Assembly: GCF_005239225.2 (NCBI RefSeq)
Contig: NC_133295.1
Span: 2,976,001-3,040,000, forward strand
Direction of reading: 5' to 3'
DNA: 64,000 nucleotides
Origin: Populus alba
Taxonomy: Eukaryota > Streptophyta > Magnoliopsida > Malpighiales > Salicaceae
The translations under genes and the position numbers were made by a program. Each line of letters begins with the position of its first letter. Position 1 is the stretch's first letter. The notes below the pieces were generated by a model. It was not told the origin of the DNA. It did not search any database and saw only the letters and a program-made list of their open reading frames with translations. Below, in pieces: positions 1 through 64,000 of this stretch.

Positions 1-3000
1 GTAGCATGCAATAAGAAGTTGAAGCTGATTAAGATTCATATAAATGAGGTTCTTAAAATTTTATAATATTGTTTTCGTATTAATTACAGGTCTTCTTCTT
101 CGTCAAGGTAGCCATCCATGAAGTACTCGTAGACATTAGTCTATTGTAGCAGCATGGATACGCGCCTCGACTGTTGGTTTTTGGTTATATCCACTTTAGT
201 GCTGCAGATAAATATTTGATCTTTTTTCTCATAATAAAAATTTCAAGATCAGACCATTTTAATTTTTACTTTATATATAAGTACATATATAAATAATTGT
301 GTGAATATTGTGTCGGAGTTCAACTAACTGGTACAATAATTACTGAAGATAAGACTGTAATTGTCAATTCTCCATCTCAAGAAATTAAGAAATATTATTG
401 TCCAAGTAAAATGCAAGAAAACTCGAGTTCTTTAAGTCATCTCCATGTTCTTTAACAAATTATTGTACCAGTTTTACTTCAAACCCTAGTTGCAATTGAA
501 ATTGCTAAGCCTTGCAATATTTTTTCAGGTCAAATTCTTACTTGTGCTCAAAGAAATGTTTCTTATAATTCAAAAGATATTTCTATTTGGTAAGTTGCCT
601 CATATTAGATTAGAAACATATTCTTCCTTGCCCCAATTGTTAATTAGTCTCACATTATCTAACATCAAAAATGTTCCCAGACAAGAGATTTTTCTGCTAG
701 CTAGGTACGGTTTAATTAATTCCTCAAAAGCCAAGACAATTCATTGAGGATATCATCTCACGATCAGGAAAAAGAAAATAGTAAGAGATTATGATCTAAG
801 AATGTTTCCATAAAGGCCAAAGTATTTCATTTTCATACAAAAAATAAGTAGGGATGATTGGAAATCAATTTCTCAGAAAAACTAAAAACTCCATATCATG
901 TGTTTGATGAAGGCCGTGTCATCTATAAGTAAAAACATCAATGGAATGTAAATTGTAATAGGTAGGGCAAGTGATGGCAGAGAGCCTGTAAGTGGAAAAG
1001 TTCGAAAAATAACATTAGCGAAAAAGGAAGTGAGAGCACATATTAAAAAGGAAGTGAGAACACAAATTACTCCTTATCTGCTAATGGAGGAGATGGTCTC
1101 ATCTCGCTCCTCCTTGCACCTGGAAATCTGAGTGCAATATTGTTGGTGGTAATTCCAAGCCAACTGAAAGCCATGCACTTCCATGTTCAGTAGCATGCAA
1201 TAAGAAGTTGAAGCTGATTAAGATTCATATAAATGAGGTTCTTAAAATTTTATAATATTGTTTTCGTATTAATTACAGGTCTTCTTCTTCGTCAAGGTAG
1301 CCATCCATGAAGTACTCGTAGACATTAGTCTATTGTAGCAGCATGGATACGCGCCTCGACTGTTGGTTTTTGGTTATATCCACTTTAGTGCTGCAGATAA
1401 ATATTTGATCTTTTTTCTCATAATAAAAAATTTCAAGATCAGACCATTTTAATTTTTACTTTATATATAAGTACATATATAAATAATTGTGTGAAATATT
1501 GTGTCGGAGTTCAACTAACTGGTACAATAATTACTGAAGATAAGACTGTAATTGTCAATTCTCCATCTCAAGAAATTAAGAAATATTATTGTCCAAGTAA
1601 AATGCAAGAAAAACTCGAGTTCTTTAAGTCATCTCCATGTTCTTTAACAAATTATTGTACCAGTTTTACTTCAAACCCTAGTTGCAATTGAAATTGCTAA
1701 GCCTTGCAATATTTTTTCAGGTCAAATTCTTACTTGTGCTCAAAGAAATGTTTCTTATAATTCAAAAGATATTTCTATTTGGTAAGTTGCCTCATATTAG
1801 ATTAGAAACATATTCTTTCCTTGCCCCAATTGTTAATTAGTCTCACATTATCTAACATCAAAAATGTTCCCAGACAAGAGATTTTTCTGCTAGCTAGGTA
1901 CGGTTTAATTAATTCCTCAAAAGCCAAGACAATTTCATTGAGGATATCATCTCACGATCAGGAAAAAGAAAATAGTAAGAGATTATGATCTAAGAATGTT
2001 TCCATAAAGGCCAAAGTATTTCATTTTCATACAAAAAATAAGTAGGGATGATTGGAAATCAATTTCTCAGAAAAACTAAAAACTCCATATCATGTGTTTG
2101 ATGAAGGCCGTGTCATCTATAAGTAAAAACATCAATGGAATGTAAATTGTAATAGGTAGGGCAAGTGATGGCAGAGAGCCTGTAAGTGGAAAAGTTCGAA
2201 AAATAACATTAGCGAAAAAGGAAGTGAGAGCACATATTAAAAAGGAAGTGAGAACACAAATTACTCCTTATCTGCTAATGGAGGAGATGGTCTCATCTCG
2301 CTCCTCCTTGCACCTGGAAATCTGAGTGCAATATTGTTGGTGGTAATTCCAAGCCAACTGAAAGCCATGCACTTCCATGTTCAGTAGCATGCAATAAGAA
2401 GTTGAAGCTGATTAAGATTCATATAAATGAGGTTCTTAAAATTTTATAATATTGTTTTCGTATTAATTACAGGTCTTCTTCTTCGTCAAGGTAGCCATCC
2501 ATGAAGTACTCGTAGACATTAGTCTATTGTAGCAGCATGGATACGCGCCTCGACTGTTGGTTTTTGGTTATATCCACTTTAGTGCTGCAGATAAATATTT
2601 GATCTTTTTTCTCATAATAAAAATTTCAAGATCAGACCATTTTAATTTTTACTTTATATATAAGTACATATATAAATAATTGTGTGAATATTGTGTCGGA
2701 GTTCAACTAACTGGTACAATAATTACTGAAGATAAGACTGTAATTGTCAATTCTCCATCTCAAGAAATTAAGAAATATTATTGTCCAAGTAAAATGCAAG
2801 AAAACTCGAGTTCTTTAAGTCATCTCCATGTTCTTTAACAAATTATTGTACCAGTTTTACTTCAAACCCTAGTTGCAATTGAAATTGCTAAGCCTTGCAA
2901 TATTTTTTCAGGTCAAAATTCTTACTTGTGCTCAAAGAAATGTTTTCTTATAATTCAAAAGATATTTCTATTTGGTAAGTTGCCTCATATTAGATTAGAA

Positions 3001-5961
3001 ACATATTCTTCCTTGCCCCAATTGTTAATTAGTCTCACATTATCTAACATCAAAAATGTTCCCAGACAAGAGATTTTTCTGCTAGCTAGGTACGGTTTAA
3101 TTAATTCCTCAAAAGCCAAGACAATTTCATTGAGGATATCATCTCACGATCAGGAAAAAGAAAATAGTAAGAGATTATGATCTAAGAATGTTTCCATAAA
3201 GGCCAAAGTATTTCATTTTCATACAAAAAATAAGTAGGGATGATTGGAAATCAATTTCTCAGAAAAACTAAAAACTCCATATCATGTGTTTGATGAAGGC
3301 CGTGTCATCTATAAGTAAAACATCAATGGAATGTAAATTGTAATAGGTAGGGCAAGTGATGGCAGAGAGCCTGTAAGTGGAAAAAGTTCGAAAAATAACA
3401 TTAGCGAAAAAGGAAGTGAGAGCACATATTAAAAAAGGAAGTGAGAACACAAATTACTCCTTATCTGCTAATGGAGGAGATGGTCTCATCTCGCTCCTCC
3501 TTGCACCTGGAAATCTGAGTGCAATATTGTTGGTGGTAATTCCAAGCCAACTGAAAGCCATGCACTTCCATGTTCAGTAGCATGCAATAAGAAGTTGAAG
3601 CTGATTAAGATTCATATAAATGAGGTTCTTAAAATTTTATAATATTGTTTTCGTATTAATTACAGGTCTTCTTCTTCGTCAAGGTAGCCATCCATGAAGT
3701 ACTCGTAGACATTAGTCTATTGTAGCAGCATGGATACGCGCCTCGACTGTTGGTTTTTGGTTATATCCACTTTAGTGCTGCAGATAAATATTTGATCTTT
3801 TTTTCTCATAATAAAAAATTTCAAGATCAGACCATTTTAATTTTTACTTTATATATAAGTACATATATAAATAATTGTGTGAATATTGTGTCGGAGTTCA
3901 ACTAACTGGTACAATAATTACTGAAGATAAGACTGTAATTGTCAATTCTCCATCTCAAGAAATTAAGAAATATTATTGTCCAAGTAAAATGCAAGAAAAC
4001 TCGAGTTCTTTAAGTCATCTCCATGTTCTTTAACAAATTATTGTACCAGTTTTACTTCAAACCCTAGTTGCAATTGAAATTGCTAAGCCTTGCAATATTT
4101 TTTCAGGTCAAATTCTTACTTGTGCTCAAAGAAATGTTTCTTATAATTCAAAAGATATTTCTATTTGGTAAGTTGCCTCATATTAGATTAGAAACATATT
4201 CTTCCTTGCCCCAATTGTTAATTAGTCTCACATTATCTAACATCAAAAATGTTCCCAGACAAGAGATTTTTTCTGCTAGCTAGGTACGGTTTAATTAATT
4301 CCTCAAAAGCCAAGACAATTTCATTGAGGATATCATCTCACGATCAGGAAAAAGAAAATAGTAAGAGATTATGATCTAAGAATGTTTCCATAAAGGCCAA
4401 AGTATTTCATTTTCATACAAAAAATAAGTAGGGATGATTGGAAATCAATTTCTCAGAAAAACTAAAAACTCCATATCATGTGTTTGATGAAGGCCGTGTC
4501 ATCTATAAGTAAAACATCAATGGAATGTAAATTGTAATAGGTAGGGCAAGTGATGGCAGAGAGCCTGTAAGTGGAAAAGTTCGAAAAATAACATTAGCGA
4601 AAAAGGAAGTGAGAGCACATATTAAAAAGGAAGTGAGAACACAAATTACTCCTTATCTGCTAATGGAGGAGATGGTCTCATCTCGCTCCTCCTTGCACCT
4701 GGAAATCTGAGTGCAATATTGTTGGTGGTAATTCCAAGCCAACTGAAAGCCATGCACTTCCATGTTCAGTAGCATGCAATAAGAAGTTGAAGCTGATTAA
4801 GATTCATATAAATGAGGTTCTTAAAATTTTATAATATTGTTTTCGTATTAATTACAGGTCTTCTTCTTCGTCAAGGTAGCCATCCATGAAGTACTCGTAG
4901 ACATTAGTCTATTGTAGCAGCATGGATACGCGCCTCGACTGTTGGTTTTTGGTTATATCCACTTTAGTGCTGCAGATAAATATTTGATCTTTTTTCTCAT
5001 AATAAAAATTTCAAGATCAGACCATTTTAATTTTTACTTTATATATAAGTACATATATAAATAATTGTGTGAATATTGTGTCGGAGTTCAACTAACTGGT
5101 ACAATAATTACTGAAGATAAGACTGTAATTGTCAATTCTCCATCTCAAGAAATTAAGAAATATTATTGTCCAAGTAAAATGCAAGAAAACTCGAGTTCTT
5201 TAAGTCATCTCCATGTTCTTTAACAAATTATTGTACCAGTTTTACTTCAAAACCCTAGTTGCAATTGAAATTGCTAAGCCTTGCAATATTTTTTTTCAGG
5301 TCAAATTCTTACTTGTGCTCAAAGAAATGTTTCTTATAATTCAAAAGATATTTCTATTTGGTAAGTTGCCTCATATTAGATTAGAAACATATTCTTCCTT
5401 GCCCCAATTGTTAATTAGTCTCACATTATCTAACATCAAAAATGTTCCCAGACAAGAGATTTTTTCTGCTAGCTAGGTACGGTTTAATTAATTCCTCAAA
5501 AGCCAAGACAATTTCATTGAGGATATCATCTCACGATCAGGAAAAAGAAAATAGTAAGAGATTATGATCTAAGAATGTTTCCATAAAGGCCAAAGTATTT
5601 CATTTTCATACAAAAAATAAGTAGGGATGATTGGAAATCAATTTCTCAGAAAAACTAAAAACTCCATATCATGTGTTTGATGAAGGCCGTGTCATCTATA
5701 AGTAAAACATCAATGGAATGTAAATTGTAATAGGTAGGGCAAGTGATGGCAGAGAGCCTGTAAGTGGAAAAGTTCGAAAAATAACATTAGCGAAAAAGGA
5801 AGTGAGAGCACATATTAAAAAGGAAGTGAGAACACAAATTACTCCTTATCTGCTAATGGAGGAGATGGTCTCATCTCGCTCCTCCTTGCACCTGGAAATC
5901 TGAGTGCAATATTGTTGGTGGTAATTCCAAGCCAACTGAAAGCCATGCACTTCCATGTTCA
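1..5961 (+). repeat. Tandem array, five ~1.19-kb units
   Basis: Five head-to-tail units start at 1, 1190, 2384, 3577 and 4769, with lengths of 1189, 1194, 1193, 1192 and 1193 bp. Each begins with GTAGCATGCAATAAGAAG. The array runs off the left edge, so the true copy number is unknown. Reading the units against each other, I see differences only in homopolymer length (runs of A or T gaining or losing a base) and no clear substitutions. Each unit contains 3' flank sequence of the small membrane-protein gene family found intact at 18495-18728, followed by unrelated AT-rich sequence and then the family's coding 3' half. Short open frames inside the units change from copy to copy with the homopolymer changes, so I do not call them genes. 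Confidence 0.95.
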
Positions 5962-5965
5962 GTAG
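1068..5965 (+). pseudogene. Five truncated copies of the small membrane-protein gene, one per unit
   Basis: Each tandem unit ends with a 41-codon remnant in frame to a TAG: 1068-1193, 2262-2387, 3455-3580, 4647-4772 and 5840-5965. It aligns with the intact protein encoded at 18495-18728. The start (YSL, then the GG-GL-LLLA stretch of the membrane segment) and the end (KAMHF against RAMHF) are shared, while the cysteine-containing middle is replaced. The N-terminal exon part, the start codon and the conserved 5'UTR intron are absent. In unit 3 an upstream ATG at 3377 happens to be in frame, giving 67 residues; in other units a homopolymer change breaks that frame. These are best read as duplicated pseudogene tails, though expression cannot be excluded from sequence. 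Confidence 0.7.
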
Positions 5966-7312
5966 CATGCAATAAGAAGTTGAAGCTGATTAAGATTCAT
6001 ATAAATGAGGTTCTTAAAATTTTATAATATTGTTTTCGTATTAATTACAGGTCTTCTTCTTCGTCAAGGTAGCCATCCATGAAGTACTCGTAGACATTAG
6101 TCTATTGTAGCAGCATGGATACGCGCCTCGACTGTTGGTTTTTGGTTATATCCACTTTATTGCTGCAGATAAATATTTGATCTTTTTTCTCATAATAAAA
6201 ATTTCAAGATCAGACCATTTTAATTTTTACTTTATATTTTTTTTTTTTTGAGAAGTATAATATTGCATTAGAAGACGCCAATAGATGACGGGAACATAGA
6301 GATTCTGTTTACAGCTCACCTAAACAGAACTATGCAATGAAATGAACAACAAACCAAAAAACAAAAAGAACAAATTGCAGCTACAATATACAGAATTGAT
6401 ACCAAAATATCAAAGAAGCAGCTAGGAGATGCAGATTTGAAGCCAACACCAGAATGAGAAGCCAAACAGACTTCTACCGATATCCAAATTAGAAGTAAAA
6501 CAAAAATCTTTCCATCTTGTCTCTTCTAATCCGAAACAAAAAACCAGTCATGGACTCTATATATAATTTTTACTTTATATATAAGTATATATAAATAATT
6601 GTGTGAATATTGTGTCGGAGTTCAATTAACTGGTACAATAATTACTGAAGATAAGACTGTAATTGTCAATTCTCCATCTCAAGAAATTAAGAAATATTAT
6701 TGTCCAAGTAAAATGCAAGAAAACTCGAATTCTTTCAAGTCATCTCCATGTTCTTTAACAAATTATTGTACCAGTTTTACTTCAAACCCTAATTGCAATT
6801 GAAATTGCTAAGCCTTGCAATATTTTTTCAGGTCAAATTCTTACTTGTGCGCAAAGAAATGTTTCTTAATTATAATTCAAAAGATATTTCTATTTGGTAA
6901 GTTGCCTAGTATTAGATTAGAAACATATTCTTCCTTGCCCCAATTGTTAATTAGTCTCACATTATCTAACATAAAAAATGTTCCCAGACAAGAGATTTTT
7001 CTGCTAGGTACGGTTTAATTCCTCAAAAGCCAAGACAATTTCATTGAGGATATCATCTCACGATCAGGAAAAAGAAAATAGTAAGAGATTATCATCTAAG
7101 AATGTTTCCATAAAGGCCAAAGTATTTCATTTTCATACAAAAAATAAGTAGGGATTGGAAATCAATTTCTCAGGAAATCTGAAAATTCCATATCGATCAT
7201 GTGTTAATTTGATGAAAGCCGTGTCAACTATAACATAAATACCGATGAAATGTAAATTGTAATATGATGGCAGAGAGCCTATGAGTGGAACAGTTCGAAA
7301 AAGAACATCAGC
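5962..7312 (+). repeat. Sixth, diverged array unit split by a retroposon
   Basis: This unit follows unit 5 directly and matches it to about 7312, after which similarity ends without a gene remnant. It carries substitutions absent from units 1-5, such as TTATTGCTGCAG near 6160, TGTGCGCAAAG near 6848 and ATCATCTAAG near 7090. The same variants appear in the lone copy at 20204-21024. The unit is therefore probably the older, array-terminal form from which the nearly identical units 1-5 were not directly copied in full. A 326-bp insertion interrupts it at 6238-6563. Confidence 0.85.
6238..6563 (-). mobile_element. Short retroposon (LINE 3' end or SINE-like) with 17-bp TSD
   Basis: A 326-bp segment absent from the other units is flanked by perfect 17-bp direct repeats TAATTTTTACTTTATAT at 6221-6237 and 6564-6580. 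It begins with a poly-T run (6238-6249), so the element is in minus orientation with a 3' poly-A tail. A long variable target duplication and a poly-A tail are hallmarks of target-primed reverse transcription. There is no coding capacity. The reverse-complement end, rich in TTCTGTTT and TTGTTTTTTGG, resembles the 3' ends of 5'-truncated plant LINEs, but a SINE or processed transcript is possible. Confidence 0.82.
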
Positions 7313-7591
7313 AATTGTTTTTCAACAACAGGATATAGCCTAGTAGATTATGTTTGGCCAGGTATCCTCGTCAAATCTTCCTCCCTGGCAGCTGGGCACA
7401 GCGCTCGCCATGGACTTTGTATTGATAAAATCCAGTTACATGCTGCATACTTGACTAATGCGGGGGACAACCTTATAATCGGGTTGATAGGGTAAGAATA
7501 ACATTCATTATCGGGTTGAACTGATTGATTTGGTTTTGACAACCTTATAATTGTTGTTGAAGAAATTAAGTAGCATGACTTAAAAAACTTC

Positions 7592-7829
7592 AATTAAAAT
7601 GGTCTGGTCTCGATGAGAAAACAGACCAAATATTTAACTGCAACAATACAGTAGTAGATATAACTAAAAACCAACTGTCGAGGCGCCCGAGTACTTCATG
7701 GATTGCTACCTTGACGAAGAAGAAGACCTGCAATTAATACGAAAACATTATTGGAATGTGGGTGGAGATGGGTTGCGGTGGCGGTCCGTGGGTTTTGGCT
7801 TTGTTGAGTACAGAGGCATTAATCTTCTA
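7592..7829 (-). repeat. Inverted fragment of the small-gene 3' flank
   Basis: Positions 7592-7754 are the reverse complement of the 3' flank of the gene at 18495-18728 (compare roughly 18795-18960), including the CTCGGGCGCCT-type stretch. Immediately next to it, 7764-7829 matches 19648-19711 in direct orientation. The junction shows that inversion and duplication have both reshaped this family. The minus-strand open frame just left of it (7348-7593) has no recognisable domain and I do not call it. Confidence 0.75.
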
Positions 7830-9157
7830 CTACAAAGAAAAAAAATAGAAACCGCGACCTGGAGGAAGGGAGAGACAGAAGGAGATTAAAATTATCGACC
7901 TTGACTGGTAATTTTCTTTGATTTTCTTAAATGGATCTTTGAATTAATTGTTTATTATTACCTCTATTGGTTGGTTGAAAGGTCCTCCCCGGTGGAGGAG
8001 TGTTGCAGTGATGGGGCATATGCTAATATCTATGTTTTATTAACTGATTGGTTGAATGAAATGAATTGGCAGACTATGGATAGGAGCACGACATGGGAAT
8101 CGAAGCATTGGTAGCCATGCTTATGGATATGATGGATTTAGAGGTGCTCCTCCCCTTCTTTCTTTTTGATTTTTTCAAAGTAAACAAACCAATGATATGC
8201 AATTGCAGAAATTCATTCTAGCGAGAGTGGCCTTCATACTTCTAACCATCGCTTCAAGATATCAATTTCTCCACAAGTTAGGCTGGCTGGGTGTTCATCA
8301 TGGCTGAGTGTTCATCATGGTGCTGAGTGTTCATACTTCTAACCATCGCTTCAAGATATCAATGCTCTCGATCAGTTTTTTATGACCATGAATAACATTA
8401 CCTATCTTTTGCAGGGAAACAGAAGCTGCTGGAGGACTGCACTGCCACGCCAAATCCAAATTGTAGATGCAGCCACTGTTATGGAAATGGATCAAGGGGG
8501 TTTACTTTGGATCCAGGCAACCTTTTAGTTTTTCTGTGTATGAGACATGTAATTGCTTTAAAGGATTTGAAGCAACTCATAAAACTGATTTGTCCAAGTA
8601 AAATGCAAGAAAACACGAGTTCCTTCAAGTCATCTCTATGTTCTTTAACAAATTATGGTGACAGTTTATACCTGACCTAACTCTTTTGAGTTTGATTATG
8701 CGTCAAGCTCAAGTAATTATAAGCAAATGAGATCTAAACATGAAAAAAAATGGTATAAGGTATAATTTCTAAAACAATCTAATAATTAAAAATAAAATTA
8801 AAAAAGAAACTAAATAAAAAAAGGATTGGGTTGTCAAAAGGTGAATTAATAATAATAAAAAAACAAATAAAAGAAAGAAAACACAAAACTCTATTTCAAC
8901 AACTAATTTTTTATGAATGTAACTGCAGCTGTGGTTCTTTTAAAAATCCAGACTTTCCAAATGATTCGTCGCCATGACAAATGCAGTTCTTGAGATCTTG
9001 TGCCATCTTTCCAGCATCTTTGGTGAAGAAATTTACTAATTAATGTACAGAAAATGATAATAAAAACTCCAATATTATTTTCAAAGCTCTTAAAAGAAAA
9101 ACAAAATTGAAATACTAGGGCATATAAAAGAGTTTTATCTTTAGTGTGGTTTAATTT
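7830..9157. other. Non-coding stretch with one family fragment
   Basis: I see no gene here. Positions about 8590-8662 match the array-unit sequence that begins TGTCCAAGTAAAATGCAAG, so a shred of the family reaches this point. A short duplication, TTCATACTTCTAACCATCGCTTCAAGATATCAAT, occurs near 8237 and again near 8330. The rest is AT-rich with no long open frame and no RNA gene that I could recognise. Confidence 0.5.
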
Positions 9158-9310
9158 CTAAAAGGTCAAAGGAAGCCTAACTGGGAGAAGGGAGGAGAGA
9201 GTAAAAAAACAAGGAAAGGGGAAGAGAGAGAGAGAAGAGTAGAAAAATGAGAAATGAGAGAAAAGGCCCAACCAAGCCCAATGCATGAGGAAAATAAAAC
9301 GACAACCAAT
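9158..9310 (+). repeat. Polypurine (GA/GGGA-rich) segment, copy A
   Basis: The plus strand is nearly all A and G over 9184-9280, with GAGAGAGAGAG runs. It ends in a conserved tail CCCAATGCATGAGGAAAATA. The segment is homologous to 21118-21265, which keeps the same order and tail. The minus-strand open frame across it is a low-complexity artefact. Confidence 0.7.
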
Positions 9311-9349
9311 CCCAACCAAAAAGCCCATTGATCCATTTTGTGTCAGCAA

Positions 9350-9960
9350 CGGTTCAAGGCACGATTAAGATCACTGCAAGTTATCGTTGTAACATCTAAC
9401 TAAAAGTCTGGTTTTACAAGTTAATTCGGTGGACATCTCTGTAAAAAATTATTATAAGAAAAATTAATGGAAAAATTTGTCTTGATGAAAAAATTATAAT
9501 TTTATAGATTTAAAGTTTAAACAATAACTTATGATATTATAGTTAATAAATAAGGATTTGGTTTTTTAAGTTTATTTATTTATTGTTAAATTGATAAAAA
9601 AAAATCAAATAGAATTGCATATTTGTTAGATATCCACTAGATGAAAAAGTCAGGACAAGAGCTGATTACGTTGTTGTTTAAGATTTATTTCTTTTAGAAT
9701 TGTATTTAAAAGTGATTTTTTAAAAATTTAATTTTTTAAAACAGCATTAAGAATGTTAATTAAATACACAACAAATTAAAATATTGTGTTTTGGTAAATT
9801 TTTAAATCCAATCCTCGTAAAAGTCTTACTTTTAAACTCTTGAGGTTAAAAAAAAACACGGTCTTGCAAACTTCTTCTTTGAATGTATTTTTTTTTTTAA
9901 AAAATTAAGTGTATGTTTTAGATATGCACACAAAGAAGGAGGGTTTTTTGACTGATTTTT
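9350..9960 (+). repeat. AT-rich duplicated block, copy A
   Basis: Positions about 9460-9960 recur at about 11029-11520 with small differences (shared start TTAATGGAAAAATTTGTCTT). The first 100 bp (9350-9450, GGTTCAAGGCACG) recur at about 15188-15290. Positions 9995-10085 match 16065-16160. The three matches in different places show that several segments have been duplicated independently. No coding sequence is visible. Confidence 0.75.
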
Positions 9961-10104
9961 TTTTTTTGCGCTAATAGTAGTTGTCTTCTTTTTAGTATTT
10001 AATAGAGAAAAAGGAAGAGATGTTTTTATAAGTTTAGAGGTGCAAGATAGAATTTCATGAGGGTTTATGGTGAGCTTATCTTCTCTATATGACACTTTTA
10101 GATT

Positions 10105-11028
10105 TAAAGAATAAGGCGCAATTGGCCGAACCAGAAGAGGTTATTTGTTTATTGTCAAAACTGTATTTTATGATTTTTAATTTTAATTTATTTTAGTGTT
10201 TTTAAATCAAAAATATATATTTTAGGATTAAATTAACAACAAAAATGAAAAAGACCCCATTTACGCAAATAATGTCGCGGCAAATATCTTGCTTTCCAAT
10301 CAAATTTTAGGATCCCCGAGTTCACACTATAATTAAAGAGAAGGAATTGAGATCTATTTTTGTAACACTTTTTTTTTCTCTAAGAAAAAGGCCCAGTAGA
10401 AGAAAGAAATGTTCTTGAAATCTATTTTATGTGTTTTTTTAATAATTAAAATGAATATTTATATCAAAAACAACAATTTAAATTCTAAAATAAAAAATAT
10501 TTTTTGCCAGAAGAATTATTCTTTTTTTATTTGATATTTGAGCACTATTCAAATGTTGTGACACCTAACCAATCCTATTCGACATAAACAGTCAAGGATT
10601 CTTGTGATGCGTGACGTTAGATCGGTGGGGATCAACATTTTTTCTGGCCAAATAAAAATATTTCATTTATTGCACAGGGTTCTATGATCGGTTCACCACC
10701 CCTGACGTCCTTCGGTCAATCTCGTAGTTCCTACACAGAAAAGAAAAGGAAGGAAATTGGAAAAAGTTTCAAACCTCTCGTTGAGTACTCTCAACGTAAG
10801 GGGTCCAAGCCCTGAGCATACAGGTGAAGCAAGAAGAAAACAAGAGTAACTCTAACTTGGACACTTGTAAGAGGGTAAACGTGCTAGAATCAAATATAAA
10901 ATTACATGTAAGATCCCATAAAACACAATCGTTTTCCTTTAATGAGTGAAGTCGATTTTAATTAAAAAAAATTGTGGTTATTATCCAAAAAAATAAAACG
11001 TTTCGGTAACTAGGATAAATATTAGATA
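10105..11028. other. Intergenic, no gene seen
   Basis: AT-rich sequence without a convincing open frame. A perfect 7-bp stem with a 4-nt loop (CGTTGAG-TACT-CTCAACG) sits at 10779-10796, just before a less AT-rich stretch at 10670-10870. I cannot assign a role. Confidence 0.4.
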
Positions 11029-11520
11029 TATTAATGGAAAAATTTGTCTTCATGAAAAAATTATAATTTTATAGATTTAAAGTTTAAACAATATCTTATG
11101 ATTTTATAGTTAATAAATAAGGATTTGGGTTTTAAGTTTAATTTTTAAAAAAATTGATTAAAAAATCAAATAGAATTGTATATTTGTTAGATATGGACTA
11201 GATAAAAAAACCAGGACAAGAGTTGATTACATTATTGTTCAAAAACTTACTTTTTTTTTTAGATTATATTTAAAAGTGATTTTTTAAAAACCATATTCAG
11301 AATATTAAATACACAACAAATTAAAATATTGTGTTTTGGTAAATTTTTAAATCCAATCCTCGCAAGTCTTACTTTTAAACTCTTGAGGTAAAAAAGAAAC
11401 CCGATCTTGCAAACTTCTCCTTTGAATGTATTTTTTTTTTAAAAAAATTAAATATATGTTTTAGATATATACACAAAGAAAAGGAGGGTTTTTTAAGTGA
11501 TTTTTTTGTGTGTATATAAA
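11029..11520 (+). repeat. AT-rich duplicated block, copy B
   Basis: Second copy of the block at about 9460-9960, lying about 1.57 kb downstream in the same orientation. The copies differ by substitutions and small indels, so this duplication is clearly older than the 5' tandem array. It has no coding potential. Confidence 0.75.
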
Positions 11521-11804
11521 TATTAAACGAGAGTTTGTTGAAGATATTAATTTGAATTTAATCATAAATAAATTTTATTCTATAAAATATTGAACGACAA
11601 TTTAACATTAAGGATTTAATACTTAATTAATTGAGTAAAAAAATTATACACTAAATCAATAACTCTCAAAATTAAGGATTTGATATTTAATTAAATGAGT
11701 AATTTTTTTTCATAATTTCAAATTTCAAACACACAAAACTCATAAAAGTTTTATTTAGAAGTACGATGAAGATTATAAAGTTTTTTTTTAAAAAAGCTAA
11801 GAAC

Positions 11805-12100
11805 TTTGAGGAAAACTAAAAATTCCATATCAAGTGCTTGATGGAACTCCGTGTTTCATCAATAAGATAAATATTAAATGCATTATTTACAGAATCGATG
11901 CCCATCCCTCTATTTTGCTACTAAAGGAGCCAAAGGCAGTTCCTTTGCATTGGTCAAGTACATGGTACCCAACTTTAGATTTTTTGTCGGAACGTTTTCT
12001 ATAGAACACGGTCGGGGTTCTAACCAAGGTTGGTGGAATCATCTCGGATCCCAACTGCTCCCACAGACGTCGCGATCCCAAGTAGATCTTTTATATTAAG
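11805..12100. repeat. Direct unit fragment and an unidentified GC-richer patch
   Basis: Positions about 11805-11880 match the array-unit part that reads CATATCATGTGTTTGATGAAG in the units. The following 11880-12100 is more GC-rich than its surroundings and open on both strands for 60-70 codons. The minus-strand reading contains KIEGWAS, which faintly recalls LINE reverse transcriptase C-termini. That is too short to support a call. Confidence 0.4.
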
Positions 12101-12549
12101 TTTTTTTTTTTAAAAAATTAACTTGATAGTTTTTGTTTGTTTAAATATGAGAATCCTATTTTATCCAGAAAGAATTCTGACAACGCATTGGCTACTCCTT
12201 GATTTTGAAAATTAAAACATAATTATATTGATCTCAAATGATAAAGGCCTGAGGGATCATATTTGACAAACAAAATATTTCAAGGATTGAAAAAGATGAA
12301 TGGGAGGCACTCATCGTGTTTAGGCGGTGCGTAAATAACTACATGATATTTAAATAAAAAACATTCTAAATTAAAAACTTCTTATGCGAGTTGACAAGCC
12401 TAATTTCTTGAAACAAATAAGGAAAGAAGGAAGAAAAAAACACATACAAAACCAAAGATGGCTCACTCAGTACATATTGTGTTCTCTCAGTATATTAGTT
12501 TAACTCCACCACAAAATTCACACCATCATTTATTTATATACAAAGTACA

Positions 12550-12706
12550 AATTAAAATGGTCTGATTCTGCAACAATACAGTAGATATAACTAAAAAGGA
12601 GCAGTCGAGGCTTATTGGATTGCTGCAATTAATACAAAAACAATATTGGAAGATTAAGAAAATCTCATTTGTATGAATCTTAATTAGCTTCAACTTCTTG
12701 TTACAT
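12550..12706 (-). repeat. Second inverted fragment of the small-gene 3' flank
   Basis: Reverse complement of the region that follows the stop codon of the small membrane-protein gene (compare 18735-18960), ending in the reverse of the TAATAAGAAGTTGAAGC motif. Parts are deleted relative to the copy at 7592-7754. Confidence 0.7.
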
Positions 12707-12756
12707 GGTATGGTACCTTCTTATTCCCTGGCATGGACGCTTGTTTTTTTCATTTC

Positions 12757-12980
12757 AAGCTTGTTTGGCAGTGTGGTTGTGGTTACTTTTCAAATAGTTT
12801 TTCATGTTAAAATACACGTTAATAATGTTTTTTGATTTTTTAAAAATTATTTTTAATATCAACACATTAAAATGATTTGAAAACACTAAAAACATATTAA
12901 TTTAAAGTTAATAAAAAATAAAAAATAAAAAAAATTAATTTTTTTTAAAAATATTTTTAAAATATAAAAACAAATAGGTC
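12757..12980 (+). mobile_element. MITE-like AT-rich element (GTTTGGCAGTGTGGTTG end)
   Basis: The left end GTTTGGCAGTGTGGTTGTGG and the following AAAGT/AAATAG-type sequence reappear as a reverse complement at 49232-49274. The internal motif (ATTTTTAATATCAACACATTAAAATGA) recurs in several AT-rich patches: 13470-13600, 16750-16880, 22020-22145 and 33600-33725. The repeated ends and small size fit a non-autonomous hAT-like MITE family; the target duplication was not resolved. Confidence 0.55.
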
Positions 12981-13156
12981 AAATTCAACATCCACCTCCA
13001 GCATGGAAATTGATAGCAGCCAGCAAAACTTTGACCTCTTAAAACGTTTATTTTCTAACAAGATCGGTAATTATATCATTAAGTTTAAAAGTTTCAATCT
13101 CTTTTATTTGGTTAAGCTGTCATCGTGATTGCCTTATAATTATGTCCCCTATAACC

Positions 13157-13260
13157 CTTCAGGCTATTCTGTGCTCTTTTTTTCCATCAGAAAAGACAGC
13201 AAATAAGATCTGTGGCTGCTGGTGCACTGGGGAATCCATTCCTTTTCTTTTCTAGCTGTA
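13157..13260 (+). repeat. Fragment homologous to 20010-20145
   Basis: The stretch CTTCAGGCTATTCTGTGCTC and the following AAGACAGCAAATAAGATCTGTGG and GGGGAATCCATTCC segments align with 20010-20130. Gaps break any shared frame. Confidence 0.6.
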
Positions 13261-13289
13261 GCTTTTGTATTTGCGATGTATAAAATATA

Positions 13290-14900
13290 ATTAGTTGTTT
13301 AGTAATGTAATAAACTGTATTTTATATTGTGAGACCACTGAAAAATTAAATTTGAATAATAATTTTTTTTGAAATAGTTTTTATATATTTTTAACTGAGT
13401 TTTGTAAAATTCTATTTATTTTTATGTTTGAAAAATATTTTTTTAAAAAAATTTATTATTTTTATTTTTTTCCTTGCTTCAAATTATTTTTTTGTATTAT
13501 CAGATCATTTTGATGCGTTGATATCAAAAATAATTTTTTAAAAATAAAAAAAATTAATTTAATGCATTTTCAAATAAAAAACACTTTTAAAAAACAACAA
13601 CAACCAACCATTTTATTTTTGTTTTTTATTGTACATAAATCTCAATCATAATTTTTTCCAAACACGTATCTAAATCCAATTAGATATATCTAACCATATA
13701 TTTTTTAAATTATAACCACAAAAACTATCTAAAAAACCAAACACACTCGGTTGGTTAATGGAATGGAAATAGCAGGTGCAGGCACTTTCTTCTGTGTTCA
13801 AGATATATATATATATATATATATTAAATTATTTTTTATTTAAAAGAATTACATTAATTTTTTTTAATAATTTTAATCTATTGATGATAAAAATTAAAAA
13901 TATATAAAAACCATCATTTTAATTAAGAGAATATTTTAGAAAAACACATTGCATAATTACCAAATACGAAGGGTATTTTGCGTTTTTGCACGTATCCTAA
14001 CCGCCCTTGAATTAGAGTGCAAACTCACTTGGAAATCTCCATCTGCCTTTTCATTTGTGCTTGAAGGCAACAATCATTATTCACTTCCATCTTGAATATT
14101 TGAACAAAGTTACTTCCATTACGAATTAACTCATATGTCAATTAACACAAAAAAAATTATCCTCATATTTTTTCATAAAAACACTTTAATCCCTATATTA
14201 ATTTTATTTTAATTGAGTCTGGGTGCCCGCTTCAAATACTCCGTTCATTAGCATTCTAGTAATGGATCGTAGATTGAAATAAATCCATATGAGTGTATGC
14301 ATTAATTTTTAGCCCTAAGCCTCCGTGGAAAATTTGTCATTTAGTAGATATGAACATCCAATCAGCACCTTTGAATAAAGAGCAAACCTCAAAAATACTA
14401 AATTATTTATATTAATTTTACCCTCAGGATCTTAAGAAAAAATTAACCAAATACTTCCATATATTTTAAAGTTTTTTGACGATGTTTTTATCTAAATTAT
14501 ACTGTTTTTCAAATGGTCTTTTTGGAGAGAAATTAATGTTTTATATTAAATATCTCAATATGAAATCTTAATTGAGAAGTCAATATAATCTAATGGTAAG
14601 ATTGATTAAAAAAATAGTTTGGATATAAAATTGATAATAATTCGATAATTTGATGATATATTTGATATTTAGCTTCGAATAAATCTGTCTTTTTGTGCAT
14701 TGGCCTTCGAAGAAATTGCACTGTGTTTACTTGGATCGGGAAGTGGGCTGGAAATTTACAATCGATGCAACTGATCATTGTTTTTATATAATTTTTTTTT
14801 TCTGAAATCAACTATTTTTTCTTCTTCTTTTTTTAGGTGTTGACGTCCCACGGTCCCTGTCAGCAGACTCAGCGACCTTGCTCGCATATTTTCTCCTGTG
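13290..14900. other. AT-rich intergenic stretch with MITE remnants
   Basis: No gene is visible. It holds a MITE-like patch (about 13290-13690) and an (AT)n tract at 13803-13824. A block at 13800-13975 recurs at 17095-17262; both copies contain AATTAAGA-AATATTTTAGAAAAA. Only short spurious frames occur. Confidence 0.5.
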
Positions 14901-14947
14901 AGACTCTATTTCTGCCTCTTTTACTAATATGTCAAAAAATGCACCAA

Positions 14948-15047
14948 CACCAAGGCATCACCAGTTCTATTTAAGAGCACGCAAAGACACCAAGGCATCA
15001 CCAGTTCTATTTAAGAGCACGCAAAGACACAAAGGCATCACCAGTTC
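14948..15047 (+). repeat. 40-bp minisatellite, 2.5 copies
   Basis: Units at 14948-14987 and 14988-15027 are identical (CACCAAGGCATCACCAGTTC followed by TATTTAAGAGCACGCAAAGA). A third partial unit covers 15028-15047 with one change. Confidence 0.92.
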
Positions 15048-15189
15048 AAAAACACCAAGTTCTGCCAAAATTAAGGAGCGCTTAAAATATTAAAAAAATA
15101 TATTAATTTAAAATAAAAAAATAAAAAAAAGTTTTATTTTTTTTAAAATATTTTTAAAGTACTAAAGTAAAGACTAAATTGTTAAACGA

Positions 15190-15441
15190 GGTTCAAGGCA
15201 CGTTTAGAACCACTGCAAGTTGTCATTGTGACACTGACATCTAACTAAATGTCTTGTTTCATGTGGACATCTCTGTAGGTAATTATTATCCCAGATTACT
15301 TCTATGAGTGCACAGTATGCCTGTAATTTCATGTGATTCAGTGGTATATAAATATTCAAGGATCATCGGGTATAAAAAAAATTAAATAATATATTTACAT
15401 ACAAAATGATTTAAATGAATACTCTACTGTATTTTGATTCT

Positions 15442-15477
<36 letters not shown>

Positions 15478-16198
15478 TTTCTGAAACACTTTGCTAATTT
15501 AGATATAAAGGATCACCTATCCTGTATAGGTTTTAACGAATAAAAACTTGTATCATGTTTTTTCCTGTGGACTAGGACAGCGTGCCTCCTCTTGACCATG
15601 AAATTGTTTAGTTTAACAGAGTTTTTAATAATATTAATTTTGCATTTTTTTGAATGAGTATTTTTTTCCTCTTAAAATTTAAATGTATGTTTTAGATACA
15701 CACATAAATTAACAAGGAGGATTTTTTTAGCTTGGAAAAAGAAGAAAAATATAAATTAAGGATCTAATTGAGTGTGTATTTTTAAAATCATGCATATTGT
15801 TTTTTTTTTCTACTTGAGTGCGTATTCTCAAAAATCTATCAACAAGTCCTATTAGTTTTGAAATCTAACAAACCTCAACTTGGCAATTTTATGTAAGCTA
15901 TAGTTAATTAAGTTAACAAAAATTAAAATTAAAAAAAGCAAAGCATTTTAATAATTTATGCGTGATGAGATGATGAAACAAGGCCTCCAATATATTCATT
16001 GATATCTCACAAGTGAGTGTCTTGTTTGTCTGTAAGAGGATTTTTTGAGTGATTTTTTTGTGCTTATAGTAGTTGTCTTCCTTTTAGTATTTACAAGAGA
16101 AAAAATAAGAGAGGTTTTTATAAGTTTAGACGTGCAAAATTAGGTTTTATAAGGGTTTACGTTGATCCATGGCTTCAGACAACCTGAACCAAGATTGA
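15190..16198. other. Intergenic with duplicated blocks and a TA microsatellite
   Basis: Contains a second copy of 9350-9450 (about 15188-15290), a (TA)n run at 15445-15473 and a further copy of the 9995-10085 block at 16065-16160. No gene is visible. Confidence 0.55.
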
Positions 16199-16902
16199 TT
16201 ACACTCCATTACAGAGATAAACAAAGCAATAAAATATAATATACTGCTTCCCATACAAAGAAAGAGATAAATAGGATAATGTCCTTAAGATTTGCGTCCA
16301 CAGAGAGAGAAGAAGATCTTTGAACCAGATCCCAGACATATATATATAGAGAGAGAGAGAGAGAGGTCTCTGTGTCTGCGTGTTGTGTGATGTGGCGTGA
16401 TTTAAATCAAAGGTGGCGAAGAATTTATTGATCTTGATCTTGAAATTGATATGGTAGAAAAGCAAGCAACCAGTACTCTCTCTCTCTCTCTCTCTACAAC
16501 TATACTCTGAACCCTCTTTATTTATATTTTTTTCCTTGCTAATCCCATAGCCAAATAAGCTTTTTCTCTCTCTTTCTGACGCCATATTTATTTTAAAAAA
16601 TAATCACTTTTTCCTCGCTGAGCCCCAAGTTCTGGTTTTTCTTGCGTCTTAATCATTATTTTTCTCTAATTTATAAGATACTTTTAGATTCAAATAATAA
16701 GGATAAAAAAATAATAAATATTTAAATGTTGTTTATTTTTATATTTTAAAAGTATTTATTTATTTTAAATTATTTTTTGTGTTTTCAAATTATTTTAATA
16801 TCTAATATCAAAAAATAATTTTTCAAAAAAAAAAATATTATTTTAATATATTTTTAAATAAAAAAATATTTTAAAAACAATTTATTACTATATTCACGCA
16901 CC
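16199..16902. other. Low-complexity stretch, no gene supported
   Basis: Contains (GA)n near 16340-16365 and (CT)n near 16477-16495. A 128-codon minus-strand open frame here owes its length to these microsatellites and has no recognisable domain. Positions 16720-16880 are a MITE-like AT patch. Confidence 0.45.
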
Positions 16903-17050
16903 TCTGAAACCACTTACTAATGTTCGTTTTGAACTTTTCCACCTAGAGGCTGCCTTTGCCATCATTTGCCTGCATTTTACAATGTACATCCCATTGATAT
17001 TTATCTTATTGATGAAATACGGAGTTTCATCAAACATTCGAAATGGAAAT
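16903..17050 (-). repeat. Inverted array-unit fragment
   Basis: Reverse complement of the unit part around 3270-3410, recognisable by CATTGATATTTATCTTATTG and by TTTCATCAAACATTCGAAATGG on the plus strand. It is diverged from the array copies. Confidence 0.65.
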
Positions 17051-17094
17051 TTTTTTTTCTTAGTTTTTTTTAAAAACATTTTTTACGGTGCATT

Positions 17095-17262
17095 TTATAT
17101 ATATATATATTAAATTATTTTTTATTTAAAAAATTACACAGAAATTTTTAATTTTTTTTAATAATCTTAATGTATTGATGATAAAAATAAAAATATATAA
17201 AAAATCATCATTTTAATTAAGAAAATATTTTAGAAAAAACACATTGCATAATTACCAAATAC
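17095..17262 (+). repeat. Second copy of the 13800-13975 block
   Basis: Starts with a TA run and continues with the same AT-rich sequence as 13800-13975 in the same orientation, ending in TTGCATAATTACCAAATAC. Confidence 0.7.
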
Positions 17263-17904
17263 AAAGCATTTTGAACAATGCGAAGGACATGCCTTTTTGC
17301 TCCCATTGTTATTTGGGTGTGGTTTACTTTCAAAAGAGAATGCAAAGAACTATTTTTATAAAAAATTAAATAAAGTAAAGAATTAATTAATTAATTAATA
17401 CAAAAAATCCAATAAATATCGTATTCAACATCGTGACGAGTTTAAAAAATACAAGTAAATTTTTATTGATATGTGAAAAGACTCTTTGGCTTAAATATCA
17501 AAATAAAAAAGGATGAAAAATATAGGGGTAATCCTATAAAAAAAATCTTAGCTTAGCTTCATACAAATTGTTGGCCAGTGAATCTTAGCTTAGCTTCATA
17601 TGATGAGTTATGTTTTTAAAAAATTTAACCTTTCAATAAAGAAATTATTCCCTTATTTTTTTTTTAATTTTTTAGTTTTGTCATTGACTCTTTTATAATT
17701 TTTTTTAATTTAGTCCTTCAATTAATTACAATTTGATCTTTATTCTTTTAATTTTTTATTTGTTTCTTTTGGATCTTTTATAAAAAATCTATTAATTTTT
17801 AATTTTATTACTCAATTCAAGTTTATCATATATTATAAAAATATTTTTACCAGTAAATAACTAGTAGCATTAATAATAATAAAAAAAAAACCGTTTGAGC
17901 ATTC

Positions 17905-18347
17905 AAACTCGCCTGAGATTCAGTCCAGGTTTCCCACTGAGCTTATTTAGAATACGGCCGGTCAGATAATTGTTCTGTAAAAACCTGAAAAACAAAAGAC
18001 TGTAAAGCAAATAAAGAATAGGGCAGGGAGCCCTTGCAGTTTCCTCGGACAGAAAAAGGCGACTTGCCTCTATTTATAATTATAGATAAAGATGAACCGA
18101 GCAGGGCAGGAGAAAAGGGCAGACCCACCAAGGGGAGAGAAAGGTAGACCCAATAAGGCACCGCCAGGGGCAGGCGATGGAGAGAGGTACAAAGGTAGAC
18201 CCCGGGCAGGCGATGGAGAGAGGTGCAAAGGTAGAAGACAAGTTATTGGGGAGACAAGTTATTGGGGAGAAAAGGTAGAAGGTAGACCCCCTTGGGGAGA
18301 AAAGGTGACCCCCCAAGTTGGGGCGACAAGGTAGACCCCCCAAGGTG
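17905..18347. repeat. GC-rich insert with minisatellites just upstream of the small gene
   Basis: Base composition changes sharply at about 17900 and again at 18347. The right part is made of degenerate repeats: a 36-bp unit containing GCAGGCGATGGAGAGAGGT occurs at 18170 and 18206, an 18-bp unit with ACAAGTTATTGGGGAG occurs twice near 18240-18270, and AGGTAGACCCC recurs several times. Open frames on both strands here are repeat artefacts. The sister gene copy near 27.2 kb lacks this segment, which suggests insertion at the promoter. Confidence 0.7.
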
Positions 18348-18408
18348 CTACTTAAACACCACCATCTCCATATTCACAAACCCTATACTCACTGTCTTCT
18401 AATACTTG

Positions 18409-18485
18409 GTAATGTTATCAATACTATCTATTTCTAATCTTACTTCGAACATTACTCATTGTTTTCTAATTATTCCTTTTTGTAG
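18409..18485 (+). other. Conserved 5'UTR intron of the small membrane-protein gene
   Basis: A GT at 18409 (TTG|GTAATG) and an AG at 18484-18485 (TTTTTGTAG) delimit a 77-bp T-rich intron ending nine bases before the ATG. The sister copy has the same arrangement at 27296-27379 with the same TTCCTTTTTGTAG acceptor. Conservation of both splice sites in two diverged copies is the main support. Confidence 0.6.
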
Positions 18486-18494
18486 TTTGGAGTT

Positions 18495-18728
18495 ATGAAA
18501 TATGCCAACTTCTCCCCCCCTCCTGCACAACAGTACTACTCGGCCAGCGGAGGCTACTCCTTAGCTGTTAAAGGAGGAGCTGGTCTCCTCTTGCTCCTCC
18601 TTGCTATCTTAGTTTATATACTCATGAGAGGCCGCTGCAGCTGTACAACCGAGTGTAATGGTGGTGCTGATTCCAGTCAGGCCAGTGGAGGGACTCCGAG
18701 AGCCATGCACTTCATTGCTAGGGAATAA
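18495..18728 (+). CDS. Small single-pass membrane protein, unknown family (77 aa)
   Basis: I do not recognise this family. The protein has a short polar N-terminus with a PPPAQQYY stretch, a glycine-flanked hydrophobic segment at about residues 28-45 (GGAGLLLLLLAILVYILM), then a basic RGRC turn with three cysteines (CSC and a later C), and a Ser/Gly-rich tail ending RAMHFIARE. There is no cleavable signal peptide, so one internal membrane anchor is likely. The start is supported by the sister copy, where the ATG has the same spacing to the 5'UTR intron acceptor. A possible 3'UTR intron (GT at about 18731 to AG at about 18825) follows the stop. The gene is the only intact member seen; five array tails, a one-stop sister copy and several fragments are its relatives. 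Its core promoter appears altered by the GC-rich insert ending at 18347. Confidence 0.6.
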   Translation: MKYANFSPPPAQQYYSASGGYSLAVKGGAGLLLLLLAILVYILMRGRCSCTTECNGGADSSQASGGTPRAMHFIARE

Positions 18729-19720
18729 GTAGGTATCATGTAATAAGAAGTTAAAGCTGCTTAAGATTCATACAATGAGATTCTTAGAATTTCCCAATAT
18801 TGTTTAATTTCGTATTAATTGCAGGTCGTCTTCTTCGTCAAGTTAGCCATCCATGAAGTGCTCGGGCGCCTCAACTGTTGGTTTTTGGTTTATATCTATT
18901 GTATTGCTGCAAATAAATATTTGGTCTGCTTTCTCATTCGAGATCAGACCATTTTAATTTGTACTTTATATATGTGTGTGTGTGTTGGTGTGAATTTTGT
19001 GTTGGAGTTAGACTATATAATATCTACAATTAAAATCGTAAGGAATTGTGGGCTTTTTCTTGAATTCTTTTGTTCTACTATACTAATTGGAGTGGGTTTT
19101 TCTATTATCAATTTACTGCTACTTTTTATTTTTTTGGGGGGTTTAGCAAGGGTACGTTTCTTTTTAGCTGGGGCTTGATTTAGGAGCTTTCTATTTTTAA
19201 CGAAAAGAAAGTCGTCCATAAAACAATCACTCACCATGCACAGCAGTCACAGCCAAACTCTTTGTTAAATCGATATCGCAGATCCGACTTTCGGTGCGTT
19301 GAGTGTCAGATCGGTGCCAACTCCATCTCCTCTGCACGTTGATGAGGGCGGTCTTTCTCGCCACTATCCAGTCTTTCTGCCTTCTGTTGCTTTCACTTTT
19401 GTTTTCGCGGGCCTTCCGCCGCTGGTGGAGTTACTAGCGGCGTGGGCCTGGACGTACGGTTGCGTTGGCTGTCGTGATCGCTTGAGTCTGCCGGTGTTTT
19501 CGCTTTTCGTGTTCTTTTTTTTTTTTGCTCCTGGCAGCTGGATCGTTTCTTTGTTGACGGCTATGCCGTGGTTTCTACTTTTATTAGTAACTGGTTCCAT
19601 GGTCGTGTTTTTTTTTTTCTCGAGAGAGAGAGGTGAGAACTGCAAGGGGAGATGGGTTGCGGTGGTGGTCCGTGGGTTTTTGCTTTGTTGAGTACATAGG
19701 CATTAATCTTCTTTAGGAAA
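18729..19720 (+). other. 3' flank of the small gene, shared with other copies
   Basis: Parts recur in the array units (TTCTTCTTCGTCAAG region), as inverted copies at 7592-7754 and 12550-12706, and after the sister copy (ATCGATCGCAGATCCGACT at about 27836 matching 19268). A GC-rich stretch at 19290-19690 is open on both strands but has no recognisable domain. It aligns in part with the 157-bp repeats at 27861-28339, so I read it as non-coding flank. Confidence 0.55.
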
Positions 19721-19919
19721 ACAAAATTTGATTTTTTGTTCGATCTTTTGGTGAAAAACCGAATTCCTTTTTTCTAATATAAAAAATGTTTTTATGATTT
19801 TTGGTTCCTTGAACTCCATTTTTTGTCCCTGTCAGGAGATGTGAGGTGAGGTGTGATCAGAGTGCATTTCGGGGTTTTGAGTGATAATTCTATGGTTTTT
19901 TTTTTTTTTCCTTTTTTGA

Positions 19920-20200
19920 ATATAGGATTTTCAAGAGCCTGAAGTTTACTCGACTGAGATCGCAGACTTGCTGATTATGGCATGGACAATTCTGGACAGA
20001 AATACTCGACTACTTCAGGCTATATATATTCTGTGCTTCTTCTTCTTGTTTCCAAGAGAAAAGATAGCAAACAAGATCTTTGGCCGATGTTGCTGGGGCA
20101 TCCATTATTTTTCTCTTCTTTCTGGATTCATGTTGACAGATTGTGCAATAAAACACGCAATGCAATAAAATACGTATCACCTATGGTTTGAAGAAAATTA
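19920..20200 (+). other. Possible degenerate exon of another small gene
   Basis: An ATG at 19982 opens 69 codons beginning MDNSGQKYSTTSGYIYS. An alternative frame from 19968 is also open. Part of this stretch (20010-20145) is duplicated at 13157-13260 without a conserved frame, so coding is doubtful. No domain is recognised. Confidence 0.25.
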
Positions 20201-20203
20201 CCC

Positions 20204-21024
20204 AGCGAAAAAGGAAGTGAGAACACATGTTACTCCTTAGCTCCTAAAGGAGGAGACGGTCTCATCTCGCTCCTCCTTGCACCTGGAAATCTGATCAGTG
20301 CAATATATATTGTTGGTGGTGATTCCAAGCCCCAATAGAGGAACTCTGAAAGCCATGCACTTCCATGTTCAGAAATAAGCATGTAATTAATAAGAAGTTG
20401 AAGCTGATTAAGATTCATACAAATTAATATCCACTTTATTGCTGCAGATAAATATTTGATCTTTTTTCTCATAATAAAAATTTCAAGATCAGACCATTTT
20501 AATTTTTACTTATATATAAATAATTGTGTGCATATTGTGTCGGAGTTCAACTAACTGGTACAATAATTACTGAAGATAAGACTGTAATTGTCAATTCTCC
20601 ATCTCAAGAAATTAAGAAATATTATTGTCCAATGCAAGAAAACTCGAGTTCTTTCAAGTCATCTCCATGTTCTTTAACAAATTATTGTACCAGTTTTACT
20701 TCAAACCCTAGTTGCAATTGAAATTGCTAAGCCGTGCAATATTTTTTCAGGTCAAATTCTTACTTGTGCGCAAAGAAATGTTTCTTATAATTCAAAAGAT
20801 ATTTCTATTTGGTAAGTTGCCCCATATTAGATTAGAAACATATTCTTCCGTGCCCTAATTGTGAATTAGTCTCACATTATCTAACATAAAAAATGTTCCC
20901 AGACAAAAGATTTTTCTGCTAGCTAGGTACGGTTTAATTAATTCCTCAAAAGCCAAGACAATTTCATTGAGGATATCATCTCACGATCAGGAAAAAGAAA
21001 ATAGTAAGAGATTATCATCTAAGA
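20204..21024 (+). repeat. Lone partial copy of the array unit
   Basis: Begins with the pre-gene sequence GCGAAAAAGGAAGTGAGAACAC and the coding tail (YSLAPKGGDGLISLLLAPG in frame before breaking), then continues with the unit's start from about 20380. About 150 bp between the TTCATACAAAT and ATCCACTTTATTGC parts are missing. It shares diagnostic variants with unit 6 and not with units 1-5. It shows that the repeated segment exists as a single dispersed copy outside the array. Confidence 0.8.
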
Positions 21025-21117
21025 CTGTACCATTAATTCGGTATTACAATATGTACTGAGTGAGCCATCTTTGGTTTTGTTTTGTTTTTTTTTTCATAAG
21101 ACTGGCGCTGATTTCTC

Positions 21118-21290
21118 AAAAGTCATAGGAAGCCAAACTGGGAGGAGGGAGGAGAAAAAAGAAAAGAAAAGAAAAGGGGAGGATAAAGAGAAAGAGAAAA
21201 AGAAATGGGAAAGGAAAAAAATGAGAAAGGAGAAAAAAGTCCCAATGCATGAGGAAAATAAAAGGTGGAATTTAAAAAAAAAAAAAAGAG
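21118..21290 (+). repeat. Polypurine segment, copy B
   Basis: Almost pure A/G on the plus strand from about 21140 to 21240, followed by CCCAATGCATGAGGAAAATA, matching 9158-9310. Frames on either strand are composition artefacts. Confidence 0.7.
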
Positions 21291-21299
21291 ATGCGGAAT

Positions 21300-22261
21300 T
21301 TTTTTGATTTTGTTTTTGGAAAATTGAGGTTTACTCTGCATTGAATTGATCCCAGCCACAACTTAAAATATATATATACAGGCTTTGTATGACAAAAAAA
21401 AAACTACTAAAATAGATATGAGATCAAATACACTATTAAATAATTTTGTGTTGTGGTACATAGCTTCTTTTTTTTTTTTTTAATCGTAGAGAAATAATTG
21501 TTTGATTATAAAAATAAATTCTACCTTTTACACTAAGTTTCGTTTTAAATCTTAATTTTGTAGTGCTAAAATACTATACTTTTCATCATTTATTTTACGT
21601 AGGTCAATTCTTACCAGAGAAATTGAAATTGATATTGACTGTTCAAACCCCAAAACTAGCCAAGCAAGATAAGAAGAAACCGTAAAAGAAAATATATATG
21701 GATTTATGTTATACGGTAGCATGGCTGATGTTTATCATATTTAGTTTCACTCTTTTTTTTTTCTTTTAATTATCTTGCCTTTTGACACTAGTCATATACA
21801 TGATTTATGAGATTACGTACAAAGATTATAATTAATAAGTTACAAACACAATGTTTCCAAATATTACAAAATAATAATAATAATAATAAGGCAATGATAC
21901 AAATCAAGATTAAGTTACTATAACAGTTTTCTTGTTGTTTTTTTTTTTTCATTAACCATTTGATCTCTAATTTAATCACTGGTAATCCAATTTAAAATTC
22001 CCACTGATTTTAAGGTGGTTTATTTATGTCATTGTGTTTTTTTTTAAATTAAATTTTATTTATTTTAAATTATTATTTTTATATACTAATATAAAAAAAT
22101 AAAAATAAAAATATTATTTTAATAATTTTTTTAAAAAACAACGCAACGAATAACTCTACCGTAATCCATGAAATTCCCAAAAGCAGCATGGACCATCCAA
22201 TTTTTCCGTCTCCCTTACCCCTACTGTCAAAAATAAATATGTAATCCCTCTCTCTCTCCTA
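21300..22261. other. Intergenic, no gene seen
   Basis: AT-rich sequence with homopolymers, a TAA/AAT run near 21870-21890 and a MITE-like AT patch at 22020-22145. A 63-codon minus-strand frame is low complexity. Confidence 0.5.
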
Positions 22262-22266
22262 GTCTA

Positions 22267-22431
22267 TGTTAAATAATATTTATGTAGTCTTATTTATTAA
22301 GGGTAGAATAGTATTTTCAGTTTAACCTATATATATTTTATTTGTATTTAGGTTAAAACTATGCATTCATAATATACCGATTATTCAGAATTCTAGCCTC
22401 CTTTTTATGTTTGATCTCAATTAGTTTAACA
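22267..22431 (+). repeat. Copia-1 5' LTR
   Basis: Starts TGTTAAATAATATTTATGT and ends AGTTTAACA directly before the PBS. The paired LTR at 26930-27093 matches over its whole length. Confidence 0.95.
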
Positions 22432-22443
22432 TGGTATCAGAGC
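22432..22443 (+). other. Copia-1 primer binding site (initiator tRNA-Met)
   Basis: TGGTATCAGAGC immediately follows the 5' LTR. It is the standard plant Copia site complementary to the 3' end of initiator methionine tRNA. Confidence 0.93.
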
Positions 22444-22772
22444 TGGTTTTATGGAACGAGGCTTAATCTAAAATACCTAGGCTTAATCTCCTAGGCTTTT
22501 TTTTTTTTTTGGAGTGATATTTTGTCTTCCGCTTCTGTAAAATTAGGTATTTCGACAGTTTCTGCAATTATTTTGATATTTCGATAATTTCTGCAATTAT
22601 TTTGGTATATCCCTTCAGCTTCTGCAATTTGGTATTTGCGTTCAGTTTTTGCAAATTTGTTTTGTGTTTTGGGAGTAATTGTATAATTTCGAGAAGATAT
22701 TTGTTTAGTTTTTGCAATTTAGTATTTTGTCTTCAGCTGCTTTTGCATTCTGGTTATCTGTGATTGTTGATT

Positions 22773-23732
22773 ATGGCCACTGAAATAGATGATTCGCTTC
22801 AGTCTGTGAGTGTGAGGTTGGATGGGAAGAACTATTCATATTGGAGTTATGTAATGAGAAATTTTCTTAAGGGTAAGAAGATGTGGGGGTATGTTAGTGG
22901 TACTTATATGATACCTAAGAACATTGAGGAGGGGGATGCTGGTTTGATAGATACATGAGAAGCAAATAATGCAAATATCATTACTTGGATCAACAATTCT
23001 GTTGAGCATTCAATAGGTACGCAGTTGGTGAAATATGAGACAACAAAAGAGGCTTGAGATCATCTGGAAAGGTTGTTCACACAATCAAATTTTGCAAAAC
23101 AGTATCAATTAGAGAATGACATACAAGCTCTTCATTAAAAAAATATAAGTATTCAAGAGTTTTATTCTGCTATGACAGATCTTTAGGATCAATTGGCTCT
23201 TACAGAATTGGCATAATTAAAGGCATGTGGTGCCTATATTGAGCGTAGAGAGCAGCAAAGATTGGTACAGTTTTTAACAGCATTTCGCAGTGATTTTGAA
23301 GGACTTAGAGGTTCAATTCTGCATCGTTCTCCACTGCCTTCTGTTTACTCTATTGTCAATGAGTTATTGGCTGAAGAAATACGTTTTCAGTCTTATTCTG
23401 AAAAAGGAATTCTTTCTGCTTCAAATCCTTTTGTACTAGCAGTACCTTCTAGGCCATTCTCTAATCATCAGAACAAGTCTCACACAAGGGTTGGCTTCGA
23501 TGAGTGCAGTTTCTGTAAGCAGAAAGGTCATTGGAAGGCTCAGTATCCTAAGTTGAGACATCAGAATCAAGCTTGGAAGCCTGGTAATCAGTCACAATCT
23601 AATGCTCATAGACCACCTCAGGGTTATAAACCACCACACTATAATACAGCAGCAGTAGCTTCCCCAAGCTCTATTACTGATCCTAATATTTTAGCTGAGC
23701 AATTTCAGAAGTTTCTCTCCTTGCAACCATAA
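22773..23732 (+). pseudogene. Copia-1 gag remnant
   Basis: The reading starts at ATG 22773 with a typical Copia Gag N-terminus (VRLDGKNYSYWSYVMRNFL) and runs into TGA at 22956. Further stops follow before an open part at 23262-23732. The zinc knuckle at 23505-23546 reads C-X2-C-X4-H-X4-Y: the last cysteine codon has become TAT (23544-23546), so zinc binding would be lost. Gag would package the element's RNA in cytoplasmic particles if functional; this copy is not. Confidence 0.85.
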
Positions 23733-23735
23733 GCA

Positions 23736-26700
23736 ATGTTCGCTGCTTTTTCCATAGGTCAGTTGCCTCATAGTTCCTCAGGTATGTCACACTCTGAATG
23801 GGTCTTGGATTCTGGTGCTTCCCATCATATGTCTCCAGATTCCTCATCTTTTATCTCTGTATCCCCTTTGTCCTCCATGCCTATTATGACTGCTGATGGC
23901 ACTCCTATACCTTTAGCAGGTGTTAGTTATGTTGTCACACCTCACTTATCTCTACCTAATGTTTATCTTATTCCAAAACTCAAATTAAATCTTGCGTCTG
24001 TTGGTCAAATATGTGATTCTGGTGATTATTTAGTCATATTTTCTGGTTCTTTTTGTTGTGTACAGGATCTGCAGTCTTAGAAGCTGATTGGGACAAGCCG
24101 TAGGGAGAATGGACTATATATTTTGGATGAGTTAAAAGTGTCAGTTGCTGCTACTACTACCGTTGATTTGTCTTCCTTTCATTTGAGTCTTTCATCTTCT
24201 AGTTTTTATTTATGGCATTCCCGTCTAGGTCATGTTTCGTCTTCTCGTTTGAGATTTTTGGCATCCACAGGAGCTTTAGGAAATTTGAAAACTTGTGACA
24301 TTTCTAATTGTAGTGGATATAAATTGACAAAATTTTCCGCCTTACCTTTTAATCAAAGTATTTATGTTTCTTTTCACCATTTGATTTGATTCATTCTGAT
24401 GTATAGGGACCTTCTCTTGTTGCCACAAAAGGAGGGTCTCAATATTATGTCTTTTTTATTGATGATCATACTCGTTATTGTTGGGTTTATTTAATGAAAA
24501 ATCATTCTAAATTCTTTGAGATATATGTAGCTTTTCGAGCTTTTATCAAAACTCAATATTCTGCTGTGATCAAATGCTTTAGTTGTGATTTGGGTGGGGA
24601 ATACACCTCTAATAAATTTTGCCAATTGCTTCCCTAGATGGAACCATCCACCAAACTTCATGTACAGATACTCATGAACAAAATGGTGTTGCTGAAAGAA
24701 AACATAGGCATATTGTCAAAACTGTTCGTTCTCTTTTGTTGTCTGCTTTTGTTCCTAGTGAGTTTTGGGGAGAAACTGTTCTTACTGCTGTAAGTTTGAT
24801 TAATACGATTCCATCTTCTCATAATTTGGGTATATCTCATTTTGAAAAGTTATATGGGTATGTCCCTGATTATTCATTATTTAAAGTCTTTGGTTGTAAT
24901 TGTTTCGTTCTTCGTCCTCATGTAGAACGTAGTAAGCTATCCTCAATCTGCTATTTGTGTCTTTCTGGGTTATGGTGAAGGTAAAAAGGGTTATCGTTGT
25001 TTTGATCTCATAACTCAGAAACTTTATGTGTCTCGTCATGTTGTCTTCCTTAAGCATATATCTTTCTTTTCTATTTCATCCACTACTCACAGCTTGACTA
25101 AATCTGATCTTATTAGTATAAATCCATTTTCTAAGGATTCTGATAATGATATCTCTCCCAATGTTCGATCAATTTGTACTCATAACTCTGTAGGTACTGG
25201 TACTTTACTCCCTGGCACATCTGAAGCTCCATTCTCATCTACAGCCCCTCAAACTTCATCTTAGATTGTGGATCCACCTCCACGTCAGTCCATTCGTATT
25301 CGTAAGTCTACAAAACTACCAGATTTTGCTTATTCTTGTTATTCTTCATCATTTACTTCCTTTTTAGCCTATATTCATTGTCTTGTTGAGCCCTCTTCCT
25401 ATAAAGAGGCAATTCTTGATCCGCTTTGGCAGCAAGCTATGGATTAGGAACTTTCTGCTTTGCATAAGACAAATACTTGGGATCTGGTTCCTCTACCTCC
25501 TGGTAAGAGTGTTGTTGGTTGTCATTGGGTGTATAAGATCAAGACTAATTCTGATGGGTCTATTGAGCGATACAAAGCTAGGTTGGTTGCAAAAGTATAC
25601 TCTCAATATTATGGTATGGACTATGAGGAGACATTTGCCCCGGTTGCAAAAATGACTATTATTCGTACTCTTATTGTCGTAGCTTTGATTCGTCAGTGAT
25701 ATATTTCTCAGCTTGATGTTAAAAATGCCTTATTGAATGGAGATCTTCAAGAAGAAGTTTATATGGCACCCCCTCCTGGTATTTCACATGACTCTGGATA
25801 TGTTTGTAAGCTTAAGAAAGTATTATATGGTCTCAAACAAGCACCCCGTGCTTGGTTTGAGAAATTCTCTATTGTGATCTCGTCTCTTGGCTTTGTTTCT
25901 AGCAGTCATGATTCTGCTCTTTTTATTAAGTGCACTGATGCAGGTCGTATCATTCTGTCTTTATATGTTGATGACATGATTATTACTGGTGATGACATTA
26001 ATGATATTTCAGTTTTGAAGACAGAGTTGGCTAGACGATTTGAAATGAAGGATTTAGGTTATCTTCGATATTTCCTGGGTATTGAGGTAGCATACTCACC
26101 TAGAGGTTACCTTCTTTCTTAGTCGAAATATATTGCAGATATTCTTGAGCGAGCTAGACTTACCGATAACAAGACTATAGATACTCCTATTGAGGTTAAT
26201 GCAAGGTACTCTTCTTCTGATGGTTTACCTTTGATAGATCCTACTTTATACTGCACTATTGTTGGGAGTTTGGTATATCTCACCATCACTCGTCCAGATA
26301 TTGCATATGTTATTCATGTTGTTAGTTAGTTTGTTGCTTCTCCTACTACTGTTCACTGGGCAGCTGTTCTTCGTATTTTACGATATCTTCGGGTAACAGT
26401 TTTAAGAGCCTTTTACTTTCATCCACCTCTTTCTTGGGATTGCGTGCATACTCTGATGTTAATCATGGTAGTGATCCCACAGATCGCAAGTCTATTACCA
26501 GGTTTTGTATCTTTTTAGGTGATTCTCTTATTTCTTGGAAGAGCAAAAAACAATTTATTATTTCTCAATCATCCACTGAAGTAGAATATCGTGTCATGGC
26601 ATTTACTATCAAAGAAATTATTTGGTTACGTTGGTTACTTACTGATATGTGAGTTTCCTTTTCTCATCCTACTCCTATGTATTGTGACAACCAGAGTTCT

Positions 26701-26916
26701 ATTCAGATTGCCCACAACTCGGTTTTTCATGAGCGGACTAAGCACATTGAGATCGATTGTCATTTTACTCGTCATCATCTCAAGCATGGAACCATTACTT
26801 TGCCTTTTGTTCCTTCTTCCTTGCAGATTGCAGATTTCTTTACCAACGCGCATTCCATCTCTTGTTTTTGTTTTCTAGTTGACAAACTCTCGATGCTTGT
26901 AGCTGCCGTATCGTGA
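23736..26916 (+). pseudogene. Copia-1 pol remnant (PR-INT-RT-RNaseH)
   Basis: The protease motif LDSGASHHM lies near 23802-23828. The GAG-pre-integrase motif (LWHSRLGH) lies near 24210-24235, and the integrase core with EQNGVAERKHRHI near 24675-24715. Reverse transcriptase covers about 25383-26122, with NGDLQEEVYM and the catalytic YVDD at 25964-25975. RNase H covers about 26434-26916 (GSDPTDRKSITRF, then SSTEVEYR). Stops separate the open parts, for example near 24078, 24387, 25262, 25446, 25697 and 26120. A frameshift is present around 24955-24985. All domains are present in order, so this is an intact-length but mutated copy. Confidence 0.93.
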
Positions 26917-26920
26917 GTTT

Positions 26921-26929
26921 GAGGGGAGA
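26921..26929 (+). other. Copia-1 polypurine tract
   Basis: GAGGGGAGA lies directly before the 3' LTR, the expected site for plus-strand priming. Confidence 0.9.
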
Positions 26930-27093
26930 TGTTAAATAATATTTATGTAGTCTTATTTATCAAGGGTAGAATAGTATTTTCAGTTTAACCTATATATACT
27001 TTATTTGTATTTAGGTTAAAACTATGCATTCATAATATACAGATTATTTAGAATTCTAACTCTTTTTTGTGTTTGATCTCAATTAGTTTAACA
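26930..27093 (+). repeat. Copia-1 3' LTR
   Basis: Matches the 5' LTR end to end and ends in AGTTTAACA before the GTCTA target duplication. Confidence 0.95.
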
Positions 27094-27215
27094 GTCTATA
27101 AATATTTTCCTTAATGATCCTTGGGTACATCTTCTGATTGGATTAACTTTATCATGTTTAATTTCAAAAAAATAAACACGCCTTATCTTTAGTGTTCGCC
27201 TCTCTCCTCTCCTCT

Positions 27216-27223
27216 TATATAAA
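27216..27223 (+). promoter_or_regulatory. TATA box of the sister small gene
   Basis: TATATAAA lies 173 bp before the ATG and upstream of the conserved 5'UTR intron (27296-27379). The corresponding place before the intact gene at 18495 reads CTACTTAAACACC, so the box is degenerate there. Confidence 0.55.
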
Positions 27224-27388
27224 TTTCCAGTTTCCTTTCGTCACCCTCCATAAACCCTTTCTCTTCTCTCCTCTTGTGTTTCTTCCTCAAATTTGGTACT
27301 ATTGTCAATGCGATCTCTTTCTAATCTCACTTAAGACATTACTGATTTTTTTTCTCTAAATAATCATTCCTTTTTGTAGTTTTGAGCC

Positions 27389-27613
27389 ATGTATGATTAC
27401 ACTCTGCACCCCCCTGCACAAGACTTGGCCACATGAGGCTACTCCTCAGCTGCTAAAGGAGGACTTGCTGGTGTCCTCATCATGCTCCTTGCTATCATAG
27501 TTTATGTATTCTTCAAGCGCCAAAACTGCCTCGAGGAGGTCGACCGCGGGAAGGTTCAGGTGATCAATATTGTTGAAATGGGAGAAAGAAGTGTCCATGC
27601 TGGGAATAAGTAG
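27389..27613 (+). pseudogene. Sister copy of the small membrane-protein gene with one stop codon
   Basis: Aligned with the gene at 18495-18728, this copy has the same start context, the 5'UTR intron, a glycine-flanked hydrophobic segment (AGVLIMLLAIIVYVFF) and a basic, cysteine-bearing turn. The frame stays open over 74 codons to TAG at 27611-27613 except for TGA at 27434-27436, where the intact gene has GGA (Gly). One substitution would account for this. The tail differs, with an acidic/basic EEVDRGKVQV stretch. The retained frame after the stop suggests recent loss, stop readthrough, or a sequence error. Flanking sequence downstream matches the intact gene's 3' flank. Confidence 0.65.
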
Positions 27614-27860
27614 GTAGCATGTAATATGAAGTTGAAGCTGATATGCAATAAGACTGTTGCTTTTTGGTTGTATTGTTGCAGACAAAAACTTAATCTGTTC
27701 TCTCATAATATAAATCTCAGGATTAGACCATTTTAATTTGTACTTTATGTGCCAATTAAAATCGTCAATTTTGAGTGTTTTTCTATTATCAATTTACTGC
27801 GTTGCTTGTGCATGTCACAACCAAACTCTTTGTTAAATCGATCGCAGATCCGACTCTATG

Positions 27861-28339
27861 TCAACCGATGGTGTTTCGGTGGATGTGTTAGTAACTGGTT
27901 CAATGGTTGTGTTAGTGTTGGCATACCATTGTTCAACGGTTGTTTTTTTATTTTTTATTTTTCTCTTGAAAGAGAGGTGAGAATTGCCCGAATTATACAA
28001 AATAATATAAATCATATGAACCGATGATGTTATGTGGATGTGTTGGTAATTGGTTTAATGGTTGTGTTAGTGTTGGGCATACCATTATTCAACGGTTTTG
28101 TTTTATTTTTCCTCTTGAGAAAGAGGTGAGAATTTCCCGAATTCTCTAAATTATTAAAGAATAATATAAATTATATCAATCGATAGTGTTTTCGATGAAT
28201 GTGTTTGTAACTAGTTCAATGGTTGTGTTAGTGTTGGGCATACCATTGTTGATCAATGGTTGTGGTTTTTTTTTTTTTTTAAAGAGAGATGAGAATTGCC
28301 CGAATCTTTCAAATTATTAGAGAATAATATAAATTATAT
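27861..28339 (+). repeat. ~157-bp tandem repeat, three units
   Basis: Units at 27861-28016, 28017-28175 and 28176-28339 each begin with a TCAACCGATGGTGTT-like sequence, contain GGTTGTGTTAGTGTTGG and GAGGTGAGAATT-like motifs, and end near AATATAAATTATAT. The first unit matches the 3' flank of the intact small gene around 19570-19650. Confidence 0.85.
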
Positions 28340-28990
28340 CTTTAAATCTCATCTAATATGTTAAGTTATTAAATTGAATTTGTTATTTAACACAACATAG
28401 TTAAAACCAAAAACCTCATGGTAAGGGGGGATCCCATTGGGTCTGGGTTGCTTAGCGTGGCCACAATTTAGTTAAATGATAATTTGAAAATTAACCAAAG
28501 AGGAAAATAACTATAGGGGGCAAATAAAATTATGCTTTAAGATGTGGATTTTTTTTGGGAGGATGATCAGGTAGAAGATTTCTTTTTATGAAATACTCCA
28601 TGTTATATATGTTTTGGCAAAGCTTCTTTTGCCTAAAAGACCCATTCATGGCTTCATTTTCTTGGTTTGGGTGCTTTAAATACTTTGAAATATTTGGTAA
28701 TTTCACAGCTATCTTGTTAGATTATATATAAACGAAGAAAAAAATGGAAATTCATAAATGAAAAGAAAGGAGTTTACATTATCTCTAACCAGAGAGTTTA
28801 GCTGATTTAGAGAACTCTTTTAGCTCATGTATTTCATCTATTTTAAAGTTGCCTAAGTAAGTCAACATAATTGCACGTGAAGCTTTTGACAAATTCCTCT
28901 CTCTACTTTTCCTGCTCCCCACTAGGATCAGATGAAAAAGCAACGCACGAAACCAACAAAACATAGAATGATGCACAGAAATTATTGAAG
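28340..28990. other. Intergenic, 3' side of the membrane-protein gene
   Basis: No gene is visible. The part next to 28994 probably holds the 3'UTR of the minus-strand gene. Minus-strand frames here are short and lack domains. Confidence 0.5.
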
Positions 28991-28993
28991 TAA

Positions 28994-30274
28994 TCAAGAC
29001 TGGCCAACAAGTACATCCTTGTAAGGAGTTGGTGCAGGAAGAGGCGCTGCTCTTGTTTCTCCGGCTATCATTTTCCCCCTCCTCTCCTCCGCTAGGATTA
29101 GCGGTGCCTGGCCGTCCCTCTCTCGTCTCAAACGCTCTTGAGCTCCTCCTCGCAATTTCTCTAACCTGAGTCCATCAATTTGCTGCATCTCGAACACTTT
29201 GACCACATTTGTTAAACCCCCAATAAAGAACATTAGACTTCCAAAGATGCCTATCCAGACCCAAGCCTTGCCCTGCATTAAGAAACCTTGTTATGCCCAA
29301 GCCTCCAGCTTTTCCCATACAATTTGACTCGTGCCATTACCAAAACTCTAAGCAGTCTGTTTAAATTGCGCGATTAAACCATGCATTAAGTAAGCAGATT
29401 GGCGTTTTGTTTTGGGCTTCTATCAGTTTATTATATACCAAAAAATAAACAATGCAGCTTACCAATAATTCCAGTCCATGGTGACCCCATCCTGCGTGCT
29501 CACGAATATTGAGAATGGATCCCACCAAGAACAACGAACTTCCTATTAAAAACGGGATGTGGACACTCTGTTGCAAGATTTGCACATGCCCATCAGCTCT
29601 TTCATATATTTGACATGAGTTGTGTAAGGATCCAAGCACCCAGAAAGCTGGTCCTGCGACAAGCAAGTTTAAAGCATGCCTTTCCAGTTTGAAGTGACCA
29701 TATCCTTTGTATTCCTGCAATTGTGGATGCAGGTCACAGCATCAATATTTGACATTTGACATAAAATTAATTGATCCTACACCATCAATCGGCAGTAAAT
29801 CAATCACTTGAATGATGAAAACTCTATCCTTTTTATCTTATAATTACTATATATAACAATTTCTACACTAAAATTGCTACTAGACAAAGAAAACGATTAC
29901 TAGTTAATATTTAGTACCTGAATAAAAAGAAAAAGAATACCCAAGAAAGAAAGCAAAGCTCCCAAGGCCTGAATCACAGGAACAGCAAATTCAACTAGTG
30001 CAAGCTGGGTGTCATACGCCATCAGACGCAACCGATAATCAATCCCGGCTAGATGGGCAACAAGATCATGAAGATTGACCACCGTAATAAGTAAGAGAGC
30101 TATGAGCAAAAGCACAAGACCTGGTTTGGTTTCCTTTGACAATTCAGCCACAAACCCACAAATAAGCACAACAGTTGCAAACACATAGAGCCCTGCGTTC
30201 ATGTATTCTGCCCTGTTTTTAGATAGCCTTGGCCCATACATTCGACTCTCTCTAGCTGATGCTAGCTTCACCAT
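28994..30274 (-). CDS. Six-helix plant membrane protein of unknown function (295 aa)
   Basis: Three exons on the minus strand: 30274-29918, 29714-29463 and 29272-28994 (stop TGA at 28996-28994). Both introns have GT-AG borders and phase 0. I start at the ATG giving MVKLASARESRMYGPR; an in-frame ATG 15 codons upstream (30319) would add an unremarkable extension. Hydrophobic segments lie at about residues 28-45, 51-70, 92-118, 134-150, 170-190 and 206-226. The C-terminus is hydrophilic, Arg/Glu-rich and ends in a proline-alanine stretch before PYKDVLVG. I recall close homologues annotated only as transmembrane protein in other plants, with the same start and end motifs. No catalytic motif is visible and the membrane it occupies is unknown. 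Confidence 0.9.
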
Positions 30275-30319
30275 TGTCAACAAATATTTTGCAGTGCTAA
30301 AAGGACACGAGAAATTCAA

Positions 30320-31038
30320 GAATTGTAATATAGACTTGAAAATTTTGAACTATATCTTTGAAAGTTTTGAACAAGATGGAATCAATATGTTGTGTAGGGT
30401 TGAGGATACGTGTCTTCTTGCATGGAACTTCTATTTTTGAACGTCGAGTTTGTGACAAGCGGCAATCTTACCAAATATAAAATGATAAATTTAGACAGAA
30501 GTACAAAACGTGGAGGTCACATTGTGACATGGTGTCATACTACGATTATAAGAAATACAAGATATATAGGCTACGCTATTGTATCCAGATCCGTTTTGAC
30601 CCATTGATCACCCAACTAATTAGTTTGTTGAAGGTTAAGATGATTGTAGGATTGAGAAAGCAATAGTTATTCTTAACTAATGCTTAGATTAGTGTTTAGG
30701 GAGGACAACTTGGTTATAAATTCATTATTCCATGGATCATGTTCGAGTGGCGTACCAAAAATCTGTTAGTTTGCGAGGAATTTTTTTTTAATAAAAGACC
30801 TCTTTCCTGTTATGCCTCTATCTAGAAATATATATATATTGAACATGTCAAATTTGGAATATGAATTAAACCAAAGTTTAGATTGTGAATTTGTTAGTGA
30901 ATCTGATAAATTTTAAAATGATGTTATTTTAAAAAATATATATATTAAATTGATTTAATTAAATCTTATTTAGATTTAGTTAGATTAATTGAATCGATAT
31001 AGTTTAACGAAATTAATTCTTAAATTTATTGAAATTAA

Positions 31039-31069
<31 letters not shown>

Positions 31070-33894
31070 GATGCACGCCCTTTAGTTTTTCTCCCTCTCT
31101 CTCTTAGACTTTGAGTGTGATTGCTACTGAAATTGGCATATATGCTCAGCATAATCAGCCAAAGTAGAAATTGTTTGGCTTTTAAAAACATGTTTTTAAA
31201 CCTGATCTGATAATCGATCCAATTCAAAAACCCGAGTTATAGATTTTAATTGAGTTAACAGGTTTTGATCAGATTACTGAGTTAATTTTATTTTTTTATA
31301 AATTAAAACGATATTGTTTTGATAAAAAATAAAAAATAGTAAATGGATTGCAACCCGGTTTTTCACCGGGTCTTGCTAGGTCAGTCGGGTTTTTAACTAT
31401 TCCTATTTATTTATAAATCTGGTCCGGTTTTAGTCTCAGGTCAGCCGAATCCTGGATCAACTTGTTGAGCTAGATTTTAAAATTATATTTTGGAGTCGTA
31501 ACATACCTCATTTCGGCATATGAAAAATTGATTTCTCGGTAGTATGTCTAATGTTTTTATTAGTAAACTAAAGTTAGAAATCAGTTTATTTTAGTCCACT
31601 TAATTATAATATATCAAGGACTATTCTGACGTGTAACTTAAGATTCTTGCAGGGTTTCTTTATCCTTCTATGATATACTTTTAAGTTCGTAATAATAATA
31701 ATAAAAAGCATTACTAAAAGAAGAAGAAACCAAAAAGAAGTAGGATCTGAAATATTTTTTATGTCATGATAGACGACTTTCTTTTGTTCTGTTGAAGAGG
31801 GTCAAATTAACGCTGCACTTTAGCAGAAGATTGAAGACGATAAAGGTCATTGTAGTCCTTGTTGCATAATTAGATGGCAATTGGCTCCGCCTTCAATCTA
31901 AATATATAGTTTTTTTAATTGTATTTAATAAATATAATTTATAATAGTATCCCTGAATACTCTTGAAATCTACAATAAAACCAATATAAAATGACAAAAA
32001 AATTATTTGATGGGAGTTTTGTTGGTTGTCTTTAAAAACATTAAAATAATTATATTATTCTAAAAAAAATAAAACTATAAAAATATCTCTGAGTAGTACG
32101 CATTAAATTATTTTATTCTTAAACTAAACTAGTAGTTTTACTATAAAAAAAGATAAAATTACTAATCTAACTTCATACCATTTATAAGAGATAATTGTGT
32201 CATGCTAAAAGACCACTTTGTCTCAAATACCTAGTTCAAAGGTTTTTTTGTTCAGGGATAATTTCAAAATTTTACCATTATAATCTTGGTGAACAATAAC
32301 TTTTTTAGGAAATTAAATTAGTTTTTTTTTTTATTTAATTTGTTGAACATGAATCGTGGATAATCCATTTTAAATTTGAAATCTCAAGACTATTTAAAAT
32401 ATCATTATTTTTTATTCATTTTTAATTATAAATTAAAAATATATCATATTGTGATTTTCCTATACTAATTTTAATGTGGCTCATTCAATTAGGGGTGAAA
32501 AAACACTTTGCTTAGCTCAATAGAAACCAGAGCTTCAATTGAGGTCCATCTTCTGATGAAGGGAGGGCTGAAACCTTGCAATTTACCTCCGATGGATTTA
32601 GAGATGGAGGAGGAGGCGAGGCGGTGATGCATCCTTAAATGACTCATTTGGGATGTTGGCGGCCCATCTTCACAATAGTCAGGCCCATTTTCTTTAGCAC
32701 TAGTTTGGCCTACTTAGTTGATTCCCTAAAACTGAATAGATAGCCCAAATGATACCATAATCCAATAAATGTATCAGGTAAGGCTCTGTTTGGTTCGATT
32801 GTGTTCATGAGTTGAGCAATTCAATTTTTTAAAATATAATTTCTTGGTTCGTTTTTTTTTATAATTAGAAATGTTATGTCAGTAAAGCATGTAAAATAGA
32901 TAAATATGTCTCTTCTTCTCTTACAATAAGCTAAGATGGATGCTTTTATGATAGATACTAAGGAAAAACTACCTAAATTTTTTCAATATTTAAATGTCAT
33001 AACATTTTAATATTTATTGATGTAAGTTTGTATTTGCTTTTCAAAAATTATTAGTTCGAGTCCCACAAGTTTTAGGATGTGTAGAGATTTACATAATTAT
33101 TAACTTCAGAGCATGTAAAATTAATCAAGATACATATAAGTTGATATATATATTCCATGTATTCACGTTGTGTGTGCTACTTTATATTTTTTTTTCTTAT
33201 TCTATGAATACAATTGGAATGCAGGTTGTGGCTTCACAAGATTGGCTAGAGATGACCAAATATGCTTGTCTAGTTTGTGCTCAATCTCGTCGACATGGCA
33301 TGGAAAATTCATCTTCTTTTTGGGAAAGAAAATACAGTAACGATGATAAAATTCCTCTCAAATATTTAGTTTCTTGGAGGAATATTGGTACTATGAATAT
33401 TAAATTAATTATGATGGTATTTTTAAATACTTTTAAACCTTTTTTTATTAATCAATTTTATATATACGACTCAGTTTAATCCTTTAAGAGATATATAATG
33501 TTAAAAAATCTAATTCACGTGCTGTAAAAATATTAAACTAATAACAATGATTGGTATTTGATATTATAATCTAACTATATTTTTATTAAATTTTTATTGT
33601 TTTTAGTTTTATTTTAAATATATTTTTTTATATTTTTAGATTTTTTTGATATATTAATTTCAAAATAAATTTAAAAAAATAAAAAAAAAATTATTTTAAT
33701 ATATTTTTAAATAAAAATACTTTAAATATAAGATCTTCACTTAATCTTCACACACATGTAATTTTGCTTCTCGTTTTTGGAATTTCACTCCTTTAAATGG
33801 TCACGATTAAGAAACGTAGAGAGCACCTAGACCACCACAAAAGTTCCAGGGTCCAACAAATAAAATGTCAACAATGCACCCAGTCAAAACCATC
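30320..33894. other. Intergenic between the divergent membrane-protein and SIG5 genes
   Basis: No gene is supported. A (TA)n tract lies at 31042-31069. Positions about 31200-31480 contain ACCCGGTTTTTCACCGGGTC and GGTCAGTCGGGTTTTTAACTAT, resembling the ends of the CCGG-tipped DNA elements at 44072 and 60480, so this is probably an old relative. An open frame of 112 codons at 33141-33479 has no recognisable domain and poor composition. Positions 33600-33725 are a MITE-like AT patch. Confidence 0.5.
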
Positions 33895-33964
33895 CACGTG
33901 TAGAAAACCTCATCCATAAACTCTCTACAAAATATCTTCCCTTCCTCTCCTAACTTGCCACGTA
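33895..33964 (+). promoter_or_regulatory. G-box and ACGT element upstream of SIG5
   Basis: A perfect CACGTG G-box lies at 33895-33900 and a second ACGT core (CCACGTAAG) near 33959-33964. bZIP factors such as HY5 and bHLH factors bind such sites, and SIG5 is known as a light- and stress-induced gene in Arabidopsis. The sites fit that control, but occupancy is inference. Confidence 0.5.
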
Positions 33965-34225
33965 AGTCCACCATGCTTCACCACTCGCCACGGCCTGTCC
34001 CACTATCATACCTGGACACTTCTCCACCGTTGTTTAGAACGACCCCAACTTTCTAGCCGTTGATTATTAAGGAGAATAACTGGTGGACACCATAATTTAC
34101 GAGCTGATGTTAAAATTTGAGTTTTTAGAAACTTTCTGCGTGCTTGTATTTCTAACAAGACTTGCCAGTTACAAGAGAGCAAGATTTTGTTACAACTCTT
34201 ACAGGCTACTGCTCTTTTCACAGAG

Positions 34226-34855
34226 GTATGCACGGATTTTTATGTCGTAGCATGTTGTAATGTTTTGATTCTTGAAGTTTCTTTGTGGGATTTTTTTTCC
34301 TTGTGTGTATTCGTTGCTTAGTTATTGCAAAATTTTGTTGCTGTGTTTAATGTTTTCTTGGTGATGACATTGTTGGTGTTCTGTAAATACAATAAGTATC
34401 CCTTGAAAGATTAGCCTGGTGCTAAGTGGGTATTCTTTGAGGGTTTTGTATGATGTTTTAATGGTGATTTTGGAACAGTTTGCTGGAAATTCTTCGATCT
34501 TTCAGCTGGGGTTGTATTTCTTGATTTGCAATCATTTGTCTACTGCTATTTATCCTGAAGGAAACTTAAATGGCCAAAATTTGTTGAAGTTTGTACGGAT
34601 TTCAATGGAAATTTGTTTTTTGATGGTTAATATTCTTGTTGATGCATGTGATCAAAGACGGCAAACCATAATGCACACAAAATAAATGATTTTATTTTTG
34701 TTGAAACTGTGCTGCCACTATTTGATTAGGAGAAATTTCGAACAATTTATCCAAAACTAAGGACTAGGGTATTCGAATTATGTGATTTTGTGTATGCGTA
34801 TGTTGCGGCGAGTGAAGTTATAAACTCCAACTAAATGCAACATTTTTGTTTGCAG
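34226..34855 (+). other. Probable 5'UTR intron of SIG5
   Basis: A donor CAGAG|GTATGC at 34226 and an acceptor TTTGTTTGCAG ending at 34855 bracket T-rich sequence. A second AG (GTGCAG) at 34866 offers an alternative acceptor 11 bp on. The ATG follows at 34916. No cDNA was available to confirm it. Confidence 0.5.
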
Positions 34856-34915
34856 TGTTTGTGCAGTGAGAAAGTTCTCATACTCTTTCAAAATCTTGTA
34901 ATAACACAACTTGGC

Positions 34916-37755
34916 ATGGGAGTTGTAAGTGTTTCGAGCTCAGCTTCTCGGACACCACTAGGATTGAGCACAAAGTTTTCAACTTACGGATCTACAGCAA
35001 AAAGGCCTTTGATTGTAGCATTTAAAGCCGACAAATCCAACAACACATCTTTGGTTGCACCACATGAACAAATTCCATTGCCTGTAGAAACAACGAAGGG
35101 GAAGAAGAGACTTGGAAAAAGCAAAAAATCTTCTAATAGATTAAAAGCTGTCCGTACTGAAGTTTCTCCGTGTACATTGTTAGTGGATTACAATGAAGCT
35201 GCTGCGAAACTTGAAAACATATACAAGCTTAGCCCTGGAACTGATACTTCTGATGTGGAAGACGCAAGTGGTGTGATTAGGAGAGGTAGGCAAAGGAAAA
35301 GGAAAATTAGTGAAGGTGACAAGGAAGCCGAGGATAGAACTAGTAAAATCGTTGTTAGGAACCGGGCAAAGAAGGCTAAACGATTGAGCCTTGAGAAAAG
35401 GATTTCTCTGAGGATCAAGAATGAAGAGAAATTGGTGACTTCAGCTGGGAAGAGAAAAGATCGAAAAAATGAAAATGAAAAGATTGATGAGCTTGTGAGG
35501 GAGTATTCTGCTTCAACTGATTTGGTCAGCTTGGACTGGAAAAAAATGAAGATACCTCCGGTCCTTACTTCATCAGAGCATGTCTGGTTATTTAAGTTGA
35601 TGCAGCCTATGAAAGTGAGTACTGATCCTTGCCCCTGATGCCTTTCAAGTTTTGCATATAGGTTGTGGTTTTTTGCTGTAAGAATAGGTACGTAGTTTTC
35701 TGGGGCTTAGTTCCATTTCTTTTATATCAGGCACTCCTTCAAGTGAAAGAGCATCTGCAAGAAAATCTGGGGAGAGAACCAACTGACGTTGAATTAGCTA
35801 AAGCAACAAATACGGATGTGCTCCAAGTAAGAAAGCAAATAGCAGTTGGTCGAGCTGCAAGGAACAAGCTCATTAAGGTAATGATTTATTTCCAAATAGT
35901 GACATTGACTTTTATTAAAGTAACTCAATTTACTGAGGAAGCATGGGCTCTCATAGTAATAATAGATCAAATAAATTATACAGGATTTTGGTGCTTGTCG
36001 AGTATTTTTGTTTTCTTTTAACTTTAAGTCAGAAGACATTGCCAGTGTCCTTTCTGATGCTTAAGGACTTAATGACTTGGGATAAAAGGATTTACTGTGA
36101 ATTCTCAATGCTTTTGCAGCACAATCTTCGGCTTGTATTGTTTGTGATCAAAAAATATTTTCAAGACTTTGCAAATGGGACAAAATTTCAAGATCTTTGT
36201 CAGGCGGGAGTGAAGGGACTTATTACAGCAATTGATCGCTTTGAACCCAAAAGGAGATTCCGGCTCTCCACTTATGGGCTATTTTGGATTAGACATGCCA
36301 TCATACGATCAATGACACTCTCAAGCTTTACACGCGTTTCGTTTGGCCTGGAATCGGTATGATATTTTGAGACACATGAACTGGTTTTCTTTTTTGCTGA
36401 ACATCACAATAATTTACACATTTTCCTTTTGTTTCTAGTTGCAAGAAAGCACCAAATAAGTGTTTGAAGCTCTTTCCCTCCTTGGAGCAGGGAGAGTGGT
36501 GCGTTCTTGGTAGAGATTGAGAAATTCATCATTCAAAGAAATAGGGCACTGAATCAACTTAAATTTGTGAACTAGGCTGTTGCTCTGCAAGAAAGGAACA
36601 GGAATCTTAGGCTAGCACCATAGCAGGCCAAATATTTGAATTTTCTCAACCTAGATACACGTCATCATGAAATTGACCACAATAGCAATGTGCATGGTAG
36701 GAGGCCAAGTATTGTGAATGTTATGATTCACCATGTCCAGTTCTTTAGTTTTAATTCTGCAGCTAATGTGCTCTGGTTAGGGAGTTTGAATGGAAAACAT
36801 TGCATATATTTATCCAGAACTATTACTTCCATTGAATTCAATGTGTACAGCTAGTGTTGGATGCTCAGTGGGATCATGCTGTAACACTCAACTTCAACTT
36901 GTGCAGATTAGGTCTGAAATCCAGAAAGCAAAACTTGAATTGTGGTTTCAACTTAAAAGACAACCAATGGAGGATGAGATTATTGAAAAAGTTGGGATCT
37001 CCCCTGAGAGGTACCAAGAAGTTACGAGGGCCTCAAAACCTGTTTTGTCTCTCCATTCAAGACACAAAATAACACAGGAAGAGTTTATTGGTGGAATTGC
37101 TGATGTTGATGGAGGTGATGACCGGAGGCAGTCAGCTCTTCTCAGGCTTGCACTTGATGATGTGGTAAGCAGTCATTATATGCTCCCTCAGATTTTATAC
37201 TCCATTTCTTTCTCTCATTAATTGTTTATCCTCGATTGAATCAAGATCACTATGTTCTGCAGAATGTTCACAAGTGCAAAACCCTTCACTAACAGTTCTC
37301 TTGAGAACTCTTCCACAAGCATTATTATTTCCTTAATCTTTTAACTTGTACTTTATACCAATACATATAAAATTCATTGCATATAGAAGCTAATGTAATT
37401 TTATACGTCCGTGCATTATGTAGAAAAGCTCTTAGAGATATTAATTAAGTGGAAGAACATGAAAAGCAAAAAGTTCAGCTGTCAGTGCAATTGACATTAT
37501 TAGGTGGTTTAATTCATTGATAGTAATGCGTATCTAATCTCTGAAAATCCTCTCCAGCTTGATTCTCTAAAACCAAAGGAGAGCTTGGTGGTCCGACAGA
37601 GATACGGGCTTGATGGTAAAGGAGACAGAACATTAGGAGAGATTGCCGGGAACTTAAATATCTCAAGAGAAATGGTCAGGAAGCACGAAGTAAAAGCACT
37701 CATGAAGCTCAAACATCCAACTAGAGTGGATTATCTTCGCCGCTATGTTGTCTGA
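34916..37755 (+). CDS. SIG5: Plastid RNA polymerase sigma factor SIG5 (SigE-type), 512 aa
   Basis: Coding exons are 34916-35614, 35731-35877, 36120-36356, 36907-37164 and 37558-37755. All four introns are GT-AG and phase 0. The N-terminus ([16 protein letters not shown]...) is Ser/Thr-rich and basic, as in a transit peptide, followed by a variable Lys/Arg-rich region. The [20 protein letters not shown] stretch precedes sigma region 1.2. Regions 2.1-2.4 cover about residues 283-350 ([29 protein letters not shown]). Region 4.2 has the helix-turn-helix at about 472-498 ([20 protein letters not shown]). The product directs the bacterial-type plastid polymerase, and in Arabidopsis SIG5 drives the blue-light-responsive psbD promoter. 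Length is close to the family's. One conserved proline after region 2.4 reads Ser here (codon 36339-36341). Confidence 0.95.
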
Positions 37756-40060
37756 ATTGATCAGAAACACAAGGTTCGCATAAACAACTCTCTCCCTCTT
37801 GATGATCCCTCATCAGCAATCATTGCTGTATGCTAATGTTCTGTATCATAGGCATATTTAACTACCATGAGTATAGACAAGATAGAGTTGAGATTTCAGG
37901 TCACCACTTATACATGTAATTATTGTCTGTCCTATATAATACAATGATATCTTATACAGTTCACAAGCGTACTCTTAACCTTTCAGACAATTGACTGTGT
38001 GTACAAACCTCAATAGAGATTGCAGAGAGGCGAGTTTGGGGAGGGTGGAAAGCCTGTGGTTTCCCTATTAAATTTTACAAAAAAATATTTTTGAATTTAA
38101 TAGTTAATATATAATAAAAAATAATAATATGAAGTTCATATAAATATTAAATTTTACGATAACTCTTATACATAGGTAAATATAAATGATTAAAATACAA
38201 ATTCAACAAAAAAAAATTATTTTGAAATACCAATTATTTTTATATATATAACAAGATGAAAAGATGAAAATACTAAATTTATTATAATAACTCTTTACAT
38301 AGTTAAATATAATTAATTAAAATATAAATTCACAATCAAAATTATTTTGAAATATCAATGAAAGACCAAAAAAACAATATTATATGTGCACACGCTATAG
38401 GAGAAGGGAAAAATTTTATGCACATAGACTCAACATCAACTACAATATTGTAATTACCATATATTTTATCTTATCAAAAAAAAATAAAATAAATCCAATT
38501 TTCGTAGTGTTGAGGCATTTTAGTATTTTTAAATCAGTTCATTGATCATTAAAGAATTAATCAAGGGTAAAGTTTGGTTTCTTTTATTATTTTTTAATCA
38601 CATTAAAAATAATTAAATTGGTCTTTCGTGGAAAAAACTTTTACAATTGGCAAATTTTCAAAATACAGTAAAATCTTAACTTTACCCTTTTAAAAAAAAA
38701 AAAAAAACCTTTGTCCAGGAATCTTTTCATTTTGGCTTTTATTATTACCAACTTAATAAGTAGCAATGTAATCTTTTAATATAGGTAAAATATTATTTAA
38801 AATTAAAAAAAAAATTGCCGGGCATTTTAGCTGACACGTGTGGTGTCTTTTGATAGTAAAAAAACACCCTTCCGCCAAGTCATTTGATTTGTTATAGCGG
38901 GGCAGTTTTTCACCAGCTAAGCCTTTTTTTTTTTTTTCTGCTACTAAAAAATTAAGATTAGGCCTTTTTATTATTGATATTTTAACTTTAGTTTTAATTT
39001 TTGTTATTTATATAAAAAATTTATTTTATTATCAATTTCATCATTCAATCCTAATATTTCATTTATTACTTTTTCCAATTTTTCCTTCTTTTTTTTCTTT
39101 TGATTTCTATTTTTTTTCTTGGTTCCTTTATAAAAAAATTAAGTGTTTTCAATTTTACCATTCAATCCAAATTTTATAGTATTTTTTTCCAATTTGATCC
39201 CATTATTTTGTCCCTTGTTAAAATTATTTTCTTTTTAATTTCATCATTCATTAAAAAATTGTAGTTTTTTTCTCTAATTTATTTATTTTTATTTCAGTTG
39301 TTATTCTCATTCTTTTAATTGTTATTTTTTTTGTTTTGGATCTATTTGTTATAATTAATCCCCCTCTAATTTTCATCCTCAAAATATTTGATTTGTTAGG
39401 GATTGAGTTTCGTAGAGTATTTCCATGTATGGTATCTTTCAGTTTAATAAATTGAATCATGAGTTTAAAAAATTAACATGAGCTTATTTTTGTTCTTTTT
39501 TATTACTTGCTTTTTTTCTAATTTTAAATTTTCAACAATAATAATGGCTTTGTAATTTTTTTTTATTTTGTTTATATCGGGTTATCTGATTTCGTGACCT
39601 GGGATGTGGGTATGAGCTTGCCTTTTATTAACAAAAATGACATGTTTTATTTATGCTAATTGAGGTTGACTTGGCTAATTTTTTTTTAATATCTTTTTTA
39701 TTTTATGAAATTTGATCATTTTATATTTATTTTGGTTGAAAATTAAACTACATCAATCTTTTCCCCTAATGGAAAAATGTTTCTTATTCTAAGGTTATCA
39801 TATATTTTTTTAAATTAATCCATTCGTTGCTTTTTTATATCATATAATTAGAAAAGTCAATTTTTTTAACCCGTTTGAGGCTATAATCCAATTCTAAATT
39901 ATTTTTTCTTATAAAAAAAAATATGTTTACATCACCTAAACATTATTATTTTTTATATAAAAAGTAATATAGTAAGCAATGTCTAAATGAAAATCTATAT
40001 TTGGGTTTGGTTCTCTACGGGACGCGAGCATATATCCTGTTCGTCGTCCATTTGCTAAAA
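37756..40060. other. Intergenic after SIG5, strongly AT-rich
   Basis: The first few hundred bases should hold the SIG5 3'UTR (AATAAT-like signals near 37930). From about 38900 to 39950 the plus strand is very T-rich with repeated CAATTTTATCATTCAAT-like phrases, probably decayed LTR sequence. No coding region is supported. Confidence 0.5.
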
Positions 40061-40480
40061 ATGCCCCCCATAAATAATCCATCAGATTGGATCTTGTTGA
40101 GGTATATCCATTGAGGACCTAAACTACAATGAACAATGCTCTGTGGCCTTGGAGGACGGTGTTGCAAATCCAATAACTCAAATAGGGTTCAAGCTTTGGT
40201 AACTTGCTAGCCTCTTCGGACCAGCATGGGTGGTCAAGCTGGAGAATTGGTCTTCAAGCCCGGCCTGGTTCCTCATCGGACTGCCAGAGCCTTTGGTGGC
40301 AAATCCAGTGAAAGCAATCTGTGCTCAGATTGCTGTCACCCTATGCAAAATTTTAGGATTGTGTGATGCTTATCCACTCGACCGTCCCTTAAACAACGGT
40401 CTCATCTGGAGAAATTATGACCCAATAATCCAGTTGATTAGCAGAAGAATTCTTATCTTGACAAGGTGTTAGAACTATTT
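40060..40480 (+). other. GC-richer unidentified patch with an 80-codon open frame
   Basis: Composition is clearly less AT-rich than on either side. An open frame at 40230-40472 begins MVKLENWSSSPAWFLIGLPE. I recognise no domain. It could be a transposon internal fragment or a captured exon; its low-AT composition is the only positive signal. Confidence 0.25.
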
Positions 40481-41069
40481 TTTATTTTTTTATATAACTT
40501 TTAGTAGATTTCCTTTGTTGGCAAAACTTTCATGTTCTAAAAAATTTAGAATACGGTTTTCAAGGTAGATAATTAGTTAAATTAATTGATCCTAGTAATT
40601 TAATCTATTTTTTTCATAATTAAATGGTTGATAGTTTATACTTAGTATTTTGTAGGCCAATATATCTTGTGGCTAGTACTTGCAAATGGTATTTTTTTGA
40701 TAGAGATAGGGGACTCTCCAATGTTTAAATAAGTATGCTCTTTAGAGAAAAAATACAATAGCATTCTAGAAAGAGATGCTCTGAAAATATACATGCAGTA
40801 GCGAATGAAGATTATAAAATTTTGTTTTGAAGGTTTCATGATATATTTATAAGCTCACAAGTTTTGTCCTTTTATAAAAAGAAGAGTCCGGAGTGTGGTT
40901 TTTACTCTGATAGCTTTTAATAATAAATAAATATCTCCTGCATTTGTATTAATGTTTGATGAAAATATAATGTGTTCTTAAAAGATTTTTATACACCTAA
41001 AAGGTCTAGAAAGATTATGATTTAAGATATTAAATGCAGTCGAGCCTACAAAGATTGAGTTTTTTTCAT

Positions 41070-41530
41070 AGGTTAGATCCAAGAGAGGTTAATCTTTTTT
41101 TGGTTGAGCCTATTTCTTTTTAAACCTAAAAGAAGCTGGGTTCGTTCTTGGTGTTGGGTGTGTCCAAGGGAGGAGAGTCATTTCCTTGGATGTGTCCGAG
41201 GAAGAAAACATCATTTATTTGGACATATCAAAGAAAGAATAGTTATTTTTTTCAGGGTGTTTAAAGGAAGTTGAGTTCATTCTTTAAGCGTGTCTAACAT
41301 AAGATGCTCATTCTCTTATGCTCATTTTTTTGGATGTGCTCAGGGGAGGTAAGATTCATTTCTTGGGGTAACCTAAAAAAGAATGATTATTTTAATTAGA
41401 CGTTGTTCAAAAGACGAGGGTTCTTCTTTTTAGAGCGTGTCCAAAAACAAAAATCCTTCTCTTAACTGAGCCCAAGAGATCCGTCTTTTAGCTGAGCTCA
41501 GAGGAGAATGACACTGAGATTTTGGAGGCA
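41070..41530 (+). repeat. Degenerate ~33-bp tandem repeat, about ten units
   Basis: Successive units begin with variants of GTGTCCAAGG and contain GA-rich then TTCATTT-like parts: GTGTGTCCAAGGGAGGAG near 41158, TGTGTCCGAGGAAGAA near 41189, CATATCAAAGAAAGAAT near 41223, TGTTTAAAGGAAGTTGAG near 41258, TGTGCTCAGGGGAGG near 41335, GTGTCCAAAAAC near 41436. Units are diverged, so the array is old. Such arrays occur inside plant LTR elements, but the element here is not identified. Confidence 0.6.
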
Positions 41531-42412
41531 TGTTAAATTTAAATTTTTCACTGTTACACGCCAGTAATTTACTCATCTTTCGATGAGGCATAAAAAAAAA
41601 AACTTTTGTCAAAATCAAGTAGATTGGTTCATGGGAAGGACAATGTCAGATTGAGCACATGTCATCTTATTGGTCCATTTTAGGAGATGGAAAAGAGAAA
41701 AAAAAAGGATTTATGCTGGAAATGGTTTGTTGATTGCAGGCACTAGATTTACAGCCCCCATGAGAATTGGTTTGGCACCATTGTTTACATATAGGAAGCT
41801 GACCACGAATAGGGGGGCTATTAAGCTAGTTTCTAGGGCCATATATATATTATATAAAAAAACAATTGCTCCTAATATTGTTAAGTAATTTGTTCTCTCG
41901 AAGCCCCTTGATTTATCCTAAAGATTTTGTAAACTTAATGGAACTTAATTGTTCATATACCGAAAGAGTTGGAAAAACTTAATGGAACTTCATCTTTTGT
42001 CGTCTTTTTTTTTTCAATTTAAACTTTATTTTTTAATTTTATTATTTTTTCTATTCTCATTCTTTAACTCTTTTTTTTTTTTTTACAATAATCCGTGTTA
42101 TCTTTAGACTAATCAAACTCGACTAAATTATTTTAAAAAACTTTTATGGTTTAATTTTAAATCTGAAATAAACAACTAGTTAGGTTCATAGTTTTTTTTT
42201 CCCTAATAATTTCTTTATTTTTCTTCTTAATTTTATCTTTTTATTTTTTTTACTAATCATATAAATTATTTTTAATTGACCAAATCAATCGAGTCATATC
42301 GAGAAAAACTTTCATATAATTTAATTCTAAATTCGAGTTAGATAAGGAGTTGGGTCATGAGAATTTTTTTTATATTAATTTCATTTTTTTTTCCTGCCTT
42401 AATTTTTTTTTT

Positions 42413-42912
42413 NNNNNNNNNNNNNNNNNNNNNNNNNNNNNNNNNNNNNNNNNNNNNNNNNNNNNNNNNNNNNNNNNNNNNNNNNNNNNNNNNNNNNNNN
42501 NNNNNNNNNNNNNNNNNNNNNNNNNNNNNNNNNNNNNNNNNNNNNNNNNNNNNNNNNNNNNNNNNNNNNNNNNNNNNNNNNNNNNNNNNNNNNNNNNNNN
42601 NNNNNNNNNNNNNNNNNNNNNNNNNNNNNNNNNNNNNNNNNNNNNNNNNNNNNNNNNNNNNNNNNNNNNNNNNNNNNNNNNNNNNNNNNNNNNNNNNNNN
42701 NNNNNNNNNNNNNNNNNNNNNNNNNNNNNNNNNNNNNNNNNNNNNNNNNNNNNNNNNNNNNNNNNNNNNNNNNNNNNNNNNNNNNNNNNNNNNNNNNNNN
42801 NNNNNNNNNNNNNNNNNNNNNNNNNNNNNNNNNNNNNNNNNNNNNNNNNNNNNNNNNNNNNNNNNNNNNNNNNNNNNNNNNNNNNNNNNNNNNNNNNNNN
42901 NNNNNNNNNNNN
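42413..42912. other. Assembly gap (500 N)
   Basis: Exactly 500 unknown bases, which suggests a fixed-size scaffold placeholder and not a measured distance. Open frames crossing it are meaningless. Confidence 0.99.
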
Positions 42913-43899
42913 TCCCCTCTCCTCTGCTTTTGTTCTCCTTTTATTTTCTTCCTTCTGTCGTTCTCTCTGTTTTTATCACCTTCTCCTCTCCTTTCTTTTC
43001 TGTCCGTTGTCCTCCCTTCGTTTTTCCCCCCTCTGTCCCCTCTCTGTTTTTATCACCTTTTTCCTCTCCTCTTTTCATCGTCTTTCTCTGGCTTTTATAA
43101 GCCAAAGAATGGCCTGCAGTGCAACGTCTAACTTGGTAACGGCATGTCTTAATAGTAGCCGTGAAACATTCCCTATAACTGAAGCAATCTGCTGTTTTTG
43201 TTGCTGAAATGGCTCCATTGATAGCGCTCATTCACTGTTGAAGCCGTTGCGGATGAAGAAGGTGATCAACAGTTGTCAAGGAAGCAACGCCGTTTGCTAA
43301 TTCAACATGCATATATCTGATTTGATCCTTGGATGTTTTTGCAATTTTGTAATCAAGCCCCCGGATAAATTGTAATTGGATCCCTTGATTTTAACGCCTT
43401 TTCCGTTTGGTCCTTGGTTTCGGATTGTTTCAATCAAGTCCCTAATTGGCCATCAAACTTCAATAATTATGCAATGAAGCTCCTGATTTGACCAAATCAA
43501 CTCTTTAAAATTATAATTGGACCCCATAACTTTAATTACTTTCAATAAAAGCCTAAATTGACTTAAAAAATCAATTTTCTTGCAATTAAAACCCTTCATA
43601 AATTCAATTAAACCTTGGATAAAATTTAATTAAGTTCATAAACATCTTATTTTGGACTTTTCTTTCTCAACTTGAATATTATTTGTCAAATAGGGCTCTC
43701 ATCAGTAGAAAATATAACGTCAAATTTCAATTCTTGTATTTCTGAACCTCCCTCAACCAATTCCTAGCCATTTTATGGGCGTTTCGGCATCCTTTTTCTC
43801 ACTCCTGTTATTATTATTTTTTATTATTATTCCTTCCGAATATTTTTTGTTTTTATATTTTCTCATTTTTTATATGGAACCCAAAAATGGTTAACAACA
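42913..43899 (+). mobile_element. Gypsy-type LTR, right part, next to the gap
   Basis: Positions 43330-43899 align with 51110-51604 of the solo LTR, sharing CCCTAATTGGCCATCAAACTTC, GGGCTCTCATCAGT and the ACCCAAAAATG end. Both copies end at ...ACAACA, after which the sequences are unrelated, so the LTR boundary is 43899. The CT-rich start (42913-43080) resembles the CT-rich part of the solo LTR and contains a ~75-bp internal duplication. The left part is hidden in or beyond the gap. It interrupts the Copia-2 coding sequence that begins at 43900. Confidence 0.8.
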
Positions 43900-44071
43900 A
43901 GCATAACCAATAAAAACACATTTGAGTGCTCAAGGTTCCAACTTGTTCCTTAATGGTTTGTGAAGATGAACAAATGTTGTACATCCAAAGACTTTTAGTG
44001 GTAGATTCGGCATAGTAAGTGACTTTATAGCTTCGTGAAGAACATTTAATGGAGTTTGAAACTATAAGGTA

Positions 44072-44911
44072 CATAGTTTTGAAACCCGGATTGGCTCGAC
44101 GGGTCTACCCAGAACCCGGCCGACCAGGGTCTAGAACCGATCTGGGTCTAATTAAGAACATGCTTGGGAGTTGGTCCGGTGAAACCCGGTCGACCCGACG
44201 GGTCATCCGGTCGACCCGGGTAAACCCAGCTCCCTTCCTAATAGAGAAAGGCAACAACAGTCTGTACGATTTAATCTTTGGAGGCAACTGCATCTTTGAC
44301 AAGTACTCAACAAATGGCCTCTCCAAATCCTCATCTGAAATCTTCGTCTTCCCTTCCTCTTCAATCATTACCATTTCCCATTCCCATTCCCACATTTAGC
44401 TTGAAAGCGACATGTTAAACATGTTTTTGTTGGAATTGATGGAGCGCTTTCTGGCTTAGCTGCAGCCTCATTTGGAAGAAGGTTCGTAATCGACTACCTC
44501 TTCTTCAAAACTCTTCTTCCTAACGGCTGATCTGCGACATCTTTTTCTCTTTTCTTATTCATGCTACTAGTAAAGAGAAGGTTTGGATGTCAGTATCTCA
44601 TTACCAGAAGTACTTGCCCCTACTGTGGCAACCAAGTGCCCTTGCACCAGCTTGAAAAACCTCATCAATTGATTCTTTTCCATCAGTGAAAGATTTGATC
44701 TTTTAGGGTAAGGAAAAGGAAATTTCAATTCACAAGGTAAGACAAATTTCATGATCAATTTGGCAATGGAGCCCGTATGAGCTTCTCCTCAACCAGCCCC
44801 TATCTGTGATTAATAATTTTTCTTTTTTTTTATTAATTTTTTGGGTTGACTTGGGTCAACCCATGTGACCCGTGACCCGATCATTAGACCGAGTTAGGTT
44901 TCAAAACTATG
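44072..44911. mobile_element. Pack-type TIR DNA transposon inserted in Copia-2 integrase
   Basis: The 840-bp element has terminal inverted repeats CATAGTTTTGAAACC / GGTTTCAAAACTATG and an 8-bp target duplication with one mismatch (ATAAGGTA 44064-44071; GTAAGGTA 44912-44919). Removing it with one target copy rejoins the Copia-2 integrase frame, which proves insertion into that element. Subterminal sequence is rich in GACCCGG and GGGTCAACCC motifs. The 8-bp duplication would fit hAT-like transposition, though the tips are not typical hAT. No transposase is encoded. It carries exon-like segments of a cellular gene on the minus strand. Confidence 0.85.
44230..44758 (-). pseudogene. Captured Rab escort protein (REP) exon fragments
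   Basis: Two minus-strand segments inside the Pack-type element read like consecutive pieces of plant Rab escort protein: EKNQLMRFFKLVQGHL near 44690-44640 and SDEDLERPFVEYLSKMQLPP followed by KIKS near 44345-44270. REP presents Rab GTPases for prenylation. A GTAATG donor-like site follows the first segment, so an intron may have been captured with them, as expected for DNA-level capture. I base the identification on remembered family motifs. The fragments are not a working gene. Confidence 0.6.
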
Positions 44912-44919
44912 GTAAGGTA

Positions 44920-45560
44920 TTTGAGGGTAGTCGATTGATGAGATATGTTGTTGCTGTAATGGCTTCCCCCAGTATCTATTTGGCATATGAGCTTCAAACA
45001 AGGAAGCCCGAACAATTTCAAGAAGGTGGTGATTCTTACGCTCTGCCACCCCATTTTGCTGAGGGGTGTAAGGGCAGGTAGTTTGATGAGCAATCCCATG
45101 GTCAACTAGATATTGTTTCAATTCTTGGTTGATAAATTCTCCACCATTGTCACTACGTAAAACCTGTATTGTAGATTGATATTGTGTGACTATCATTTTG
45201 TGAAACTGTTTGAATAATGAGCTAACTTCGCTTTTGGATTTCATTAAGCAAATCCAAGACACACGGGTGACCATCAATAAAGGACATAAACCTCCGTTTA
45301 TCACTAAGAGATAAGTTATTTGCTGGACCCCAAACATTCGAATGGATGACCATAAAAGGTTCTGGACTTTTATTCAAACTTATTCAAAATGGAACCCGAT
45401 GGCTTTTAGCCAATTCACACACCTCACATTTAAAGTCTGAGGTAGACAGTTTAGTAAAGAGTTTTGGCAACTTCTTTAAGTATCCAAATGATGAGTGTCC
45501 TAGACGTTTATGTCACAACCAAACCTTAGAGTCTGCAGATTTATTCGTAGAGAATGCTTG
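44920..45560 (-). pseudogene. Copia-2 integrase and pre-integrase domain
   Basis: Minus-strand reading shows the GAG-pre-integrase motif HKRLGHSSFGYLKKL near 45520-45470 (a TGA replaces the preceding Trp codon), the zinc-binding CEVCELAKSHR near 45430, and the core SDNGGEFINQELK near 45165-45125. The EQNGVAERK-like motif (QQNGVAERKNHHLLE) follows near 45065-45015. The frame is interrupted by the Pack-type insertion at 44912 and resumes at 44071 with PLNVLHEAIK and PLKVFGC. Confidence 0.88.
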
Positions 45561-47200
45561 AGCCAACTGATAAGAGCTTGCTGACGTTAAATCTAGATAA
45601 TAGAGCTTCCCCCGTCTAGTATCATAGCCAATTGTCTTCTGAGTTTGAATGTCCTTAAAAACACAAATGTTAGGCCAAAAAATCACAATATATTGTAGAG
45701 TAAAGGTTATTTGAGCCACTAATAGTAAATTGTGATTAAGATTTCAGACAACCAATACAGAATCAAGGCTTGATTGTTCAATGAGGGTGACAGAACCTTC
45801 CCCAATAACATGAGAAGGTGTACCATTTATTGTGGATATAATATGTTGTTCATAAGGTTTTAAGGATTGAAGGCACAGATTGTCAAAGGTCATGTGGTCA
45901 GTAGCTTCAGAATCAATTATCTATTCATTATTATTCCTAGTAGAGGAAGTGTGAAAGACCCTACCAGATGTTGTGATTAATGTTGAGTCGTCCTTAGGTG
46001 TGATGGTGGAGATAAGTTCTACTACTGCACCAAATTTTATGACCAAAGTTGAGTCGTCCTGAGGTGTGCATGTGGTGGTGTGTTCTGCTAAAGCATGAGT
46101 GTTTGATCTTTGATTCCGTTTGTGTGATGCTTTGGCAGGATCCCACCATTCTGGATATCCAATCAGTTCATAGCATTTTAGCTTTGTGTGCCCAATTTCA
46201 CCACAATGAGTGCAAATGTATTCTGATTTGGCCTTTCCAATCTCATAGCTATTACTGAGGCTCTGATGTTCAAATGATAGGACCTATACTGGTTAATCGG
46301 TATGTTCTAGGCTTGGCTCATTGTGCCATCATCGCAGATGATTCAACACGATCAGGTTTTCATTGTTTAGAGTGATTCTGCGAACAGTATCATGACGTAC
46401 GTATGCATAGGCTTCTTCAAGATCCAATATTGGATCTTTTCTAAGAATCTATCCTTGGATTTGTTCAAATTCAACATCCAATCCGTTCAAGAAAATATGT
46501 ACTTGTAATCTTTCAACAGATTTTCTATAGGTAATGACATCGTCAGGATCTTTCATTACAGTTTTATCATGATGATCAATTTCTTAGAAGATTTCCATAA
46601 GATCACCATAGTATATTGATAATCCCATCTGTTTCAAGGAGAAGGCTTTCTAATTTAATAAGAAAAGTTGTGATTCATCTTATCCATCATAAAAGCTTTG
46701 GATAAAGCATTCTAGAGTTCATGTGCAGTGCGTAGTCGAATGTATCGCTTCATTATATCTGGTGACATAGGAGTTAACAGTCATCCTTTAACCTTTTGAT
46801 TTTTAGCATACCATTTTGCATGAGAGGCATCGGTATCTTGAGGGGGTTATGTTTTGCCTATAATATATGCAAGCTTCTCCCGTCCTGCAATTTGCTTCTC
46901 CATAATCTGCGACCACACATTGTAGTTAACTTCAGTAAGAATCCAGGGTTTTTGATTTGAACATGAATAATGGGTGTGGCTTCTCGTCATGATACAAGAT
47001 TCAAGAATGGGAGAAAGACTATGAAACAGAGGAAGGTATGAAACATAGAAAGACAATAGAATTCAATATCAAGAATATGGTATCAAGAAGGATGGGAGGG
47101 GATCAAGAAGGGCGGGAGTTTTTTTTTTCCAATCAATACAGAGGTTTTAAGGGACATATGAAGAAGATAAAAAAGGAATTTAGTAGTGTTTAAGGGATAC
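45560..47200 (-). pseudogene. Copia-2 gag and protease region
   Basis: A full CCHC zinc knuckle (CTHCGEIGHTKLKC) is read on the minus strand at about 46213-46172, followed by GYPEWW, a common companion in plant Copia Gag. The Gag N-terminus (LTEVNYNVWSQIMEKQIAGR) lies near 46960-46880. Frames are broken between these points. Unlike Copia-1, the zinc knuckle is intact. Confidence 0.8.
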
Positions 47201-47202
47201 TA

Positions 47203-47215
47203 GGCTCTGATACCA
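47203..47215 (-). other. Copia-2 primer binding site
   Basis: GGCTCTGATACCA on the plus strand is the reverse complement of TGGTATCAGAGCC, the initiator tRNA-Met site, directly next to the LTR that begins TGATAAATTTAG at 47216. Confidence 0.9.
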
Positions 47216-48420
47216 TGATAAATTTAGTGTTTTCTTTATTCACTGTATTCAATATATTCTTCTTTCAGTTACAATGCTTGCCTCTATATATAGCAGCAGA
47301 AGCAGTTTATTTACATAAGAATTTTACTAACCAGTTTGTTTGCTGGAAAGTAGTTTTCTTTTGGAAAGTGAATTCCGGGGAAAGTGAATTTCAAGAAAGT
47401 ATTTTCCGATGTTTGGTAGTGTAATGGAAAATAAGTTGGAAAACATTTTCTAGTGTTTGGTTATATCATGGAAAATGAGCTAGAAAATAACTTATTAATA
47501 TTTTATTTTTCTCAAGTTTATTAAAATAATTAGGAACAAATCTTACAAATTAAAAAGTTGAATGAGAATGAAATTAAAAAAATATATAATTTCATAAATT
47601 ATCTCAAATAAAATAAATAATAATCAAAATAATAGAGATCAAATCTAAAAAATTAAAAAAAAAATGAAAGATGAAGAAATTAAAATAATAATAATCAACA
47701 TTTCATAAATTATTTCAAATAAAATAAGTAACAATAAAAAAAAAATGAAGACCAAATTTGATAGATAAAAAAAATTCAATAAAAAAAATGATAAGGAAAA
47801 GGCAAATAGCAATTATAAAAATAAAGACCAAAGTTATTATAAAAATTAAATTTTAAGAGATGGAATTGAAAAATAAATATTTAAAACAAAATATATATAG
47901 CAATTAAAAGTTTGAGGATCAAATTTGATATAATCAGCAAATAATGACATTTCTAAATTTTTCACAACTTCCGGAAAGTGTTTTCGTCCTAAATTTTTCA
48001 GGAAAACACTTTCCTGAAAACTAAGCTAAATTTTCCTTTTACTAGAAAGTGTTTTCCGTTAACCGGAAAATGTTTTCCGTTGACTAAAAAATATTTTCCG
48101 TTAACTAATTTTTTTAATGGCAAACAAACACAAGAAAGTTTGGAAAGTGGTTTTCTGGAAACTACTTTCCGATAAATAAACATGGCATAACTAATCTATC
48201 CTTTAACCTTACGGATAGATTCCAATTAGTACGGATGGATTCTAACTGACTAACACTAGTTGAATCTAAATTATAACAACCGGGAAGAAATATATAAAAG
48301 ATAGTAGAGTCCTGCAGGTATTGCCCACTGTTCGTCTCTCGACTGGAAGAGAAAGAAGCATAGGCCTGAATATTTTGAATCTTCAACAAGCACAACTAGG
48401 ATACTGATTGGTACAAGATG
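47216..48420 (-). repeat. Copia-2 5' LTR, split by a TIR element
   Basis: The LTR starts (plus-strand view) at 47216 and continues to about 47330. It resumes at about 48186 with ACTAATCTATCC and carries a TATATAAAAG box on the plus strand near 48290. The outer boundary is uncertain because no second LTR is available for comparison; 48420 is an estimate. Confidence 0.55.
47330..48187. mobile_element. TIR element inside the Copia-2 LTR
   Basis: The ends are inverted repeats: GTTTGCTGGAAAGTAGTTTTC on the left and GAAACTACTTTCCGATAAAT on the right. Inside the right end, a ~22-bp unit like GTGTTTTCCGTTAACCGGAAAAT repeats three times, giving a repetitive minus-strand open frame at 47998-48183. The middle (47480-47940) is AT-rich with no transposase. 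Exact edges and the target duplication (ACTAA-like on both sides) are not certain. Confidence 0.6.
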
Positions 48421-48429
48421 TAAGGACTC

Positions 48430-49000
48430 CCTAGTGGCAGTCATGGTTGATGAGATTCAGCATAGGTTATTCATTGCGGGAAAAAAAAACCCTAGAACTC
48501 CACGACCTAAAAAAAGATCGTTACTTTATGGAAAGGGTTATTCAAATCAAAGAATAGATGATGAGGTGGACGGTGACAACAATGCAAGTTGTTATGTGGT
48601 ATCTGAATTAGGTGATGGACCGATGATGTGGAACTTTTTTTCGGGAGTATGACCATCCAGGCAGGAAGAGAGTTTTTCTGGAGGATTACGATTACACCAT
48701 GGGAAATCTTGGCGTATCCGGAGACAGAGGGATATGGAAATCAGAGTTATTGTTGTGGTTCATAGTGATCCAGTTGATAAGTCTTTTCCTTGGTGTCAAC
48801 CTGCAGATGCATTAGGTGATGGGCTTCACGTGTCCTGAACACTCTATTGCTCTCTAATGAAAATGCAGGAGAAAAAGAAAAGGAAAGCTGCAGTGTGCAA
48901 GCCCAACATGTTATGTTAGAAAACAGAAGGTTGCCGTCCTAGATCCTCAAGGAGAAATAGTAGCTACTGATGGTGAAATTAGTGAGAATTCTATGGGCAG
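48430..49000 (+). pseudogene. Unidentified broken coding stretch
   Basis: An open frame from ATG 48434 or 48443 runs 70 codons (ending at 48652) and is followed by further codon-like sequence in shifted frames. Composition is less AT-rich than its surroundings, and an ACCACACTGCC-tipped MITE follows. I cannot identify a family. It may be a decayed gene or a transposon part. Confidence 0.25.
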
Positions 49001-49119
49001 TGTATTGTGATGGCAAACAACAGAATTTTGTGTTTGTTTCTCTTTGCGAACTGATCTATTTGCAAGGACAAGGTAGAAGTTGCGTTTGTAACTGCGTTTC
49101 ATCAAATTTTGAATATATT

Positions 49120-49278
49120 TTTTTTTTTGCTAAAATTGAGTGCGGTTTGTACTTTTTGGATCGTTTTGATGTACTGATGTCAAAAATGATTTTTAAAAAC
49201 TGAAAAAACATCATTGGCATGTATTTTGGCATGAAAAGCTATTTGAAAAGCAACCGCTACCACACTGCCAAACACGCT
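49120..49278 (-). mobile_element. MITE-like fragment, inverse of the 12757 element
   Basis: Positions 49232-49274 (GAAAAGCTATTTGAAAAGCAACCGC, then ACCACACTGCCAAAC) are the reverse complement of 12760-12805. The preceding ATGTCAAAAATGATTTTTAAAAA matches the family's interior. Confidence 0.6.
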
Positions 49279-49349
49279 CTTTGGCTGTAAGAGTGGAAAT
49301 CTGTGTTCATAACGGCGGTGGGGATTCTTTAGTGGCTGGACATGTTTGG

Positions 49350-51604
49350 TGTCACACGTGTGCGGCAGCGCGACGATCGTCCACCCTCAAGGAAATATCG
49401 GAATATGGATTCCTGGCAAATAGGGAGAGACAAAGAATTCTTGTCTCTACAAGTGAAAATATGGACTGGGAGTCGCCACCTAGTATTTTGGTTACTAGGA
49501 ACCTTAACTGGTCTTTAGAGATCGGGTACGGAGACTGGTTGCGTAAAGGGAAGGTATTAGCACTCCAACTACGCCCTACCTAAGGTAGGCTGCATTGTTT
49601 TAATGTCTGATAAAATCTAAAATCGTGTTGTGGTTTTTTAATTGTTGGTTTGTTTACGGTTTAAGAAAAGTCATCCTCTGTAAGGAGATCCTTATCTTTA
49701 TCGAATTAAATAAAACTAACTATTCGAAGTCGTCAAAAGAAAATATCTTTTTAATATCAGGAATACGATTTACGTATAAATTCATAATCTCTGATACTAA
49801 AATCAACAAAATAAAATTTGTTATTTTTTTGAGATTTTGGCCAATGTTCTCTTGACTTTAATAAACTGGTTATTAAAGCCAAAATGCATGCTAAAATATT
49901 GTTTTTTGACATATGAAAAATACGATATGATTTTTAGATTTGAGACACTTGGTTGTATGCATAAAACATTTTTTTCTCTTTTTCAATTGTTTTTTTTTAT
50001 TATTTTTGTATTTTTGGAAGTTTTGATGAAAATCGGGTATTTTAATATCGGATTTATATTTTTACGATGTAAAAATACTGCCCGATATTAATCAAAATGA
50101 CATAAAAACTACGCGGAAAAATTATAAAATGCTGAAACAAATATTTTTTATTTTTTTCTTTCTGAATGGGCCGTGTGAACAGTACCGTGTGAACAGTATC
50201 GTGGGATGAAAACCGTGTATTTTAATACCGGATTTATATTTTACGACATAAAATACAAACCGATATTAATCAAAATTGATAAAATAAAATGTGCTGGAAA
50301 ATTGTAAAATTCTGAAGAAAAAAATAAAAAAAACTTGCTAATTTTTTTTTAAATGGGCCGGACCCGGCCCATTTCAGTGGGCGGGGCCAGCCCCAGCCCA
50401 AAACTAAATGGGTTGGTTACTGTGTGTACAGTAACCAGCCCTCCATCAGTTGCAGAACGTGAATTAATTCACGTTCTGCATGAAAACAGAGAAGGCAGCT
50501 GCAAAAGGAGAAGGAGATGGGGCAGCGGGAGGTTACCAGCGGTGGCGTCGAGGCGGTGCTACTGGCGGCGGAGGCACGGGGGCCGGCGGGGGCTCTGCAT
50601 TTTCCTTCTCTCTCTCTTCTGTGTTTTTTTCGTTTTCTTCTCTGCTTCTTCTTCTTCTTCTTCTTCTCTGCCCTCTGCTGTGTTCTCTCTCTCTCTCGTC
50701 CTCCTTCCTTTCTTTTTTTTTTTTTCTTCTTCCCCTTCCCCTGTTTTTATAGGCAAAACCAGGAGAGAGGGATGTGTGGGGGCAGCCACTGTGTTGCCGC
50801 CCCTCCACCATCCCTTAATACATGGAAAGCGGGGCAAGTGGGTGTCCCTTTTCGGCGTCTTTTTGAAGTCATTGGGGGGAGGGAAGTTCGGCGAAAAGGG
50901 AGAAGAAAAATCTTCTTCTTCCCCTACCTTGCGCGTCCAGGGGAAGAAGAAGACCTATAGTGCCGTCAAAACGACACCGTTTCGGGCTTTGTTTTTTTTT
51001 ATATATATATAAACAGTGAATGAAACGGCACCGTTTTGGTCAAAACACGCCGTTTCATTTAAAAGGAAAAGGCGTCAAAAGGCGTGATTCAAAGCAGGCC
51101 CTTAATTTGTGCGCGTTGTTCAATTTAGTCCTTGGTCTCGGATTTCTTCAATTAAGTCCCTAATTGGCCATCAAACTTCAATATTTATGCAATTAAGTCC
51201 CTGATTTGACCAAATTAACTCTTAAAAATTATAATTTGACCCTAGAACTTTATTTTCTTCCAATTAAAGCCCAAATTAACTCCAAAATCAATTTTTCTTG
51301 CAATTAAAACCTCTATAAATTCAATTAAACCTTCAATAAAATTTAATTGAGTCCATAAACTTTCTAATTTTTAGACTTTTCTTCTTCAAATTGAATTTTC
51401 TTTATCATCTGGGCTCTCATCAGTCAATGATATATTGTCAAATTTTAATTTTTATATTTTTTGAACATCCTCAATCAGTTTTTTAAGCATTTTTAGGACG
51501 TTTATGGCATATTTTCACTGTTATATTTTTTGATAATATATTTTTTGAATTTGTTTTTGTATTTTATTATTTTTTATGTGGGGACCCAAAAATGAGTTAC
51601 AACA
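49350..51604 (+). mobile_element. Solo LTR, 2255 bp, Gypsy-type
   Basis: The LTR starts TGTCACACGTGTGCGG and ends GAGTTACAACA. It is flanked by a perfect 5-bp target duplication TTTGG (49345-49349 and 51605-51609), with no internal region, which defines a solo LTR left by recombination between two LTRs. Its last ~500 bp match 43330-43899. The GACTGGGAGTCGCCACCTAG stretch near 49465 is a sequence I have seen in large plant LTRs. CT-rich sequence at 50600-50750 creates long spurious frames on both strands. Strand follows the Gypsy LTR at 43899 and is arbitrary. Confidence 0.88.
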
Positions 51605-51609
51605 TTTGG

Positions 51610-52098
51610 TAACAAGTAGCTAGAAAAGAAAAGGGACAGGGACCGAACTCACTAGGTTCTTGAGAAAAGATTTATAAGCCAAACGAACCTTTATGTTGCC
51701 ACCCATCGGTTTATTCAGGTTTTTTTTTTAATTTGGTTTTTTCAATTAAATGTTTTTTTATTTTTTTAATTTAATTAGTTTTTTAGTTTTTTCACTCACC
51801 CATATTATACCAAATGGACCTTGATGTCGCTACCCATTGACCTTACATTCTACACAATTTATACCCCTCAACAATATAGTAAAATAGATTAGGGATGGCT
51901 TCAGCATTCCTAGCATAAGCAACAACACATCTTTCTAACCAACGTAAATTCTCCGCCTTAGCATCATACTGAGGGATGGATTAGTTTTTGCACTGTACAT
52001 TTTGAAATTTACTTATGATGTGAGTTGGCTTTTGTTTGGAGACTACAATGAAATTCTTCATACTGATCAGGAGAGTTGTCATCGTATGAACAGGTCTG
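51610..52098. other. Intergenic, no gene seen
   Basis: AT-rich stretch between the solo LTR and a duplicated SFT2 3'-end fragment. A phrase near 51660-51690 (CCAAACGAACCTTTATGTTGCCACCCAT) recurs in variant form near 51808-51840. Confidence 0.45.
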
Positions 52099-52256
52099 GT
52101 TTGTTTTCTTAGGAGAGTGATAAGCTGAGAGATTCTTGAAGCCTTGGCTGACGGCAGTTTTCTTGCTTTTTCATCTATGAGTTGGTTCTCGAGGATTTTT
52201 TCACTTGACCTCAGAGTTTGCCAATTCTGATTGTTGAATTGACAGCATAACATAGC
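52099..52256 (+). pseudogene. Duplicated 3'UTR fragment of SFT2, upstream of the gene
   Basis: This segment (from AGGAGAGTGATAAGCTGAGA to GAATTGACAGCATAACATA) matches 56992-57134, just after the SFT2 stop codon, in the same orientation. No coding exon is attached. It is probably the last trace of a lost tandem SFT2 copy or of a partial duplication. Confidence 0.75.
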
Positions 52257-52909
52257 TCTTGGTATAGTTTTCAGACTCGGTCTAGTTCAGGTCTGAATCT
52301 AAGACTCTAATTTAACTGATAATTTTCATCCCATATGCTAAAGAAGATGGTAGATTAATAAATCTTTATAGCAGATCATCCTTTGAAAAAAGAAACACAT
52401 TTATTGGTATTTATAAATTATTTTTTGAGTTTTTCTCATCTAAAATCACAGTTATTAATTATATTTAGTTTTTTTTAATTTGATATTTTTAATTATGTTT
52501 ATATAATATCATATTTAAATCTCACGATTAGGAATATAAATGGAATGGTAAAATAAATAAAATAATCATAAATAAAAATTTCAAATCAAAGATATTAGGA
52601 TAATCTTCTTTTTTTAAAAAAAAAAAAATTTCGATGTTAATTGTAATACTTGTATTTATGTGGTCAAGGTTTTAATATTCAGGTTTTCAGGGGGGCTGGT
52701 ATAATTTATTCAAACTCAGCATCTTAACTCCAAATGTCCAAATTAAAGGGACTGGAATGATTCATCGCCTTTCATCGAGGGCTGTTTAATTCTTCATGGA
52801 TTTTTGTTTTTTAATTTTTTTTGTCTTCAGGAGATTTTAGAATGTTGTTAGAAAGAATAAAAAAGATCAAAAGCATTGAAAAAGCTTAAATTTTTACGAA
52901 AAAATACCC

Positions 52910-55900
52910 ATGTGGAAGCTAAATCAGTTCTTATCAGGTGATGATGAGGAGAGAGAAGAGAGTTTCTTGGAAGAAGAATCAGATGGCTTTTGTTCGCTTT
53001 CTCCTACGCAGGTTTGTTTTTCTAACTCCACCTCAAATCTTGTATCTCTCTTGATTATAAAGTTTTCATCTTTTTTATTTTTAATATCCTTTTGGCTATC
53101 TGGGTTTTTGTTTATGCAGAGAATGTATGCATTTGCTGCTTCTTTGGTCGCTGGTTTGGCTCTTATGTTTTTGGCATGTCCACCTTTTGGGTTTGAAGTT
53201 TATCTTTTTGTTTGTTGTTGGATTGTGTTGAAGCATAAAAAGTGTTCTTTATGCGATGTTAGTGATTGAATTTTAATGTTTTTTTGAAAGTGGTAATATG
53301 TATTGAAATTAGCTTTTGAAGAGGAAAAATTGGAAGTAATTGATGGTAGAAATATTCTTGTCTCAAATATTGCAATGAGCTTATAGATTTTCTTCGTCTG
53401 TGTTTATATCCGTGTCTAAGGTTTCAAATTTCTTTCTTTAACTGAATGTCAATAAAACAGTGGAATTGCTTCTGAGGAGTTCATTAAATATTCAACTTTT
53501 GCAGTTTAGTCTAAAGTTGGGTTTTGTAATTCATGCTCTACTAATTTGATGTTGTCAGCTCAATCTGTTTAGACTATTCCAATGGTTTTCAAACTTTTAT
53601 AGGGTAATTCTTTGGCCACTTTATATAGGTGTATTATCTAATACAACTATACAAGGATTACTGTCATCTTGTAGCATGTCTTTTATTAGACTACTTTCCA
53701 TAATACAAGGAACAGTCCCATAGCAAGCTTGGTATTAAACTTTCTTTTTCCCTATCAGGGCATCTAAGAGGGGCAAGTTGTCCGCATCTGCAGATCACAT
53801 TGCCTTTTACATGCTTACACTATATTTACTGCATTTTTTTAACAGGATACCACAAGCACCATTTATATAACTCATGTATCAAATCATCACTCCCGTGGAA
53901 TTATGTTAGTATACCTTTGGTTGGTGGTTGATATATTGTTAGCTCGGGCATATAAACACTGAGGAGCAGTCCTCTAAACTTGCCTCGAGAAGAATATTGG
54001 AATCCTGTCATGTTGGAGATGCTGGAAAGTTTAGAATGCATCTTAGAGGTTAAAAATGATATGTATTTGTACTTTATTAGTGATGAAATTATTTAGTTTG
54101 AGGTTGCAAAGAAATGGGAAGTAAATGAATAGGATATGTATCTGGAGAAAATTTTATCAGGTTCTTTTGCTTGGCTCAGATTGTTAGCATACCTAATTGC
54201 ATAAGAGGTGTTGTATTACCAATATCTGTAAATTTTGTACTCCTAAGTTAACCTTCTTCCTTTTCTTTGAGCATAGAAACTCTATGCATCTTTCATACAT
54301 TCAAGTCCTATGATTACCACTTGATAGCTGTTCTCTTTCGTTTCCTGCTTAAGTAGACATTCAAGTCCCCTTATTACTACTAGATAGCAGTTCCCTTTTG
54401 TTTCCTGCTTAAGTAGGTAAGTTTAGATTAGTTGAGGGAAAGTGTGGGATAATAGAACATTGAGAATCTGAGCATGTTGAAGGAATATACTGATTTTGAG
54501 TCATTAATCCTGTTAGAAAACGTACTAGCGTTTGTGATAATTTATTGTGACATTTTGAATGCTGTATTTCAATGGAAGCATGTGGGCATCTTAAAATTGC
54601 TGATAGCTTTACAAAATCTGTTTGTATTGCAGTCCTTGATTGTGTTTGCCAAGCCCATTAAATTTGCATTATTGTTCACCTTTGGCAATGTGTTGGCAGT
54701 TGGAAGGTAGATTGACATTCTTACTCAATTTAGATTACATTTTAATCTTTTTATTTTAATCTCTCTATTTGCTGGTTTGTTCAGGCACAAGTTTATATTC
54801 AGTCCCCTTGCCACCCTGATTTGTAATATTTCTTTCATACGTGTAAAAACAAAAACACCACTTCTTATTCATCATAGCAAAGGAAGGGCTTCTTTTTTTA
54901 TTTTTGCTTGGCATAACTTCATTTATATTCTTTCTTAGTATAAACACTTTGAATAATCTGGCAAAAACTAGTTAATTTGATCACTTTTGATCTGAGGCTT
55001 TTTGGCACTCCAAGTTGGACTATACCAGCCTACTCAGTCGTGTGTTATTGTGTATTTGGAAGTGAGTTTACATAAGTTAGAGAGCTTTATTGATTCCACA
55101 CAGATAGTATCCCTGAGATCGTCTGTAATTCAGATCAACTGAATTGTTGTCCTTCTTGAGGTCTTTTGGATTCTGAATTTGTTTTGTGTATGGCAGCACA
55201 GCCTTCCTCATTGGACCTGGGCGACAACTAGGCATGATGTTTGACCCTGCCCGAATTTATGCAACAGCTATATACATTGGATGCGTTGTTCTGGCGCTCA
55301 TTTGTGCACTCTTGGTAAGTCAAACAGTTTCAATTCATTATTCAAATATAATAGTAGTGCTCCTCAATGATAGAGAAAACTTGGGAAATTAAAGTGCAGT
55401 GAATCATGATTGTTTTTATGACCTTAGGGTTACTATCCTTGGTTTGTTTTAAATTTTCAATCCCAAACATGAGTATTCTGGATCATGCCATTTTTTTTCA
55501 CTTTCTTGCAATTAAAATGAGAGGTTCTGTTATCCTTAGTTTATGTACTGCAGCATACAAGATAATGTGCATCTAACCATTTTCACCTCAAGTTATTAAA
55601 TTTGGTACTAGAATTCCTTTTGTTAACGATTAAGGTTCTTCTTCACTGCTACCTCAAAGAAAATTGTACTTCTCCTAATTATCTGGTATTTCTGTCATAT
55701 TTTCTCCATTTTCCCCCTTCGTTTCCTTAGCTGTCATTGCATTCTTTTTTATCTACCACAGAAGAATTTACACCATCTTGGCATTTTGATTCTGAGTTGT
55801 GGATTCAAATTTAAATAATGTAGACTTTAGGTATAACTTTCTACCATTGTATCTATTTGCGTTGTTAATTGACCAGAAAGCTTTCTGCTTCATTGACAGA

Positions 55901-56976
55901 CTAAATGAAGCTGAGGATTCCTTTTTACCGGTGCCTGTGAAAAATTGAGATTCCTTGGAATTTTAACCAAGTGGTTAAACTTGAAAACCAATTTCGACTC
56001 TGTTCATGCCTCCTGATGGGCTTCCATTCCCTATGCTTTTATCCTTGTGCTGTCTCTCAGAAGAACTTCTCTCGCTCTCTCACAAATTCACCAAAATTTC
56101 AGAAGAGTTCAAATCATGAAAAGCTTCTAGTTTGAACAGAGCGGTAGACTAAAATGGCCCTGCCATCTCACATCCTGACCCTTGTGAACTTATAGGCTAA
56201 AGCTTCCCCTCCTTCTATTAGAGAAAAAAAATGTTCAAGATCAATTTGGAGAACAAGACATCTCCAAATGGGAATAATTAACAATTTTAAAATATTAGAG
56301 AACTGCAATTGTGTTGAATATCTGACAATAAAACACACCTAAGTCTCCTTTCTCATATATATATAATAAAATAAAATAAAAACTTTCAAATTGTTAGCAG
56401 TTTTAAATCATATTCTTGCTTATTTCATAATCTTAACAAACAGGCATTTCTACAATTTCTTTTCATGTTGCAGATCCATAGCAAGATTTTAACAGTGTTT
56501 GCTATCATATTTCGAGATTTGTGCCCTTATCTGGTAAGTTTGTCTTTCACTTTTGCCCATTTCACCAGTTTTATGGGAAGGCATAAGGACACAAGATTAG
56601 AATTGTACAGTGAAGTCTTGCAATATTGTATATATTACACAATAGTGTTCAGACTATTTGTGATAGAAATTATACAGCACACTCTTTTTGGTTTTTCAGA
56701 GACTACAATACATGGTTCCAGCCATGTACTGTTTCTACTCTAATTTTCCAGACTACAAAATATGATTTTCAGCCTTTTTTCTTATGTATCAGGCAACATC
56801 TCTACAATAGCTTCTCTGAGTTTAACAATAGGAAGTTCTTTTGGCATTTTAAATGCTTTGTTCGCTATACTTATTTGCCCAGTTTGAGCTGTTTCAGGTA
56901 CAGCCTGAGCTATATTCCTTTCGCTCGGAGAATGGTGTCTAATTTGATGATCCGATTATGCGACACTGAGTTATAG
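52910..56976 (+). CDS. SFT2-like vesicle transport membrane protein (about 161 aa, apparent frameshift)
   Basis: Exons: 52910-53011, 53120-53173, 54633-54706, 55197-55314, 56474-56533 and 56898-56976 (stop TAG). The protein starts MWKLNQFLSGDDEEREESFL, an acidic cytosolic head, then has four hydrophobic segments as in the Got1/SFT2 family, which acts in endosome-to-Golgi and Golgi traffic. Motifs FGNVLAVGSTAFLIGPGRQ, FDPARIYATAIYIG and SYIPFARRM fit plant SFT2 proteins. Two oddities: intron 2 seems to use a GC donor (TTTTTG|GCATGT), and exon 5 has one T too many at 56510-56512, which shifts the frame before the WYSLSYIPFARR end. With the extra T the frame ends early in exon 6. Exon 6 is conserved in the expected frame, so I favour a sequence error over a dead gene. 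Confidence 0.85.
54297..54416 (+). repeat. 60-bp tandem duplication in SFT2 intron 2
   Basis: Units 54297-54356 and 54357-54416 each start ACATTCAAGTCC and end TTTCCTGCTTAAGTAG, with a handful of substitutions between them. Confidence 0.88.
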
Positions 56977-56991
56977 CTATTGCAAAGTCCA

Positions 56992-57134
56992 GGAGAGTGA
57001 TAAACTGAGATTCTTGAAGCCTTGGCTGACGGCAGTTTTCTTGTTTTTTTATCTGTGTTGGTTCTCAAGGATTTTTTTTACTTGACCTCAGAGTTTGGCA
57101 GTTCTGATTGTTGAATTGACAGCATAACATAAGC
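56992..57134 (+). other. SFT2 3'UTR segment with a duplicate upstream
   Basis: Follows the stop codon directly and is repeated at 52099-52256, about 4.9 kb upstream. Its position after the stop marks it as the parent copy. Confidence 0.7.
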
Positions 57135-57149
57135 CTTAGGTTTTTCAAC

Positions 57150-58670
57150 TTATTATATATATAAGCTTTTAGAATAAGCTTTTATCTTTTGTTTGTTTAT
57201 AATCTTAAAGGAGATAGACAAGAGAACTAAGAAAATTATATACATCCTTGACCTAGTAAAGAGTAAAGAATGATAAGCAGCCAATATTTTTCTACCATGC
57301 ATTGATTAGACGAGGACTATTCTAACTTTAGTTTTTTGCTCCTCCATGCAGGGATGCAGATAGGGGATTCAAGAGTTGAATTCACAGAGAATATGAGTTT
57401 TTTCTAGTCAAAACGGGAAATGCTCTAACAACTGAAATGGGCCAAAATTATTGAAAGCCCTACTCCATTTAGGCCTGGCAAACAACGTCCCAGTTGAACA
57501 CTAAACCCTAACGTAAAGTATAATACTTCCTCCAAGAGGTTATAAATACGAAATATGGACCATGGAATCTCGCATGCCTCAAAATGGGAAAGACAAAAAG
57601 GCGTCTCATATCAGTTTGCCAGCTCATTAGAGGTTAAAAACGACAAAGACATTTTTCCACATCCACGTTTTAGCCACATGTGTGAAATCGTTAATGGCAG
57701 ATACCTAAAAACAGATTGACTAATGATAGATACCGACCACATGACCTGCATTGGAAAGCCTTAATGATTGATACCGACCACTTGATAGACTGTCTTCAAA
57801 TCTTATTGTACCACAGACAAAACATCTGTCTTTGTCTGCATTTATATGGACCACGACAATATTCCTACCACAGCCTGCATGCAAATTAAAGTCACTGACA
57901 TGCAAATGAAAGCCCTAGCAAATTACGATAATTTCTTATTCTTCCTTGTAACTGTAAACAAAAAATTATAAAATGTAGGTGCACCAGCAACTAAAACTAA
58001 TCAAATATTTCATGCTCAATTCAATATAATTATAAAAAGTTCACAACTTTAGGTGAGATTAAGTGCAGTTTGATTGTAGAAAATATTGCTAAAAACATCA
58101 AGATCATATAACCGTCCTTGTATCATGCCCAAAAAAAAAAACATAAAAAATTCTTATTTCAAAATATTTTTTTTCTAGTGAGAACAAAATGATCTATAAT
58201 TAATTATAAGGTTAGTTTCGATTATATGTAAATTATTAAAGCATAGGATAATAATACAACTATTTAAAGTGAATCCCATGTTCATAATCTATACAGACAA
58301 GAATAAAAGTAATAGGAAATTAGGGGTGGTGGAAAATAGTAATTTAAAAATCATCCGTACCATCCATTCTATAAAATATTTAAAGTATTGAATAAACTAT
58401 ATTTATGTTTCTTTACTTCTCCTTCAGATTCTTTGTATTGAAGCCGTTTAATAATTTACACAAAAAATTCATTGTTGTTATTGGTTTTAATAGTACAGAA
58501 TATATATATAATTCTTTTTTATCAATTAGATGTGTATTGGGTTATAATAGTCATCTCAAATTCCCTAGTCACTCCTTTCATAATATGAACTGGAAACGTA
58601 TTATAATTAGAAAGCTTATATGTTTACTATGGAGGTATCTATTTTAAACATAATAAATTACTTTTATAAC
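57150..58670. other. Intergenic, no gene seen
   Basis: Only short frames without domains. A small duplication, TGAT(A/T)GATACCGACCAC, occurs near 57724 and 57765. From about 57950 the sequence begins to resemble the AT-rich repeats further right. Confidence 0.5.
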
Positions 58671-58675
58671 TTTGA

Positions 58676-59490
58676 TGTGTGGTGTAACACCTTCTCATCA
58701 TATGATTCAATTCAATTTTTTAAACATTTTCTTTTATTATGTATAGAACAAGAGAGAGTAGTTTCATAACTTTGTTAATTTGAATGGGTTTGTTTAGAAT
58801 TAGTTTTTTTTTTCTTATTGTTTATTATGTTGTGTTTGCTAGAAAATAAAATGAAAGTAACATTTCCGAAAACATGTTTGATGAAAGTTAATTTATTAAG
58901 GTATTATTTATTTATTTTTTCCAAACATTAAAGTTAATGAATATATCATATATGAACACTATTTAATTTCCAAATTAAATGCAAATAAATAGTCCTTGTA
59001 TGTATTAATATTGTGTCATATCAATACACCTGGCATGACCAACATGCAAATTAAAGGGAATGATTTGATTGCTTATATAGTCTTGCATATCATACTTTCT
59101 TATAACATGTGGTGCAAATAACATGTTCGTTATTTGCCATATAAATGTTAGTACCATACAACAAGGCTTGAAAGCTACTTCAAGAATTTTAACTTAAAAT
59201 TTAATGAAATTATCTTATCTCAAATGGACAAACATTTATTAATGATGCTCAATTGTCCCATCATGTGATTCATTAGACTTTAAAAGATAAAATTATGTAA
59301 TACTTAAAAACAAGTTGACCCAGACGATGCGAAATATCAACACCATTCATTCTCATATTTAGCGTTTTTTGCAGTAATTTGTTAATAAAAATACATAAAA
59401 TTCTCCTTTTAGATTCTTCATGATCTTTCTAGAATTGATTTAAATTAACTAATTACTATCAATCTCAAACTAATTGATGCAAATTTCATA
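58676..59490 (+). repeat. Diverged copy of the ~1.03-kb right-edge repeat
   Basis: Positions 58918-59340 match 62064-62510 and 63094-63535 in the same order (CATTAAAGTTAATG, TCCTTGTATGTATTAATATTG, CTTATAACATGTGGTGCAAATAACAT, GAAAGCTACTTCAAGAAT). It is more diverged than the copies at the right edge. Another short copy of its first part lies at 60170-60370. Confidence 0.8.
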
Positions 59491-59499
59491 TAACTCAAG

Positions 59500-60170
59500 A
59501 AGGAAGAAAACGAAAAAAAAAAAGTATAAATAAAACTACAAACTAACACTATACAAGGCAAAGAAATTAAACATGCACATGGAAATGTTTCCATTCCTTA
59601 GCATCTATGTGGGGGAGGTGGTCTTGTGCTATTGCTAATTGTTAGTTTATTTTTTCTCCTTTTTCCCTTTAATTAACTGTTAAATCCCAATCGATCAATT
59701 TGTGTTCTTTTATCTTTCTCTCTCTCTCTCTGTTTTTTTTTTTTCCTTTTACTTAAAGAAGCTGGAGCCCAAATAATTAGAAAACCTACATTTCCATTTT
59801 ATGCAAGTTAATTCCGGCAAAAAGTGGAAATTTAGAGTAAAAATGCCCCATGACTTTTCTCCTGCTCGCATGTGTTTTATGTTCCCGAGGCCTGTGAATG
59901 AAGGAAGAGGAACCAACTTGGCTGCTTGCTTGCTTGCTGGGGAATCCTGGAGTGTAATTTGCAAATGGAAAGCATTAATCCTAGCAATTATAGATAATTC
60001 CGAAATTGAATAACAAATTGTATTTCTAACATGATTTGAAAACAGTCATTCTTAATCTCTAATTTCCTAGCCACTCTGCATGATTTGAATTTCAGAACTT
60101 ATAAAAAGCCCACATTTTTACTATGAACATACCCATTTGTGAGCACTATAATTTTGATAAATTTGATTTG
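59500..60170. other. Intergenic with a GC-richer patch
   Basis: A stretch at 59780-60000 is open on both strands for about 70 codons and contains (GCTT)n. No domain is recognisable and I do not call a gene. Confidence 0.35.
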
Positions 60171-60785
60171 TGGTGTAACACCTTCTCATTAAGTTCATAT
60201 ACTTTTTAATCAAGTTTTTTTTTTCTTGCTATATTTTGATAAAGAGGGAGTAGTTTCTAGTGCCAATCTCTTAATTTCAATAGACTTGTTTTAAATCATT
60301 TTTTTTCTTCCTATTTGATATGTTGTGTTTCGTTAGTTATGTTGTCTAGGAATATGACATGAAAGTGGCATTACAAAAAATATGTTTGATAAATAAATAA
60401 TGTGCTTTTAAAATTTTTTAATTTGTCTTTAAAAAATACCACACCTCGCAATCATTTACTTTACTTTTTAGTTAAAAACATAGTTATCAAATCCGGTTCG
60501 GGTGTTGACCAAGTTGAGGGGTAAGGTCCCGGGTTACACGAGTCAACCTGAAAATATTAAAAATAAATATTTGAAATTTTAATATTTCATAAAAAAAAAT
60601 TACGAAACAATCTATGTGGATATAGATTATACATGTTGTAAATAATGAAATTTAAAGGATTATTTTAAAAGATTTTTTATGTCACATTAAAAAGATATTG
60701 TCTTATTTTTTTAAGTTGAAGTATTTAAACCAAAAGAATTTTTTATCCCACATTGAAAAAACATAACTTTTCTCTTGTAAATATA

Positions 60786-60788
<3 letters not shown>

Positions 60789-60838
<50 letters not shown>
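60789..60838 (+). repeat. (TTA)n microsatellite
   Basis: About 16 uninterrupted ATT/TTA trinucleotides. Confidence 0.97.
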
Positions 60839-60841
<3 letters not shown>

Positions 60842-61082
60842 ATAAGTAAAATTGATCAGTGTTTCACTGTAGCGGGGGCTACTGTTCACTGTGAGTTAAT
60901 TCATTGTGGATTGCATTGTTCTGCACTGTAGCATAAATACTGTATATTGTGCGTGATTTCACTATGGATTGTATTGTTTGGTGGGGGCATGAGGTGAGGC
61001 TGCAGCTTGCAGGATCCAAGCGCCGGCACGCTCACTGGGGCTGCGAACACCTGGTGCTTGGCTGCCAAACCTGGGAACGATC

Positions 61083-61206
61083 AGGTCCTACGCTGGATCT
61101 AATGCAATTGGTCCAACACGGGACCTAATGACAATGGGTCTTGTGCAGGACCCAAGTCTAATGGGTCTTGCCTTAGACCCAATTCGCATAGGTCCTCACA
61201 AGGACC
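61083..61206. repeat. Array of five short hairpins with ~27-bp spacing
   Basis: Dyads start at 61083, 61110, 61136, 61163 and 61191, so spacing is 26-28 bp. Each has a GGTCC/GGGTC-type arm and its complement: GGTCC-GGACC, GGGTC-GACCC, GGGTCT-AGACCC, GGTCCT-AGGACC; the first is imperfect. Spacers carry AAT(G/T)-like sequence. It lies in a GC-rich island (60860-61210) inside an otherwise AT-rich element. Confidence 0.8.
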
Positions 61207-61929
61207 CAAATAATTTGTGTTGTAAATATTCTTCAGTTTTTTTAATATAATAACATGTGTTATAAATATTATTATTTCTCTTATAACTCAAAGTATTAAT
61301 ATAAAAAATAATATTTTTTGTGTTATAATCATCCTTGGAATTCTTAATATAAATATTTATGTGATAAATATTATTATTTTTATTATAATTCTAAATATTC
61401 ATAAAAAAAGTTGTATTATTTGTGTTATTAATATTATTATCTTTATTATAATTAATAGTATGAATATTAAAAATATTATTATTTATGGTATAAATATTAT
61501 TATTTTTAATATAATTAATATTATTAAAAAATAATTAATAAAATTTGAATAAAAAATATTATTTTTTGTAATATAAATTTTTACAGTATTTTTTATGAAA
61601 ATAAAAAGTAAGCATCCAACCAGTATATACTAAAGAGTTTCAAATACCACATTGAAAAAATAAAACATTCTTTTAATATTTATATAGCAAACTTTGAAAT
61701 GTGTTGGCAACCAACTAAAAAAATTGAAAAAATTGGGGTCTTTGGTGAAACGAAAACATATTTGAGAGGGAGAAAAAAAAAGGTCTCTACTAGGTTTTGT
61801 CGAGTTACCTGAGTTTCGGGTCGACCTGACAGATCAATCGTTTTTCTCCAGACCAATTGTAAGTCCGGGTTTTTAATAAAACTGACTGATGAGTAAATTT
61901 ACTAAGGTAGTTTCTATTTTTGTTTTTCA

Positions 61930-64000
61930 AAATGTCAAAATTAATGCATATATCATGTATTGTTATATGTGAACACTATAATTTTCAAATTACGAACTAA
62001 AGGCAAATGACGAGTCCTTGTCTGTATTAATATTGTGTCATATCAATACTACTAGCATGGCCAGCTTTTCCAAAACATTGAAATTAATGCATATATCATG
62101 TATTGTTATATGTGAACACTATCTAATTTTCAAATTACGAACCAAAGGCAAATGACTAGTCCTTGTCTGTATTAATATTGTGTCATATCAAATACTCCTA
62201 GCATGGCCAGCTTGCAAATTAAAGTGAGTGACTTGTTTGCTTATACAATCTTGCATATCTCGATTTCTTATAACATGTGGAGCAAATAACATATTCGTTA
62301 CTTGTCATGTAAATGCTAGTACTATGCAACAAGTCTTGAAAGCTACTTCAAGAATTCCAGGTTAAAATTTAATTAAATTATCTTATCTCAAAATAGACAT
62401 ATGCTTACCTAGATGATGTTCAAGAGTCTCATCATATGGTCCATTATACTTTAAAAGATAAGATTACGTATAATGCTCACCTAGATGATGTGAAATATCA
62501 ACAACATTTATTCTTATATGTAATGTTTTTGTTGTAATGTTTTTATAAAAATACATAAAATCTCCATTTAGATCATTTACAATCTTTCAAGAATTGATTT
62601 GAATCAACTAATTACCATCAGTCTCAAACTAATTAGAGTGGATTTCTTACCTTTTATTCTCCTTTTTCAGTCGACTTTGTATCATATTTTACAATAGCCT
62701 CTCCAAAACCAAAAAGTAAAACTATGTTGCTTCACAAGTAGCAAAAACTAATCAAATCTTTTATTCTTTAATCAATTTTTTCTTACAATTTATACACAAG
62801 AAAAGGGTAATTTATAATAACAACCGGTTGATTTGAACATGTTTATTTGAAATAGTTTCTTCCTGATTATATCTCAATGTTATGTTTATAATGATATGCT
62901 ATATTATGTTGACTAGGAATATAAAATGAAAGCACATCTAAACCTCTATAAATTAATACTTTTAAGACCATGAAAATTTGTTACTTAATTGGGATATCAT
63001 TTAAACGATAAATGAATAATTTATTAAGTTATACATTAATTAATAAAAGTTGATTTATTAAGGTATTTTAATTTTATGTTTATTTTTTTTCCAAACATTG
63101 AAGTTAATGTATGTATCATGTATTATTATGTATGAACACTATCTAATTTTCAAATTATAAATTATTTATTATACCAAACACAAATGACTAGTCCTTGTTA
63201 GAATTAACATTGTGTCATATCAATACTCCTAGCATGGCTAGCATGCAAATGAAAGTCACTTAATTGTTTATATAGTCTTGCATATCATTAATTCTTATAA
63301 CATGTGGTGCAAATAACATATTCCTTACTTGCCATGTAAATGCTAGTACTATGCATCAAGTCTTGAAAGCTACTTCAAGAATTTCAAGTTAAAATTTAAT
63401 TAAATTATCTTATATCAAAATAGACAGATGCTTATTGATGATGTTCAAGAGTCCCATCATATGGTCCGTTATACTTTAAAAGATAAGATTACATATAATG
63501 ATCACCTAGATGATGTGAAATATCAACATCATTTATTCTTATATGCAATGTTTTTCTTGTAATGTATTCATAAAAATACATAAAATCTCTATTTAGATCC
63601 TTTACAATCTTTCAAAAATTGATTTGAATCAACTAATTACCATCAGTCTCAAACTAATTAGAGTGGATTTCTTACATTTTATTCCCCTTCTTCTTCGGTG
63701 GACTTTGTATCATATTTTACAATAGCCTCTCTAATACCAAAAAAATAAAACTATGTTGCCTCACAAGCAACAAAAACTAATCAAATCTTTTATTTTTTTA
63801 ATCAATGTTTTCTTACAATTTATACACAAGAAAAGGGTAGTTTATAATAACAACCGGTTGATTTGAACATGCTTATTTGAAATAGTTTCTTCCTGATTAT
63901 ATCTCAATGTTATGTTTGTAATGATATGCTATATTATGTTCACTAGGAATATAAAATGGAAGCACATCTAAACCTCTATAAATTAATACTTTTTAAGACC
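61930..64000 (+). repeat. ~1.03-kb tandem repeat running off the right edge
   Basis: CAACCGGTTGATTTGAACATG occurs at 62821 and 63851, a 1030-bp offset. Matching sequence runs on both sides of it: one unit spans about 62064-63093, the next 63094 to past the window end, and a truncated first unit covers 61930-62063. The units differ by many substitutions. No open frame is conserved. Confidence 0.85.
62940..63060 (+). mobile_element. Emigrant/pogo-like MITE end within the repeat
   Basis: AAACCTCTATAAATTAATAC, followed by AATTGGGATATCATTTAAACGATAAATG, resembles the ends of Emigrant-type, pogo-related plant MITEs, whose tips read CCTCTATAAATTAATA. The same end reappears at about 63970 in the next unit, so it is part of the duplicated segment. 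Only one end is evident. Confidence 0.4.

What the first reader, a model, noticed from the sequence alone, without database searches (positions are those of the whole stretch)
1..28339. A locally expanding family of small single-pass membrane proteins
One intact 77-residue gene (18495), one copy with a single stop (27389), five array tails, a lone partial copy (20204) and inverted flank fragments (7592, 12550, 16903) share coding and flanking sequence. The two complete copies keep a 5'UTR intron and a glycine-flanked membrane segment but differ strongly in the cysteine-bearing tail. Conserved gene form with a fast-changing tail is what one sees in lineage-specific secreted or membrane peptides under changing selection. 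I know no named family that fits.
Basis: partly seen in the sequence, partly recalled or inferred. Interest (0 to 1): 0.8.

Follow-up and report, generated by a model that had tools for sequence, protein, structure and literature searches.

The report
Poplar family of tiny membrane proteins
The stretch holds one intact and one broken member of a small, apparently unnamed family of tiny one-helix membrane proteins found in poplars and a willow, whose copies share a front half but carry different tail ends that seem to have been swapped between copies.

Summary
The window lies in a 416-Mb poplar assembly, most likely Populus alba. 18495-18728 is an intact 77-codon gene with a predicted 5'UTR intron; 27389-27613 is a paralogue with one TGA. 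Genome-wide searches find 14 full-length copies, 12 of them open: 12 copies on C12 and 2 on C15, in syntenic blocks. Relatives with a named source are 21 Populus proteins and one Salix; no Pfam family fits.

Members share a short PPAQ...KGG head, one membrane segment and a basic, cysteine-bearing juxtamembrane point. Tails fall into about five types. A tail changing fast by substitution is not supported: within types the tail rate is not significantly above the head rate.

"Local expansion" needs care. The array tails and the 20204 copy are dead fragments, and the two C12 clusters are collinear copies of one block whose similarity stops at an assembly gap, so they may be two haplotypes. I infer N-out/C-in membrane adaptors with exchangeable cytosolic tails; expression and function are untested.

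The parts
18495..18728 (+). Intact A-type gene, 77 aa plus stop
   Evidence: relatives
18409..18485 (+). Predicted 5'UTR intron (77 nt, GT...AG) of the A-type gene
   Evidence: same kind of interval in 12 of 14 copies, both C15 copies included; no transcript
27389..27613 (+). B-type copy with one TGA at codon 16
27296..27379 (+). Predicted 5'UTR intron (84 nt, GT...AG) of the B-type copy
1..6237 (+). Tandem array, five complete units of about 1193 bp and the start of a sixth; each complete unit holds a D-like gene tail fragment
6564..7312 (+). Rest of the sixth array unit, 91.5% identical, after an inserted stretch
20208..20424 (+). Lone partial D-like fragment without start
7592..7754 (-). 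Inverted fragment of the 3' flank
   Evidence: 86.9% to 18794-18959
12495..12733 (-). Inverted fragments of the 3' flank, in pieces
16917..17063 (-). Inverted fragment of the array unit (unit bases 877-1023)

Best explanation
A small gene family found so far only in Populus and Salix. Each complete gene has a short predicted 5'UTR intron and encodes 62-77 residues (in this genome): a PPAQ...GYS..KGG-like head, one membrane segment, a basic and cysteine-bearing juxtamembrane point, and 18-30 further residues. Shown: open frames in 12 of 14 copies, a syntenic position on C12 and C15, two deep head groups, about five tail types, and a pair of copies nearly identical outside the tail with different tails. 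Inferred: the protein sits N-out/C-in by the positive-inside rule; the cysteine may be S-acylated and the glycine-flanked helix may pack against another membrane protein; the cytosolic tail is an interaction module, and gene conversion or unequal exchange swaps tails between copies, so one anchor serves several tails. The window holds one live A-type copy, one B-type copy with a stop, and dead D-like debris amplified in a young array.
For: Family and spread. Open frames. Intron sites in 12 of 14 copies. Synteny. Head ratio 0.41-0.69 in five C12-C15 pairs. Hydropathy and charge. Exchange: c12_3240 agrees with c12_2952 at 68 of 74 informative sites outside one tail segment and with W27389 at 33 of 34 inside it, 0 of 2000 permutations as strong; intron 0/86 and 3' flank 6/113 differences between those two; P0013 and P0046 share an unusual head but carry B and C tails.
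Against: Purifying selection is weak: the upper bootstrap bound of the head ratio is below 1 in only two of five C12-C15 pairs, and the pooled within-type head ratio is 0.64 with range 0.40-1.12. Many C12 pairs lie near or above 1 in the rougher count. One of four triplets shows no exchange (p=0.37), and one of the three strong ones re-uses the same copies. The head tree has few resolved forks. The structure model is of low confidence (mean pLDDT 55.2). No expression, topology or binding data.
Confidence: 0.5

Rival explanations
1. The two C12 clusters are the two haplotypes of one cluster, kept side by side by the assembler; the real copy number is about six per haplotype on C12, and the tail difference between c12_2952 and c12_3240 is allelic. 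This changes the count and the meaning of 'expansion', not the existence of the family.
For: C12:3214001-3280728 is collinear with C12:2918789-3018411, 96.4% on the left flank and 95.3% over window 33175-41811; the similarity runs to window 42411, beside the N run 42413-42912. Both flanking genes are doubled on C12 and single in the C15 block. Window 52800-53500, beyond the gap, matches C12:2656310 and 2610008 at 99%.
Against: Substitutions of 2.9-5.0% in four of five large flanking blocks and 10.7% in a fifth are high for alleles of one species (recalled expectation). A 10-kb stretch at the place predicted by a fixed offset did not match. Three further copies of window 52800-53500, not one, lie on C12.
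Confidence: 0.6
2. The copies are drifting, non-functional orphan sequence: duplicates of a minor gene that are mostly on the way out.
For: Two of 14 full-length copies are broken, two lack the intron, fragments abound, and ratios near 1 are common.
Against: Twelve of 14 frames are open despite strong divergence; head ratio 0.41-0.69 between C12 and C15; conserved position, intron sites and tail types across named Populus species and a Salix protein of the same head group.
Confidence: 0.25
3. The protein is a precursor of a secreted or shed peptide, with the tail or head released outside the cell.
For: Small size, lineage restriction and tandem copies resemble known plant peptide families.
Against: Hydrophobic segment starts at residue 19-28 and is followed, not preceded, by K/R in 59 of 60 proteins, which places the tail inside. 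No cleavage predictor was run.
Confidence: 0.1
4. The repeats are the internal part of a transposable element.
For: Many copies and inverted fragments, and a copia-like element lies between two of the copies.
Against: Queries place full-length copies at only 14 places in two syntenic blocks; the copia-like element has its own LTRs and target-site duplication and ends before the 27389 copy; Pfam scans found no transposon family above cut-off in the family.
Confidence: 0.03

Closest known systems
Poplar small secreted proteins (Plett and others 2017, PMC5428498; passages seen)
   Same: Small, and some expanded in the Populus lineage
   Different: Those carry a secretion signal; this family has an internal membrane segment and a basic flank after it. 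I did not compare sequences with that set.
CYSTM proteins (cysteine-rich transmembrane module; recalled, and an abstract seen)
   Same: Small membrane proteins with cysteines at the membrane
   Different: CYSTM is not among the families listed in the Pfam scans; here usually one juxtamembrane cysteine and the helix is mid-protein
FXYD regulators of animal sodium pumps
   Same: Size and layout: one helix, basic inner flank; weak chance-level match (E 0.6)
   Different: Only one of 26 members matches the profile, at E 0.19, below cut-off; plants lack the partner pump (recalled)

Membership tests
CYSTM | Match to the CYSTM profile | tested here: not met
   Not among families listed for P0001, P0011, P0008, P0010 and 26 aligned members
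FXYD | Match to the FXYD profile above cut-off | tested here: not met
   1 of 26 members, E 0.19; PDB match E 0.6
Poplar small secreted proteins | N-terminal secretion signal | tested here: inconclusive
   Position and charge argue against it; no signal-peptide predictor was run
Transposon-internal sequence | Dispersed copies with element ends or element domains | tested here: not met
   14 full-length places, two syntenic blocks; no element family in Pfam scans
The family proposed here | Head, one hydrophobic segment, basic flank and juxtamembrane cysteine | tested here: met
   60 rows chosen: 59 of 60 for charge, 60 of 60 for a cysteine from two residues before to eight after the segment's end; P0057, which lacks it, was left out beforehand, as were fragments and fused gene models
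Expressed protein-coding gene | Transcript and peptide | not testable with these tools
   No transcript or proteome collection was available

The most novel reading that the evidence does not exclude
One conserved membrane anchor with a pool of interchangeable cytosolic tails, swapped between copies or alleles under diversifying selection: a plant recognition, decoy or signalling system that changes its binding end by cassette exchange. In the A-type pair, amino-acid-changing sites differ more (18.0/168.5) than 5' leader and 3' flank (67/1558): p=0.001, or 0.03 without four changes private to one copy. This is one pair of five, singled out after looking.
Probability: 0.12. Interest if true: 0.75.

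Novelty: new member of a known kind. Interest (0 to 1): 0.42.

Why it matters
A gene family that annotation partly misses: none of the nine relatives of the intact copy bears a D5086 tag, the tag of what I take to be this assembly, though five other members do. Poplar and willow are model trees, and a small anchor with exchangeable tails is simple to test by tagging. The case also shows that copy counts at such loci depend on whether an assembly collapsed the two haplotypes.

Tried and rejected
A transposon origin, a secreted peptide, CYSTM or FXYD membership and a receptor-kinase fragment were considered. The last is disfavoured because whole-genome translated searches at E up to 0.1 returned only family copies.

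A first dN/dS count on the multiple alignment suggested faster tails (Fisher p=0.005). Gap placement inflated it; with pairwise codon alignment the contrast is not significant (p=0.27), and I dropped the claim. In one search the codons after ERSV were dropped from the W27389/c12_3240 pair because of a frame shift; five pairs were picked by me out of 78. The frame-shifted copy c12_3244 was left out of all codon counts, and W27389's TGA was masked in them.

The structure model was too weak for a fold search, and none was run. Pfam scans of five gene models that run into the shared downstream stretch found nothing above cut-off, and one PDB search was empty. A search for the parent of that downstream stretch and a genome search with P0012 or P0053 did not complete. 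Eight paper searches did not turn up the family (listings and starts of abstracts only), and one paper was seen in passages; that does not show absence from print. The first two intron scripts missed acceptors and were redone; one script mis-set two starts and was redone; one tree script failed and was rerun without P0057.

Full report
What is there. The window is C12:2976001-3040000 of an assembly of 416,350,149 bases in 96 contigs. C12 is 15,352,202 bases long, the length of the contig that carries the Populus alba proteins D5086_022933, 022934, 022942, 022943 and 022945, and two of these match C12 copies at 100%: P0045 over its first 67 residues at 3229281 and P0047 over its whole length at the copy that starts at 3256511. 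I take the window to be Populus alba; this is an inference. The frame at 18495-18728 is intact; the copy at 27389-27613 has one TGA. P0043, a gene model from another poplar assembly, reads in a shifted frame through what looks like the same stop (my reading).

The family. P0001 finds 9 proteins at E up to 1; the 27389 copy, read with TGA as W, finds 33 at E up to 10; an alignment of 26 relatives finds 61 at E up to 10, of which I count 22 with an organism name, 21 Populus and 1 Salix dunnii. No Pfam family passes its cut-off in the members scanned. In the own genome three queries return 10, 14 and 14 matches, all within the same 14 places, 12 on C12 and 2 on C15. Of these 14 copies 12 have open frames; W27389 has the TGA and c12_3244 has lost 10 bases near its start. 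Twelve of 14 have a GT...AG interval of 77-94 nt just before the start codon; c12_3246 and c12_3257 do not.

Synteny. A left neighbour at C15:6632256-6634406 matches C12:2921370-2923465 in order, and a 60-residue piece of it is found at C15, twice on C12 and, at 80-81%, on C4 and C17. A right neighbour lies at C12:3005918, C12:3268440 and C15:6669903. The family thus sits in the same block on C12 and C15, as expected from the Salicaceae genome duplication (recalled). The C15 copies and the Salix protein form one branch in a head tree (SH-aLRT 85).

Anatomy. In 60 chosen rows the most hydrophobic 19-mer starts at residue 19-28; 59 of 60 have more K/R in the eight residues after it than before it; all 60 have a Cys from two residues before to eight after its end (P0057 without that Cys was left out). 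The model has one helix, 29-50, with mean pLDDT 55.2, so it adds little.

Tails. I set five tail types by pattern; A, B, C and D each recur among relatives. The contrast between 18495 (A) and 27389 (B) is therefore one between types. The best evidence for exchange is c12_3240 and c12_2952: intron 0/86, head 6/141, tail 27/63 and 3' flank 6/113 differences. Of informative sites, 68 of 74 outside one segment join c12_3240 to c12_2952 and 33 of 34 inside it join c12_3240 to W27389; 0 of 2000 permutations were as strong. Four triplets were tested: three were strong, one not (p=0.37), and they share copies. Tails of different types align poorly, which sharpens the contrast. A second case is P0013 and P0046, with near-identical unusual heads and B and C tails. 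On the head tree the labels need 8 changes where 4 is the least, but few forks are resolved.

Rates. In five within-type pairs chosen by me, the head has N 38.5/523.0 and S 19.5/170.0 (ratio 0.64, bootstrap 0.40-1.12) and the tail N 26.0/266.2 and S 6.0/72.8 (ratio 1.19, 0.56-3.90); tail exceeds head in 0.89 of bootstraps, and the nonsynonymous rates do not differ (Fisher p=0.27). An earlier alignment gave p=0.005 and is superseded. Between C12 and C15 the head ratio is 0.41-0.69 in five pairs, with the upper bound below 1 in two. Many C12 pairs are near or above 1. In the A-type pair nonsynonymous sites differ more than flanks (18.0/168.5 against 67/1558, p=0.001; 0.03 without four changes private to c12_3261): a lead, from one pair.

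The repeats. The array has period about 1193 bp, five complete units at 99.2-99.6% to the reference unit, a sixth that breaks at 6237 and resumes at 6564-7312, and a unit end of 173 bases left of the window. Its gene fragments and that at 20208-20424 lack a start and read like the D-type copy c12_3246. So the array is young amplification of dead sequence.

Two clusters or two haplotypes. C12:3214001-3280728 is collinear, with breaks, with C12:2918789-3018411: 96.4% over 6 kb on the left, 95.3% over window 33175-41811, ending at window 42411 beside the N run 42413-42912. Substitutions are 2.9-5.0% in four flanking blocks and 10.7% in a fifth. Window 52800-53500, beyond the gap, matches C12:2656310 and 2610008 at 99% and 2552585 at 96%, but a 10-kb stretch at a fixed-offset place did not match. 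Two haplotypes kept in the assembly fit best; a segmental duplication is not excluded. Independently, one contig of another poplar carries eight members (NC652 tags ending 121, 123, 126, 134, 135, 136, 139, 145).

Judgement. The family is real and, in the searches made, unnamed. The reading as membrane adaptors with exchangeable cytosolic tails is my best guess and is untested.

Noticed in passing
window 22267-27093: Copia-like LTR element with LTRs 95.2% identical and a GTCTA duplication at both ends, inserted about 120 bases upstream of a TATA-like box of the 27389 copy; type named from recall.
   Followed up: partly
window 6238-6563: Inserted stretch starting with a T run and flanked by a direct repeat of about 16 bases inside the sixth array unit, like a short LINE or SINE insertion (reading).
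   Followed up: no
window 42413-42912: Run of 500 N where the similarity between two blocks of C12 ends, as at a junction of an uncollapsed haplotype.
   Followed up: partly
window 7764-8324 and downstream of several family copies on C12: A shared stretch with a peptide-like fragment (ADYGKEQDMGIEALEAMLMD) travels with the copies and is joined to them in gene models such as D5086_022942 and U7DVT3; I recall a likeness to RWD-domain proteins, but Pfam found nothing.
   Followed up: partly
window 18409-18485 and 27296-27379: The predicted 5'UTR intron stays alignable between C12 and C15 (23/77 differences for c12_3229 against c15_6642) while the 3' flank does not (75/142), which may mark a regulatory element.
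   Followed up: no
C12:2951844-2952254 (L041): The tail of copy c12_2952 is followed by near-perfect repeats of its own end, a possible source of new tail ends.
   Followed up: no
P0010: An A-type protein whose end runs into sequence like that at window 20190-20237, so tandem joining can make new tails.
   Followed up: no
window 34835-37221: Pieces of a gene that look like a plastid sigma factor (my reading, no family search).
   Followed up: no
window 61938-64000: A 145-bp tandem pair and a repeat of about 0.9 kb, 90% identical.
   Followed up: no
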